The notes beneath the pieces are model-generated. The model was given only the letters and a program-made list of their open reading frames with translations, was not told the origin of the DNA and made no database searches. Of a stretch of 64,000 nucleotides of DNA, positions 1 to 64,000 are shown piece after piece. Within the stretch, counting starts at the first letter, position 1. Every line of letters starts with the position of its first letter. Source of the DNA: Anadara kagoshimensis (Eukaryota; Mollusca; Bivalvia; Arcoida; Arcidae); NCBI GenBank assembly GCA_021292105.1, contig CM037861.1:31977674-32041673 (forward strand), written 5' to 3'. A program made the position numbers and the translations under genes.

Positions 1-69
1 TTTTAAACTTGTAAGTTGAGACACAGACTGACATTTTTTATCTGATATATTAAATAAATCTTTAAAATA

Positions 70-255
70 TCATTCTCAATTTTGATTTCACACGTGACGG
101 ATGTAGCAAGTTGGACAGGAAGTCCTTACCCTTCCAGAGCACCCGGCCTTACTACCCTGGTGGAATTTCACATGTTTAACTTAATTTGCCAATTTTCAAG
201 GATTTTGCATTGTTTTTGGTATTGTGATTTATATATGGACTGGAATGAATATTCG
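70..255 (+). mobile_element. Penelope-like 3' tail, copy 1
   Basis: Contains the 3' UTR block shared by about 30 copies here: a TTTTGATT-type start, a GTAGC segment, CTTACCCTTCCAGAGCACCC, the CCCTGGTGGAA motif, and a T-rich end with a TGGACTGG-type sequence. The RT-coding part is missing. A second, partial copy of the T-rich end follows at about 258-320 (TTTTCAAGGCTTTTTTGGTT, then TGGACTGG), which suggests a local duplication. Confidence 0.7.
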
Positions 256-349
256 AATTTTCGAATTTTCAAGGCTTTTTTGGTTTTGGTTGTGGTTCGA
301 GCGTGGACTGGCGGTGCTGTAGTTAAATTTAATATAATTATTTAAACGT

Positions 350-1002
350 GCACACAACTTTTTTTAAATGTTAAACTTAATGGTATAGGAAAAACTTGTA
401 ACTTGTGGTCTAAAGTTTTCGATTTATTTAAGAAAGACACGTTGTAACAGATGATATATTATTATCATAATATCGGACTGAACAGTTGTATTTGCTTTAC
501 AAAGTTGTCAAACAAGAATATTGTTTAGATTTAATTATTGTTAAACATTCGATCTTTTTATAATTTATACGTACGATAACTGTGTCTTTTCAACGTAAAT
601 ATCGGGCATTGATTTAGCCCATAGTTGGATCTTGGACAATTTGTAATTTAAATCAATCTAACTGACATCCATTGATTACGTTCAAGATGTGACATTCAAT
701 TACGTGTAATAGTGTCAATATAGAGGCTTATTTACGCCCTTTATAAAATATTTCGACTAGTTCACGAGTTCAAAATTGAGGTCTATGCATACCCATATAT
801 AACGTTTTGATGAATTTATGAATGCAAACGGGTAGTTATTCCGTTTGTGGTCCAACCTATTAAATTCTATGTTTAAAATTCAACGTAAAATTTTAAATTA
901 TTATATTCCGCCATTTTCGGCATTTTCTGACAAATCCAAGTCTTTCCTTCAACAGATTCAAAAAAGGCAGTTTTGCCTTTGCGTTTGAATAAGATCGACT
1001 AG
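350..1002. other. AT-rich spacer, nothing recognised
   Basis: I see no long frame, tandem repeat or known element in this stretch. Confidence 0.5.
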
Positions 1003-1075
1003 TACTGATACAAAGAAGGGGTAATAATAAAGACCCTTACTGATTCAAAGAAGGGGTAATAATCAGGACCCTTTC
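1003..1075. repeat. 35-bp tandem duplication
   Basis: Two adjacent copies of a 35-bp unit with the core CAAAGAAGGGGTAATAAT differ at a few positions. It directly precedes an RT-tail copy. Confidence 0.8.
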
Positions 1076-1097
1076 ATCTCCTGGGCGCATTAGGAAT

Positions 1098-1345
1098 GAG
1101 GCCGTCATTGATTTTCTGTAGTCCATGTATCCAGAATATCCTGGATATATTTGACGTCCCATAGTTTGATTTCACAAGTGATGGATGTAGCTAGCTAGGT
1201 AGGAGATACTTACTCTTCCGGAGCAGCTGGTCTCACTTTCATGGTGAAGGTTCACGGTTTAATTCAATCTGACAGTTTTCAAAGTTTTTACATTGCTTTG
1301 TGGGTGTTAATTTGCACATGGACCGGTATGGGTTTTTTTGTGTTT
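1098..1345 (+). mobile_element. Penelope-like 3' tail, copy 2
   Basis: Starts with a degraded RT C-terminus (GAGGCCGTCATTG, then CCTGGATATATTTGACGTCC) and continues into the 3' UTR with GTAGCTAGCT, CTTCCGGAGCA and a T-rich end. The coding part is too eroded to translate. Confidence 0.75.
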
Positions 1346-1399
1346 ACACAGAAGTATATAAATATAAAACATTGTTACTCAAATTATTATCTCCAGCTA

Positions 1400-2230
1400 T
1401 TACTACGAATATGTGCATATTGATCAATTAAAATTATCAATATTACATTCTAATATGTCGTTACTAAAATATTAATTCTGTCAAAAATCTGTGTACTATT
1501 AATTCCTAAAACAAACTAATAACTAAATGCTTGATACAGAATGTAAAACAAACTATATACAATTTTATTGAGGAATCTATCATATAGCTTAGCTTTTTAA
1601 TGGTTTCTAGCGATAATGGCGTCTTGGGTAACACTTGTGAGCAAATGGTATTGCTGTCGTGACAGGGAATTTAGGTGTAATAAAAAGACAACAAACACCA
1701 TTGGCGACAGACAGAATACAATACAGACCTGTCAAAAGTGTAAGTCTAAACTTCAGAGTTTGTGCCGAATTGGCAGCTCAGCTCGACTCCTCGCTAGCCA
1801 TATCTCGACACATTTCAGTCGTTGCTATCTATATCTCCATACCTTTTGGCTGCATACCTCGGCCACTCGAGGCTGCGACCCATTTTCGTTATTTCATTGT
1901 TAAACTTTCGAGAGGTCTCTACTGTATATTTCTATAACACATATACAATATTATTGCGGTCCATCAGTCTTGGGGTAATATTAATGCAACACCATTTTAC
2001 AATTTCTAAATACTCTGAAATAGTTTCCATGGCGCTCGGATGAAAAATTGTCACACAAAAACTACTTGAGAGACAGATATTTTTTGAGAATGTTGTAAAA
2101 ATTGTCAATGTAATGCAATCACCCTTGTGCTGCATCTTAATAATTCATTGTTTTGCCACACGTTACAATATATTTGTCTCGTGATAGATAAACGCTCATT
2201 TTGCAATCAAACACATTTATACCGGTAAAT
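1400..2230. other. Spacer with overlapping short frames, no supported gene
   Basis: Three overlapping short frames (73-95 codons) lie at 1616-2043 in a locally GC-richer patch. None resembles a family I recognise, and several open frames on the same strand argue against coding. A GTAAGT-like donor lies near 1739 but I can pair it with no acceptor. A host exon cannot be excluded. Confidence 0.3.
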
Positions 2231-2370
2231 GACCAAAACTACAATCCCAAAAGCATAATGAGAACTTTAAAAACTGGAAACCTAAACACTTGAACCTCCA
2301 CCAAGGAAGTGAGACCGGATGCTCCGAGAGGCTTAGCACCTCCTCTATCTAGCTAGCTACATGAAATCAA
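2231..2370 (-). mobile_element. Penelope-like 3' tail, copy 3
   Basis: Reverse-strand 3' UTR: CCACCAAGGAAGTGAGACC, then GATGCTCCGAGAGG, then CTAGCTAGCTACATG. No RT-coding part is present. Confidence 0.75.
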
Positions 2371-2754
2371 TATTGAAAATGACATTAACATGAGATATGG
2401 GGTCAGAATAACAAACTGAACAAAGCCTCTGTGAGCTTATTTTACATAGAATTTTATAGAAATTACAATACATGACATCTATGTAAGGTGAAAATATTTT
2501 TGCTCATGTTCACCACCAAAAAACACTTTTAGATGAAACTGTGAAATACTTGTAGTACAAACGAAGACTAGTGTAATATATATGTAACATTAATAAACAG
2601 TATGCGAAACGTCGATTTTTAAGCAATTTAAGAAATTAAAGTCGATCAGAGTTTTAGCAGGTATTTCAATCTGGAAAAAGTTCTTGAAAATGTGAAAATC
2701 TTAAATTTTCGCGTTCTCCCAATTTTCGTTTCTTCTATGTAAACACAAACCCAT

Positions 2755-2960
2755 AAATTAATATGTCATCGAGATAGTGTAAATTACAAACTCACTTTCA
2801 ACGGAAACAACATATCACAAATTTACCAGCTCTCCAAAAGGCTATTCTTAGGACCACGAAAAAAAACCTAATGGAGATAAATGTGATTCTCCACAAAATG
2901 ATTTTCTTAGAAACAATAAAATTTATATAAGATACCACGAAAAAAATAAAATGATTCCAC
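2755..2960. repeat. Degenerate interspersed repeat (CCACGAAA family)
   Basis: A stretch around 2762-2835 (ATCGAGATA, AACGGAAACAACA, ACAAATTTACCA) resembles 7784-7855. It is followed by two ACCACGAAAAAAA stretches like those in the MITE remnant at 3618. The alignment by eye is loose and the boundaries are not defined. Confidence 0.3.
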
Positions 2961-3617
2961 AGTTCTATACATACTTGATTTTGGCTCAATCTTTTAAATT
3001 TTTCCACCAACACAAAAACTCCTGAAAATTACTACATCTGATCGAGTGGACAATAACGAACTGATTAATAGATATATCTGAATTGTCCTTTTTAATAAAC
3101 CTAGCCAATGTCTCATAACATAGAAGGAAGCGCTATATATAAATATAACTCATTACCTTCTCTTGTTCATTTCTCGTTATAGATCTGTTTATTAAGAATG
3201 TTAATTAACCAAAATATTTCTTTAATAACTAAATTAAATTAGATTCCTTGATCTTTACAAATTGTACTACTGAATACATCTGGTTTAATTAAATCAACGT
3301 AAATGTTCTATTAATATTTTGTGTCAAAACGTGGAAATGAATCTATCAATATTATGTATGTATATTTTAATCAAAAGTGGAAATGGAATGCATTGTGATG
3401 ATTTTTTTCTCAAAGGTTTGCGGCGAATGTTTCTGTTGAAATATTATTTTAAAAAGGACACTGAACCGGAAGCGGAAGTTAAGGTCTGGTTAATTTTCTA
3501 GAATATGAAATGAGCCTTAGTGATGGGACAACATATTTTCAAGTTATTTATTTCGTGGTTTTAAGATTATACCATTTTGCTGATTGACAAATTCGCTATT
3601 TGTAGCGACTGAGTTTA

Positions 3618-3772
3618 GGTTATATATACTGTTTCGTGGGTAATATTGTCCACGAAAATAGCAAAACACCACGAAAATAATGATTTTACATTAACCACCG
3701 AATGGGAAACCCCAATGTTTGAAAAATACTCATGCACCTTGAAAGAACAAAGCAAAATAACTACTTTTATTA
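3618..3772. mobile_element. Degenerate MITE related to 31755-31976
   Basis: The left end reads TATACTGTTTCGTGGG and the right end AGCAAAATAACTACTTTTAT. The latter matches the right terminal repeat of the better-preserved element at 31755-31976. The interior has CCACGAAAATA repeats. No intact target duplication is visible. Confidence 0.4.
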
Positions 3773-3799
3773 CCGTTTGATTTAAAAATACAGCTATTG

Positions 3800-4687
3800 A
3801 TTTCAAGAGGAGTAAATTATTGCTAAAAGACTGATCAATTTAGCTGAAAAATTACATAATCTCACTATAAATTCACCGAAAAAATCTTAATGTTTGGAAG
3901 ATTATTCATCCTCGACAAACCCATTATTAAACCAATCAATGGATATAAAGACTTGAGGGACAATCTGGCGTAAAGCTGAGATACTTGTTCTGAAGTAATT
4001 ACGTGCAAGACTGCTTTGTCAATGTTGTCGGAATAAGGAACATCACAGTCAAAATTCGATTCAGTTCAGACCTAATATATCGTATAAATAAACAACATCT
4101 TTTGTGTCTATGAGTTTGTTCCCTATACAAATTTAAGGCTCGAATATTGTTCTTAGCTGATTGAATACTGTTTTACGTCCCCTCAGCAGTTTTTCAGCTC
4201 TTTACGTCATAACATTTTTTTCTTAATAATTTCAAGTATTTATGTATTTACAAGTACATGTGGTACGTGCAATTTTTCTATTCTCTTTTGTATTTAGGGC
4301 GTACATTATTAGCAATAATTTGTTTAAAATAAATTAAATTTCATGCACAAACTAGAATTTAGTATTATATACATGGAATATGTCCATCTAAATTCGAAAA
4401 ATTTAATATCACAATACCAATTATATTCACAAAATTAATGAAAAAATTTCAAATATACGTGTAAATGAACTTATTTTACAAAGTAAATTTGAGTATTATT
4501 AAGACATTTCCTTAACGTCTAAAGTTAAATGAATACAATATCACTAAAACACAAGGAAGTGAACAAGACAAGCAAAATGGACTGTGGATTTCAATATCAG
4601 AACATACAAGGAATGGTAACTTTTTTTTTGGCTGTTTTTGTAATTAATATAAAAAACTACAAAAAACGTATTTACAACATATGTAAA
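3800..4687. other. AT-rich spacer, nothing recognised
   Basis: Very AT-rich sequence with only short frames. I see no repeat family or RNA gene. Confidence 0.5.
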
Positions 4688-4972
4688 TCACCGCCAGTAT
4701 TATATTGTTGATAAGTATGATGTCTCTGTTTCCAGGGGTGCCCTGGATATATTTTACGTCACATAGTTCCATGGTCCTTTCGAATTCACTGTCAATTTTG
4801 ATTACACGTGTGTTGGGTATAGATAGCTAAACAGGAATTGTTTACCCATCGGAGCACTCGGCCTCACTTCCCTGGTGTAAGTTCAAGTATTTTACCGAAT
4901 TTGTCGGTTTCAAAGTTTTTACTCTGCTATAGCATTGTGATTTAGACATAGATTAAAATGGTTATTTTTGTT
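4688..4972 (+). mobile_element. Penelope-like 3' tail, copy 4
   Basis: Begins in the RT thumb region (AGTATTATATTGTTGATAAG, then GATGTCTCTG), passes through TGCCCTGGATATATTTTACG and covers the whole 3' UTR to a T-rich end with TTTTTGTTGATT. The reading frame is broken. Confidence 0.8.
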
Positions 4973-4974
4973 GA

Positions 4975-6034
4975 TTACAATATCACTAATCATACGAAAG
5001 CAATATCAGCAGAATGATTTGTAAATATCGGTATAAAAAAAATATGGTAACTTTTTTTTACTGGTGCTCTTTTTGTAATTTACAATATCACTGAACATAC
5101 GGAAGTAAGATGACCATAACAAATGTGCAAATTTCGCTATCAATAATTCTAAGATTCCATCAAGATGTATTAAAAAATAAATAACAATTATAGTTAAGGC
5201 TTAACAGTACAGATTTACTTCGTAATTTAAAGCAGAATTGTTTGTTATTATTCGTATTTTGAAGGCAAAAAGAAATTTGATGATTTTTATAGAATCACAG
5301 AAAAAAATTCTATTAAGTCGCCTTGGTTAAGTTTTTAATGAACTTAATAGAAGATCTACATAGATCCTCTTTATTACCAGAATTGTATATGTTGCGTTAA
5401 GAGCGAGACTTTAAATATCGTGCGCAAAACTTTCAAAATCGAGCACACAACATGCGAAAATAAAGCACTCGATTTCAACATATATTATTCTGTGGTACAA
5501 AAGTGCACCATATATAGATTTGTGAACGCTACAGAGGATGGTTATCATTACACGACTTCTTAACACTGAATTAACTTGTATTTGCTAGAGGCTAATAAGA
5601 GGTCTGTGCAATTAATACCAACTCAAATAAAATGTCTATATATCTGCGTTTTATTACTTTTAGTAAGCCTTAAGGAATTTCAGTGTCTCTAAATTATTAT
5701 ATTTGCCCCCACAATTCACATTATTAATTTTATTTGTCTGGATTGTGCATAGTCTCATAGTCATTACGATAGAATCATCACGGTACCGAAACATTTCTTT
5801 ATTAAAACCTGAAACTGGAATGGAAAATGGAATGACAGGGTTATAAAATTAGCACACAAGAACCTGACGCAATATACATCAAAACATTAATCATCACCAG
5901 TTTAAGTGGAGTGGAGATGATCTAGTCAATCATATTGAAATCTTAAATATTGTACCTTTAATAACGGACCTTTTATCACAAATGCCTAGACGCTCATATA
6001 TCTGCATTTTAAGCAGTATTAAAGTCAAACATAG
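4975..6034. other. AT-rich spacer, nothing recognised
   Basis: No supported feature apart from AT-rich sequence. A partial local repetition of the segment after copy 4 (GGTAACTTTTTTT at about 5045, also at 4616) is visible. Confidence 0.4.
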
Positions 6035-6245
6035 ACATTCGAATCCATGTCCAATTTACAAACCAGAAGTAAGGAAAAACGTTGAACTGACAAATTAAGT
6101 TAAGCTCGTGAACTTCTACTAGGAAAGTAAGGCCGAGTGCTCCGGAAGAGTAAGTACATTCTGTTTAGCTACCTTCACCCACCACGTATGTAATCAAAAT
6201 TTAAGTGAACGGAACATAGAACTGCGAGACTTTAGATATATCAAG
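6035..6245 (-). mobile_element. Penelope-like 3' tail, copy 5
   Basis: Reverse-strand 3' UTR, including AATCCATGTCCAATTTACAA, GAGTGCTCCGGAAGAGTAAG and CCACGTATGTAATCAAAATT. No coding sequence remains. Confidence 0.8.
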
Positions 6246-6935
6246 ATATATAAAGGATTAAATATTTTCTGAGCATCGCTGTATGATAAAGCCGCTGGTA
6301 AAACAGACCTCATTCTAAAAGAATCAGTTCACAATCATAGGCTGTAACACACCAATATTATGTGTTACTATGCTATGGAAAATACCAAGAAAAGTCTGCA
6401 AATGAAATAAAGAGTAACGTTCTAGGTTTATAATCAAGAATAAATTCTGCCCATACCTGAAAATCTCAGATGTCCATGTGTCACCCCAAAGTAATGCGGC
6501 AAACGCTATCAATATGGATAACGGTGCAGACAATATATAAACAATACACATTGTTTATATCATATTTACGAGGTGGAAAATTAGAGCCGAAGAACATAAA
6601 TTACATTTTCTAATGGTTTGTACAACATAGACCATGTTTCTTCATTTTCCGCTTCGTTAAGAACCAGTGTATGCATGTTCTTTAGAACTAATATCGTAAA
6701 TACACACGCGCACGTGTATGTCGATTGTATACATGGTATGTATCCGTTTGTTAAGGGTCAATTCACTAATATTGCATTTCATTTTTTAGTATAATATTTA
6801 TTAGTAATTTGTAAAATTTGGTGCAGGCTGATAAATTAACTCTTGAAAACGTATAAAATGTATTATTCAAAATACGTATTTTGTGGTAATTAGCAAAAAA
6901 GTTCAGTTAATTTACTGAAATATTCCTTTCATATA

Positions 6936-7245
6936 AGAAGCTTTGTAATTGGATGCCGAGTGGCTCAGGCGTCGGCTTACAGATCCTTTCACCATCAAGA
7001 TTCGAATTCCACTTGGGGGATGCTGGTGTCATAAGTGTGTCAGTTCGCATGCAAAAGGTCGGCGGACTAAACTGACCGCGACTTGACTGTCGCGTACCAC
7101 TCTGTTACTCAACTCCATCTGGGTTTCAGGTTTACAATGCTTTGTCTATTGAATGGTAGAATTAGAATGAGATTACGTTGGTGTTTGAAATCTGATTTGA
7201 CACTCGAAGTGTTTCAAATTCCTGTAATTTGACCCAAATCACCAA
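6936..7245 (+). mobile_element. tRNA-derived SINE-like element, family 1
   Basis: Carries a tRNA(Leu/Ser)-like internal promoter: an A-box region at GCCGAGTGGCTCAGGCG and a B-box-like AGATTCGAATTCC about 45 bp downstream. A non-tRNA body follows. A closely related copy lies inverted at 8480-8787. The two share 21 bases at their outer ends that precede the tRNA-like part, so they could also be the arms of one longer foldback element. Confidence 0.6.
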
Positions 7246-7493
7246 CACGTTTCCATCCCTGCAAGTCGCAAGTTTTACCGGCTATGTACGGAGATAATAT
7301 TAGGTGTGTAGAAATAGTGTTTACTGGCCACATATAAGCTGTTTTTAATCCAAATTTTATTCTCTGTATTCAGTGTAATGCATGATTTTATATTGCATTG
7401 TTGTGTAATGATGTATTGTAATAAGTTATCAGTATGTCACCTTGGAAAGTAAAAAATGTAACACAAATGATTTTTTAATTTTTTTTTATTATA

Positions 7494-7603
7494 TACTAGT
7501 TAAACAGGGGTTGCTTACCTTTCCGAAGCACCCGGCCTCACTTCCCTGGTGGAAGTTTACTGATTCGGACATGGATTAGTGTTTGTTTTTGATTGGTAGT
7601 ATT
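7494..7603 (+). mobile_element. Penelope-like 3' tail, copy 6 (short)
   Basis: Starts inside the 3' UTR (CTAGTTAAACAGGGG) and ends with TGTTTGTTTTTGATT. About 50 bp are missing after CCCTGGTGGAAGTTTA compared with other copies. Confidence 0.8.
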
Positions 7604-7734
7604 GACATTTTCACTGTCGAATTTAGTGCAGATATTTAAGATGTTGATTCAAAAAGAGAATAAGCTAAAACCAAAAAAGTAAGCACGAAGTTAAAATACT
7701 GTCCAGCGGTGTGGTTCCAGTACAGTTCTTTTGG

Positions 7735-7880
7735 TGGAACAAAAATATCCTTTGTTTTCGTGGCTACCCTGGTACACTAAATTACATATCAACGAGATAT
7801 ATACCAAACTTATCTTGAACGGAAACCACAAACTACGATCGCGAATTAACAAACCAAAAAAATTATATTTTTCCTAGAAC
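7735..7880. repeat. Degenerate interspersed repeat, similar to 2755-2960
   Basis: CAACGAGATATATACCAAAC and AACGGAAACCACAAAC resemble the repeat near 2762-2835. Boundaries are unclear. Confidence 0.3.
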
Positions 7881-8479
7881 CAATTAAATTATACACTTTT
7901 GTCACAGCATTCCAAATCGATACTTACCTATCCACCTTTTTGACAGTGTGGAAAACAAACATAACATTTACAATAAAGAAAATCATTTGTTACATTTTCA
8001 CTTTTATAGGTAACATAAATATTGATCGTGATAGGCTAATGTATATCAAAATACCATTACACAACAATACCATATGAAAAATGAAATTACATTGAAAAGT
8101 GAGAATAAAAAGTGGTTTTAAAACAAATTTAGCGTTGTCAGTAAAAAGCAGAGGTTTAAAATCTCCTTGGTCCGAGGTCCTGGACCTACTGATTTCACTT
8201 TGGGACTCTTGATATTTTAACTGACCTTGGATTTGTTACCAAAATATATATTTCTACTTATTCTATATTATAAAATAGATCTGGTGATATTGGACTTTTA
8301 AAACTTTATATTGGACCTTGTCAAAAATGAAGACAAAAGGTCCTGGAGGTTCAGTTATAAAACTTAATTTTAAACACATGAAAATACACCACAAGAGAAC
8401 ACTTTTATAGACTAAATGTTTTATGTGTATCTATGCAAAATAATGCGATTTGCAGATCTAAAGAACTTGTTAAAGAGAG

Positions 8480-8787
8480 AAACTTACGAGGTTTGTTGTT
8501 ACAGAAAACACTTCCGCTCTCCAATCAGATTTCAAACACCAACGTAAGCTCTTTTAATCTGCCATTCAGTATACAAAACATTGTAAACATGAAACCTGTG
8601 TGAAGTGAAGTAACGGACTTAACGCCACAGTAAATATGCGGTCAGTTCTGTACACCTACCTCAAGCGAACTGACAAATTTACCACAATAGGATCTCCCCT
8701 AAGTGAAATTCGAACCTTGACGGTGAGAGACGCTGTTATCTGTAAGCTGACGTCTTAGACCATTCTGCATCCAATTACAAAGCTTCT
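8480..8787 (-). mobile_element. tRNA-derived SINE-like element, family 1, inverted copy
   Basis: Reverse complement of the family at 6936-7245: a degraded B-box (GAAATTCGAACCTTGACGG) and a tRNA-like A-box region near 8740-8770, ending in GCATCCAATTACAAAGCTTC. Its 3' end points towards the plus-strand copy, giving a convergent pair with about 1.2 kb between them. Confidence 0.6.
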
Positions 8788-9090
8788 CTAACATATTACA
8801 CTAGGATCTTTCCAACGTTTTATTCGAACGTTGTAAGTGAAAAGAGCCACAATTAAAAAATAAAAGGTTTATTATATTATTTATATGGTAGATATTATGC
8901 ACAACGGTTGACTAATCTTTAAATAGGCTAGTTAAGACATAACTGAAAAAGTCTGGCCTATACCTGAAGAAAAGTCAGGGTACTGCTTTAAATGATTCTG
9001 TACTGTCTTTGATGTATGGAATTGTATTGTTTGAAGTATAAGCCGGTATATGTTTCACCCGAGGGTGTCACTAACCCAATAGGCAATAAT

Positions 9091-9553
9091 AATTGTTTAT
9101 TATATAGCAATATATGCTTCGCATAGAAATTAAACGTTAAATCCCGAGGTGTTAGCGTGCAGTATATACCGATATTTGCACGCTAACTTTGTTACAGTCC
9201 GAGGTTTCCCAAATCAATTTTTTCATATTCCACGCTTTGGCACGTGACGCTGTCGTTTATGACGTAATTCGATTGTTGTTGACGTCATCGCTGTGTTGTT
9301 TGTCATATTGCACTAGTTCTTATATCCATTTACAAGAACTAGCGTAATATTTATGTATTGTACAACAAAATGGTATTTTACATGAAATACTTGACGGAAG
9401 TAAACAAAATTTATTTTGCTATATAATAAAAGGGTTATTGAACTGATATTGTGAAATATTGTCCCTCGTTGACTCGACATTTACACTCGCAAGCTCGTGC
9501 AAATGTCGAGTCAACTCGGGACAATATTTCACAATATCAGTTCAATAACCCTA
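9091..9553. mobile_element. Foldback/MITE-like element inserted in HHR unit A
   Basis: A ~463-bp element that starts near TTATTATATAGCAATATATG and ends in a long hairpin. A related copy lies reversed at 44848-45275 and shares the start region, a GTGTTAGCGTGCA block, TGACGTCAT-type sites and the terminal hairpin. There is no ORF. The superfamily is not identified. The target site is known because it interrupts an HHR unit. Confidence 0.7.
9432..9551. repeat. Long perfect-grade hairpin
   Basis: Two 51-bp inverted arms (9432-9482 and 9501-9551) are complementary at all but two positions and separated by an 18-bp loop. The arms begin GGGTTATTGAACTGATATTG. It forms one end of the foldback element. 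Confidence 0.9.
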
Positions 9554-9717
9554 TAGTATTGTTGTCAGAAATATACTGTTGCCTAAATTTGCTAATAGTT
9601 AAAATTTGAATTTCCTAAAAAACTAAGGTATACTCATGCAAATTTGGTTAAATATATTTTGGTCCTATGGGTACCGTTTCAACATCTTGAAAAAATTGGT
9701 TTCACAATTTTCGTTCA

Positions 9718-9765
9718 AGCACTACTAATGTGGAATTGTATTTTCCGAAACGGCCTTCTAGTGCT
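9718..9765 (+). ncRNA. Type I hammerhead ribozyme, copy A (core mutated)
   Basis: Stem I strands AGCACTA and TAGTGCT are exact complements. The first core strand reads CTAATGTG instead of CTGATGAG. Stem II is GGAA...TTCC. The GAAAC strand is intact. The cleavage-side triplet is TTC rather than GTC. The core changes at conserved positions predict an inactive ribozyme. Confidence 0.8.
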
Positions 9766-9799
9766 GTAAAATTAAATTGGTATAATATGTAATATTTTG

Positions 9800-11845
9800 T
9801 CACTTTTTTCACTTTCATACAAGGGTTTCTGTCTATTTTATGCTTTCTTTCGGTTGTAAAATATTTGATCTCGCATTATGTTCTCCCGGATGTTTGATGA
9901 TCCAGAAACACCTTTCTCGTAACTTACAGTAAATCGTTTCAGTTCTTACAGGAAAGAGTCTCAATCAAGAAAATGCCTGACAGAATCATTGTTTCACAAA
10001 TAATAAAATGTTTGCAAAGAATAAGCAAGAAAGTGTCTTAATAATAATAATATATGATCTTGTTTCAGTGATGTAACAAGAAATGAATGCATTCTTACGT
10101 GAAATTGATGCGCGTGGCTTAATGGCGACATTTGTAGTTGAAATTAACACAGTTTACCTGGAATAGTAACACGTTTCGGTCGGACAGTAAAACTGAAACA
10201 GTCATAGTGTGGCTCTTTTTTTAAAAGCAAGAAACAAGAATAATACAATGCTATTCTATCCAAATATATACAAAATATTTCAAATAGGAAGGTTCCGTAC
10301 GGGATCATATTTTCTGAAACATATGTTCGACGGTATCATTATATTCTTATATATTTTGATACCTTGTAAATGAGAATATAATCTTAACAAAAGCTTAAAA
10401 AAACAATGTGAATGCAATCAAATGTTAACTACTAAATTAGTTTTAATTTTAAAGTGAAGTAATTTTGTCCTGTAGTGTCGCAACATAAAACCGACCATGT
10501 TGTGGGAAAAAAATGTTCAGAAAAATTCGATACCAAACTTATAGGCAATTGCGCAATTGAGATTCTCGTAATCTGCATCATTTTTACAAAACCATTGCTG
10601 TAATATAAAACGTAAGTAACAGCAAGTAATTTGACACTTCATGTGTGGGTTTTTCCTTGGATCACAGGGTATAATGGTTTTAACTTCTGAAAATTGATTA
10701 AAATATGATATGAGAAATTTTCGCCCACAATATTGTATATGATTTCAACTGTAATGAGTTTAATTTATATGCAATCTAAGTTGCAAATGTGTCATTTGAA
10801 ACTTACTACAAAAAAAATTCAACAAGAACTTTCTCTTGAGAGCTAAATCTCCTTGCTCCAATTAAGATTTGACATAGGGATTATAATTTTTGTGACCTAC
10901 TAACGTAAATGTCGCACATGTCATACCGTCACATGATGATATACGTTTGTGCAAAGTTTGATTACAATACACACATAGATGTGATAGGTAGGAATCGGAC
11001 GAGATTTCATACAGACATTTTTCCTATATACTCACTAAAACTTAGTTCGTCGCGAGAAGAATGAAAAGTAACGATAATGCCTTTTACAGCTTGTTTAATT
11101 TTTGAAGCATCAGATGACCGTTTGGGAATTAAATTACTCATTAGTAGTGGTAAAAAAAATGTGTAAATCCTAAAAAAATTAAAATGTTGAAATAAGAAAA
11201 AATAGAAGGGCCAATTTGAAAAATTACCAAAACCACCTAATACAAAAATTTAAATAATTACACTTTGTTTTGATAATTTTGAAAATTTAAGAAACAGCTA
11301 ATTATAGTTTAGAGGCGTTGATTTATGATGATCTTATTCAAATTTTTGTCCTTTTTAAATGCATAAATAATCAGAAGGTTTGCATAAAAAAGAAATTCTG
11401 GAAGATGTCAAATGTGTGATTAAAACATGTTAGTTTATGCTATTAGTTTCCACATCGGCTTTTATTACACCAAATGGCTCTATAATTCTAAATCCAATAT
11501 TTATTATGTTCTGATAAAAGCATTCTGTTAGTTTATAGAAATGTCTTCCGTTATGTAATTAAGTAGAAATTCATTTATTATGATTTATTTGTTAGCACTT
11601 GATGCAAAAAAAGTGTAATCCTTGCATATCTCCATACCATACTTTTTCTGTGCACTCATTTCTCATTTCTCTCAAACGGAAACAATGTTATAATATAAAA
11701 GGAAGGAGTATGACAGGTTGGGTCAAATGCATTCACCGGTGCAATCAAAACCTCACAATCTTAAGTTCTATTGGATATGGGTATCTAAGCATATATTGGC
11801 GGAATCGACTTAAAACTAATATCTATAGACGCTTATCATAGGTAT
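9800..11845. other. AT-rich spacer, nothing recognised
   Basis: Two kilobases without a recognisable gene or repeat. An 80-codon frame at 11599-11841 abuts the retroelement cluster but matches no part of the reverse transcriptase and has no other support. Confidence 0.45.
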
Positions 11846-12052
11846 AACAGTTAATACGCTATAGTAGAGTTTGTTCCCACTACAGGAACTTTATACAACG
11901 AAGCAAGCTGCTTACAAATAAATTGTTGAATCAGGGATATTGCAACCCTAGACTTATCAGCGCCCTCAAAAAGTTGGTGGCCGTCATTATAGTATTGTTG
12001 TGAAGTATGATGTCTCTGTTTGTAGGATTGAAATGGATATATTTATCTCATG
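11846..12052 (+). mobile_element. Penelope-like tail abutting the RT copy upstream
   Basis: An eroded copy of the RT thumb region (TTAATACGCTATAGTAGAG through GAAATGGATATATTTATC) ends exactly where the RT palm region of the next copy begins. It is in the same orientation. Such partial head-to-tail copies upstream are typical of Penelope-like elements (pseudo-LTR arrangement). Here it could instead be an independent truncated insertion. Confidence 0.75.
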
Positions 12053-12937
12053 TAAAATGTATAAAAACATTTGATTTTTCTACACTATACACCACAATCC
12101 CTCATTCTAAATTGAAAGAACGTCTTAAAGAAATTATTCACTTGTCTTTCTTCTACAAAAACGGTAAGCCAAGATACAAATATCTGGTGCTGAACAGGGA
12201 TTCTGGTTATTTTGTCAAGCACCATACGGATTCCAAACAAAATATACTGAAGATTCCATCAACAAAATGTTGGAGTTTTTGATAGATAACATATTTGTTG
12301 TGTTTGGTAATATAGTTTTTCAGCAAACAATCGGTATACCAATGGGTACAAACTGTGCACCATTGCTTGCTGATTTGTTTCTTTATTCTTACGAAGCAGA
12401 ATTTATGCAGAACCTTGTTAAATCTGGAGAGAAAACTGTCGCCAAATCATTCAACTCAACATACAGATATATAGATGACGTTCTGTCTCTTAACAATCCT
12501 AAATTTGGAGACTATGTAAATGTCATCTATCGTGAGCTTGAAATAAAAGACACGACTGATTCCTCAAGTTCTGCTTCATATTTAGACTTATACCTGAATT
12601 ATGACGCACAGGAAAGGCTACATTTGAAACTTTATGACAAACGTGATGACTTCAATTTTTCTATTGTCAACTTTCCTTTTTATGCAGCAATATACCTGCT
12701 TCTCCTGCTTATGGTGTATTTGTTTCCCAATTAATACGCTATGGTAGAGCTTGTTCCCACTACGGGGACTTTGTACAACGAAGTAGGCTGCTTGCAAATA
12801 AATTGTTGACTCAGGGATATTGCAAGCCTAGGCTTATCAAGGCCCTCAAAAAGTTTTATGGCCGTCATCACATTATTGTTGATAAATTTGATGTCTCTGT
12901 GTCCAGGATTGCCTTTGATATATTTGACGTCTCATAG
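12053..12937 (+). pseudogene. Penelope-like reverse transcriptase, frameshifted
   Basis: Encodes most of a retroelement reverse transcriptase, which would copy element RNA into DNA. Motif A is visible as FDFSTLYTTIP (12081-12113), followed by NGKPRYKYLVL and YFVKHH. After a frameshift near 12255, the next frame (12267-12734) carries GIPMGTNCAPLLADLF at residues 23-38 and the catalytic YIDD at residues 68-71, then LEIKDTTD, SYLDLYLN and YDKRDDFNFSIVNFPF. A one-base loss near 12680 shifts the frame again; the thumb region continues to a stop at 12935-12937. The N-terminus is missing, and no GIY-YIG endonuclease follows. The PMGTNCAPL and YDKRDDFNF blocks match a reverse transcriptase family common in bivalves, corals and fish that I assign to Penelope-like elements from memory. 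RT assignment is firm, family assignment less so. The two frameshifts mean it is not functional. Confidence 0.85.
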
Positions 12938-13131
12938 TTCCATGTTCCTTTCACACAATTTTGATTACACACGTGGCGGGTGTAGCTAGCTAACCAGGAG
13001 GTGCTTACCCTTCCGGAGCACCCGGCCTCACTTCCCTGGTGGAAGTTCACGTGTCTAACCTAACTTGTCAGTTCCAATGTTTTTACTTTGCTTCTGGATT
13101 GTGATTCGGAAATGGATTAGTATGTTTGTTT
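12938..13131 (+). mobile_element. 3' UTR of the 12-kb Penelope-like copy
   Basis: Best-preserved 3' UTR in the window. It contains GTGGCGGGTGTAGCTAGCTA, a potential hairpin GGTGCT(11 nt)AGCACC, CCCTGGTGGAAG, TCAGTTCCAA and the T-rich terminus TATGTTTGTTTTTGAT. There is no poly(A) tail. It is followed directly by another tail copy. Confidence 0.85.
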
Positions 13132-13345
13132 TTGATATATTTGACGTCCTATAGTTCCATGTTTCTTTCACTTTATTTTAATTACACACATGGCGGTTGT
13201 ATGTATCTAAACAAGAGGTATTTGTTATTCTGAAGCACCCGGCCTCATTTCCCTGGTGGAAGTTCATGTGTTTCACCTAATGTGTAAGTTTCAAAGTGTT
13301 TACTTTGCTTCTCGGACATGGATTAGTTTGGTTTTTATTTTCTGT
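13129..13345 (+). mobile_element. Penelope-like 3' tail, tandem with the RT copy
   Basis: Starts at GATATATTTGACGTCC, immediately at the end of the preceding copy, so the two are head to tail with almost no gap. It covers the whole 3' UTR (ATGGCGGTTGT, AAGCACCCGGCC, CCCTGGTGGAAG, CGGACATGGATTAG). Confidence 0.85.
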
Positions 13346-14065
13346 CTCTTGAACGAACGAAAACAATATTAAAAATGACGCCCATGTCAAAGAAAGAGTT
13401 TGATCCAGCAGAAATTATTTTACCGTCTCGACACTAGTTTTACTTTTAGCGTAAGGTCATAATTAGAGAAAGCAACATAAGTTGTTGCAAACTCAAATAT
13501 GGAATATGTTTAAAATGACTTTTGTGTTTCGGAAAATTATTATAAATATATTTATTATTACTCTCTGGGCATCATTCAAGCAATCGAGAACCATCTAGCG
13601 ATGGCGAATGCGTACTTACGTAATCACTTGCGCAATCATTCACTGTTGAACGATATGTTTACTGACTGTTGATCGGACCTCAGAATTCAGCTTAGATCAT
13701 TCAATCAATGTATGTAAAACAAAAAAATATATATCTTCTAAATGAACTGAATAACTGTCGAAGAATACATAAGTATTGGTATCACATGATAGCTGATATA
13801 CCAGACTAATTAAACATACATTAATGGAATACTTTCCTCTTATCCAGCATTAAATCACTGTGGTGATCGTAAACTTTATGATTTAGCCAGAAACAGTCGA
13901 GATAATTGCGAATATATAGTCATAAACGGCTTCTGGCACATTCCAAGACACCTACTTGGACAACGAATGACATTAAAATTACTCCTCACAAACGTATTAG
14001 ATAGGAAAATCTAGTCGCTTCTGACAAGTTTAAGACGTTTAGTAGGTGAATTAATGAATATATAA
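13346..14065. other. AT-rich spacer, nothing recognised
   Basis: No supported feature. Confidence 0.5.
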
Positions 14066-14215
14066 TACGTAGCGGGTAAAGGTCGCTAAAGAGGAGGCGC
14101 TTTCCTTCCGGAGCACCCGACCTCACTTCCCTGGTGGAGATTCGCGTGTTTAACTTAATTTGTCTTTTACTTTGCTTCTGGATTGTGATTTAGACATAGA
14201 TTAGTATGTGTTTCT
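14066..14215 (+). mobile_element. Penelope-like 3' tail, copy 9
   Basis: A 3' UTR fragment: CTTCCGGAGCACCCGACC, CCCTGGTGGAGATTC, and the T-rich end with TAGACATAGATTAGTATG. The coding part is absent. Confidence 0.8.
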
Positions 14216-14454
14216 ATTTTATATATGTCATAAAGCTACTACTCTTAAGCTTCTTAAATACAATCATGACACTTTTACTTAGACAATGAATAACATGTCA
14301 TAAACGTCTTATCCAAATAGAGTATTTACTCACACGAACAACTGACTATCATGATCATTGCAACATCACAAACAAAACAAAACACTCTTTAAAGGCGAAC
14401 AGAAACATGCATTTAAAATACACTTTTACTTTCTCTTGTCATAGTTTAATATTA

Positions 14455-14625
14455 TATCGGTGTTAATTTACAGCACTAAACGGTTGTTTCGGAATAAATT
14501 CCTCATGGGAAGTGCTTAGACCAAAATTGTGAAACCAAAATTTATTGAATGGATTGAAAAATATCCAAAAATATATTTAAATAAAAGAAGTTGCTGAGGG
14601 TATCAACTAGAATATGCTCTTGCCG
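14455..14625 (-). mobile_element. HHR unit B, partial
   Basis: Minus-strand ribozyme followed by the unit's typical flank (CAAAATTGTGAAACCAAAAT, then AAAATATATTTAAAT). The match fades beyond about 14625. Confidence 0.7.
14472..14516 (-). ncRNA. Type I hammerhead ribozyme, copy B (core mutated)
   Basis: Read on the minus strand, stem II GGAA...TTCC and the CGAAAC strand are intact. The first core strand is CCATGAGG instead of CTGATGAG and one stem I strand has substitutions. It is likely inactive. Confidence 0.75.
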
Positions 14626-16540
14626 TTTCTTTAAGGGTGTTTCACTTATTTTCAAGTGTAAAACGTATTTAAATAATAACAGAAGGTACTTTTGTACATT
14701 TATTTGAACCAGGGTTAAATTAGCCAGCAACCGTTGTGCTGCTGAATAATTGTAAGAAACAAACCAAACGGCAACATTGGCCAATAACAAAAGCCAAACT
14801 GACCCACATTCTGCTGCAAAAATTTGAGAACAGAAATAAAATAAAGATGTTTTTATCAGCTCTATTCTAACCTTGACAATTCTTGAATAATATTTTTCTC
14901 TAAACATAAAAAACTAGTGTAATATATCTCAATAATAACGTTGTAACACGATCGCCGCCACAATAATCAATCGTTTTTAGCCGGAAAAACTATATTAATG
15001 TCGGGTATTAACCAAGCAATTAATTTAATTTGTTTTGGGAAATGTCTGAAGGCTTAATATCATTTAAAAAGGTAACATAAACGTTTATGAAGTAATCAAA
15101 AATGACGTTTTATAATTCGTAAATTTCCCGTGAGTAAAAGACAATGATGAAATGAAAGACATTTAACACTGATGGGATAAAATTTATTGAATGATGATGA
15201 AACTGTAAATTAATTTAAATAGTCCTTTGATAATTCGTACATTTTAAATTTCAAATTGTGTTTCACGATCAAATATATTAAGGCACGATTTAGGTAATGA
15301 TGTAAATGTCGTATCTATGTTTGATATGATACTCATCAAAGTTCAACATTCCACCTCCATAATTTATTCTATAATGCGACCGGGTAAAACTCTTCCAAAT
15401 GTCAGGGTTTTTTTGTATTAATTTTTGGTGTGTCAGTGCTATAGCTGATCCAATAACTTTTTCCCCTTCATTAGCGGTCTTTTTTAGTTTTATGATTAGA
15501 CAAGTTATTAAACTTTCAGTCTTAAGTTTTTAAGGCGTTTTGTCAAAGCTAAGGACTCAACCAAAAATATTTTGATATTTACTGTAAAAGTAATTTTAAG
15601 CCCCCATCAATGTTGTTCATTTATTTGATTTGGTGCCATACAACCCGTTGCTTGTTCTTGAATCGTTCTTGCCTTGCACAAGTTTTTTTATTTATTCAGA
15701 TTTATTCAGAAACAAGAAACTATTTTTAATATTAATATTTATCATATGCTTACAATGTTGCTAAAATTGCAGAATTGGGACATATTTAAATATTGAAAAC
15801 GTCGTAGTTATTGACCAGATGGACATCTTCAATCTAAATGGTTATTGTGGGGCATATGGTCGTTTCAGTTGCCTGTAATTCTTCTCGAAAGACAACTTGA
15901 AACTTAGAACCAAAGACAGATATTCTGTGCTGTGGCAATTGGTATACACTCATTAAGCCTTTAATATGATTCTTTGCACTAAGGGCACTTTTAAGCCGTT
16001 AAGAAATTAAAACATTGGTTAACCTATATCTTGAATAAAACTAATGCACGCAACAATCTGAGTATTTTTAATTTCTTCATACCTCTTGAAATAAGTTACA
16101 ATTCTTCTATCAACGTACCTAGTTAAACTAAAAACGTTTCTAAATGATTAATAACTAATCGGGCTAAGGTTCTTGTCACATTCCCTAAAAATAATTATTT
16201 TGGATTTTAATTAAAACAAATACTATACATCACTGTCTAAGTAAATCAATTTGCGTTCATTTAAGAAGGCTTTATCATCACTTTGAGGATCGGAGAAAAT
16301 CCTGATATTCAATCCATCTAATGGAATGCATATATATTTATAGGACAATTTTCTATCATTATCCAGAATGAGCTATTGGAGTGGACGTATCACCAGGTTT
16401 ATATAAGCCTTTTAATCAATGATCACAATTTGTTTTATCTAGTTGTTTTATATTTTCAATTTAATTTACATAATTAGCGGCCTTTCAAGAAGTTTTGGTG
16501 CAGACTTCATAATTTTAACGAATATTTTACCAAATTTTAC
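14626..16540. other. AT-rich spacer, nothing recognised
   Basis: A 121-codon minus-strand frame (14542-14907) overlaps the end of HHR unit B. It shows no recognisable domain and is best treated as chance. Nothing else is supported. Confidence 0.4.
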
Positions 16541-16549
16541 CCATATGGC

Positions 16550-17190
16550 ACTACAGATTGGAATGTCAAGATCTGCCTGTTAAATTCCATTATCATAAAC
16601 GTACAGACTATCTTTGACCGGAATAGGATATAAATGGCGTATGGTTCATTTCCTCTGTTATAGTTGGAATGTCAAAATCTGTTTGTAAAATTCCATGATG
16701 ATAGAAGTACAGACTATCTTTGACCGGAATAAGATATGAATGACTGACGTATGGTTCATTTTCTCTGTTATAGGACACTTTTAACAAAAATGAAAAAAAA
16801 AACCTTTGGACTCAGCCAATGCTCTGCTCTTGTTTAATTATTGCTTTGCAAGTCTCATATGGCACCTCAGGTTGGAATGTCAAGATCTGTTTGTAAAATT
16901 CCATAATGATAGTAGTACAAACTATCTTTGACCCGAATAGGATATGAATGACTGACGTATGGTTAATTTCTTTTGAAGGTTACTTTAAACAAAAATTAAA
17001 TGACATTGGAATCGGCAAATCTTTTGCTCTTGTTTAGTTATTTGTTTGCAGGTCCTTTATTATACTACAGGTTTGAATGTCAAGATCTGTTTGTAAAATT
17101 CCATGATGATAAAGCTACAGACTATCTTTGACCGGAATAGGATATAAATGGCGTATAGTTCATTTCCGCTGCTATAGTTGGTTCCAATAT
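16550..17190. repeat. Irregular tandem repeat, ~106/200-bp units
   Basis: Four copies of a block (GGAATGTCAAGATCTG ... GACTATCTTTGACCGGAATA ... GACGTATGGTTCAT) with anchors at 16606, 16712, 16920 and 17120. The last two intervals are about 200 bp because they carry an extra segment with TTTGCTCTTGTTTAGTTA. This is a local duplication of unknown origin. Confidence 0.85.
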
Positions 17191-17304
17191 TAATAGACAT
17201 ATACAAGATATTGTTGGAGACAGATGACCCTAATTGAAATAGAAGTCACGGGTCTGATGAAGATGGATACTGACTAAAACCATCACTTAATTAATCATAT
17301 ACAA

Positions 17305-17468
17305 TGAGTCTCTTTGGAGTGGTGTAGACTTCTTTTAAAGGAACAGCAGTTTGGATGACATGATCAGCATTTATATATTAAATTAATTAGTCTCTTTGGA
17401 GTGTCGTGGGGGTAATTTTGAAGGAACAGCAGTTTGGATGACACGAGCAGCATTTATATATTGAAACA
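17305..17468. repeat. 82-bp tandem duplication
   Basis: Two copies of a unit starting TCTCTTTGGAGTG and ending GCAGCATTTATATATT, offset by 82 bp. Confidence 0.85.
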
Positions 17469-17624
17469 AACCCAAACGGTTATGATTTATTAAAAATAAT
17501 CTCTAAACTAAAATACCATTACAATAGAGATTCTAAAGAGAGGAAAACACGACGGAGGTAGTTTAAAACCTTTCAAGTCTTGCACGTCTATTGCTAGTAA
17601 AAAGGTATCGAGAGGTAGATGGCA

Positions 17625-17815
17625 TGAATTTAAAACTAAAAAAAAACTAAGGTAAACTCCCTCATGCAAATTATTGCCTTTGCTGAATTTGGTTAAATAT
17701 ATTTTGGTCCTTCGGATATTTTTTCAACCCCTTAAATAATTTTTTGTTTCACAATTTTGTTCCAAGCACTACTGATGAGGGATTGTAAATAAACAATTGT
17801 ACAATATGTAATTTA
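17625..17815 (+). mobile_element. HHR unit C, ribozyme half deleted
   Basis: Carries the unit's upstream block (ACTAAGGTAAACTCCCTCAT, GGTTAAATATATTTTGGTCC, TTTCACAATTTTGTTCCAAG), the first ribozyme half (AGCACTACTGATGAGG) and the downstream TACAATATGTAAT. The stretch with GAAAC and the second stem I strand is deleted. The 5' end of the unit is not visible. Confidence 0.75.
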
Positions 17816-17829
17816 AATCATGGATTTCC

Positions 17830-18974
17830 AGTAAATCTATTGTAATTTTATTTTAAACAAAGAAGGAAACAAAAAAATACATAAATTGAACCCGATTGGA
17901 AATTGAAAAAGATACAAGTTGAAAGATTTTAAGATATTTGAAACAGGAAACAGAAAACAACTGAAAAGCATGTACTACTATTAATTCCAAAACAGTCAAT
18001 TAGACAAGACAAGACCAACAAAGACTAATAAATGCTGTGATAAAAGTAAAATGGGAGACTCACAATCATCCAACTTTTACATGCTGTGGGCGATGAATGC
18101 GGACATGTTAACAATGTACAGTAATCCTTATTTTACTAAACAATGGAAATACCATTTTTTATTATCTACTCTTTTCGTTTTTCTTTTATAAGACATGTGT
18201 TTTTTCCATTTTAATTAACATTTTGATACAAATAGAAAAGGATAAGAAGCAATGCTATATTAGGAACACAACTGAATGAAAAGCGTGATTTGGTATATCC
18301 ATAGAGGATTGGAGATATTAGAAAGAAGTTATTTAGCATATAAACTACAGTATTTAGCCATAAACAGACAAGTTATGTGATAATTTTTATTAACCTTATA
18401 TTATTATTGGTACAAAAGGGGTTAAATCTTTGCAGTTCTTTTTTGTTATTGTGCTAAGCTTCTTAAAAAGACTTCAGATGATAAATCTAGATGTCTATAC
18501 TATATCATGTCTTCCAGTGATAATCATGCAATACAAAATAATATCTAAAGGTCATATAATTATATTAGAGCAGAAAAATATCTACGTCATTTGACTTAAT
18601 GGTTTTAATATTAAATGGGTTTAGAGGGTATCTCACCATTTAAATGACTGATTGGAGTAGGTCCGTGGGCAGGTATTTTGCATAGGGCTGGGACTTTGAA
18701 TTATGTCGTAGGTCAAGGAGGTGTAGCATGTTACCCCCATCAAAGTTGGTGAGTTGGTGAAAATGAAACACTTACTTGTCAATTTTTTGGGGATTTTAAT
18801 TTATATATTAGCTAATTATTATGTTTTGAAGTTTCGTTTTCAAAGGGTGCATTCGCACCCGGCAACCAACCCCCAAATACGGGTCTATTTGGGGAATAAC
18901 AGACCAGTTACTCGATAGTGCGGTCTTAATATACTGTTGTAAGAGCACTGGATGTGACAGAATGGAAAATACTT
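17830..18974. other. AT-rich spacer, nothing recognised
   Basis: No supported gene or repeat. There is a GC-richer patch at 18845-18900 (CACCCGGCAACCAACCCCC) of unknown nature. Confidence 0.45.
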
Positions 18975-19100
18975 AACAATCTATGTCCAAATCACAATCC
19001 CAAAGCAATGTAAAAATTTTTAAAAAATCATCCTTCAGGGAAGCGAGACCTGGTGCTGCGGAAAGGGTAAGACATTCTTGTCTAGCTAGCTACATGTACC
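18975..19100 (-). mobile_element. Penelope-like 3' tail, copy 10
   Basis: Reverse-strand 3' UTR with CCAAATCACAATCCCAAAGC, CAGGGAAGCGAGACCTGGTG, and TCTAGCTAGCTACATG. Confidence 0.75.
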
Positions 19101-19584
19101 ACTTGTAAAAAGGTGCCGAAAATGGTTATGCCCTGATTACGAAATAGATATAAGGGCTTTTACGATCGTTTTTTAAAGACAAATAAAACATACTTTGTTT
19201 AACACCTGTCGTGTTAAAAAGATAAATATTAAAATTTCATGTGTTGAAACACTTAAGTACTCACATTAAACACACATGGTTTCATGAAAAAGCAGGCTAT
19301 AATTTTCTTTCACTTTTTAAAAAGTTTAATCTAATAAATGTTATTTAAAGTGTTGAAATTGCTATATGCATGTTATGTTATATAATCCAGTGTAAACATT
19401 ATAGATTACGTAATTGTTAAATGGCGATATAACTTCAAAGAATATTAGTATTCAGCATCACGTGTAGATCTATAAATAAAACTATATCCTGTGAGTGTTT
19501 TGTTTTTTCTGTATAAAATTCAAAATTAAAATTCCATTATTTATTCATGTAGGGTTTTATTAATGACTAAATCGACGATTTTAC

Positions 19585-19700
19585 CTACCTGGTTGAAGGT
19601 CGTGTGTTTTAACTTTATTTGCTAGTTTTTAAGTATTTTACTTTTTTTGGGGGGGGGGGTTGGGTTTGGGGCATTGGCAGAATATTTTTGATTACAGCAT
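19585..19700 (+). mobile_element. Weak Penelope-like tail fragment with G-run
   Basis: CTGGTTGAAGGTCGTGTG and a T-rich stretch resemble the final third of the tail. The usual TTTTACTTTG segment is expanded into an 11-G run followed by TTGGGTTTGGGG (19649-19671), which could form a G-quadruplex. Confidence 0.45.
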
Positions 19701-19794
19701 CCTCGGACTACATAAGTAATATGACTACACCCCATCCACTTATAAAGTCACGAAGTTTCGCAAATCTTTGCTAGAATGAAAGACAACCATATCG

Positions 19795-19935
19795 GTACAT
19801 TTCCAAACCATAACACAAATTGAATTAAACACCTGAAATCTAAACAGGGAAATGAAACCGTGTGCTTGTGATTGGCAAGTACCTTCTGTCTATTTAGCTA
19901 TACCAATCACGTGTAAAAATCAAAATTGGGATTTA
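19795..19935 (-). mobile_element. Degenerate Penelope-like tail, copy 12
   Basis: Reverse-strand remnants: AACAGGGAAATGAAACCG, TCTATTTAGCTATACC and CACGTGTAAAAATCAAAATT. Confidence 0.5.
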
Positions 19936-19939
19936 TCTT

Positions 19940-20690
19940 TTTAAAAAAGTTTCAATAATTTAAAGTGAATCATGCATCAGATTAAATATGTCTATCTACA
20001 TCTCAACTTACAAGACTTAAAAGCGGAAGAAGGTATGAAAGCATACCTAATATTTCTTGGTGCTGAAACAAAAGCCTAAAGCCACAAGAAAGTGAGATAA
20101 TTCTGATGCGACGGAAAATCATGATTAATCCATTCACTAATTACTGATTATGTTATTGCTGTGATTAGTCTACTAATTATGTTAAAGTGTAAATAAGCAT
20201 TGAATATTCTCCTACCTTTGAGTTAAGGTAGTTTGTCATACCTCGGTCAATGTTAGTCATAACAACCAATGAATGTCAGGTTGCAATGTTTTTAATATTC
20301 TAAAATATTTAAGAAGTTACGACTAAATAAGTGAAATTTCGAACTTCCAACATGTCGATATCATCAGTGAACTAGCAAGTCTTTTCATTTTGACCCTTGT
20401 GTGTTGATTCACATTAGCAAAACTTATTAAAACATTATACCAATCAATCAAACTTGTTATTTTGTATTGACAAAGAGTTAATTTTTGTTTAGATTGTAAA
20501 GCATTTATTTTCTTCATAACTGTTTTTCAATTGAGATCTAGTTATTACCGATAAACAAGGATGGAGAATATAGTTCATTTATTTAAGTTTGCACTAAAAC
20601 AGCAAACTCCAACATATTCCGACAGCCCATACGCTTTTGTGCCAAACACCAACACCAAAACTTACAGAAGCTGTGTAAACAATTCTCCGA
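19940..20690. other. AT-rich spacer, nothing recognised
   Basis: Short frames only, with no family resemblance. Confidence 0.45.
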
Positions 20691-20950
20691 CCACTACGAT
20701 AACTCACTTAGTAATGCTCGATTCGTATGTGGGATGTCGAGTATGACCAAGATTCGCCACACACTCGCCATTTAGGAAGAAAGTAACTGGGTCCTTCAAA
20801 AGGGACCTTATAATAGTATCACGGTCGAGAACTGGTAATTTCCTAGCACATTGCTCAAAGAGCAATGCAAGGATCAAAAGAACTGTTTAGCTGGTAACGA
20901 TCCGATATAAGTGAAATAATTTTGACTAGCACTTAAAAAACCCATTCAAT
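20690..20950 (+). mobile_element. Degenerate SINE, family 3
   Basis: Body and tail of the SINE family seen complete at 61550-61885: GACCAAGATTCGCC, CACTCGCCATTTAGGAAG, AACTGGGTCCTTC and the conserved tail CGATATAAGTGAAATAATTT. The tRNA-like head is badly eroded. Confidence 0.5.
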
Positions 20951-21337
20951 TAATCAATGAATCGATGAACAATTCACGAAATCGATTTTTAATTGGCTGC
21001 AAAACACAGCGACGTTACTACATACCCGCAAAACAAAAGCATGTACTAGAAATCAATGTAACAATAGCCTTGTACTCAAGTGAGATCCCAGAAAACCACA
21101 AAAAACTGAAAATGCTAATTGAAATTCAGGACTTAAAAATATACCACTATTCCATCTACAATGTAAACAATGCATAACAAAGCTAACTAATTGGTGGCGT
21201 TATTTTAAACTATAATGTATATTAGGAAATATAAAAGCCTGTGCTAAAAAGCAACATGTACAATTGATTTTCTGAACATTCGATATCTTGCAATTATACC
21301 ATTAAAGCTCGATACGACTGTAAGTTTATGTTACCTA

Positions 21338-21715
21338 AAATAAATCATGGTAGAGCTTGTTCCCACTTCGGGGACTTTGTACAACGAAGTAGGCTGCTTG
21401 CAAATAAATTGTTGACTCCGGGATATTGCAAGCCTAGGCTTATCAAGACCCTCAAAAAGTGTTATTGCCGTCATCACAGTATTGTTGATAAGTTTGATGT
21501 CTCTGTGTCCAGGATTGCCCTGGATATATTTGACGTGTCATAGTTCCATGTTCCTTTCACACAATTTTGATTACAATCGTGGCGGGTGTAGCTAGCTAAA
21601 CAGGAAGTGCTTACCCTTCCGGAGCACCCGGCTTAACCTAACTTGTCAGTTCCAAAGTTTTTACTTTGCTTCTGGATTGTGATTCGGACATGGATTAGTA
21701 TGTTTGTTTTTGTTT
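21338..21715 (+). mobile_element. Penelope-like RT C-terminus plus 3' tail, copy 13
   Basis: Retains an open RT thumb region (to the stop at 21541-21543): HGRACSHFGDFVQRSRLLAN, then KKCYCRHHSIVDKFDVSVSR and a terminal DIFDVS, a frame of about 70 codons. It is followed by the 3' UTR, which lacks about 35 bp after CACCCGGC. It ends in TATGTTTGTTTTTGTTT. Upstream RT motifs are absent, so this is a 5'-truncated copy. Confidence 0.85.
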
Positions 21716-21769
21716 ATCATTGCATTTATAATAGTTATAATTTGTGTTGATACACCGGGGTAGTCCACT

Positions 21770-22075
21770 TCAACAAATCAAACACAGACATGCCAGTCCA
21801 TGTTCAAATCGCAATCAAAAGCGAAATTAAAACTTTAAAACTTGCCAATTCAACTAAATATGTGAACTTGCGCCAAGGAAATCAAGACGGGTGCTCAAGA
21901 TAAGCACTATCTGTTCAGCTAGCTACGGCCGCCAGTGAAGTGAGTGGAACAAAAGGCCCATGGGACTCAAAACATACCCAGGAAAGTTTTGGAAGCAGAT
22001 ACACAATACTTATCAACAATATTGTGATGGCCGTAAATTTCTTTGAGGGCTTTAATAAACCTAAGTTTGGTACTT
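21770..22075 (-). mobile_element. Penelope-like 3' tail, copy 14, inverted to copy 13
   Basis: Reverse-strand tail with CCAGTCCATGTTCAAATCGC, GGGTGCTCAAGATAAGC, TTCAGCTAGCTACGGCCGCC and thumb-region remnants up to TTGAGGGCTTTAATAAACC. It lies only ~55 bp from copy 13, so their 3' ends face each other. Confidence 0.8.
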
Positions 22076-22319
22076 AGTATCTTGTCCTTTGATAATGGCG
22101 TCATATTTCCTACGCAAATAATCTACCATCTTTTGATATATTAAAGCAAGAGTTTACCAAAACGAATTTTAAACCATTACACAAAAGACACTGACATAAA
22201 AATGTCACGAATAATACCATATATTGTAAAGCTTTGTGTTTAAAGACCTTTTTGTATGCGGAAATACCGGTTGGATTCGTATACTGCCATTTATTACTGA
22301 GGAAGTTAATTCCGGTAAC

Positions 22320-22535
22320 TTGATATTGCTGACTACTTAATCAAGGAATTTCTAAGAAGATCATTAATCATACCTATCTTTGACCTTTAATTTCCATTTA
22401 TTCAAAATTTGTTTGGTTTTTACTGACTGTTAATCAAGGTATTTCTAAGAAGGAATAGGAGAGATAATTAATTATACATATATCTCCGACCTTTAATGTC
22501 CAATGATTCAAAATTTGTGTTTTCATTACGCTATT
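22320..22535. repeat. ~112-bp tandem duplication
   Basis: Two imperfect copies of a unit with CTTAATCAAGGAATTTCTAAG ... GACCTTTAAT ... TCAAAATTTG. The second lies about 110 bp downstream. Confidence 0.65.
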
Positions 22536-22765
22536 TTTTAGGAAATCAATTTCTATCTTCCAGGAAAATAAGGGAGTTGGAAGTTTGAAAAATGACAATA
22601 ATGTATTTTCATTACAAATTAACAGGAAGAAGATAGTGAATACAATTTTTCAACTAAAAACAAAAAAATACCCAAAGTGTAGCAAAATCTGTCTGAAGGC
22701 CTTTTTCAAACAAAGACCATCTGCTTTTAAAATCCAATGAAATATTACCCTACATATCTTTATTG

Positions 22766-22992
22766 TCAGTTGAACCTGTATATAAAGGCCACCTGCCCAT
22801 AAAGGCCAATTACACTGGTTGCTAATTGAACTGACTTGGTTAAGTCAAATTGTTGGCGTTGTAAACGGGTTTGTCAAATATTGAGAATGATTATAAAGAA
22901 AAACATAAGAGGAAACAGACTTTAGGACTTCAAAATATTGTGGTGATTTATGAGGTGGAAAAAATTAGTGAGGTTTTACTGTACATAGTTTT
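22766..22992. mobile_element. Composite MITE remnant
   Basis: The first half (CAGTTGAACCTGTATATAAA, then GGCCACCTGCCCATAAAGGC) resembles the terminal repeat of 58779-59023. The second half (AAAGAAAAACATAAG ... GTGAGGTTTTACTGTA) resembles the interior and right end of the element at 63184-63370. It may be a chimera or adjacent remnants. Confidence 0.5.
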
Positions 22993-22994
22993 AT

Positions 22995-23424
22995 AAATTC
23001 AGAGAGACAGAATCTTTTCTATTTTGGTCAAATTTAATGCAATGACACACCTGCCATTGGGTTAAAATGGAAGAACATCATTTGTTAAGTTGCGTTGAAG
23101 TATGTCCCTACCTTCATCAATTATTGATTTGAAACAAACAGAATACACTTAACGGAAGATTAAATGTCCAAATACAGCGTGTATATAATTACAAATAGGC
23201 ATACATCAAACTATAGTTAAATTGATCTGGTTAAAACAGATTGCTGATGTGTTTGTTTATCCTTGTGTTAATCAGCGAACCATTTCCCGATAATGCTGAT
23301 GTATTTGTTAATTTATCGTTGCGTTAACCAGCAAGCCATTTTTCAATCGCGTTTGTTGCATTTTGTTTTCCCAAATTTTTTTCTGTCAATAATTTTATGA
23401 TATAAATTACATCACAATAACAAA
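22995..23424. other. Spacer, nothing recognised
   Basis: A partial local repetition around 23235-23340 (GCTGATGTGTTTGTT ... GTTAATCAGC...CCATTT, repeated about 62 bp later) is the only structure seen. Confidence 0.4.
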
Positions 23425-23565
23425 TATACCGATCCATAGCCAAACCATAATCCCAAAGCAAAGTAACATTAACTTTTCAACCTGCAAAATCGAGTTAAAC
23501 ACGCAAATTTCCACTAGGTAAGTGAAGCCGGGCGCTCTTGAAGGGTGAGCATCTCCTGGTAATCT
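23425..23565 (-). mobile_element. Penelope-like 3' tail, copy 15
   Basis: Reverse-strand tail: CCATAATCCCAAAGCAAAGT, GTGAAGCCGGGCGCTCTTGA and TGGTAATCTATCTACG. It abuts a SINE tail directly. Confidence 0.7.
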
Positions 23566-23690
23566 ATCTACGCACAACGCACATGCACAATTTCTGCACC
23601 TCCGCCCATAGCTTTCGACGTCTCGATATAAGTGAAATATTATTGACTGGGACGTTTAACACCATTACTCAACTCAGCTCTTTATGGTTC
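23566..23690 (+). mobile_element. SINE tail fragment, family 3
   Basis: ACAACGCACATGCACAATTTC, CCGCCCATAGC and the conserved tail GACGTCTCGATATAAGTGAA, then ACTGGGACGTTTAACACC. The tRNA head is missing, so it is 5'-truncated. Confidence 0.7.
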
Positions 23691-24057
23691 AATTATTTGA
23701 TGTTAAAGAAATCATTTTAATAAAAGCAGATAAAACTAATAAAACTGCCCGTCCCTGAAAATTCTGATTAGTAAGTTCAACGAGATCCATTCACTGCAGT
23801 TAATTAGCTGAAGACTTGATTAATCTGTATAAGTCATTGAGGAAAACACTGGTACTCACTATCTCAATAAGGTTCATGGTTTACGATTAAATTAAAAGAA
23901 TGTCTTCAGTAATATCTTGTCATTCTGTACACAGTATGATCAATATATGAACTCATTAATGCAAAAAATTAATGAAACGGTAAATTCCGTTTTGGAGAAG
24001 AATCATTACTTCCTTACTTTTCATTCCTCTGTATCCAATATTATTCTGGGTATATTT

Positions 24058-24130
24058 ATTACTAAACCTGCTTTAACTTACAGCATTAGACGGTTGTTTT
24101 TGAATAAAATTTCTCATCAGTAGCGCTAAA
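24058..24130 (-). mobile_element. HHR unit D, mostly ribozyme
   Basis: Only the ribozyme and ~20 bp of its 3' flank (minus strand) can be matched to the family. It is followed closely by an RT tail. Confidence 0.65.
24082..24127 (-). ncRNA. Type I hammerhead ribozyme, copy D
   Basis: On the minus strand the first core strand CTGATGAG is intact and the GTC cleavage triplet is kept. The second core strand reads AAAAC instead of GAAAC, and stem I and stem II carry substitutions. Loss of the G of GAAA predicts inactivity. Confidence 0.75.
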
Positions 24131-24149
24131 AACTTCGAAGCTGACATAA

Positions 24150-24290
24150 TAGGCTAAACACGTGAGCTTAAGCTTACATGTACACAAGGGAAGTAAGGTC
24201 GGGTGCTTCGAAAGGGAGATTCCTCCTCCTGTCTAGCTAGCAAGCTACACCCGCCACGTGTGTAATCAAAATTGAGTGAAATTAAAAAAT
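24150..24290 (-). mobile_element. Penelope-like 3' tail, copy 16
   Basis: Reverse-strand tail: ACACAAGGGAAGTAAGGTCG, GGTGCTTCGAAAGG, CTAGCTAGCAAGCTACACCC, GCCACGTGTGTAATC. It is divergent from copy 17. Confidence 0.8.
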
Positions 24291-24324
24291 GGAAATGAGA
24301 AAATAGAAGGCCGAAATTTTATTT

Positions 24325-24530
24325 AATGTTCCATATTTCTATATTCTCAATTTTGTTTTCAAAGTAGTGGTTGTAGCTAGCTGGATAGAAGGCGCTTACC
24401 CTTCAGAAGTAACATCCCTCATCTCCATATTGAAAGCCCATATATTTAACATACCCTTTCAGTTTTCAAAGCTTTTGCTTTACTTTGGGGTTGTGATTTG
24501 AACATGGACTGGTATGGTTGTGTTTGCTAA
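24325..24530 (+). mobile_element. Penelope-like 3' tail, copy 17
   Basis: Plus-strand tail with TTGTAGCTAGCTGGATAG, CTTACCCTTCAGAAG, TTGGGGTTGTGATTTGAAC and ATGGACTGGTATGG. The 3' end has the TGGACTGGTATG variant rather than TGGATTAGTATG, matching copies 2 and 18 and suggesting a subfamily. Confidence 0.75.
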
Positions 24531-24534
24531 CAAG

Positions 24535-25640
24535 TCGATATAGAAAGTGTATTTGTAAAATGAAAACAAAATTATCACTTATACTTTGATTTAATATTGA
24601 GGTACAGTGTTTCACCTGACCTTAGGTTTTTGTAAGGTTTAACAGACAAAATTTAAGTTTATTATACTATATACTAGACAATGGAAATGCTTTCCTGGCC
24701 TTGCTTAAGTCTTGAAGCACGTTATTTTACTTACTTGACCTTCTATTTCGTGGATGACCGATATCAGCAGTCCAGTTTTTTATGAAGTGAAAGAGAGTTG
24801 CATGTTATAATTGTCAGGTTTCTGTTGAAGGTTTTAATATTTCTCCAACGTTATTGAAGTTGACAACATAATGTTCACTTTTCGCATTGTTAAGTGCTCG
24901 TTTAAAACAATATACTTTATTAATTAGTTAATAAATGTGACAACAAGATTGAGTACTATTTTGAGTATTTCAACATATGAATCAATCAAAAACAAACATA
25001 CTTATAAATTTAGTTATTCATTTTATTTGATTTTGAATTCTCTTCTTAAAAAAATTAGTCATTATTTCATTATTTAATAGTTATTCATTTTATTTGATTT
25101 TGAATTATATATTTTTTAATTTAGTCATTACTTCAATGTCAAATTTAATTTGTTTTTTGTAAGTAAAATTAATTAAAAAATGAATTCATTTGAATTCTAA
25201 ATTTGTATTTAATAAGTTGAGCCATTAAAGTTATAATTTTAATTAGTTTTAAACAGTATTATTAATTTAAACAAATAGATCTAATAATAATAAGTTCCGT
25301 ATTTTGATGTGTCACTATACACTATACGTATTATGTTATTAGTAATTTCTTCTGGTTCTTTGTTATTATTTGATTTTGTTCAATAAGCGTGATCACATTT
25401 TTGCTGCAGGGTCCTATCTAAACCTGGCTGGTATTTCTATTGTTTGCAATATGGTTTAGTCTGTCGACTATTTTAGAAACAATCAAAAATTAATAAAAAG
25501 AACCAAACTTGTTATTTTTAATATTATAGTTATATGATTTCAATAAAACTGACTACATTGTTATGTATTTGTATTTTGTGCAATTTTAAAACAGAAAAGG
25601 CTAAATGCGTACAGTAAAGACAATCCGTAAATTAACACTG
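24535..25640. other. Very AT-rich spacer with ~69-bp duplication
   Basis: The only structure seen is a duplicated segment (AGTTATTCATTTTATTTGAT ... TTAGTCATTA) at 25012 and 25079. Confidence 0.5.
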
Positions 25641-25965
25641 AGGTAATGATTACATATTATACCAGTTTTAATTTTACAGCACTAGACGGCCGTTTCGGAA
25701 TACAATTCCTCATAAGTAGTGCTTAGACCAAAATTATTTAGAAGATATTGAAAAGCTACCCAAAGGACCAAAATATATTTTATCAAATTAAGCTAAGGAA
25801 ATACTTTGCATGGGGGAGTATACCTTAGTTTTTGAGAAATTTCAAATTTTAACTTGCAGGAAATTTAGACAATTATAGTATATTTGTGACAATAACACGA
25901 AATTATTGCCTACTGAGTTTGTGATAATAAAAGAGTCGCAGCTCGGCTAACAAGTGACCACGGTT
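25640..25965 (-). mobile_element. HHR unit E, near full length
   Basis: About 325 bp on the minus strand from TTATCACAAACTCAGTAGGC through GTCTAAATTTCC, AACTAAGGTATACTCCCCCA and the ribozyme to TATAATATGTAATCATTACC. No ORF. One of the best units for defining the family length. Confidence 0.8.
25678..25723 (-). ncRNA. Type I hammerhead ribozyme, copy E
   Basis: Stem I (AGCACTA/TAGTGCT) and stem II (GGAATTGTATTCC) are perfect. GAAAC and the CGGCCG short stem III with GTC are intact. The single departure is CTTATGAG for CTGATGAG: one substitution in the conserved core, probably inactivating. Confidence 0.85.
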
Positions 25966-25969
25966 TGGA

Positions 25970-26635
25970 TAGCTAGTGGCCGAAAAAGTTGTCACGATAG
26001 AGCTAGCAAGGGACCGGCATGATCTGTCGATTCGGTACTAATTCATAAACATAACCATTGTCAAAACTTATGGAAAATCTAGTTAAGGATAGATAATGAC
26101 ATCGAGGTCTGTACTGTATTATTTTTATGTGCATATATATACATGTATAATAGATGTAGTAAACATTTGGTTTTTTCCTATACTATTAAAAATGAAATGC
26201 AAAACCTTTTGTTTGCAGACGAAATATGAAGTTTTTTATGTAAATAAACACCATTACAGAAAACAGTAAATTCGGTTAAGCAAACAATTATCATGTCATG
26301 ACCCAGGAAAAAGGAAATGGTAATTTAAGTTCATAAAGTTAATACACCGTGTTAAAAATGCATCGTTCTCGTATCTGGTAAATATCTCGAACAAAGAGAC
26401 ATATAACTATTATTGGTTAACTTCCTGACATGTTATCGCAATGCGCCAATATACACGAAGCCCACAGAGAACTCTTGATTAGAGCGTTTTACTGGTATAT
26501 TGAATGCCACTGTTTGTTTTTGATTGCTTAAAGTTGAAAAATTCGTAGTCCCCGTAACAAGCACAACACTATTGCACTTGATACAATGACAAAAATGTGT
26601 AATTCAATTCATGCACTGGTAAAAAGGCCATAACT
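25970..26635. other. Spacer, nothing recognised
   Basis: No supported feature. Confidence 0.45.
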
Positions 26636-26639
26636 ATGA

Positions 26640-26805
26640 ACTTGATAGGTTAAGATGTGGTTAAATATATTTATATCCTCTATATTTTTTTCATTTCAGC
26701 ATCTTAATAATATTTGGATTACCAAACTTTTAGTCCAAGAACAACTGATGAAGAATTTAATCTGAAATGGCCATCTAGTACTGCAAAATTAAAACATGTT
26801 TAGTA
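26640..26805 (+). mobile_element. HHR unit I, older partial copy
   Basis: GGTTAAATATATTTATATCC, TTCATTTCAGCATCTTAATA and the ribozyme followed by GCAAAATTAAAACATG align with the family. It is more diverged than the other copies, so it is probably old. Confidence 0.7.
26738..26782 (+). ncRNA. Type I hammerhead ribozyme, copy I (core intact)
   Basis: The core strands CTGATGA and GAAA and the cleavage triplet ATC are all present. Relative to the family consensus, stem II closes with A-U instead of G-C and stem III with U-A instead of C-G, so both closing pairs are preserved by paired changes. Stem I has two mismatches. It may have residual activity. Confidence 0.75.
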
Positions 26806-28125
26806 ATAAATATTTGCACTAACAAACAGTATATGATTCTTGTTAAACTGTATCACTGAAATCTCAGATTCCCAAATTTGTGTCCGGACAAGGGATATCA
26901 GCATAAAACGATGTTCATTACCGTAGTTAAAATACTGTGGTTGAGTCCTACTATCAGGGTCGGTCTGTTTGTGACAGTGAATTACACTTTTTATTTCCAC
27001 ATAAAATCAAATGTACTTGAATAAACATATATATTTTTCACTTACTTGTAACTAGCCATTACAAGATACCTGTATGCGCATCCGCGATTAGCATATAATA
27101 TATCTACACAGAGTAAAACTTTGGCGCTATGGGGACTTGACATGTTGAAAAACCAGGCAAATAACGGATGAAGTTGCTCATATGACGTAAAACGTTTAAG
27201 AATATGACTTTTAGTGTAAACATCGACATTTTTGTCATTTAAATTCCTCATAGCGCTAACATTTTCCTTTCGACAGAAACACTTTAAGACAATCGCGGAT
27301 ACACATACAGATATTCGGTTACGACTAGGTTAAAGTAAGTAAGCAATATCAACCCTAATTCCATTTTATTAGATTTTGTATGGAAATTGAGGATATTTCA
27401 ATGCTAGAAACACACTAAATTTCATCGTAACTATTCAAATAATTTTACAACCAGTGATCTCTAAAATTTACATTTTAATATGTAAATAAATCATAATTAA
27501 CCAAAATAAACCAAGTACCAGACATGAATATTATATAAAAAAACCCACAAATTTATAAACACATCAATTTTATTTAGTGAAATATTTTATTAAAGAATTT
27601 TTTTGGACCAAATATTTCGAATACCGGTTACATAATCGATACTGTAAAAATATTCTTGTCATTAAATTTAAAATCTAAAAATAGACAATAGGTTATGTGA
27701 AAGACTACTGGCACAGCTGGTGTCAAACTTGCACCTTTTCTTATATTATTTATCTGTTTAAGCAAAGGTACGTGTAGTTAATTTTCACTCTTTTTTGTAA
27801 TACGTGTCCTAAATATTTATATAATTCTGTCTCTTGTTTGGCCGGTTTCACAATTATTTCTTAACCAAGACTTTCCTCAACTCAAATCTAGCAAATTTAA
27901 AATCTGAAAAACTTTGTTAGTTTCCAAGATTTTCATTAATTTGTGATGTCATTTTGAAGATCTCTCTAAGCTAATGACATCTTTATTCTAATTTTCTTAA
28001 AACTTTTTATTTGTATTACGATAAACCGTTGGTTTTAAATACATTTGAAATGATATATAAGACTATTAAAAATTAAGATTGTTACTTACTTTAAAAAACT
28101 ACTATGGCACGGAACAAAATTGAAA
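26806..28125. other. AT-rich spacer, nothing recognised
   Basis: Two short minus-strand frames (66 and 69 codons, 26800-27251) show no recognisable domain. Confidence 0.4.
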
Positions 28126-28139
28126 TAAACAAGATGTTG

Positions 28140-28268
28140 CCAAATGTTTACATTCACGCCTTCTCGTGCTTTTATTTGTTCATCCGCCCCAATATTAAAA
28201 TGGACTCATTAAAACATTCACGCCATCTCACGCTGTATTTGTTCCATCCGCCCAATATTAAAATTGAC
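28140..28268. repeat. ~67-bp tandem duplication
   Basis: Two imperfect copies of CATTCACGCC ... TTTGTTC ... CATCCGCCC ... AATATTAAAA lie next to each other, just before a MITE. Confidence 0.75.
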
Positions 28269-28285
28269 TTTTCACCATACTATGA

Positions 28286-28518
28286 ATAGACAAAAAAATT
28301 GACCTGTCCGCTTGACCTTTCAGCATGAATATTCATAAAGGAGGTTTCCTGAAATACATGTACATTGGTAGTGTTAAAAGTTGCCTTCAATACATAAAAG
28401 TCCATGTTCCCGTTGATGTAAATGAAATAAACACCTGTGTTTCAATACATAAATGCATTAGTCCACATTAAAAATTTCAATTCATGGTCAAGCGGACAGG
28501 TCAATATTGTTTGCTTAT
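28286..28518. mobile_element. MITE 'TAGGCAAAC' family, copy 1
   Basis: About 233 bp with long inverted ends: TTGACCTGTCCGCTTGACCT on the left and AGGACAG-type complement GGTCAAGCGGACAGGTCAA on the right. The outermost bases are eroded. There is no ORF. Other copies have a TA target duplication, which suggests a Tc1/mariner-type origin. Confidence 0.8.
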
Positions 28519-28699
28519 CCGATCTATACAGTTTTACATGTTTGTCGGTGTGTCAAGTTCAATAGTGATTAATGATATTTATGTAAATAATTTATAAGTT
28601 TTAACTGTAACACTTCGCACAATTTAAATCTCCCAAGAGGAAGGCATGATTAATGAAATCATTAATACATTATAACCCTGAATATAAACTGGTAAACTG

Positions 28700-28819
28700 T
28701 AAATGAATATAGAAACTGATTTTATTTTCATTTTAAGACATTTCAAGACCAAAATACTATAAATGAATATAGAAACTGATTTTATTTTCATTTTAAGACA
28801 TTTCAAGACCAAAATACTT
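28700..28819. repeat. 60-bp perfect tandem duplication
   Basis: Two adjacent 60-bp units (TAAATGAATATAGAAACTG ... AAGACCAAAATACT) are identical as far as I can read, so the duplication is recent. Confidence 0.95.
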
Positions 28820-28849
28820 GTTTTGTTAAATTAAAGAATATCCGTTTCG

Positions 28850-29060
28850 GGAACCTCGGGTCTGACGGACCATATGCACGTCTTCTACCACCTTGGTCCG
28901 AATCCGAGTCAGGAAGTTCCTTTTGTGAGAACATTTTTCAGTTTGCGAGCAGAAGGTAGGTTGGTGACTATCTCTGGTTCCTTTCATCATTCTTAAACCA
29001 GTTGCCTTGATATCAGTGATACCATCTTGATTTGTGCGCAAAAACACCATCACTTCAGTC
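28850..29060. other. GC-richer unassigned segment
   Basis: About 210 bp of higher GC than its surroundings, with a 75-codon minus-strand frame (28826-29053). I recognise no domain. It could be a fragment of an interspersed element or an exon remnant. Confidence 0.3.
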
Positions 29061-29204
29061 TACCTCACGCTTTGCTAGAATAAGAAATAACTATTTTGAT
29101 ACCATTTGTTGTGAAATAGTTATATTGGAATTTATGCCTTACTATAGTCTCAATATCAACATAATGTTTTTTGTTAGTCTAGTGTCTTTCTAAAACAATT
29201 ATAT

Positions 29205-29525
29205 TTCTGCTGGTAGATGCTTCCCCGAGGATATCGCAAACCCAGTAGGTAATATTTATGTATTATTGTCAGAAAATATACTGTTGTCTAAATTTTCTGC
29301 TGATAAAATTTGAAATTTCTAAGGTATGCTCCTTCATGCAAAGTATTTCCTTAGCTAAATTTAGTAAAATATATTTTGGTACTTTAGGAATCTATTCAAC
29401 ATCTTAAAAACAAAATTTTGGCTTCACAATTTTGGTTCGAGCTCTACTGATGAGAAATTGTCTTCCGAAAAAGCCGTCTAGTGCGGTGAAATTAAAGCCT
29501 GTTTAATATGTAACATACAGTAAAG
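29205..29525 (+). mobile_element. HHR unit F, near full length
   Basis: Runs from GCTGGTAGATGCTTCCCCGA and AACCCAGTAGGTAAT through TATTGTCAGAAAATATACTG, TATGCTCCTTCATGCAAAG and the ribozyme to TTAATATGTAACAT. It is uninterrupted and so serves as the reference for the split unit A. No ORF. Confidence 0.8.
29440..29486 (+). ncRNA. Type I hammerhead ribozyme, copy F (core intact)
   Basis: CTGATGAG, CGAAA and the GTC cleavage triplet are all intact. Stem II has one mismatch. Stem I strands AGCTCTA and TAGTGCG have two mismatches. Stem III is very short, as in the rest of the family. Confidence 0.8.
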
Positions 29526-29529
29526 TCCT

Positions 29530-30434
29530 ATTGTAATGACCCTCCATACTTTGCAACTTCAATCATCACCTTACTATTTTGGACCCTTTAAATTAATTTC
29601 TTCTTTACTAACATGTCTCAATTTATCACCACCAACCTCTTTATATTATCAACATTTGACTGAGCACGGTGACAATGAATCAATTTTTACTGCACAAATT
29701 CTTATTATTTCTAGAGTTCGTATCATTGGGTTTTCTAGAGGACATAAATTTTAATCAATGACTTTAATTTGAAATTTAAAACTCAATATCTTAGTAACAT
29801 GATCATTAATTAAAATTTATAAAGCGTTGAAATAATGACACTGGAAACTGTTAACATGTTAAAGAAATCAATACGTTCTGTATTATTACATTCTAACTTT
29901 GCTAGAGTATCAGAAATATTTTAAATTTATTGAATTAAAATTTCTGTCCATCACTTTTAAATGTCTGTTTTAGTCAATCATTTATCTGTAAAATTGCATT
30001 ATATCTCATGGTTTCGTTTTAAAACGGCAATGTGTTGTGAACTGTAAAGTTAATTTCATAGAATCCTTAGAAAACAATGTAATTGTTTTAAGTTCCCTAC
30101 ATCATCTTTAAGTACATCATTGACGCCGGTTTCTTATTGGTAGAAATAATGAAACATAGCAACAATTAACAAACTACAAATTAAAAACGAGTTTCGTGAA
30201 GGTTTAACCACACCACTGAATATTTATTTATCATTGGGTCCATAACCCGTACAAAGAATTGAATTGTGTAACCTCGTGTTGCACCTTCTCATGATTTTTG
30301 TTACAACCATCCCGAGAGTAAAATAGACTCGTAAACATTACCATCAGATTGTGAATTATCTCTACCAGTATTATAAGTATTTTGTATTTCATGTTTCATG
30401 TTGCAACTTCCCATATAATTGATGTCTTAAACAT
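29530..30434. other. AT-rich spacer, nothing recognised
   Basis: A 72-codon frame at 29536-29754 has no recognisable domain. Confidence 0.4.
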
Positions 30435-30615
30435 TTTCATTTGGGACGTTGGACTTTAAACGTGACAGGTATAGTACGCTAGACAGAGGTGCTCACCCTT
30501 CAAGTATTCACAATATTTACTGTAGAACCTCAAAACTGGCGTGATATGTAATTTTAACTTTGTTTTTAGATTGTGATTTGGCCCGACATGGACTGATATG
30601 TTTGTGTTTGGTTTA
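30435..30615 (+). mobile_element. Penelope-like 3' tail, copy 18
   Basis: Diverged tail: ACGTGACAGGTATAGTACGC, AGAGGTGCTCACCCTTCAAG, ATTGTGATTTGG, CATGGACTGATATGTTTGTG. The CCCTGGTGGAA segment is not recognisable. Confidence 0.6.
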
Positions 30616-30619
30616 TCCT

Positions 30620-31379
30620 TCGTGAAGTTGGTGACATAACAAATACAATATATTGCTTTAACACAGTAAAATTAAAAAAAAAACAGGATGAAATTTAAAA
30701 AACTCATTGGAATAAATTGTTATTTGTTGATTAATGAATTTCCATGGTTAATTTTCCTCTTGTGTGACAGCAAAATAAATTATATTAGTTGATTAAGGAT
30801 ACATGTGCATATTGTTTCCTTTTACGCTAATTACTACGACAAATAAAATAAATTACTTCCTCAAAAGAAAATAATGTAAATCTATTTCTGATTAAAACAA
30901 AATTATTAATTATTCCAAGTATTAAGTTAGTGTTCCAAGTATTAAGTTCATGCTCTATGAAAACTAAATTCAGAATATTCAGGAAAAAAACTACATGAAG
31001 GTATCAATCTTATACTGTATTTTTAATTAAAACCAAATTATTTATAATTATTCAAACCAATAAGTTTGTTTAAATTTTATTTCTTAATTTCTTACTTTCT
31101 ATCACAGAATATTATCGGGTAAGGTTTCCTTTCGTACCCCTATCTAAGTAATTTTTTAAATGTGTTTTTCAAACAAAATGTTCAAAACAGCTTCATTCCA
31201 TCAAGTTTATAATTTAAAAATAAAAAATATTTTTGATGGTGCAGGAAGGAGGAAGAAATCGCATTTATGACACCTACTTGGCAATCGCCAAAACAACCCA
31301 TAAAATCCCACAAATAAACATGCGGTTAAATGCAAAAAAAAATAGATAAATGCATTAGGATCTCTTTATTATACTAGTA
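30620..31379. other. AT-rich spacer, nothing recognised
   Basis: Only a short duplicated TTCCAAGTATTAAGTT (30914 and 30932) is seen. Confidence 0.4.
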
Positions 31380-32790
31380 TTGCTATCAAAGCCAGGAAAA
31401 CTATCATATTAAGCTTCTAAATCCATATTATTTAAATAAATGCTTTGATTGTTTTGTTGATAGACATTTCTGAACAAAAAATCCGGAAGGGTTATTTATC
31501 AAATTAAACATCAAAAGCGCTATCTTGCCAAAATGCGGTTGCATCTGATGTTACAAAAATAGCAGAAGCCAATCTTTTGTTAACGCTTATAGTTATATAA
31601 TACAATAATAAGTAACAAGTGCCTTCTGGTTTCGATAGTCTTGATTACGTTGACTTTCGAAATCAAAATTAGCCTCTAACTCATTAATATTGCATCATGA
31701 TACGTAGGTTTTTGCAAGGTATGTGCAAATTGTCATCCTAAATATAAAAAATACATACTGTAACGTAGTTTATTTCACGATTTTGGCATTCGCTGGTTGT
31801 TAATTTTGCGAATTTTCATTCTGATCAATTTGCGTGAGAGCATTTTCGCAATTTTTTCCATATGTACTTTCTACAGCTAGTATAATACATATTAATTTTC
31901 ACGTGGGTAATATTTTTGCAATATTATTCCATTCACCAAAATTGCCCCCACGCAAAATAACTACGTTTTCAGTATATGACATTAGAGTACCATAGGATCC
32001 AGTTTGTCAACGCTCAGTTAGTTTAACCAACTGTTTAATGAAAATTCAAAATGTTATCAAAATTACATTATACGTTCATGACTTAATGTGATCGGCATAA
32101 CTCCCTTCGATCTAATAAAATCAACTATGAAAAATATTATTTTCTAAAACACAAGACACAACTGTGGTAACCAAATGGTTAAGCTAACGCTGTTTTGAAC
32201 TACTTTTAACGTTGATAACAATTTCAGAAAATCTCAGCTGTTAAACTACTTTTTTGGGTATGAAATACCTTGGGATAATATTTGTCCTTGGGATAATATT
32301 TTTACTTTATCATATTATACCAAATAACCCAAACTTACAAATTATTTTTAATGTTTTCAAAAAAAATTTAAAATCTACAAACATGGAATGCAATATTTAA
32401 AAAACAACAGATATATTTCTATGGCATTAATAATTGACATTGACATAGTAAGTTGGAAAATACTTGCTTTGGTTTCATACTTGAATATAAAATAAATGCA
32501 TTGCAATTTGACGTCAAAAAACTGTTTATTACGTGAAAATACTCATGGTAACATGACGATATTTATTGCGGTTATTAAATCAATCATATCTGTTTGGTGC
32601 CCGGAAACCATAAACTCTCGCTATCACATGACGACAATTAATGATTCTATTGACAAGCCTGTTTTAAACCCGGAAACTATCAAATTAAGCTTCGAAATGT
32701 ACCTGCAGTTTAATGCTTTGATTGTTATATTGATTAGCATCAACTTAAACATCAAAAGCGCTAGCTTACCACCAAGGTATGATCTTACAA
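31380..32790. repeat. Old segmental duplication, first and second unit starts
   Basis: The segment at 31385-31545 (AACTATCATATTAAGCTTC ... TAAACATCAAAAGCGCTA) recurs at 32665-32790, and 32015-32260 recurs at 33480-33710. The order is the same, so a ~1.3-kb unit was duplicated in tandem. The RT tail at 33110-33475 then interrupted the second unit. A 106-codon frame at 32496-32816 overlaps it and is not supported as a gene. Confidence 0.6.
31755..31976. mobile_element. MITE with CTG...CAG ends
   Basis: Inverted ends TACTGTAACGTAGTTTATTT and the complement of GCAAAATAACTACGTTTTCA, with TA on both sides. About 220 bp, no ORF. The first unit of the segmental duplication carries it. Confidence 0.7.
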
Positions 32791-33109
32791 AGTTACAGAA
32801 GCTTAGCTTGAAATAAGATATACAATGTATGAATTATGAAACGAAGGTATTTATTTATAATGCAAGGTGCCACTTTTGCTCGAACTGTTTATTGTAACAT
32901 TAAATACAGAAAGTACATACAGTCCAAACTTGTCGAAAATTTAAAACAGAGCTTACGAAAAGGAATAGAAGGTGGCCTTTCTAATGCCAGAGATAAGGAT
33001 AGATAGTGACCGTAAAGCTGCCTAGAAAAAGGTAGCACCTGTCTTCTAAAAGCTTTCAAAACATTGCTAACTAGGAATCGAAATGAACTGACGATTCGAT
33101 GCTTAATCG

Positions 33110-33475
33110 TTTAGCTTAGTGTTAATCAAAAACAAGCATACTAATCTATGTCCGAATCACAATCCAGAAGCAAAAAAAAACTTTGGAACCGATAAGTTAA
33201 GTAAGACAAGTGAACTTCCACGAGGGAAGTGAGCCCGGGTGCTCCGGAAGGGTAAGCACATCCTCTTTAGCTAGCTACACCCGCCACGTGTGTAATCAAA
33301 ATTGTGTGAAAGGAACATGGAACTATGGGACATCAAATATATCCAGTGCAATTCTGGACACATAGACATTAAACTTACCACAATACTGTGATAATGGCCA
33401 TAACACTTTTTGAGGGCCTTGATAAGCCTAAACTTGCAGTATCCCTGGGTAAACAATTTATTTGCAAGCAGTTTT
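33110..33475 (-). mobile_element. Penelope-like RT C-terminus plus 3' tail, copy 19
   Basis: Reverse-strand copy with a complete 3' UTR (TTAATCAAAAACAAGCATAC at its end, GTGCTCCGGAAGGGTAAGC, CCGCCACGTGTGTAATC) and the RT thumb region back to GGGTAAACAATTTATTTGC. The thumb is frameshifted. Confidence 0.85.
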
Positions 33476-33479
33476 AAAC

Positions 33480-33710
33480 ATTACTGTTAGTCAAAGATTA
33501 CTTAACCGAATTGCTGGTGAAAATTCAAAATGTTCTCAAAACTGAAAATGTTCATTATTAACAAGTGTTCTTGGCTTCAATTGTTTTATAAGATAAACAC
33601 AAACGTATGAATTATTCTCTAAAACACAAAATACAAATTATAGTAACCAATTAGTTAACCCAATGGTGGTTCAAACTACCCTGAATATTAAGGCATTGAA
33701 TTAATGTGAA
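33480..33710. repeat. Second unit of segmental duplication (second block)
   Basis: TGAAAATTCAAAATGTTCTC, ATTCTCTAAAACACAA and AACCAATTAGTTAAC match the block at 32015-32260. Confidence 0.6.
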
Positions 33711-33714
33711 CGTT

Positions 33715-34205
33715 AGGTTCAATAACACCAGCACTTATGTTAAACAAGCAATACTATTTTTGCATAGTCGATTATTTTCAGTTTCAAATCTGACAACCAG
33801 AAAGCTGTTGGTTTTATATGACAGATACTAAACTCACATAAAACGGTTAGGTCACCAAAACCAGCTTTCCCTTAAAGTGAAAACTAATTCATTATCATTA
33901 ATTATTCTATCATTTTCAATTTTATAAATCGAATTAAGCATATGCACGCCATTGAAATGACCCATATATAACAACGCTGATAGAAAAACTGATTCACATA
34001 AACGTTTACATTGAAATCATAAATACGGATGATAGGCTATTGTTCTAGGCAAACTTATATAGATGTTTTTAAGGGTATTCTTCCCTTCAATTTTTTAAAA
34101 CAAAAAAATAAATTATAATTTTGATAAAATAAAATATTTCATATATTTCAAAACTTATATTTTATGCAGGTTAAACCTATTTTCTAAACATCAAAAATTA
34201 TTGTT
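33715..34205. other. AT-rich spacer, nothing recognised
   Basis: No supported feature. Confidence 0.45.
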
Positions 34206-34209
34206 CATT

Positions 34210-34372
34210 TTTCAGAAATCGGGTGTAGCTAGCTAAACAGGAGGTGCTTACCTCCGGAGCACTCGAACTCACTTCCCTGGTACAAGTTCATGTGTTTAAC
34301 ATGTCAGTTTCAAAGTTTTTACTTTCTTTCTGGATTGTAATTCGGATACGGAATAGTATGTCTGTTTTTTAT
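34210..34372 (+). mobile_element. Penelope-like 3' tail, copy 20
   Basis: GGTGTAGCTAGCTAAACAGG, GTGCTTACCTCCGGAGCACT (CTTC lost), CCCTGGTACAAGTTC and a TGTCTGTTTTTTATC end. Confidence 0.85.
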
Positions 34373-34754
34373 CAATTACTTTGTTAGTAGCAAATATATT
34401 AAGTTCAACTTTACATTTATTCTGTGTATAATATTCAACGTATCTTTTTGTCCTTCAATGTACAAAAACTTTTTGAACGCATATTCAATATCTATGCAGT
34501 GGTCAGAAAAATTCAAAACATTATTATCATAATTTTATTTATTTACTTATTTATTTTTTGGATTTCTATATTGCTCAACTCTCAAAGCTAGTTTTGTGTA
34601 TGCTGAATGTTCTAAATAAAGTAAATGGTAAATGAACATTTCCAATAAATCGGGGATGGTTATTGAGTTATTTGAAATTCATCATTGTATTTGTGATCCT
34701 TGGCCAAACAGTAATAGCGTATAATTGTTTTAAAAAATGATGTTACCAAATCGT
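34373..34754. other. AT-rich spacer between two tails
   Basis: No supported feature. Confidence 0.45.
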
Positions 34755-34990
34755 ACTTGAACAGAAACAAACTGATCTTTGTCCAAATCACAAATCTAAG
34801 AGCAAAGTTAAAACTTTGAAATATGGCAGTTGAAAATGATTGAGACAGGTGCTCCGGAAGCATGAGCATCTCCTGTCTAGCTAGCTACAGCTATCATATG
34901 TGTAATCAAAAGAAAACCATGAGGCATCAAATACATCCCGGATAATTTTGGATACAGAGAAATTTAAATATTATGTTTATGGTGATCATA
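34755..34990 (-). mobile_element. Penelope-like 3' tail, copy 21
   Basis: Reverse-strand tail: TGTCCAAATCACAAATC, ACAGGTGCTCCGGAAGCATG, CTAGCTAGCTACAGC, then CATCCCGGATAATTTTGGA (thumb end). Confidence 0.8.
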
Positions 34991-35435
34991 CCTCAAGTAC
35001 TGAAATAACTGCCCCTGATAGTTACTTTCAATATGTCTTCGATTAAATCCAAGTTCATATATTCAGTCTTAATGAAATGAAAGGTTTAGCTTTTCAAACC
35101 ATTTCCATGTATATTATCCATTAGATTCGCTAAAATTTAAATATTCCTTTTATTCACTTGAATTTAAGCATGATTTATTTGCAGCTAATGAATGTCTGGT
35201 CCACGATTTTTCTACATGTCACTTAAGAGATTAAAATAACCATTAGATGGCAGAGAAGGGAATAAATTAGTTTTTTCGTCTAGATTTAAATAAGAATTAT
35301 ACCTTTGATGCTTATGGAAAGCTTCCTGCTGTTTTAGCATATTTATGCTGTATTTGTTGTAATATTGCTGTAAAGTAAATTTTAATTGAGGTCAAAATGA
35401 TGGAAAAATATTTTGCTCATAGTTTGCATTCATTA

Positions 35436-35730
35436 GTAAAGTAAGGTTGAATGTCACTAGTATTTTGTGTCTATTTAAGACTGTTATTTTCACAACATAA
35501 CGAGCCAAGCCAACACACCATCGTTTCACAACATAGCTTCATACTTTTCACGACTAGCATATTTTTATGCCTAACACTACTGTATATTATTGATTGTCAT
35601 CATCAAATTCATAATTTTTTTCATTGTTTGTCTTCCTTAGTTAAACAAGGTTGAATGTCATTAGTACTTCGTGTTCATTTAATGTTGTTCTTTCAGAACA
35701 TGGTGCATAATTTCATAAGCGACTTTGAGC
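35436..35730. repeat. Diverged upstream units of the 59-bp array
   Basis: AAGGTTGAATGTCA(C/T)TAGTA occurs at 35443 and 35648, each followed by a CACAACATA-type or array-like segment. These look like older, rearranged array DNA. Confidence 0.6.
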
Positions 35731-35731
35731 C

Positions 35732-36100
35732 AAGCCAACAACCATCATTTCACAACATAGCTTCCTACATGCAATAGATGAAAAGGAACAAAGCCAACAA
35801 CCACCATTTCACAACATAGCTTCGTACTTGCAATGGATGAAAAGGAACAAAGCCAACAACCACCATTTCACAACATAGCTTTGTACTTGCATTAGATGAA
35901 AAGGGACCAAGCCAACAACTACCATTTCACAACATAGCTTCGTACTTGCAATGGATGAAAAGGAACAAAGCCAACAACTACCATTTCACAACATAGCTTT
36001 GTACTTGCATTAGATGAAAATGAACCAAGCCAACAACCATCATTTTACAACATAGCTTCGTACATGCAATAGATGAAAAGGAAACAAGCCAACAACAATC
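35732..36100. repeat. 59-bp tandem array, six units
   Basis: Unit starts AAGCCAACAACCA at 35732, 35791, 35850, 35909, 35968, 36027 and 36086, exactly 59 bp apart. From the second unit on, two variants alternate (CTTCGTACTTGCAATGGATG and CTTTGTACTTGCATTAGATG), so the array grew as a 118-bp dimer. Confidence 0.95.
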
Positions 36101-36275
36101 GGTGATGTCATTATTATGTCTCTGTGTCCAATTTTTTTCTTTTTTGACGTCCTATACTTCCTTATTACTTTTATTCTCAATTTCCATTTCACATATCGCG
36201 GGTGAAGCAGGAGATGCTTCTCTTATTTTGCTTTGGTCTTTGAGGATTGTAATTAATCATGGACCAGTATGTTTG
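36095..36275 (+). mobile_element. Penelope-like 3' tail, copy 22
   Basis: Follows the 59-bp array: ATGTCTCTGTGTCC, TTTGACGTCCTATACTTCC, CGGGTGAAGCAGGAGATGC, and ATGGACCAGTATGTTTG. Its middle (CCGGAGCACC region) is deleted. Confidence 0.7.
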
Positions 36276-36280
36276 GCGGC

Positions 36281-36330
36281 TGACGACGACGTCGACGACG
36301 ACGACGATGATGATGATGATGATGATTGAT
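36281..36330. repeat. (GAC/GAT)n trinucleotide repeat
   Basis: About sixteen GAC/GAT triplets directly follow the RT tail end. It produces a poly-Asp end on a chance frame. Confidence 0.95.
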
Positions 36331-36334
36331 AATG

Positions 36335-37440
36335 ATGATTTAAATAAAACTAATGTTCACTGACCAAGTGAAAGGATATTTTACAATTCTCGTGAAAATG
36401 TTGTGCGGAAATAATCAAAACAGAGACAAGTCGTAATTACAAATTTTAAAAAATGTCAACACTTTCAAGCAATTTGTATATAATAATCAAACAGGTTTTT
36501 TTATACTAAGGCTAGTTTATCCCTTACAACAATTATCGAAGTCTCTTCTCTACGTGTTTTATTATACAAATGGATTCCAATGCAGATATCGCAAATGAAA
36601 CGGTTGGGGAAATCCAAACAATGCCTATATTACACTGTGTAAAAGCTCCTGGTTGATTGACAATTGAATCAGATTTTTAAACAAATTAAAACATAAGAGT
36701 CATATACCTACGGTGACTATTCACATAAAACAGCATCCTATGATTATATTTCATTATATTTCATATTTGATTCTGAGACACGTAACGGTACAGCGGTCAA
36801 ACAATATACAAGGTGTAAGGAACGTATTTCTTCGAAGTACACGTGTACCTAGAATGCACTTGTACATTTATCAAGCTACATGATTGGTATAACTTTTAAT
36901 GGACTACCTTTTGGACCTAATATTTTCAGAATAATTGACTTCTAAAAATTCTTTGTATACCTATAGACTATGCGGTCTACACAAGACATTGTGACGTCAT
37001 ATTAATGTGTGACGTAGCACACGATAATTACATACAATGTCAAGGTATTGCAAGTACTATAGCACAAGTCTACATATGTTGTTACATTATTAATACATTA
37101 TATGTTAATCTTATGTATAATATCTCTAAATATAAGCTTGAAGGGCATAATATTAAATGATTATCAATAATAGGTGTGAATTTTAAAATTGTTATGTTGC
37201 ATATTTGAATTTATTTCTTTTAAGGTACGTTTTTTCATCGAGTTGGGCTTTTGGATTTTATTTTTCAATGCAAAAATACTTAATAGGATCTTCTTTATCT
37301 GTTACATTTTGTTTCATAGAACGGTTAGTTGGTTGAGTGTTGCTTATCGTCGCATCAACAATTTTTTCAGCAATTAGCGACGACAACTATTTTATCTCTA
37401 TGGATTAATTTATGAACAATTATGTGTATGCATGTGAAAT
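36335..37440. other. AT-rich spacer, nothing recognised
   Basis: Only short frames without recognisable domains. Confidence 0.45.
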
Positions 37441-37444
37441 GCGT

Positions 37445-37690
37445 GTTGTATGGTTTGTCTTGTACTAGCGCGTACTCAGGGCGACTTTAAGGGTGCTAGC
37501 TCATCGAGTACGCCACAGACAAGCGTACCACTTCCCCAGGCCATTATACTGATACCAGGTTAGCCAGTAAAGGCCAACGGCAAGGAAAATTCACTTTCCC
37601 ACATGTGGTTTGAGCGGGACCCGAACTCACAACGGTGAGAGACCCTGGATTTGTAGACTGACGCCCTATCAATTAGGCCACCGCGGCATC
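37445..37690 (-). mobile_element. tRNA-Arg-like SINE, family 2
   Basis: On the minus strand the head shows an A-box (GGCCTAATTGATAGGGCGTC) and a B-box-like GTGAGTTCGGGTCCCGC. The body contains GTGGGAAAGTGAATTTTCC and GGCCTTTACTGGCTAACC. The copy at 61105 is in the other orientation. Confidence 0.75.
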
Positions 37691-37715
37691 TTATGTTCTA
37701 TAGGATAGGTGTGAC

Positions 37716-37743
37716 GATAAAGTGCTAGGTCACGTACAGAAGG
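37716..37743. repeat. Direct repeat flanking RT fragment, left
   Basis: GATAAAGTGCTAGGTCACGT is repeated, with a few differences, at about 38328 (GATAAAGTGGCAGGTCACAT). Confidence 0.7.
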
Positions 37744-37779
37744 AATAAAAAAAACAAACTCACTAATCCCTGTCCTAGC

Positions 37780-38310
37780 TTCGGCTTGCAATATCCTTGA
37801 GTAAACAATTTATTTGCAATTAGCCTGCTTCGTTGTACAAAGTTCCTGTAGTGGAAACAAGCTCTACCAAAGTGTATTAATTAGGAAACAAATACATCAT
37901 AAGCAGGAGTCATCACATTTGTGTGCGTCATAATTCATATATAGGTCTCAATATGGAACAGAACAGAGGAATCAGTCGTGTCTTTTATTTCAAGCTCACT
38001 GGGATAGATGACATTCAGATAGTCTCCAAATTTAGGATTGTTAAGAGAGAGAACGTCATCTATATATGTTGAGTTGAATGATTTGGCGACAGTCTTCTCT
38101 CCAGATTTGACAAGGTTCTGCATAAATTCTGCTTCATAAGAATAAAGAAACAAATCAGCAATCAATGGTGCACAGTTTGTACCCATCGGTATACCAATTT
38201 TTTGCTGAAAAACTCTATTCCCAAACACAACAAATATGTTAGTTATCAAAAACTCCACCATTTTGTTGATGGTATCTTCAGTTTATTTTTGTTTGGAATC
38301 CGTATGATGC
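37780..38310 (-). pseudogene. Penelope-like reverse transcriptase fragment
   Basis: A minus-strand frame (37935-38261, 108 codons) covers VEFLITNIFVVFGN, IGIPMGTNCAPLIADLFLY, the catalytic YIDD (with a two-residue loss just before it: STYIDD rather than STYRYIDD) and LEIKDTTDSS. It then breaks; a deletion joins it to the thumb region (GTACAACGAAGCAGGC-type sequence near 37830) and the copy stops without a 3' UTR. Upstream it begins at YFVKHHTD. Motif A is missing. It is thus a fragment lacking both ends, flanked by near-identical ~25-bp direct repeats. Catalytic residues aside, it cannot be active. Confidence 0.85.
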
Positions 38311-38326
38311 TTGACAAAATAAATAA

Positions 38327-38354
38327 ATGATAAAGTGGCAGGTCACATACAGAT
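38327..38354. repeat. Direct repeat flanking RT fragment, right
   Basis: See 37716-37743. It lies about 20 bp beyond the 5' end of the RT fragment. Confidence 0.7.
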
Positions 38355-38434
38355 GACCTTGAACTCAAAAGAATCAATCCAATATTCTTTATAAATGTTG
38401 ATAGAACACGAAATATCAATGAACTTCCCAACAG

Positions 38435-38760
38435 ATCTAATTATATTCTATAATAATCGAGTTAAAAATATAATAAAATAAAAACATAAATTTTAAAGTA
38501 AAAGAAAAATAGCGTGTTGGAAACTACTATCTTTTTTATCTTTTTATTTTGCTTCTAGTCATACAATGTTGTAACAGCTGTCAGATTGTGACAGACGCCC
38601 TTAAAACACTAATGTCTCCTTCTATGAATATCTTTATTGTATCAAGCCAATTTTAATTAATTTTTAATTTTCAGCATGGAACAGGTATTACGTCAAACAT
38701 GATAAGTCAAAGTCGGGCGATTTTGAAAAATTTATTTGTTTCAAACATCACAATTTAAAA
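38435..38760. other. AT-rich spacer
   Basis: No supported feature. A short (GAC)n(GAA)n run lies at 38762-38785. Confidence 0.45.
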
Positions 38761-39017
38761 AGACGACGACGACGAAGAAGAAGAAACAAATAATAAGTTT
38801 ATATCAACTTGTACGTAAAATAACCAAATATGCTAAGAAGATGATTAATTTTGAACAATTAAGTTGTTTTAATCATGATAATTTTAAAAATAATTTATAT
38901 TTACCTTATACCATAAACGTCAAATGTGCTAAAAAGCTGAGCGATTTTAAACAATTTATTTTTTCCATCATCATGGTTTAAAAAAATCATTAGCTTATAT
39001 CAACCTACACGTGAAAT

Positions 39018-39350
39018 AGGCTTGTATGATTACATTATACCAGTTTTATTTTTTAAGCACTAGACAGCTTTGAAATACAATTCCTCATCGGTAGTGCTTG
39101 GACCAAAATTGTGAAACCAGAACTTTTCATCGATATGTTGAAAAGAAACCTAGAGTACCAAAATATATTTTACCAAAGTTAGCCTAGGACATATGTGCAT
39201 GAGGTAGAATACCTAAGTATTTGAGGAATTTTTAAATTTTAACTAGCGGCAAATTTAGACAATAGTATTTCTGAAAATAATACACTATAATGGCCTACTG
39301 GGGTTGTGATATCCTTAGGGCAACAGCCACCAGCACAGATACCGACTCAG
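39018..39350 (-). mobile_element. HHR unit G, inserted in a tandem array
   Basis: About 330 bp on the minus strand, from CTGTGCTGGTGGCTGTTGCC and AACCCCAGTAGGCC through GTATTCTACCTCATGCACAT and the ribozyme to TATAATGTAATCATACAAG. The array flanks define its ends better than any other copy. No ORF. Confidence 0.8.
39056..39098 (-). ncRNA. Type I hammerhead ribozyme, copy G (damaged)
   Basis: Stem I strands (AGCACTA/TAGTGCT) are perfect. The first core strand reads CCGATGAG and the GAAAC strand is damaged by a small deletion (TTTCAAAGC). It is inactive by inspection. Confidence 0.75.
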
Positions 39351-39743
39351 TGAAATTGTTTCAATCATCATGGTTTAAACAATTATTAGCTTATATCAGC
39401 ATATACGTCAAATATGCTTAGAAACTGAACCATTTTGTGCAATGAAAATGTATCAATCATCATGATTTCAAAACGAAAAAAAAAATTTATTAAGCTTTTA
39501 TACGCGTCTTCATAAAATTGATATCAGTATCCATTCCTCGACTTACATTGATTTTTTTAATTCATAATATACCTATAGTGTCGACGATCAACACATTTAT
39601 GTACACACTTGTGCGAGCGATTTGCTACAGGTAAAACACGAGTAATTAATTACAATGATCAGTATATCACCTGTAGATAAAATCCCTGTAACTCTTTATA
39701 AAAAGCATCATAAATATGTCAACAATAAATCTAGGACATATTA

Positions 39744-39965
39744 TAGGCAAACAATATTGACCTGTCTGCTTGACCTTAAATTTGAATATTTATTATAGAC
39801 CAGTACATCTAAGGGAACACGGTTGTTTATTTTATCTATCATGGGAAATATGTATTGTTATGTATTAATTGTGAATCCTAACGCTACCAATATATATATG
39901 TATGGATCACCGAATATGAATATATGAAAAAAAGGTCAAGCGGACAGGTCAATATTGTTTGTCTA
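39744..39965. mobile_element. MITE 'TAGGCAAAC' family, copy 2
   Basis: Inverted ends TAGGCAAACAATATTGACCT and the complement of AGGTCAATATTGTTTGTCTA. TA target duplications lie at 39742-39743 and 39966-39967. 222 bp, no ORF. Confidence 0.9.
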
Positions 39966-40121
39966 TACCTGACTGAGATCCAAGTTAATCTCTGGTACTC
40001 TCAGAAAAAAATTCGTCACAGCTTCGTACTAAAAGCTATTATGACGTACAAGTACAGGCCTGTCTGAAGTTTAACACTGAGCTAACGAAATTGATTGCTG
40101 AGTGGACGAAATGACTGGAAA

Positions 40122-40220
40122 GCTATCGGGAGTTACATAACAGCTGCCAAAAGCTGCCGGGAGTTACATAACAGCTGCCAAAAAGCTGCCGGGAGTTACA
40201 TAACAGCTGCCAAAAAGCTG
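40122..40220. repeat. 32-bp tandem repeat, three units
   Basis: GGGAGTTACATAACAGCTGC occurs three times at 31- and 32-bp spacing; each contains the palindromic CAGCTG. Confidence 0.95.
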
Positions 40221-40224
40221 TCGA

Positions 40225-41285
40225 GATAGAGGTAAAGAAAGGCCTAGATTAAATGTACATTTGGCACTAATTTGGCATTAAATTTTCGACAGACCTGATT
40301 CAGAGCATATTTTATCTCGACGGTGTGATTAATTAACAAGATCGCCTTTCGGCTTTATGAATACGCCAATTGAATCTGATATAGACAGGTTAATAAGAGG
40401 AATAATATTTTGACCTAATAAACGAAAAACTGAATATACTGTAATATTTCATATCAGTTTGTAACAATCAATTCCATTGGGCAATGAGCAGCCAAGTGGC
40501 ATAAACTGCTGGCGTGTATGTACAGAACGGATAATACACGACTTAACGTTGGACCGAGCAGGCATTACATTAGAGTCACGTTCCTTAAATGAAACGCCGC
40601 ATGATCATAATTAGATTTGGTTCAATAAAATAAAATACAAGCTTTAGTTACTTATGTACAAGGCACTAAGAAGATTTATGGAATTTTCGAGGACTATATC
40701 AAAATAACGGTCCACGTTCTATCAGTCGACCAGTCCATAAATCAGACTTTCTTCATAGTAATCTGTACAACAGTAACTATTGCTTAAATATAACATTGTA
40801 TGTATGATGTACCTAACAGAACAAGTGTCTTTTTCACTGCAGACTCTTAATCAGTCACCCTCTTCTCACCAAATACGCCGATTTAGCATGAATCTTCATG
40901 ATATAGACAGTTTAATAAGCAACATTAACCATTGGCCTCGTGAATGAAAAACCCGAATATATTACAATACAACATTGTTTAGGGTGTATATATACACTTA
41001 CCAGATTGTCACTGTTTCATCCCAGGTGCTCATTGGCCCCAACAGCCATCCTCCTCTCGCCTCGTCCATATAACTTTATGTCCAATCTAGAACTAACGGA
41101 CTCTTGATATAATTGTTGATATAATTGTTTCACAGTTAATCAGAATTGCTGGAAAATTTTACCGCATTGCTCATCTTGAATTGATAATAAAAACAATAAC
41201 AATGACTCGGGTATACGGTGGATAATAACGATGTTTTCAATACACAGATAATGATATCTGTAATGGGTACGATTTTCTTCGTCCT
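40225..41285. other. Spacer, nothing recognised
   Basis: Two related fragments (AATATACTGTAATATTTCAT region at 40430 and AATATATTACAATACAACAT at 40955, both after GATATAGACAG and CGAATTAACC-like sequence) hint at an old duplication. No gene is supported. Confidence 0.4.
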
Positions 41286-41290
41286 AGGTA

Positions 41291-41518
41291 TAGTGCGTCA
41301 AGTTTGACCTGGGCAATTGACCTTAAAGTTGAATATAAGATCGGACTTTGTGATTTAGGTAAGACAGCATGTTTCATTACCATAAACAATCGGTACCCAT
41401 TATTACTATCATCTGTCCTTAGATATCAACTTTATATAGCTTATAAATTACACAATGGACATGTTTGTTAAAATGTTCAAATGAAAGGTCAAACGGCCGG
41501 GTCAAACTTGACGGACTA
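41291..41518. mobile_element. MITE, variant-end subfamily
   Basis: 228 bp with ends TAGTGCGTCAAGTTTGACCT and the complement of GGTCAAACTTGACGGACTA, flanked by TA on each side. The inner half of the repeat (TTGACCTTAAAGTT/AAATGAAAGGTCAA) matches the TAGGCAAAC family, while the outer half differs. Confidence 0.85.
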
Positions 41519-41519
41519 T

Positions 41520-42065
41520 ATTTCTGTATATGTAGTGTGGAATCAATATTGTTCTTAAAGCCTTTGTCAAATAACATGGTTTCCTTAATTAAGTAACAAG
41601 ACACCGTGTTATTATTATTGGCCATATGTTTTTGTATTTTGTTTTCAATCTGTTCCATGTGTTCAAGTCTGTGTTTATCATATTTTTTGCTTCTTCGTGC
41701 GTCACAAATTTTGTCGATAATGTCCACAACAAGTACACGCAATTGACGACAAAGTAGAAAGTGTGGTAAGGCGTCTCAATGGTGTTCTTCCAGCGTTTAG
41801 CAAACAGCACGGCTTGGTTAGTTAAGCAACTAATTATATAACTAATGGTCAGTGTTTTACTCATTATCGTGTGCCATTTTTCCATTATATGTTTATCGTG
41901 TTTTTGCTTCTTCGTGTACGTCAAAATTTTTGTTGTGGTGTGTTTTCAATAGTTTGGCTTCTTTGATCAAGTACATACTATTGACAAACATGGTGACGGT
42001 ATGGTAAGGTGCCTCAATATTGTTATTTTAGCCTTTAGATATAAAAAAACACGGTGATACAGCAT
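41520..42065. repeat. ~220-bp irregular tandem repeat
   Basis: Blocks with TTGCTTCTTCGTG(C/T)(A)CGTCA, CAAGTACA and GGTAAGG(C/T)G(C/T)CTCAAT recur near 41690, 41910 and (after the RT tail) 42450. Two overlapping minus-strand frames (107 and 111 codons, 41419-41924) lie within. They have no recognisable domain and follow the repeat, so I do not call a gene. Confidence 0.65.
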
Positions 42066-42077
42066 TTTATATACTAG

Positions 42078-42385
42078 TAATCAAAAACAAACATACTAAT
42101 TCATGCCAGAAGGTTCATGCCCAAATCACAATCCAGAAGGTCTATGTCCAAATCACAATCTAGAAGGTCAATGTCCAAATCACAATTAGGAAGGTTCATG
42201 TCTAAATCACAATCCTGAAGTAAAATTGAAAACTTTGAAACTGAACATGTGAACTTCCACCAGGGACGTGAGGCTGTGTGCTCCTCAAAGGTAAGTACCT
42301 AGGCTAGCTACACTCACCACATGTAATCAAAATTGAGTGAAAGGAAGATGTAACAATGGGACGTCAAACATAGCCAGATCAAAGT
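42078..42385 (-). mobile_element. Penelope-like 3' tail, copy 24, with internal expansion
   Basis: Complete reverse-strand 3' UTR: TCAAAAACAAACATACTAAT, GTGCTCCTCAAAGGTAAG, GCTAGCTACACTCACC. It carries a 27-bp internal tandem expansion and interrupts the ~220-bp repeat. Confidence 0.85.
42110..42217. repeat. 27-bp tandem expansion within an RT tail
   Basis: Four 27-bp units (AAGGTTCATGCCCAAATCAC ... ) start at 42110, 42137, 42164 and 42191. Other tails have this segment once. Confidence 0.95.
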
Positions 42386-42439
42386 TTTTTCTTTTCTTAA
42401 AATCAGTATAATGTGTTATTTGTCCTTATATATATATGC

Positions 42440-42560
42440 TTATGATATTATTTGGTTCTTTGTACGTCATAAGTTTGTTGTATTTTTAATTAATGCTTTA
42501 CAAAGTACATGCCATTAATAAAAAGGAGTATAATTAGGTGCCCAAATAGTGATTGGACAA
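42440..42560. repeat. Continuation of the ~220-bp repeat
   Basis: TTTGTACGTCATAAGTTTG, TTTACAAAGTACATG and AGGTGCCCAAATAG match the units before the RT tail. Confidence 0.55.
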
Positions 42561-42789
42561 ATTTCCTTTGTTTTATCCCAAGACGAATAAAATCCACCAA
42601 AGAGCTGCAAAAGATATAACTTGGAACCTACCAAAGATAGCCCCGCATTCTTTATCACGCAAAGATTTAACGATGAAATCAGATTTTATGGTGTAAGAAA
42701 TTAGAACCAATCACTACTTGCAAGATAGAGAAAATTTCAACCCTCATTTTTATTCATTTAGTCAAGAAGTAGATTCGATCATATGAAGT

Positions 42790-42960
42790 TGACCTTTCAC
42801 CTACACACTTAAAGTGGCTTGCGACACATTATCTTAAATTCGTGCCACGTTTCATCAAAAATTAACGATTTATGTAAAAGTTATGACGCTGGCATGTTGA
42901 TGGACAGACAGACAGGTATGGGGATTTTTATTTATATCACTTCTATCAAAATAATTAAGC
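42790..42960. repeat. Interspersed repeat, 'GACAGACAGACAGG' type
   Basis: CGTGCCACGTTTCATCAAAA, AAAGTTATGAC and ATGGACAGACAGACAGG resemble 63470-63580. It is a common, poorly bounded repeat; the family is not identified. Confidence 0.45.
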
Positions 42961-43003
42961 AGGGGTTATTAATATAATAATTCGAGGTCTGTTTGTTTGT
43001 TGT

Positions 43004-43152
43004 TTAATTCCATCTCTCCTGGTGGAGAATTGTGCCAAATATATTACCTGTAAAGTTATCCCTATTACACGCTAGTGTGGCTTCCTCTCCCAATGTCTTC
43101 ATTCCTAGCTCTTTACTTTCCTTTTCTAATGTCCTACACCAGGCCTCCTTTG
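43004..43152 (-). pseudogene. Non-LTR retrotransposon ORF C-terminus (remnant)
   Basis: A minus-strand frame of about 49 codons ending at a stop (43004-43006) reads KEAWCRTLEKESKELG, then TLGEEATLACNRDNF and ILHQERWN. This matches the pattern at the very C-terminus of endonuclease/RT proteins of invertebrate LINEs (a WRRT-EKE ... W-E--- LA-DR--W pattern). Upstream the frame is closed by a stop and no RT core is visible. The assignment is from memory of the family pattern, hence moderate. The next element, HHR unit H, starts about 270 bp away. Confidence 0.5.
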
Positions 43153-43419
43153 CCTATTGGCTAATGTTTTTCAAGGATCATGCGGGATCATTTATGCTGG
43201 AGTGTATCTAGCAGGTCCTCGTCCATCTTTGTTATTCTCTAGGTTTCATGTCCGTACTGTATACAACTACTTTGGATTTGTAAATCTGCACTTTAGTTTG
43301 GTTACTATACAAATTGTTCTTCCACCCTGGTTTAAGATTGTTCTATTTGGAACGACAAGTAGTGATAGATTCTACTTATCTCGCCTAATCTTCTTTATTA
43401 TCTTTTTGCGGTCGTCTTG

Positions 43420-43640
43420 GATTTGAAATTTGAAATTCCTCAAAAACTAAGATATACTCCCTCATGCAAAGTATTTCCCTAGCTGATTTTTGTAAAATAT
43501 ATTTTGGTCCTTTGGGGTTTCTTTTAAACATCTTGAAAAAAATTTTGGTTTCATAATTTTGATCCAAGCACTACTGATGAGGAACTGATTCCGAAACGGC
43601 TGTCTAACGCTATAAAATTAAGACTGTTATAATATGTAAT
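43420..43640 (+). mobile_element. HHR unit H, 5'-truncated
   Basis: Begins at ATTTGAAATTTGAAATTCCT, continues with AACTAAGATATACTCCCTCA, TTTGTAAAATATATTTTGGT, TTTCATAATTTTGATCCAAG, the ribozyme, and TGTTATAATATGTAATTTG. About 110 bp of the unit's 5' part are missing. Confidence 0.85.
43567..43611 (+). ncRNA. Type I hammerhead ribozyme, copy H (core intact)
   Basis: Best-preserved ribozyme: CTGATGAG, stem II GGAACTGATTCC, GAAAC, short stem III C-GGCT-G, and cleavage triplet GTC are all intact. Stem II has GGAA/TTCC pairing. Stem I strands AGCACTA and TAACGCT carry two mismatches in the middle. It would be the first choice for an activity test. A self-cleaving RNA of this type processes multimeric transcripts of its element. 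Confidence 0.85.
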
Positions 43641-43644
43641 TTGA

Positions 43645-44364
43645 CAACCATGTTTTTGATAAACGAAAAAAGTCAATGTGGAAACATACATGGCCGGACT
43701 AAGTATATAGGACAATATGAGCTACCATGTTTTCTGCTTTCGACACGACAGTTAAGGGAGTGTCAGATTTTCTAGAGCTGTCCCTGGCTATATTATGCAT
43801 TTCGTGTTGTTTGTGACCTACAATGTTTACTGTCTTTAACATAAAAATTTAGGAAGTGTCAATGTTTTGGGATTGAACTACTCCTGATTATATTACGCAT
43901 TTCGTGTTGTTGGTTAAATTTACTATTGCTAAATACGTCTTTTCATCCTTCTCTTTAAAAAAAACCAATCCGATATTTCAAATTAGTCCGTTTTATCCGA
44001 GATGATAAAATCTTAGTTAATAAAATTTAATATCAGGCAAATGCCAAGCGTTGGAAATCAGCACGATTTAATTCAGCTGAATAATATTAGCATTTAAGAG
44101 GAGACTCCATACATATGTGGAACAATCTTGACTAGAGCTTAAAATTTCATTATTCCACTCCACGCCTTTACTGGAAAACAAAGCAGTGCTCTTCGCGATA
44201 TATTCAGAAAAACATATTTTAATTATAAAATATCAAGTGCTGAAAATGACCAAATTAGAACGTAATCACACGAACTTCAAGCAGTAGGTCTGAGATCATA
44301 GCAGGTTTTCAAAATTACGTGTCATTTGTTTCCAGCAACATTCAAGACGGAAGATATGCGTATG
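43645..44364. other. Spacer, nothing recognised
   Basis: A weak duplication (TTATTACGCATTTCGTGTTGT near 43795 and 43890; each after CTCC/TCCC...GGCTATATTA/GATTATATTA) is visible. No gene. Confidence 0.4.
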
Positions 44365-44798
44365 TAGGCAAACGACATTGACCTGTCCGCTTGACCTTTC
44401 ATTACAAACATTGATATACAATGAGACGTAGTGTTAGGGTTCGCAGGAAATATGGTAATAACACAAGCTTTCCACGAAAATACCTGTGTTCCTTGTAAGT
44501 AAATGTACTGGTACAAGTTTCACAATTATTCCTTAACTAAGAGTTTTCATAACTTAAATTTATCAAATTTTAACAATCTTTTAGGAACAGCAATTTTACG
44601 TTTTTGACAAGAATTCAATACAAATATTATCAGCTTTAAATTATTTTGAAATGATACTTTGAATAATTCAATGTCTTGAACAATAACAAAATCATTCAGA
44701 TTTGAAGTATCCATAAATTAGGTTACTGGAAATCTTAATTCTTGTTCTATCATGAATATTCAAATTAAAGGTCCAACGGACAGGTCAATGTTTGTCTA
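44365..44798. mobile_element. MITE 'TAGGCAAAC' family, long copy
   Basis: Ends TAGGCAAACGACATTGACCT and the complement of AGGTCAATGTTTGTCTA, with TA flanking at least on the right. At 434 bp it is twice the usual length because of extra AT-rich interior. No ORF. Confidence 0.85.
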
Positions 44799-44847
44799 TA
44801 CATACATAGAAATTTAGTTAAGAACTAAAGATAATAGCAAATAATAT

Positions 44848-45275
44848 AAGGTTATTGAACTGATGGTGTGAAATATTGTCGCGGGTCAACTCGGGAAAAT
44901 ATTTCACAATATCAGTTCAATAACCCTTTTATTATATAGCAAAATAAATTTCGTTTACTTCCCACTAATATTTCATCTAAAATTACCATTTTATCTTACA
45001 ATACATTAATATCGCACTACTGCTAGTTCTTGTATACGGATATAAGAACTAGTGCAACACGACAACAACACAGCGATGACGTCTTTCGTTATGTCACAAC
45101 AATCGTATGACGTCATAAACAACAGCGTCATGTGACAAAGCGTGCAATATGAAAAATTGGTTCGGTAACCCTCGGACTAGAACAATGTTTGAATGCAACT
45201 ATCAAAATTTATTGCACGCTAACACCTCGGGATTTATCGTTTAATTTCTATGCGAAGCATATATTGCTATAAAAT
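44848..45275 (-). mobile_element. Foldback element, second copy
   Basis: Reverse-orientation relative of 9091-9553. The terminal hairpin has arms at about 44849-44880 and 44896-44926 with a shortened loop. Then come TTATTATATAGCAAAATAAA, GATGACGTC and TATGACGTCATAAAC sites, TTGCACGCTAACACCTCGGG, and GCATATATTGCTAT. Diverged but alignable over its whole length. Confidence 0.75.
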
Positions 45276-45284
45276 AAATTTGTA

Positions 45285-45770
45285 ATATCGAATTGATAAA
45301 ATGTTCGAGCTTTGATATATACAATAGACTCATGACGTAATACTGAATTCCTTTAGCATTCGTATACTTTGATAGACAACATCTTCGTATGACGGTATGT
45401 TCAATACAGACACTTCTACGTGTATACATTCGTACTAAATTCGTGATATTGAATTCATTCAATATTCAAGCATTGATATACAACAGCCTCGCATGACGTT
45501 ATGTTCAATACATACACACTTCTGTGTTTATATATTCGTAATAAATTCGTTATATTGAATTCATTTAGTATTCAAACATTGATATTCAAGTGTCTACATG
45601 TATATATTCGTAATATTGAATTCCTTCAGCATTTGTACATTAATATTCAGCAGCCTCCTATGACGATATGTTCAATACAGACAATTCTACCAGTATATGT
45701 TCGTAATAAATTCGTAATATTGAATCTGATCAGTAAAAAATTTACACATTGATATACAGCTTCTTCGTAT
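45285..45770. repeat. ~104-bp tandem array
   Basis: Units carry ATGTTCAATACA(G/T)ACA, TATATTCGTA(A)TAAATTCGT, ATATTGAATTC and TTGATATACA. Anchors at 45401, 45504 and 45671 imply one truncated unit. Short frames on both strands here are repeat artefacts. Confidence 0.8.
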
Positions 45771-45992
45771 AATGATGTAGGATAACGTACAATGCATTTA
45801 GCCGGGTAGGTTCGAATTCCACTCGGAACAGATTTTGTCAGTTTCAACGGTCGTTTCCTCCAGATACTCCAGTTTCCATTGAATCATTGAATTGACCGTC
45901 CTGTTATAAGTGAAAGAATATTGAATTGGGCGAAAAAAACTTCATTCCAATGCTATGACGATATTTTCAATACACGGTTTTATATACGCGTG

Positions 45993-48161
45993 CTATACAC
46001 CACTGTCATAAAAGTTAATTCCCGTCCATCCAACTATACACTACTGTCATCATAGTTAATGCCCGTCCACCCAACTATACATCACTGTCATCATAGGTAA
46101 TTCCCGTCCACCCAACTATACATCACTGTCATCATAGTTAATGCCCGTCCACCCAACTATACACCACTGTCATCATAGTTAATGCCCGTCCACCCAACTA
46201 TACATCACTGTCATCATAGTTAATGCCCGTCCACCCAACTATACATCACTGTCATCATAGTTAATGCCCGTCCATCCAACTATACACCACTGTCATCATA
46301 GTTAATGCCCGTCCATCCAACTATACATCACTGTCATCATAGTTAATTCGCGTCCACCCAACTATACACCACTGTCATCATAGTTAATGCCCGTCCACCC
46401 AACTATACATCACTGTCATCATAGTTAATTCCCGTCCACCCAACTATACACCACTGTCATCATAGTTAATTCCCGTCCACCCAACTATACATCACTGTCA
46501 TCATAGTTAATTCCCGTCCACCCAACTATACATCACTGTCATCATAGTTAATGCCCGTCCACCCAACTATACACCACTGTCATCATAGTTAATGCCCGTC
46601 CACCCAACTATACACCACTGTCATCATAGTTAATGCCCGTCCATCCAACTATACACCACTGTCATCATAGTTAATGTCCGTCCATCCAACTATACACCAC
46701 TGTCATCATAGTTAATTCCCGTCCACCCAACTGTACATCATAGTTAATGCCCGTCCACCCAACTATACACCACTGTCATCATAGTTAATGCCCGTCCACC
46801 CAACTGTACATCATAGTTAATGCCCGTCCACCCAACTATACACCACTGTCATCATAGTTAATGCCCGTCCACCCAACTATACACCACTGTCATCATAGTT
46901 AATTCCCGTCCACCCAACTATACACCACTGTCATCATAGTTAATGTCCGTCCATCCAACTATACACCACTGTCATCATAGTTAATGTCCGTCCATCCAAC
47001 TATACACCACTGTCATCATAGTTAATGTCCGTCCACCCAACTATACACCACTGTCATCATAGTTAATGTCCGTCCACCCAACTATACACCACTGTCATCA
47101 TAGTTAATGTCAGTCCATCCAACTATACACCACTGTCATCATAGTTAATTCCCGTCCACCCAACTGTACATCATAGTTAATGCCCGTCCACCCAACTATA
47201 CACCACTGTCATCATAGTTAATGCCCGTCCACCCAACTGTACATCATAGTTAATGCCCGTCCACCCAACTATACACCACTGTCATCATAGTTAATGCCCG
47301 TCCACCCAACTATACACCACTGTCATCATAGTTAATGCCCGTCCACCCAACTGTACACCACTGTCATCATAGTTAATGCCCGTCCACCCAACTATACATC
47401 ACTGTCATCATAGTTAATTCCCGTCCACCCAACTATACACCACTGTCATCATAGTTAATCCCCGTCCACCCAACTATACACCACTGTCATCATAGTTAAT
47501 GCCCGTCCACCCAACTGTACATCATAGTTAATGCCCGTCCACCCAACTATACACCACTGTCATCATAGTTAATGCCCGTCCATCCAACTATACACCACTG
47601 TCATCATAGTTAATGCCCGTCCACCCAACTGTACATCATAGTTAATGCCCGTCCACCCAACTATACACCACTGTCATCATAGTTAATGCCCGTCCACCCA
47701 ACTATACATCACTGTCATCATAGTTAATTCCCGTTCACCCAACTATACATCACTGTCATCATAGTTAATGCCCGTCCACCCAACTATACACCACTGTCAT
47801 CATAGTTAATTCCCGTCCACCCAACTATACACCACTGTCATCATAGTTAATGCCCGTCCACCCAACTATACATCACTGTCATCATAGTTAATTCCCGTCC
47901 ACCCAACTATACACCACTGTCATCATAGTTAATTCCCGTCCACCCAACTATACACCACTGTCATCATAGTTAATTCCCGTCCACCCAACTATACACCACT
48001 GTCATCATAGTTAATGCCCGTCCACCCAACTATACACCACTGTCATCATAGTTAATGCCCGTCCATCCAACTATACACCACTGTCATCATAGTTAATGCC
48101 CGTCCACCCAACTATACACCACTGTCATCATAGTAAATGCCCGTCCATCCAACTATACACC

Positions 48162-48165
<4 letters not shown>
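45993..48165. repeat. 41-bp satellite array, about 54 units
   Basis: Unit core: CACTGTCATCATAGTTAATG then CCCGTCCACCCAACTATA, 41 bp. Six units are 32 bp long through loss of the same 9 bp, and all six carry CTGTA for CTATA. Pairs of short units at 46731/46804 and 47164/47237 have identical 73-bp spacing, so a block of ~433 bp was duplicated within the array. There are no variable spacers, so it is not CRISPR. G/T and C/T positional variants (TTCCC/TGCCC/TGTCC, CCACC/CCATC) would allow internal phylogeny. Confidence 0.97.

Positions 48166-48194
<29 letters not shown>
48166..48194. repeat. (TG)n microsatellite
   Basis: About 14 TG repeats immediately follow the last satellite unit. Confidence 0.97.
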
Positions 48195-48199
<5 letters not shown>

Positions 48200-48269
48200 T
48201 ACCGCATGTGTACATGTAATCGAGTTATGTGTGTGTAAATACCGCATGTGTACATGTAATCGAGTTATG
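48187..48269. repeat. ~40-bp duplication after the (TG)n
   Basis: GTGTGTAAA(AA)TACCGCATGT and ACATGTAATCGAGTTATGT occur twice, the second copy ~40 bp downstream. Confidence 0.9.
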
Positions 48270-48544
48270 TATTCTTATATTTTACTAATTTGAACACAAA
48301 ACGTGGGAAAAGGTGTTTCAGTAAAATGCCAAAATTATATATTTGTATAAATAAATTAGAATAAATATAATGTTTCTGATTATTTTAATTATTTGTTTAA
48401 TTAAATTAAAGCATGATACTTATATTTATGTTTCGAAGCATTAATTAAAAGTTAAATACAATACAAACCTGCCGACAGTTTAACACTACGCTCACGAATT
48501 GCGAATAGACATCTAACCTAGACTCGATGAACCATTTCAACTAA

Positions 48545-48870
48545 TCAAATACAAACATACTAATCCATGTCCGAATCACAATCCAGAAGCAAAGTAAAAA
48601 CTTTGGAACTGACAAGTTAGGTTAGACACGTGAACTTCCACCAGGGAAGTGAGACCTGGTGGTCCGGAAGGGTAAGCACCTCCTGTTTAGCTAGCTACAC
48701 CCGCCGCGTGTGTATTAAAAATTGTGTGAAAGGAACATGCAAATAAATCCAGGGCAATCCTGGACACAGAGACATCAAACTTATCAATAATACTGTGATG
48801 ACGGCGATAAAACTTTTTGAAGGCCTTGATAAACCTAGAGATGGTAAGCTGTTTGGCTAAACAATAAACT
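48545..48870 (-). mobile_element. Penelope-like RT C-terminus plus 3' tail, copy 25
   Basis: Well-conserved reverse-strand copy: CATACTAATCCATGTCCGAA, CACCAGGGAAGTGAGACC, GGTCCGGAAGGGTAAGCACC, TAGCTAGCTACACCCGCC, then thumb sequence to TTTGAAGGCCTTGATAAACC. A ~25-bp gap removes the end of the RT. Confidence 0.88.
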
Positions 48871-48874
48871 ATGA

Positions 48875-49290
48875 TTCTTATCTATCAAACGTATCAGAAC
48901 ACTAATCACTTTTTTCAGATTTTTGCCTTCAATCGCCGGAATAATGTCTCATTTGAGCTAAAATATTATAGCTTGGTTGTAAAGTGACGTCCAAATTGCC
49001 ATTTATGTAATTTTTTTTCTTAAAATCCTTCTAAAAAAGCCATCGACATGTATATCAAATATCAACAATTGTCATTGTTTGAAGGCATTTATAACAGAGA
49101 ATAATATAGATGATAAGCAATAATTGACCTTCGATATTTTATTGAAATGCAAATATTTGTTTATTAGACAGGCAATTATTACGATTTTTTCGCCCTGGAT
49201 ATTTCATTTCTTCATTAGTAGACTTTACCTATGTGTAATGAATATTTATAATGTACCATTACATTTCGTGTTGTAAGGATTGCACATGCA
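48875..49290. other. Spacer, nothing recognised
   Basis: No supported feature. Confidence 0.45.
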
Positions 49291-49294
49291 AAAC

Positions 49295-49455
49295 AAAAAC
49301 ACAAAAACAAACATACTACTGGTAGTCCATGTCTGAATCAAAAACCAGAAGCAAAGTAAAAACTTTGGGACTAAAGTCAGGTGAGACACGTGAATTTCCA
49401 CCAGGGAAGTGAGGCCGGGTGCTCCGGGAGGGTAAGCACCTCCTGTGAAGCTGTT
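49295..49455 (-). mobile_element. Penelope-like 3' tail, copy 26
   Basis: Reverse-strand 3' UTR only: AACAAACATACTACTGG, CACCAGGGAAGTGAGGCC, GGGTGCTCCGGGAGGGTAAG. Ends at CTCCTGTGAAGC, losing the GCTAGC part. Confidence 0.85.
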
Positions 49456-49459
49456 TATA

Positions 49460-50210
49460 TGACATATAAGGATCACTACGGCGCCGACGGCTTCTTGTTC
49501 CTATGGCAAAGTTCCATTGATCAGGTATCACAAAAATATCCGAGTAACAGTTTTACACTTGTAGCTAAAAGCATTTATTATATTTTTGTCTTTTTTCGTC
49601 TTATTAAGGCTCCCACCACAATGTGTGTATGAGACTTCTTATTTTTTTATCATTATTTTATTATTATTCTACTTTTCGCACGGCGCTTGTCTGCACTTTT
49701 TCTCGAAAATGTCTCGCTCAATCTCAATGAAACTTTATAGAAACAATGAATCAGCCATATGCATGTAAATGTGCAATACGCATTTAAAATTTTCAACATG
49801 GCTGTCGTTACCATGACAACAAGGGAGGTGGAAGACTTTCGTCATTGTGTTTATCACAATTGTAATTCTAATTGCTTTTTGTTGTGTGGTTAAATTCACT
49901 GTTATTTTTATTAACTATGTTTATTGTTATGTGTTCTTGGTTGATTCTACTTTTGTCATAATGCATAATTTTATGAAGCTACAATGTATATACATATATT
50001 TAATCACAAATTGTTTTTCGTTGTATCTCCAGTTGATATTCTATTCTAAATCAATTCACGGTCAATTACATCGTAGATCTAAGAAAGCCCGTAGTTAAAT
50101 GAAACCAGTGGAATGAACCACGTTGGTAAATAAACTGGAAGAATCTGATCACGGATGAATGAACAACTCTTAAAACGTCAGTTTTCGTTTCCAAATAATT
50201 ATCACATACC
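49460..50210. other. Spacer with unrecognised short frames
   Basis: Three overlapping frames of 60-83 codons (49381-50098). One has a hydrophobic stretch, but all are T-rich low-complexity and I recognise no family. Confidence 0.35.
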
Positions 50211-50214
50211 GTTT

Positions 50215-50930
50215 TATGTCAAAACCACAATTTCAAAAGCAAAGCATAAATCATACTAATCCATGTCCAAATCACAGTCCAGAAGCAAAGCATAAACTTT
50301 GAAAACTGGTCAATTAAGTTAAACACTTGAACTTCAAACAAGGAAGGGGAGCAACAACCGCCATGTGTGAAATCAAAATAGAGAATAAAAGGAACATAGA
50401 ACCGTGGGGTGTAAAATACAAATTTGGATATGGACATCATACCTGTCAACAATATTGTGATGACGGACAAAAAACGTTCTGAGGACTTTGATAAGCCTAA
50501 GATTGCAATATTCCCGAGTCAACAATTTATTGTAAGAGCTTTGCTTCGTTGGGTAAAGTCCAAGTAGTTCAAGTTGTAGGTTGACCTGAATGAGAGATTT
50601 CCATGTTACGTTAATAAATGTTAAATGTATAAAAGTACACGATAGTTCGTTCTTTCTTTTTAATCTCATGCAGTAATATACTAATCAAAGTATTTTAGTG
50701 TTTTGTTCATTGTAAAAGTTGAATAATTAGCATTGAAACGTGAAAAACTCGTGATTATCGAAGTCAAAATGGTATTTACCAATCAGACCAGAATTATAGA
50801 TTTGGTGTTTTCTAAATTAATTCTGTCCCCTGACTGTCGTTAATTAAATAATTCAATTCAGTGAAAGCAATTTCATGTTTCCATTTATTTATTACGTGTA
50901 TCAAGCAATTTTTTTATACGCAGATGTTAA
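50215..50930 (-). repeat. Segmental tandem unit 1 (RT tail plus flank)
   Basis: A Penelope-like tail (50215-50585, reverse strand, AATCCATGTCCAAATCACAG ... GAACTTCAAACAAGGAAG, with its central hairpin segment deleted) followed by a unique flank: ATGTATAAAAGTACACGATA, TAAAAGTTGAATAATTAGCA, TTAATTCTGTCCCCTGACTG, CAATTTCATGTTTCCATT. The whole recurs twice downstream. Confidence 0.88.
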
Positions 50931-50939
50931 TCAATTCCT

Positions 50940-51645
50940 GTAACCACTTCTATCAGGGAAGTGAAGCCGGGTGCTCCGGAAGGGTAAGCATCTGTCTAGC
51001 TACACCCGCCACATGTAAAATCAAAATTGAGAATGGAATGAACATTGAACTATATAAATTTAGATACAGAAACCTAACACTTATCGCTGATATCGTGATA
51101 ACGGCCATAAAACTTTCTGATGGTATTTCAAAGCCGAGGCTTGCAATATTCCCGAGACGGATATTGTATTGCATTTACTTGCAATTAATCTTTGTCAACA
51201 ACTTCTTTGTAAAAATTTGCTTCGTTGCAATATTCACGAGACAGATATTGTATTGGTAAGCAACTTGCTTTGTTGGATTTAGTTCACGTAGTTCAAATGA
51301 TAGGAAGAACTGAACGGGATATTCCCATGTTATGTAAATAAATATTGCATTACAGGTGTATAAAAGTACACAATAGTTCGTCCTTTCTTTTTAATTTCAT
51401 GCATTAATATACTATATAAAATATTTTAGTGCTTTGTCCATTGTAAAAGTTGAATAATTAGTATTGCAACGTGAAAAATTGTGCTTTATTGAAGCCAAAA
51501 TGGCATTTACCAATGGAATTTGGTGTTTTCTAGATTAATCCTCTCCTGAGTGTTGTTAATTAAATCATGTCATTCATTGAAAGCAATTTCATGTTTTCAT
51601 TCATTTATTACGTATATCAAACAGTAGTTTATATACAATTGTAAA
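50940..51645 (-). repeat. Segmental tandem unit 2
   Basis: An RT tail (50940-51290: AGTGAAGCCGGGTGCTCCGG, then CGCCACATGTAAAATC, then thumb remnants) plus the same flank (TTACAGGTGTATAAAAGTAC, TAAAAGTTGAATAATTAGTA). The copy contains a small internal duplication in its thumb end (TTGCAATATTC(C/A)CGAGAC at about 51143 and 51225). Confidence 0.88.
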
Positions 51646-51654
51646 TCAGTTCCT

Positions 51655-52505
51655 GCAACCACTTCTACCAAGGAAGTAAAGCCAGGTGTAGCTAGTTAGA
51701 ATGATGCTTACCTTTCCGTCACATGTAAAATCAAAATCGAAAGTGAAAGGAACATGGAACTATATAAATTTGGATACAGAAACATCACACTTATCAGTGA
51801 TATTGTGGTGACGACTATAAAGCTTTCTGATGTCCTTCATAAACTTTACAAGCCTTTACTTGCAATTAATCTGTGTCAACAACTTCTTTGTAAAAATTTG
51901 CTTCGTTGTATAAAGGTCAGTAGTTCAAGTTGTAGGATGAACTGAATGAGATATCCCCATGTTATGTAAATAAATGTTAAATTATAGGCAAACAACATTG
52001 ACCAGTCCGTTTGACCTTTCATTAGGAATATTCATATAATACATGGGTAGGGTTAGGATTCACAAATAATACATATACACATTGTCCATGATTAGTGTTC
52101 ACATCATATAGACGAAATATACACGTACTATCCCTATTGCTTAAATTTTTACTTGTCTATAATGAATATTTAAATCAAAGGTCAAGCAGACAGGTCAATG
52201 TTGTTTGCCTATACAGGTGTATAAAAGTACACGATAGTTCGTCCTTTCCTGTATTTCATGCATTAATATACTCAATAAGGTATTCTAGTGTTTTGTCCAT
52301 TGTAAAAGTTGAATGATTAGCCTTGAAACGTGAAAAAATCGTGATTATCGAAATCAAATGGTATTTACCAATCAGACCAGAGTTATAGATTTGGTGTTTC
52401 CGAAATTAATTCTGTAACCTGACTGTCGTTAATTAAATCATGCAATTCATTGAAAGCAATTTCATGTTTCCATTCATTTATAGTCTATATCAGGCAGTAG
52501 TTCAT
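51655..52505 (-). repeat. Segmental tandem unit 3, with MITE insertion
   Basis: An RT tail (51655-51930, the most eroded: GGAAGTAAAGCCAGGTG, then CTAGTTAGAATGATGC) plus the same flank, interrupted by a MITE at 51985-52211. The flank continues at 52214 with CAGGTGTATAAAAGTACACG. Confidence 0.88.
51985..52211. mobile_element. MITE 'TAGGCAAAC' family, copy with empty sister sites
   Basis: 227 bp, ends TAGGCAAACAACATTGACCA and the complement of AGGTCAATGTTGTTTGCCTA, TA duplicated at 51983-51984 and 52212-52213. Unit 2 shows the empty site (GCATTACAGGTG), which proves a simple TA-duplicating insertion. Confidence 0.95.
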
Positions 52506-52717
52506 TGATAATGATATAAATAGCCATTATACCTGAATGGAATAAAGACAGGTATTGTAAATATAGTGGAAGTAGATCTATAAAATCGGAACAAGCACAG
52601 GACATAAAACCATGTCCATTATTGTGGATGGATCGAAAACATGTGGGTGCTTCTGATAGTTAAATTGGTCTATTTAAACTTTTCGGGTTTCACTTTTACT
52701 TATTTTGATTTTATATA

Positions 52718-52822
52718 TATATATATATAATATATATATTTAACAAACAACTGGACATGAATGCCGTTAACAGCAATGTTAACGATTAAATAAATAAATA
52801 AATAAATAGATAAATAAATAAC
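52718..52822. repeat. (TA)n and (TAAA)n simple repeats
   Basis: About 20 bp of TA at 52718-52737, and TAAA-type repeats at 52788-52822. Confidence 0.9.
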
Positions 52823-52824
52823 AT

Positions 52825-53390
52825 TATTTTTTAAAAAGACAATTGTATTGTCTAGAAATGGCGCGTTATTTGACTTGCTTTTCCCGACAAGGAAAGTTAA
52901 AGCACTATTAACACCATTAAGACAGTTCAATGGTTGAATAAAATATAACAAAGACATATTCCAAAATAATGTTGGACCTCTAAATTGTTAAATGTGAACT
53001 TTGAAACGCTTTTGTTCATACTGAAATAAAAATTTAAAAAAAAAAAAATCAAGTTTACCCTAGTATAATTTTAAACATTTATTAAATATTATTGGAACTT
53101 TACATTATACACGATTTTTATATGTGTGCCTAGGTTTAGCATTTGTTAGCATCGTTTACACCAACCCTTTAGACACCAAATGTCTACAAAAGAATATACT
53201 GAGCAGCAAACGTACTTGGTATGCAGTTGGTTTGAAATTACAGCCAGGTTCTAGATTGTAGAAGGTTTCATAATTTACTAGAAATATTTTGTTGTGAAGT
53301 AGTAGCCTGTTCCTCCAAATCCGCGAAAGAAACCTTTAACTGTACATAATTGTATTATCCACATTCTTAAGTAATTACCCCTCAACGAAT
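52825..53390. other. Spacer, nothing recognised
   Basis: No supported feature. Confidence 0.45.
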
Positions 53391-53394
53391 AATC

Positions 53395-53530
53395 AGAATG
53401 AGAATTGTATTGGTGTTTTAATCAATTCTGTATATTGTAAATAAGTTCCTGTAATAATTTTGAAAGCAATTTCATGTATCGAAGAATTTATTGAGTATAT
53501 AAAACAAATTTGATTATAACTCATTGGCAC
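53395..53530. repeat. Possible fourth, decayed segmental unit fragment
   Basis: TTGAAAGCAATTTCATGTAT and TTATTGAGTATATAAAACA resemble the flank ends of the tandem units at 51590 and 52450. The similarity is short and loose. Confidence 0.4.
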
Positions 53531-53799
53531 AAATAGCCTTTGTTGCAGACAAAGCTAAAAGCACTATACACTTAAAATACGAACATAAAATATCCATCTT
53601 AAGAAGGCAGAAAACTGGCGATCTGATCGGTAAGGAACATAAGGTTGCCTTCAAACACTACACAATGCCGTAACTCAGTAGCCTGATTGATAATGACGGT
53701 TACGTGGTGTCTTCTCTGAAGTCCGAGTAAAACATACATATCGAATGTATAATTAATTATGTCTACTGTCTAATCCTAATTCGATTTCTTCTTGAATAA

Positions 53800-54040
53800 A
53801 ATATTGTCATCACAATATTGTTGATAAACAATCTCCGTATCCACAACTACCCTGGATAAATTTGACGTCAAACAGTTCATATTAATAACGATTTCCTAAG
53901 TAGGGCAAAGCTACCTAAACACGAGGTGTTTATCCTTCCGGATCACCCGGTCTCGCTTCCCTGTGTATAACTTTATTTGTCCGTTTTTTGTTTTTTAGGG
54001 ATGTTAATGGAACATGGACGGTATGTTTGTGTTTGATTGA
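53800..54040 (+). mobile_element. Penelope-like RT C-terminus plus 3' tail, copy 30
   Basis: CATCACAATATTGTTGATAA, CTACCCTGGATAAATTTGAC, CTTCCGGATCACCCGGTC, ATGGACGGTATGTTTGTG. Diverged, with gaps around GGTGTAGC. Confidence 0.8.
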
Positions 54041-54149
54041 ATTTCTGAATACCTTGCGTCTAACACATAACCATTGGAACTGTTTAAGACAAACATATAT
54101 CAGAATGGTAAAGCCCATATATTAGCTGATAATGCCAAAACGTTTTAAT

Positions 54150-54780
54150 AATCCAACACAAACTTGTCCATGTCCAGACCACAATCCCTAAAGCAGAGCT
54201 GAGTTAAACACGTATGCGTCCACCAGGGAAGCGAGACCGGATTCTCCAAAAGGGTAAACACTATTGCCTTGCTAGTTACACCCGCCACACGTAAAATCAA
54301 AATGGGAAATACAGGAACATGGAACTAATATTGAATGCAGAGACAACATACTTATCAACAATATATGATGTTGGCAATAAAACTTTTGAGGGCCTTGCTA
54401 GGCCTACACTTTATTTGCAAACAGCTTTTATAAAATTCCTGTGGTAAGCTGTAATAGAACAAAATAGTTCCGGCTTGGATGAGCTATATTCATTTACTCA
54501 TTTTCATCGTGTGTAAAACGATATGTTTTTATAGAAATTAAGTGTAAAATATGTCGTGGACTTCAGACTTAACGATCTTTTTATCATTACTTTGTTTGCT
54601 TTTATTCCTTTGAGTTAACGTTTATAGTACATATCCAACGTTTTTAAAAACCTGTTTTATTCTAATGTTTGTCTGTGTGATATAAGTAATAAGTCACCTT
54701 GTTTTATCTATCGTAGCTTTATAGAATGTGTAGATTTTATTTGATATAAAACTCTATTACACCCTCGGCAGTCAAAAGTA
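54150..54780 (-). repeat. Segmental duplicate 1 (RT tail plus flank)
   Basis: An RT tail (54150-54450: CCATGTCCAGACCACAATCC, CACCAGGGAAGCGAGACC, CCGCCACACGTAAAATC, TTTGAGGGCCTTGCTAGGCC) followed by a flank (AAGTGTAAAATATG, TGTTTGTCTGTGTGATATAA, GTAGCTTTATAGAATGTG) repeated at 55240-55480. Confidence 0.75.
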
Positions 54781-54824
54781 TTAATATATCAAGCTTAAAA
54801 GAAAAGATAAAAAGCAATTATAAT

Positions 54825-55490
54825 ATAAAAACAAGCATACCAATCCATGTCCAAATCACAATCTCAAAACACAAAACATAAAATTTTGAAACTGGCAAAT
54901 AACTTAAACGTGAACTTTCACCGGGTGCTAAGGAAGGGTAAGTGCCTCCTGTCTAGCTAGCTACATCTATAAAATTAAAAATTAAAGGAACATAGAACTA
55001 TTGGACGTCAAATATATTCAGGGTAGTGTTGGATACTGCGACATCATGGTATAAGTAATATTATGATGACGGACAACTTTTTGAGGGCCTTGGCAAATTT
55101 AGGCTTGCAATATCTACGAGTAATCAGTTTATTGTGAGCAGCTTGTATAAAACTCCCTTAGTTAATCGAGAAAAGATGTAATGGAAAAAATTAAGTCCCT
55201 TGAATTATCTAGATTTATTTTTTCATTTCATTTTTTGTTGATATTTTTATTAAAATAAAGTGTAAAATTTACCATGTACTTCACACTTTTACTATTCTCC
55301 TTGTTATAACTTTGTCTTTTTATTGCTTAGTTATATTTTTTAAAATCTGTTTTTATTAGTATTGTTTTAATGTTTGTCTGTGTGTTACAAGTATAAGGAT
55401 GTCTTTTTTTGTCTGTCATAGGTTTATAGAGATTTCTACCTTAGCTTTATAGAATGCGTTAGTTTTATTTTATTACAGAGGTCGGATGAA
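54825..55490 (-). repeat. Segmental duplicate 2 (RT tail plus flank)
   Basis: An RT tail (54825-55155: AACAAGCATACCAATCCATG, ACCGGGTGCTAAGGAAGGG, CTAGCTAGCTACATC, TTTGAGGGCCTTGGCAAATT) plus the same flank (AAGTGTAAAATTTACCATG, TGTTTGTCTGTGTGTTACAA, TAGCTTTATAGAATGCG). The offset is about 700 bp from duplicate 1. Confidence 0.75.
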
Positions 55491-55499
55491 ACTCTGCTC

Positions 55500-56030
55500 C
55501 CCTCTGGGTAGTCTAGTCATAACTATCGAAATACCAAACTATAGACAATTAAAATAGAAAGAAATTAACTGAAACCATATAACCAAGGACGTGACACAAA
55601 GATATGATCAGATTCATAGCACACAAACTTTATTAAATGGAGGATTTTGATACCATCGCAGAACTAGTTGTAAGCTTTATTGTACAATGAAAACTATAAG
55701 GAACTACAATGTCCTTTAAGCAGTCTTTTTGTGAACTGACATACGTAGATCATCTGAAAATGACATAATCACAACAGAATTATGTAATTAATAAACTGTC
55801 ACTTTAACAATGAAAATATAATTTTCAAAAGATAAACTGTATATTTCCTTTCCAAGCAATACAGATTGGATGTTCTTAGTTAAGAGAAAATTACTAAATT
55901 CTTTATTTAAAGACAGGACCAGGTATAGATGAAATGGCAAAGTTTGAACTTTGCAATATGCTCGGAGCAATTTGCAGGGATAGTTCTTTTGCATGCCACA
56001 CCTAATGTAACACTACTCATTGATTTTAAG
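55500..56030. other. Spacer, nothing recognised
   Basis: No supported gene; a 68-codon minus frame has no recognisable domain. Confidence 0.4.
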
Positions 56031-56034
56031 TTCT

Positions 56035-56205
56035 CTTCTGAAGGACTCTTTGACTTTCATTTCTAAATGCCGAGTGCATTACGAAAATAACAGCCACTAT
56101 CTACTTTCAATCTGGCCAAGCCCATAGCCAGGTTTAGAGCACAGACCTCCCACATAGGGAGCAGGATTTCTACCAACTAAACTATTATAGTGGTATAACT
56201 GAAAA
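56035..56205 (-). mobile_element. SINE, family 3, head half
   Basis: Reverse-strand head and start of body: ATGCCGAGTGCATTACG, AGCCACTATCTACTTTCAA, a degraded B-box near TAGAGCACAGACC and the A-box region ACCAACTAAACTA. The tail is missing. Confidence 0.6.
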
Positions 56206-56504
56206 CTGTATGAAATCGTAATTTAAATTGTAGTGTCCAAAAGCTTCTTTCAAAAATAATAACAATAATGTGGTCCAAATCCAAGAAAGGTTAACATACA
56301 AAACTTTAAATTAGAATGCAAAAATATTCAATGGTTTTTAGTTTGCTCAAACCTCTCTGATGAATACTCTTTGCTAATGGCTAATTTTTACTACTATATT
56401 TACATAAGAGATGACAATATGATAACATGCTGTTCATTTAGTTATCCTAGAACTTTTAATATTAGGTGTAGACACTGACAGACATCCTGGGGGTATAAAA
56501 ACAT

Positions 56505-56835
56505 ATTTAGACTTATACCTGAATTATGACGCCCACGAAAAGCTACATTTATGACAAACGTGATGACTTCAATTTTTCAATTGTCAACTTTCCTTTTCTA
56601 TGCAGTAATATACCTGCTTCTCCTGCTTATGGTGTATTTGTTTCCCAATTAATACGCTATGGTAGAGCTTGTTCCCACTACAGGAACTTTGTACAACGAA
56701 GCAGGCTGCTTGCAAATAAATTGTTGACTCAGGGATATTGCAAGCCTAGGCTTATTAAGGTCCTCAAAAAGTTTTATGGCCGTCATTACAGTATTGTTGA
56801 TAAGTTTGATCTCTCCGTGTCCGAGACTCCCTGAA
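56505..56835 (+). pseudogene. Penelope-like reverse transcriptase C-terminus, 5'-truncated
   Basis: Starts at the YLDLYLN block and loses about 15 bp before YDKRDDFNFSIVNFPF. From 56526 it is open for 102 codons through SNIPASPAYGVFVSQLIRY, GRACSHYRNFVQRSRLLANK and KKFYGRHYSIVDKFD. It frameshifts at the final SRIALDIF, ending with SVSETP. This is the longest uninterrupted thumb region in the window and shows the correct frame where the 12-kb copy is shifted. The catalytic YIDD region is absent, so it cannot act. Confidence 0.88.
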
Positions 56836-57035
56836 TATATTTGACGTCCCATTGTTCCATGTTCCTTTCATTGTTATTACACACGTGGCGGGTGTAGCTA
56901 GCTAAACAGGAGGTGCTTTTCCTTCCGGAGCACCCGACCTCACTTCACTTGTCTAACCTAATATCTCAGTTCCAAAGTTTTTACTTTGCCTCTATATTGT
57001 GATTAAGACATGAATAAGTATGTTTGTTTTTGATA
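56836..57035 (+). mobile_element. 3' UTR of the 56-kb Penelope-like copy
   Basis: TTGACGTCCCATTGTTCCAT, CACGTGGCGGGTGTAGCTAG, the GGTGCT...AGCACC hairpin, a ~20-bp gap where CCCTGGTGGAAG is expected, and the TATGTTTGTTTTTGAT terminus. Confidence 0.88.
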
Positions 57036-57184
57036 TAGGAGATATAATTACAAGGAAATAAAAAATAAATGTAACTGCCACAAATCAATTATATGAACAG
57101 TAAAATACAAATATATCGCCACAATTTGTTTAGTCAAAGTTTAGCACTACAAAGGAGTTGAGTTGAAAAATTATGTTTAACATC

Positions 57185-57492
57185 CTAGTCAAGAATATTT
57201 CACTTATATCGATACATTGGCAGCTAAAGGCAAAGGTGCAGAAATTTTTCCTGTGCGTAACGCTGATACCATTTATACAGCAGGGTTCTTTATCGTTCAA
57301 CTCCTATCAGGATCTTGTTTATTTTTAAGTCCCCATCCGAAAGAATTTCATTTCGTAATGGCGAATAGTTGCCAAAAGAACAGTCACTACCCACTTTCAA
57401 GTCTTTGGACAGACCCTGTCAGGGTTCAAACCCATGACCTACCACTTATGAAGTGAGCACTCTATCAACTGAGCTACTGCAGTGGTTGACAC
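57185..57492 (-). mobile_element. SINE, family 3, near full length
   Basis: Minus strand: tRNA-like A-box GTAGCTCAGTTGATAGAGTG and B-box ATGGGTTTGAACCC, body (ACTTGAAAGTGGGTAGTGAC, CTTTTGGCAACTATTCGCC), and the tail ATATAAGTGAAATATTCTTG. About 305 bp. A 79-codon frame here is incidental. Confidence 0.85.
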
Positions 57493-57494
57493 TA

Positions 57495-57625
57495 TAAGCG
57501 GGTTTGTCAGTAAATCTAGGGAGCCCATCAAGAAAAAAACGTAACAAAAATTAATTTTGGGATGGTAATAAGCGAGGTCAGAAATGTTGAGGGGTATGAT
57601 ACTGAGATTTTACTTTATCTGTATT
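57495..57625. mobile_element. Fragment of the CAGTAAAACC MITE
   Basis: AGAAAAAAACGTAACAAAAA, GGTAATAAGCGAGGTCAGAA and ACTGAGATTTTACT align with the interior and right end of 63184-63370. Confidence 0.55.
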
Positions 57626-58019
57626 AAGCAACATACAGCAGAGTTTAGATCAACAATCCTGGGGATAAAGCATCAGGTTTTAAACTTGTAACTTTTGCAT
57701 ATCACTTATCAGAAGAGGTTTGGAGACAAAGTGCTTTTAAAGGTGGCTAAAAGTTTTCTGTATTGCCAGAAATATGTTTAATACCTTCAAATCTGGCCTG
57801 ATAAACATAATTTTAATGCAAATAGGAGGTCCAATGGACTTAATGCTCAACAGTGAGGATATATCCAGGTCTCCAGGAAAAGTTCAATAGTCAATTACAT
57901 CAATTTTAGGGAAATTCCGAATTTTCCCAAGTTTGGTCAAAATGCCAAAATATTTTGCTTTTCCTAAGGATGCTACTTCTAAAATATCCAAAGTCTAGGT
58001 ACTACATATTTATGAACAT

Positions 58020-58215
58020 CTCGATTTGTTTAATTTCAACATCCTCCCCCGTTATTGGGTATCAAGGGAGCATAACTCCCTCATTTGTGCAAATCTGAAA
58101 GCCCTTCAACAAGACATGATAATCACCAAGTTTTATCAAATTTGGCCCTGTAATTTTGGAGGATATGATGAAAATGTAAGATGTTGATACATGACACATG
58201 ACAGACAATGCATTA
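58020..58215. repeat. Interspersed repeat of 'AAGTTTGATCAAA' type
   Basis: AAGGGAGCATAACTCC, CACCAAGTTTTATCAAATTT and ACATGACAGACAATGC follow the pattern of a poorly bounded repeat class, with relatives at 42790 and 63400. Confidence 0.35.
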
Positions 58216-58244
58216 TGCACCATCCCAATAGCTCAGCTGAGCTT

Positions 58245-58590
58245 AAACCACTACAGTAGCCCAGTGGTAAAAAGCTTGCTTAATATGTGGATGGTCATTT
58301 GTTCCAACCCCTGCCAGGTCTGACCAAGACTTGAAAATAGATAACAACAGCTTTTAAGCCACGCACTCTGCATTTAAAAATGAAAGTCACAGGGTCCTAC
58401 AGAAGAGACTTTAAAAACTGCTGTCCAGTGTCATGGCAGGCGTGGCATGTAAAAGAACCCTACATTGCCCTGAGGGCACTGCAAATATCAAAACTTCTGC
58501 CACTTCAACCTGTACCTGGTGATGCCTCGATATAAGTGAAATATTCGTGACTCGGATGTAAAACCCCATTCATTTACTCAATCAGCTGAG
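58245..58590 (+). mobile_element. SINE, family 3, near full length
   Basis: Degraded A-box CAGTAGCCCAGTGGTAAAAA and B-box GTTCCAACCC, body (GACCAAGACTTGAAAATAG, GAAAGTCACAGGGTCCTAC), tail CGATATAAGTGAAATATTCG. It is older than the copy at 61550, judging by divergence. Confidence 0.8.
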
Positions 58591-58778
58591 CTTAAAAATT
58601 AGATATGATAACTAATATTTTTTATACATTTATTATTTTTATTAAGCTTCTTATAACAACCAAATGGTTCTAGTATATTGTATATCACAAACATCTGTGC
58701 ATAGAAACATAAAAATTTGTCCATATAAGCAATAATTAATACTTCAAAATCATGATAAGATACAAAAATGATTTAAAT

Positions 58779-59023
58779 ACAGTCCAACCTGCCTTTAAGG
58801 TCACCTCTATATAAGGGCCACCTGGTTAAACGACCAATAGAATTACAGTCCAAAATGCCTTAAATGCCACCTCTATATAAGGACGACCAGCTTATAAAGG
58901 CCATTAGAATTATATCCCAATTGTTTTTTATTCATATTTTTTAACCTAAATATAAAGGCAATTAGCTCATAAAGACCACTTTTACTGGTTCCCTTGGGTG
59001 GCCTTTATAGACAGGTTTGACTT
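58779..59023. mobile_element. MITE 'TATAAAGGCCACC' family, copy 1
   Basis: Inverted ends TACAGTCCAACCTGCC and the complement of GGCCTTTATAGACAGGTTTG. Subterminal ATAAGG(G)CCACC repeats. 245 bp, no ORF. The superfamily is not determined. Confidence 0.75.
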
Positions 59024-59712
59024 TATAACAATAATAATTTTATAATTAAAAAAAATATTGATGACCAAGTCACATATATTTCTTAATTGAAATTGTCCTT
59101 ACTGTAATTTAAATCTTGCAAGTTGGAAATCTGAAATCTGAAAAATTTATGAATTGAAAGTACCATTATTAAGATCAATTTCAGCTTATTTCATTTAAAT
59201 TCTATGTTAGTTTTGATGAAACTTTTTTTTCTAGTACCATGAAATATTGCAAAAAGTTGCCAACTTTAAGTTAAAGAAAATCTAAGGACAACCTATGCCC
59301 GGAATCTGGTATTATAAAATTCGAAGTAGAACTTGGTGCAGCATTTGTGAGCCAAAAATATAAATATTATATGAAATATTAGATGGGGTTCAATCAATAT
59401 TTAGAACACAAAGTTGATTCACAAATAAAGCACCTTCCTACAAGAAAAACGTCCTACAATATTGCAACTACATGTATATCACTAAATTGGTAAAAGTCAT
59501 AATTGAATTCTTAAAAATCCTTTGACATGTTTTGATCGTCAATATTGGTCCCATGATGTTTATGTATCATTAAAAGTCTGGTGAGCCTGCTCATTTCCAA
59601 AATTGAGTCTTTGACCTTTGAACGTAACCACTCCTGTTGTAGGTTGACATTTTTTAAACCTGAAATATACAAAAAAGAGAAATATAAGCAATTAATATAG
59701 ATAATATACATG

Positions 59713-60039
59713 TACAGCCAAACCTGTTTAAGGATCACCTGCTTGTAAGGGACCATAAAATTTTATTAAAATTCCCGTTTACAGTAAAACACATCCTCAA
59801 GGAAGCCATTGGGACTCTATTTTTAACTTTGTTATAAAGCAACTTGGTGATATCATTATATAGACTTAAATAGAGAAGCAGCCGGGTCCAGTATTTGACT
59901 TTGTACTATCCATGTATTTGGTTTAAGCATGTTTATTCTATTCATGTTTTACTGTATTCATGTTATACGAGTATTATTTCAACCTGTATATAAAGATCAT
60001 GGTTCTCTTGTATGGCCTTTATAGATAAGCTTGACTGTA
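59713..60039. mobile_element. MITE 'TATAAAGGCCACC' family, copy 2
   Basis: Ends TACAGCCAAACCTGTTTAAG and the complement of GCCTTTATAGATAAGCTTGA, then CTGTA. 327 bp, no ORF. The interior differs from copy 1. Confidence 0.7.
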
Positions 60040-60109
60040 TATGGTGTCTAAATTGCATACAAATAACATAGAGGCAAAAAGGTTATGTCATTTTCATCCA
60101 ATGTTACTG

Positions 60110-60185
60110 AACTGACTGCCAAGATACAAGTAAAAGAATCTTGCCTGGGGCGTAATACTCCATTACTCCACTCAATGTCTGCATA
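60110..60185 (+). mobile_element. SINE tail fragment, family 3
   Basis: ACAAGTAAAAGAATCTTGCC and TACTCCATTACTCCACTCAA are a diverged version of the family tail. Confidence 0.45.
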
Positions 60186-60199
60186 GACACAATAATCAT

Positions 60200-61095
60200 G
60201 ACTTTTCTATATCTGTTGTGACTATAGTCTTAGTAAAGTTAGTCTTATCAGTCACTACCCATTTGAAAGTTGCTAGGGGACAAACTACATGTAGTCACTT
60301 TCCACTTATTGAACAGTCACTACTCATAGAGCTTTCGTTGATGAGAATTAGAATATCAATATATCAGATGAAAAATATATTGAAATATCAGAAAAGTAAT
60401 TAAAATAGTTTATTTTTGTTGAATATTTCATAGACAGATTCTTTTCCACCAACATTAGGCATGTCTGGTGTCATCTGAAATGTTTCTAATATCATATGCA
60501 CTCTGTTTTGTATGTCAGTTGATTTTGAGATAAATTAAAATGATGGATTGTAATTATAATACATGTTGAATGTATGTCTTATAATGCCATGGGCTGGAGG
60601 CCTTAAAGCAATATAAATTTATATAATACATTTACAACCAGTTTAATACATGTGTCATTGACTGCTGCAATCTTAGACATGAACTGGTGGCCATTTTTGT
60701 TGATATCGATACTCACAAAGTGTATGGATATATTGTATCAATAGCTTTTATCGATGATATATGGATATATCTATCTGCCAATGACAGCCATAAAATCTCA
60801 TTTTAAAGTATTAATTGATCTCTGTTGAGGACCAATTAAACTAGTCACTTTCAACTAAGGAAACAGTCAATTCCAATTTAAACTATTGTATCTCTGCTGT
60901 GTTTCCACTTATGGAAAAATCTGCTGTGGTTCAAGGTATACAAAAATCAATTTAACAAAGTAAGTATGTTTGCAATAATTATTATAAACTACAAAATGCA
61001 CTAGATGGCATTTCTTTTGTGTGCCATGCCTATGGTGGGAATGGGGGTTGATTTTAATTTTTTACATGTTTTGGACCTGCAGCTTTTCTTTTCCA
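60200..61095. other. AT-rich spacer, nothing recognised
   Basis: A 61-codon frame (60218-60403) has no recognisable domain. Confidence 0.4.
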
Positions 61096-61104
61096 AATAG
61101 GAGA

Positions 61105-61370
61105 CTGTGGTGGCCTAATGGATAAGATGTAAGTCTACAAATTTAGGGTCTCTCACCACTATGTGTTCGAGTCCAGCTCAAACCACATATGGGAAAGTGA
61201 ATTTTCCTTGCCCTTGGCCTTTACTTGTTCACCCGGTGTCAAGATATTTGGACTGGGGGAGTAGTGATTTTGTCTGAGGCATAGTCAGTAAGTGAGCATG
61301 TGAGTATGTGCTGTAACAACCCAAACCATTAAACACACTTGCACTTCACATGCATACACAAACTTGTTCA
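61105..61370 (+). mobile_element. tRNA-Arg-like SINE, family 2
   Basis: A-box GGCCTAATGGATAAGATG and B-box TGTGTTCGAGTCCAGC are well preserved, followed by the body shared with 37445-37690 (GGGAAAGTGAATTTTCCTTG, TTGGCCTTTACTTG). The pattern matches eukaryotic tRNA-Arg. The cloverleaf is not complete and no CCA/acceptor pairing is visible, so it is a SINE and not a tRNA gene. Confidence 0.8.
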
Positions 61371-61549
61371 TAGATTTATCCATAGAGATTACTAAAATAG
61401 TTCTCATCGCAAATAGCTGAAAAATTGCTGATGCGATGTTAAACAACATTCTCAAAATCAGCATATTTTCCAAATGCAGAGGGCCTTAAAGGAAAAAAAC
61501 CTCTCTCCATTTTGAAATCATGGATCTTGATACTACTGATAAAGAAACC

Positions 61550-61890
61550 ACTGCTGTAGCTCAGTTGGTAGAGTGCTCGCTCCGTAAGTGGGAGGCTGTG
61601 GGTTCGAACACTGGCCGGGTCTGACCCAAGACTTGAAAGTGGGTAGTGACTGTTCTTTTGCCAAGCACTCGGCATAATGAAATGAAAGTCAGGATTCTTT
61701 CCGACGGGAACTTAAAATAAACGAGGTCCTGTGTCACGGTGGGCTTTGCATGCTAACGAATCCTGCTGTATAATGTCATCAGTGCAACGCACAGGCAAAA
61801 TTTCTGCACTTTCGCCTACAGCTTGTGACGTCTCGATATAAGTGAAATATTCTTGACTGGACCATTAAAACACCATTACTCAACTCAACT
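61550..61890 (+). mobile_element. SINE, family 3, best copy
   Basis: A tRNA-like head with a near-consensus A-box (TAGCTCAGTTGGTAGAGTGC) and B-box (GGGTTCGAACAC), body (GACCCAAGACTTGAAAGTGG, CAAGCACTCGGC), and the conserved tail GTGACGTCTCGATATAAGTG then ATTCTTGACTGG, ending in a (CAACT)n-like run. About 335 bp. RNA polymerase III would drive such a unit from the internal boxes, with a LINE in trans for mobility. The partner LINE is not identified here. Confidence 0.9.
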
Positions 61891-61892
61891 CA

Positions 61893-61935
61893 ACTACTGA
61901 TGAGGAAATGAATTTAAAACTCTTGTTGAAATCTA
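61893..61935 (+). ncRNA. Possible decayed hammerhead remnant
   Basis: CTACTGATGAGGAAATGAAT matches the first ribozyme half, followed by AAAAC and CTAG at plausible positions. Stem pairings are poor and the unit flanks are absent. It directly follows the SINE end. Confidence 0.3.
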
Positions 61936-61939
61936 GTAT

Positions 61940-63180
61940 TTTTTTAAGATACAAAGATAGTTGTACTTGGGACAACTGATTTTGTGGATGGGTAGAGGCA
62001 TTAACAAACCATGTAAATAAAAAAATTTTGTGTCAGTTGTCTTTTGTTTCTGCCAAAAAGCAGAGTCCCACAGTCAGAATAAAGTAACACACACACACCA
62101 CCCAGCCTGTGGATGCACTCTCTGCCCCAGCTCAACATAGGACGACCAACCTGGGGTGCTCTCTGACTCACGGGGCTGTACAATAGAGTGTATTAGTTGG
62201 CTTGCAAATATTGAATTTTTTAAGTGCAGATTTCATTCACACTCAATATCTATTGTTCATTTAAACTCAATGCAGCATGCATGCATAACATCTTGCCACA
62301 GGAAACAAGCAAGATGTTACAGTATACTAAGATGAAATTATACACTGATCATACAAACATTAGATTGATCACAATTTCAACATGTTGCAAAGTCATTACA
62401 CTGTCAAGTAAATAAATTTGATTAAGTTTCCTGGCTGATCAAAGCAAACATATGCTCAATATCCTGAATAAGTGTGAATAATTTGCAAAAAATTATGCAA
62501 ATAATTCATAATTTTTCAATAATTTTGATCAACATGCTCAATTTACAATAATTCTATTCTCCTTTGTTTCAAGCATTTTGATTGGCCAGATCTTGTCTGT
62601 TATTTTTGAATGGAAGAATTGGTTCATGACACCATGTTCAACAGGACAACACACACAAACATTTGTATTCCTTATTATGTATTTGTATTATTTGTAATCA
62701 TTAACGTTATAAGTATTTAAAATCCACTTAAATGTCATCTAAAAACAAAAATTGAATTATAAGAAAACAGTATTATTCTTTTTTGAAAAAAAGAAAAGAA
62801 AAAAGTACATTTTACACATAATACTCATAGCAATTATATTATGCAGTGTGCAAAATGATCAATTCTTTAATTTTTTCCATGACAAAACAAAAAACAAATA
62901 TTATTCTATGACAATGTTTTATAATTAATTGTTATTCTGTCTCATTTTACTATAAAATTTCCTGGTTTAATCACTAATAGGTCAATTTAATATCTTCTGA
63001 GAGAAAGAGACATATTTCATATAAGATAATGAAGTTGTTATGAGTAACAATGATATTGACTCAGTAATTCTGATATACTGTTACCATAGCAACATCAACA
63101 ATTTTCTGCAAAAATATATTTTTTGTTTATTTATTTTTTACAATTTTCTTAAATAAGTGTGAAAATTTGGCATATAATAA
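61940..63180. other. AT-rich spacer, nothing recognised
   Basis: Contains a short (CA)n-like run near 62090 and a GC-richer patch at 62100-62175 without a recognisable gene. Confidence 0.4.
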
Positions 63181-63183
63181 CTA

Positions 63184-63370
63184 CAGTAAAACCTCGATTC
63201 ATCGCCACCATTTGTTCCATCAAATTTTGGCATTATAACCGGATCTGGCAATAAATTGAGGGAGGTGGATAAAGAAAAACATAAACAAAATTGATTTTGA
63301 GACTTAAAATAAGTGTGGCGATAAGCGAGGTGGCAAATTTATCGAGGGGCATTATAACGAGGTTTTACTG
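63184..63370. mobile_element. MITE with CAGTAAAACC ends
   Basis: 187 bp, ends CAGTAAAACCTCGATTCATC and the complement of ATTATAACGAGGTTTTACTG, with TA at 63182-63183 and 63371-63372. CAGT ends plus TA duplication are typical of pogo/Tigger-type elements (inference). No ORF. Confidence 0.9.
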
Positions 63371-63399
63371 TATACCAAACTAGAACTGTCACTTGAGAG

Positions 63400-63600
63400 A
63401 CAAATACCCCCATCTCTAAAATCCCCCATCTAAGATTTGACCTCAAGACCTTGACAACTGTGTTTGGTATGTGTATACATTAACTTTGTGCCAAGTTTGA
63501 TCAAAACCCATTCAGACAATCTGATATTGAAGTTATAGGGCAGACAATATTGGGATGAATGGACAGATGGACAGGGTGATTTCTATATACCCCACTTACT
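63400..63600. repeat. Interspersed repeat of 'AAGTTTGATCAAA' type
   Basis: TTGTGCCAAGTTTGATCAAA, CCATTCAGACAATCTG and GGACAGATGGACAGG are similar to the copy at 42790. Poorly bounded. Confidence 0.45.
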
Positions 63601-63631
63601 TTGTTTAAAGGTGGAGTATTATATAAATAGT

Positions 63632-63698
63632 GCCTTTGGTTGAGGGAGAAAATGTTCCCTAGGGGAGACAATCCTCCATATTTTCCTCAACCAAGGGC
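63632..63698. repeat. Inverted repeat (hairpin)
   Basis: Arms GCCTTTGGTTGAGGGAGAAA and the complement of ATTTTCCTCAACCAAGGGC lie about 25 bp apart. Confidence 0.75.
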
Positions 63699-63704
63699 AA
63701 TATT

Positions 63705-64000
63705 TTCTTTATTATACAGAAAACCTTTGAAAATCTCTATTTAAAATGCATAAAATTGCATAAAACTGTTTGGGTCTCCCTAATAATAAAGAATACACGG
63801 ACAGAATATGATTACTCGGTAGTGTCTCCGTGATTTCCCGTGCCTAGCGAAAATATTGCAATATCCCATGGCAATGTTGACCGCTCGTTCAAACATTGTG
63901 AATTGTTTCATACCACATGATTAGAAATCGACCAGTGATAGTTTAAAAATTTTTGGTGAGGTATAATACACTTAAATATCCTTATAAAATGCAAACTGGA
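63705..64000. other. Window end, nothing recognised
   Basis: No supported feature. Confidence 0.4.

Follow-up and report, generated by a model that had tools for sequence, protein, structure and literature searches.

A probable metazoan-type non-LTR retrozyme family in the ark clam Anadara kagoshimensis, with a 3′ insertion end common to most sampled copies

Decayed copies in the window

The window, the whole 64,000-nt stretch of Anadara kagoshimensis DNA analysed here, contains ten old, dead fragments, mostly 5′-truncated, of a 339-bp unit with a hammerhead ribozyme (HHR). Two are almost full units with decayed HHRs at 81% identity, located at 29201–29512 on the plus strand (unit positions 19–339) and at 39029–39350 on the minus strand (unit 11–334; also detected by covariance model R1). 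The copy nearest to the unit (90%; 25653–25926, minus strand, BLAST) has a G-to-T change at position 3 of its CTGATGA core, its stems being intact by eye. Truncated copies with decayed HHRs lie at 9556–9791 on the plus strand (unit 78–339, 79% identity to the unit, R1 103.7 bits) and at 14449–14549 on the minus strand (unit 233–336, BLAST, R1 94.4 bits), both in the R1 training set. A third truncated copy, at 43423–43638 on the plus strand (unit 124–339; core pattern and BLAST), is the sole window copy with both core boxes, and its stem I is broken. BLAST and R1 also identify a copy at 17642–17809 on the plus strand (site 17765), which covers unit 143–288, lacks by eye the sequence from there up to the tail, and has its HHR broken within stem II, and a short decayed copy with an HHR remnant at 24057–24153 on the minus strand. 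The last two are old copies of the HHR region outside the training set, at 26706–26808 on the plus strand (site 26738; R1 66.6 bits) and at 11079–11181 on the minus strand (R1 36.3 bits, E = 8.7e-5), the latter being a tenth copy absent from the original prediction. No tandem copies were found in the window by BLAST with the 339-bp unit.

The original prediction described nine HHR sites on both strands, located towards the 3′ side of a unit without ORFs and sharing a set of stem, core and GTC parts. The sites are real and homologous, as a covariance model from genome copies recovers all nine (E 1.2e-24 to 4.1e-5; the 36-row training set of R1 contained five of them, four lying outside), and their placement also holds, with five on the plus and four on the minus strand. 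Used as a BLAST query, the 339-bp unit recovered eight, site 26738 requiring a shorter ribozyme query. The sharing of parts does not hold, since none of the nine keeps every one: exact AGCACTA and CTGATGA are each present in five sites, GAAAC and the 3′ TAGTGCT each in four, and GTC ahead of the cleavage point in five (by eye). Site 43567 alone combines CTGATGAG with GAAAC at a permitted distance, with two mismatches in its stem I by eye; the core pattern matches once within the window versus 0.06 expected. None of the nine sites being intact, a reading of the window copies as a family of working ribozymes is not supported.

Rfam had been put forward as a test that could refute the prediction, and it scored none of the nine sites: the window gave no match at the gathering cut-off, and the 12 matches at E ≤ 10 included no hammerhead. 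However, it is a poor test, because it is equally silent on intact copies: eight loci, seven of them containing such copies, gave no match at E ≤ 1. We therefore rejected Rfam as an arbiter.

The unit and its hammerhead across the genome

The exact intact 46-nt hammerhead occurs 2,030 times in the 1.115-Gb genome and its reversed control not once; a looser core pattern matches 10,620 times genome-wide versus 378 times reversed. The family is estimated by extrapolation at about 100,000 copies genome-wide. Intact HHRs make up 19 of the 64 HHR regions in the sampled DNA, a sample enriched by loci fetched with the motif. Tandem arrays are found elsewhere in the genome, including one of five 339-bp copies at C1:310 kb with 98.5–100% identity to its first unit, and the exact head-to-tail junction GGTATAATATGTAATTTAAACCCC is present 1,105 times genome-wide versus 0 in the control. 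In array L009 one unit directly follows the next, without an ORF in between, and the unit has a GC content of 34%. On the unrolled unit, stop-to-stop frames reach at most 83 codons (minus strand) and ATG frames at most 25. Helix III is a single C-G pair around a palindromic GGCC. The identification as a type I hammerhead with a short helix III in an ORF-less, retrozyme-like repeat of about 330 bp is supported.

Fold prediction yields the proximal part of stem I together with stem II, whereas helix III is absent and part of the core is paired otherwise. When the RNA is folded as linear, a longer stem I containing an internal loop is possible. Covariation showed no excess over shuffles, as expected for copies that decay from few sources. 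A viroid-like rod was rejected, the predicted circle being no stabler than shuffles (z = −0.19). Conservation of the HHR was judged only on the window plus random stretches, because loci L001–L028 were fetched by the core motif and inflate the value for the full set. In these stretches, unselected by motif, the HHR is more conserved than the spacer in 12 of 13 copies; copies without the exact core, a selection that works against HHR conservation, show an excess of +0.025 (SE 0.043).

The one-pair helix III, 34% GC, lack of an ATG frame longer than 25 codons and head-to-tail arrays match metazoan retrozymes (PMC7229834). The non-LTR retrozymes described there from Mytilus galloprovincialis, Acropora and axolotl likewise have type I HHRs, AT-rich units of about 170–400 bp, dimers to multimers and high copy number, in hosts of a different family than the ark clam. 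For axolotl HHR_Amex1, a helix III of just one pair, closed by a palindromic tetraloop, is described; the ark-clam unit has the same arrangement. The satellite hammerhead of newts and salamanders (PMC7229834) also has repeats of about 330 bp and a very weak helix III; it works as a dimer, an action only proposed for the clam. We liken this vertebrate satellite to the clam unit by description and claim no shared descent.

Insertion ends and the template

About 35 nt past the cleavage site lies a fixed 3′ end, shared by 39 of the 49 matches that reach ≥80% identity and, with two other query phases, by 38 of 51, most loci in this sample having been fetched by the ribozyme motif. Stretches chosen independently of the motif agree, with 19 of 26 matches ending at unit 330–339. 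Ends at the cleavage site itself numbered 0, 1 and 1 over the three query phases, and 5′ ends are scattered. The part of PMC7229834 on which our comparison draws gives no description of such a fixed end.

The possibility that the repeats are satellite DNA spreading as DNA, by unequal exchange or re-insertion of eccDNA with the ribozyme as a passenger, would suit the near-homogeneous arrays, whose period varies between arrays among the matches listed, and the rarity of clear target-site duplications, but is very improbable given that the copies in sampled stretches are mostly dispersed single fragments and that the combination of one fixed 3′ end and dispersed 5′ ends is characteristic of retrotransposition.

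Target-site duplication evidence for the retrozyme insertions is weak. In metazoan non-LTR retrozymes such duplications, where they occur, exceed 4 bp. An exact match of at least 6 bp near both ends was seen in 7 of 32 insertions versus 1.9 expected, the other 25 having none. The longest, 30 bp at L022, was rejected as a target-site duplication after its wider flanks were found to be a tandem repeat of about 34 bp, and the other six are 6–8 bp. A 65-bp direct repeat at 85% (38958–39023 and 39355–39419) flanks the window copy at 39029–39350 and is possibly a long target-site duplication.

Among units reaching position 12 or less, 17 of 21 are directly preceded by the tail of another unit. Eleven of these 17 adjacent pairs were scorable, and in eight the neighbour ranks first or second in likeness among 56–69 units; of the remaining three, one neighbour ranks eighth and two (L011 and L005:137) last or next to last. 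The two units at L043 have 15 non-consensus letters in common.

Penelope-like elements (PLEs) likewise have partial tandems, type I HHRs and an internal start of reverse transcription (PMC11167929), and PLE-like reverse transcriptases (RTs) abound in this genome, with GIY-YIG sequences in at least 50 places. The repeats could be solo pLTRs of an autonomous PLE with a minimal hammerhead, and no independent retrozyme. We consider this improbable. Array units adjoin with nothing between them, and the predicted extension of stem I with an internal loop is unlike the minimal PLE motifs described in PMC7761336. Three PLE-like stretches (window 12042–13136, L051 and L052) share only short chance matches with the unit, although they are just three and no HHR-bearing PLE turned up for comparison. 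The original prediction had grouped the repeats with PLEs as well as with retrozymes; the former is not supported for a unit that lacks an RT frame and is dissimilar to these three stretches, and PLEs of PMC11167929 encode an RT and GIY-YIG.

The similarity may instead lie in how copying works. In the green anole PLE Poseidon (PMC11167929), the HHR lies near the start of reverse transcription, initiation is internal and partial tandems arise, features that the insertion ends and tandems also suggest for the clam unit. The distances differ: the anole RT starts 111–118 nt into the ORF and the HHR cuts at +26, placing the start about 85–92 nt past the cut, whereas in the clam it would be about 35 nt. 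Cleavage of AT-rich DNA is shown for Poseidon, while the clam flanks only suggest it. Judged from these ends, an internal start like that of a PLE would indicate similar working, not membership.

A SINE-like route, in which copying would use a linear, unprocessed RNA that by chance ends at the tail site, with cleavage and circles irrelevant to transposition, is the most serious alternative, yet we think it rather unlikely. Inserts do keep the cleavage site uncut, and mutating the HHR of the anole PLE does not abolish insertion in vitro (PMC11167929). Nevertheless, by eye the 3′ end of copies has neither a T run nor poly(A), tandem inserts continue through the tail site, and the HHR is more conserved than the spacer in unselected copies. 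A fixed 3′ end beyond an uncut cleavage site suggests that reverse transcription begins inside uncut RNA, so the template may well have been circular or multimeric.

Proposed copying cycle and its implications

We consider it likely that the repeats are a metazoan-type non-LTR retrozyme family reverse-transcribed from a fixed start about 35 nt past the cleavage site. By analogy with published retrozymes, tandem units would be transcribed, the type I hammerhead would cut the RNA into monomers of about 339 nt, and a host ligase would circularise them; the palindromic CGGCCG probably pairs between two copies for cleavage. An RT would then prime on nicked, probably AT-rich DNA, begin copying at the fixed place downstream of the cleavage site and pass the intact GTC|TAG junction, sometimes for more than one round. 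Because copying would stop at random from a fixed start, the expected products are 5′-truncated inserts and partial-plus-full tandems with one fixed 3′ end.

LINEs or PLEs are among the candidates for returning metazoan retrozymes to the genome (PMC7229834). We looked at a PLE-like RT family, GIY-YIG elements and repeats with a shared tail, and found no RT mobilising the retrozyme among them. The abundant PLE-like family at window 12042–13136 was rejected as mobiliser, its own 3′ tail being different and its target duplications of at least 6 bp being at chance level (1 in 31 versus 1.29 expected). GIY-YIG elements were likewise rejected on pieces of two among the at least 50 places, L051 and L052, which have no hammerhead (by pattern or eye) and no sequence in common with the unit. 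L050, the top GIY-YIG match among those listed, reads as a bacterial UvrC. No clear repeat partner with the same 3′ tail was present in 345 kb, the one partial match being 20 nt at 95% (L031:1158–1177) with no recognisable ribozyme upstream.

The window element itself is ordinary and of a known kind; its insertion ends are a clue to how such elements are copied back into DNA, the 3′ end common to most sampled copies marking the likely start of reverse transcription. With about 100,000 copies by extrapolation, at least 2,030 unmutated ribozymes and mostly one 3′ end in the sample, the question of how retrozymes return to the genome is directly testable. We tentatively suggest that circles start reverse transcription internally just past the extended stem I, where the folded HHR might be a docking site that places the RT, and that selection may keep the HHR for template choice as well as cutting. 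If so, retrozymes and Penelope-like elements would be united in one copying mechanism that needs no 3′ end.

Ribozyme units and their detection

The nine hammerhead sites named in the original prediction are homologous, eight being recovered by BLAST with a 339-bp unit and the ninth by a ribozyme-only query. The accompanying claim of shared parts stood in a weaker form, each listed part being kept in four or five of the nine sites and all together in none. Rfam hammerhead models did not recognize the sites: the window gave no match at gathering scores and no hammerhead among 12 matches at E ≤ 10. A covariance model trained on 36 sequences, including five of the nine sites, matched all nine together with a tenth at 11079-11181 (minus strand); the tenth and four of the nine lay outside the training set. 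The window has a single exact instance of the core pattern CTGATGAG...GAAAC and the whole genome (1.115 Gb in 36 contigs) has 10,620, compared with 378 for the reversed pattern.

The reference unit comes from the L009 array (contig C1, 310 kb), in which five 339-bp units lie head-to-tail with 98.5-100% identity to the first. It is 34% GC, with no ATG frame longer than 25 codons. Read from the sequence, stem I comprises a proximal part (AGCACTA/TAGTGCT), an internal loop (GGTCCA//GTA), and a distal stem (AATTTT/AAAATT plus GTTT/AAAC); the core CTGATGA, stem II (GGAA/TTCC), and GAAA complete the motif, helix III being a single C-G pair closing GGCC and GTC preceding the cut after unit position 304. 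RNAfold formed both parts of stem I and stem II in linear pieces, and retained proximal stem I and stem II while losing the distal stem in the whole circle. Helix III was absent from the folds of linear pieces and circle, where part of the core paired otherwise; hammerhead cores are often mispaired in minimum-energy folds. Since CGGCCG is self-complementary, two unit copies can, judging from sequence, pair through it. Amphibian hammerhead motifs reportedly act as dimers (excerpt of PMC7229834).

The exact 46-nt ribozyme has 2,030 genome copies (1,070 + 960; reversed control 0). Ribozyme regions were intact in 19 of 64 cases in the 345 kb examined, a set enriched for intact ribozymes because loci L001-L028 were picked at core-motif places. 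The covariance model gave 10 matches in the window and 19 in 200 kb at fixed coordinates (20 stretches, nine with a match, one of them, L044, contributing five), which scale to a genome copy number of the order of 100,000 with wide error. Among the first 100 listed matches each to the exact head-to-tail junction and the 46-nt ribozyme, same-strand neighbor spacings are near constant inside an array and different between arrays (338/338/338, 341/340/340, 344/343/341, and 368/354/352, for example), as if each array had originated from its own monomer.

Among copies from the window and the random stretches, conservation of the ribozyme exceeds that of neighboring spacer in 12 of 13 (+0.097, SE 0.024), and that of the 3′ tail does so in 9 of 12. 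The ribozyme excess in L001-L028 copies without the exact core was +0.025 (SE 0.043; six of nine positive). Covariation was looked for in the ribozyme copies and none was found.

Insertion ends, junctions, and target sites

The 3′ end of retrozyme copies is fixed and lies beyond a cleavage site that was left uncut, whereas their 5′ ends scatter; tandem inserts continue through the tail. Insertion ends were scored by running a circular query in three phases and taking matches of at least 80% identity (n = 49, 51, and 51). The 3′ ends fell within 333..6 of the 339-bp circle in 39/49, 38/51, and 38/51 matches and at the cleavage site in 0/49, 1/51, and 1/51, and the 5′ ends were scattered across the unit. 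Similarly, 19 of 26 matches in stretches not chosen by motif (the window plus 200 kb) end at unit 330-339. These counts therefore place the usual 3′ end at ...CTGGTATAATATGTAA, ~35 nt past the cut.

Of the 21 units extending to the 5′ domain, 17 directly adjoin the tail of another unit, and the exact head-to-tail junction occurs 1,105 times (control 0). Six of the 17 adjacent pairs overlapped too little for scoring; among the 11 scored, the neighbor ranked first or second in likeness in eight and eighth in one, and in two older pairs it stood at the bottom of the ranking or one place above. At locus L043, 15 non-consensus letters are common to its adjacent units, a comparison that excludes L009 because it is the reference.

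Exact matches of at least 6 bp, lying no more than a few bases from either end, were present in 7 of the 32 insertions with usable flanks, against 1.9 per 32 expected from shuffled flanks, and six of the seven start with TT or ATT. The other 25 had no such match. At L022 the match is longest (30 bp), but it falls inside a tandem repeat of ~34 bp and is no evidence of target-site duplication. Longer gapped comparison gave scores of at least 10 at both ends in 3 of 44 insertions (0.03 expected), namely L022 with its tandem repeat, L011 with 14 bp, and one copy in the window (39029-39350). This last copy is flanked by a 65-bp direct repeat of 85% identity (38958-39023 and 39355-39419). The repeat could be a target-site duplication of the long kind; alternatively, the copy may have inserted between two older repeats. 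The flanks therefore suggest that retrozyme insertions may make target-site duplications.

Other elements in the window and assembly

A tandem array of 54 copies of a 41-bp unit, C-rich on the plus strand, occupies 45993-48164 and accounts for the GC-skew jump at 46-48 kb. Long near-perfect hairpins at 9432-9552 and 44854-44921 have arms alike by eye (TTGAACTGAT...GTGAAATATTGTC...) and appear to be foldback or MITE-like; Rfam matched them as microRNA precursors below gathering scores. At locus L050 (contig C22, ~287.8 kb), a frame named by eye as bacterial UvrC, with TGA as tryptophan, adjoins an FtsK-like frame; their source is probably a Mollicutes bacterium, present in the clam assembly as symbiont or contaminant. 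Contig C1 has similar series of core-pattern matches at ~2.31-2.35 Mb and 3.01-3.05 Mb, which may reflect a duplication, either segmental or introduced in assembly. Several COX1 matches lie inside a single large contig (C4:4.488-4.538 Mb), with frames of up to 501 aa when TGA is read through, and would represent mitochondrial insertions or misjoined mitochondrial sequence. One COX1 of this contig has identities of 88% to Tegillarca granosa, 90% to an unnamed protein, and 81% to Barbatia decussata, which places the host among the ark clams (Arcidae).

Mobilization and relation to known retrozymes

The window also contains an abundant reverse transcriptase (RT) retroelement at 12042-13136 (plus strand; IGIPMGTNCAPLLADLFLYSYEAEF, YIDDVLSLNN), with relatives at 21347-21712, 33125-33471, 37777-38322, 48537-48838, and 56502-57037. 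We take this family to be Penelope-like; its RVT_1 match is weak and below cut-off, and no hammerhead was seen by eye. It is very abundant and, like the retrozyme copies, mostly 5′-truncated with a fixed 3′ end (...TTTTTGATTA). As a candidate mobilizer it was rejected: its tail differs, and its short target duplications are no more frequent than chance predicts. Pieces of two GIY-YIG elements had nothing in common with the unit.

We infer that the unit would be transcribed, the transcript cleaved by the hammerhead, and the cleaved RNA ligated into circles, with reverse transcription beginning at an internal site of the RNA. A parallel for such an internal start is the anole Penelope-like element, for which an excerpt of PMC11167929 describes reverse transcription that initiates internally on the RNA, where it lacks homology to the cleaved DNA, as well as cutting of AT-rich targets.

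Metazoan retrozymes are a known class, for which an excerpt of PMC7229834 reports ~5,000 copies in a mussel, 126,247 hammerhead motifs in the axolotl, and LINEs or PLEs (Penelope-like elements) among possible helpers. Neither ark-clam retrozymes nor a fixed insertion end of retrozymes appears in the titles and opening abstracts found in the open-licence literature, and the main text of a survey of bivalve transposons with ark clams among its species (PMC10294476) contains neither "hammerhead" nor "retrozyme". The ark-clam family is an addition to the known retrozyme class, and its fixed insertion end is one mechanistic clue that merits follow-up.
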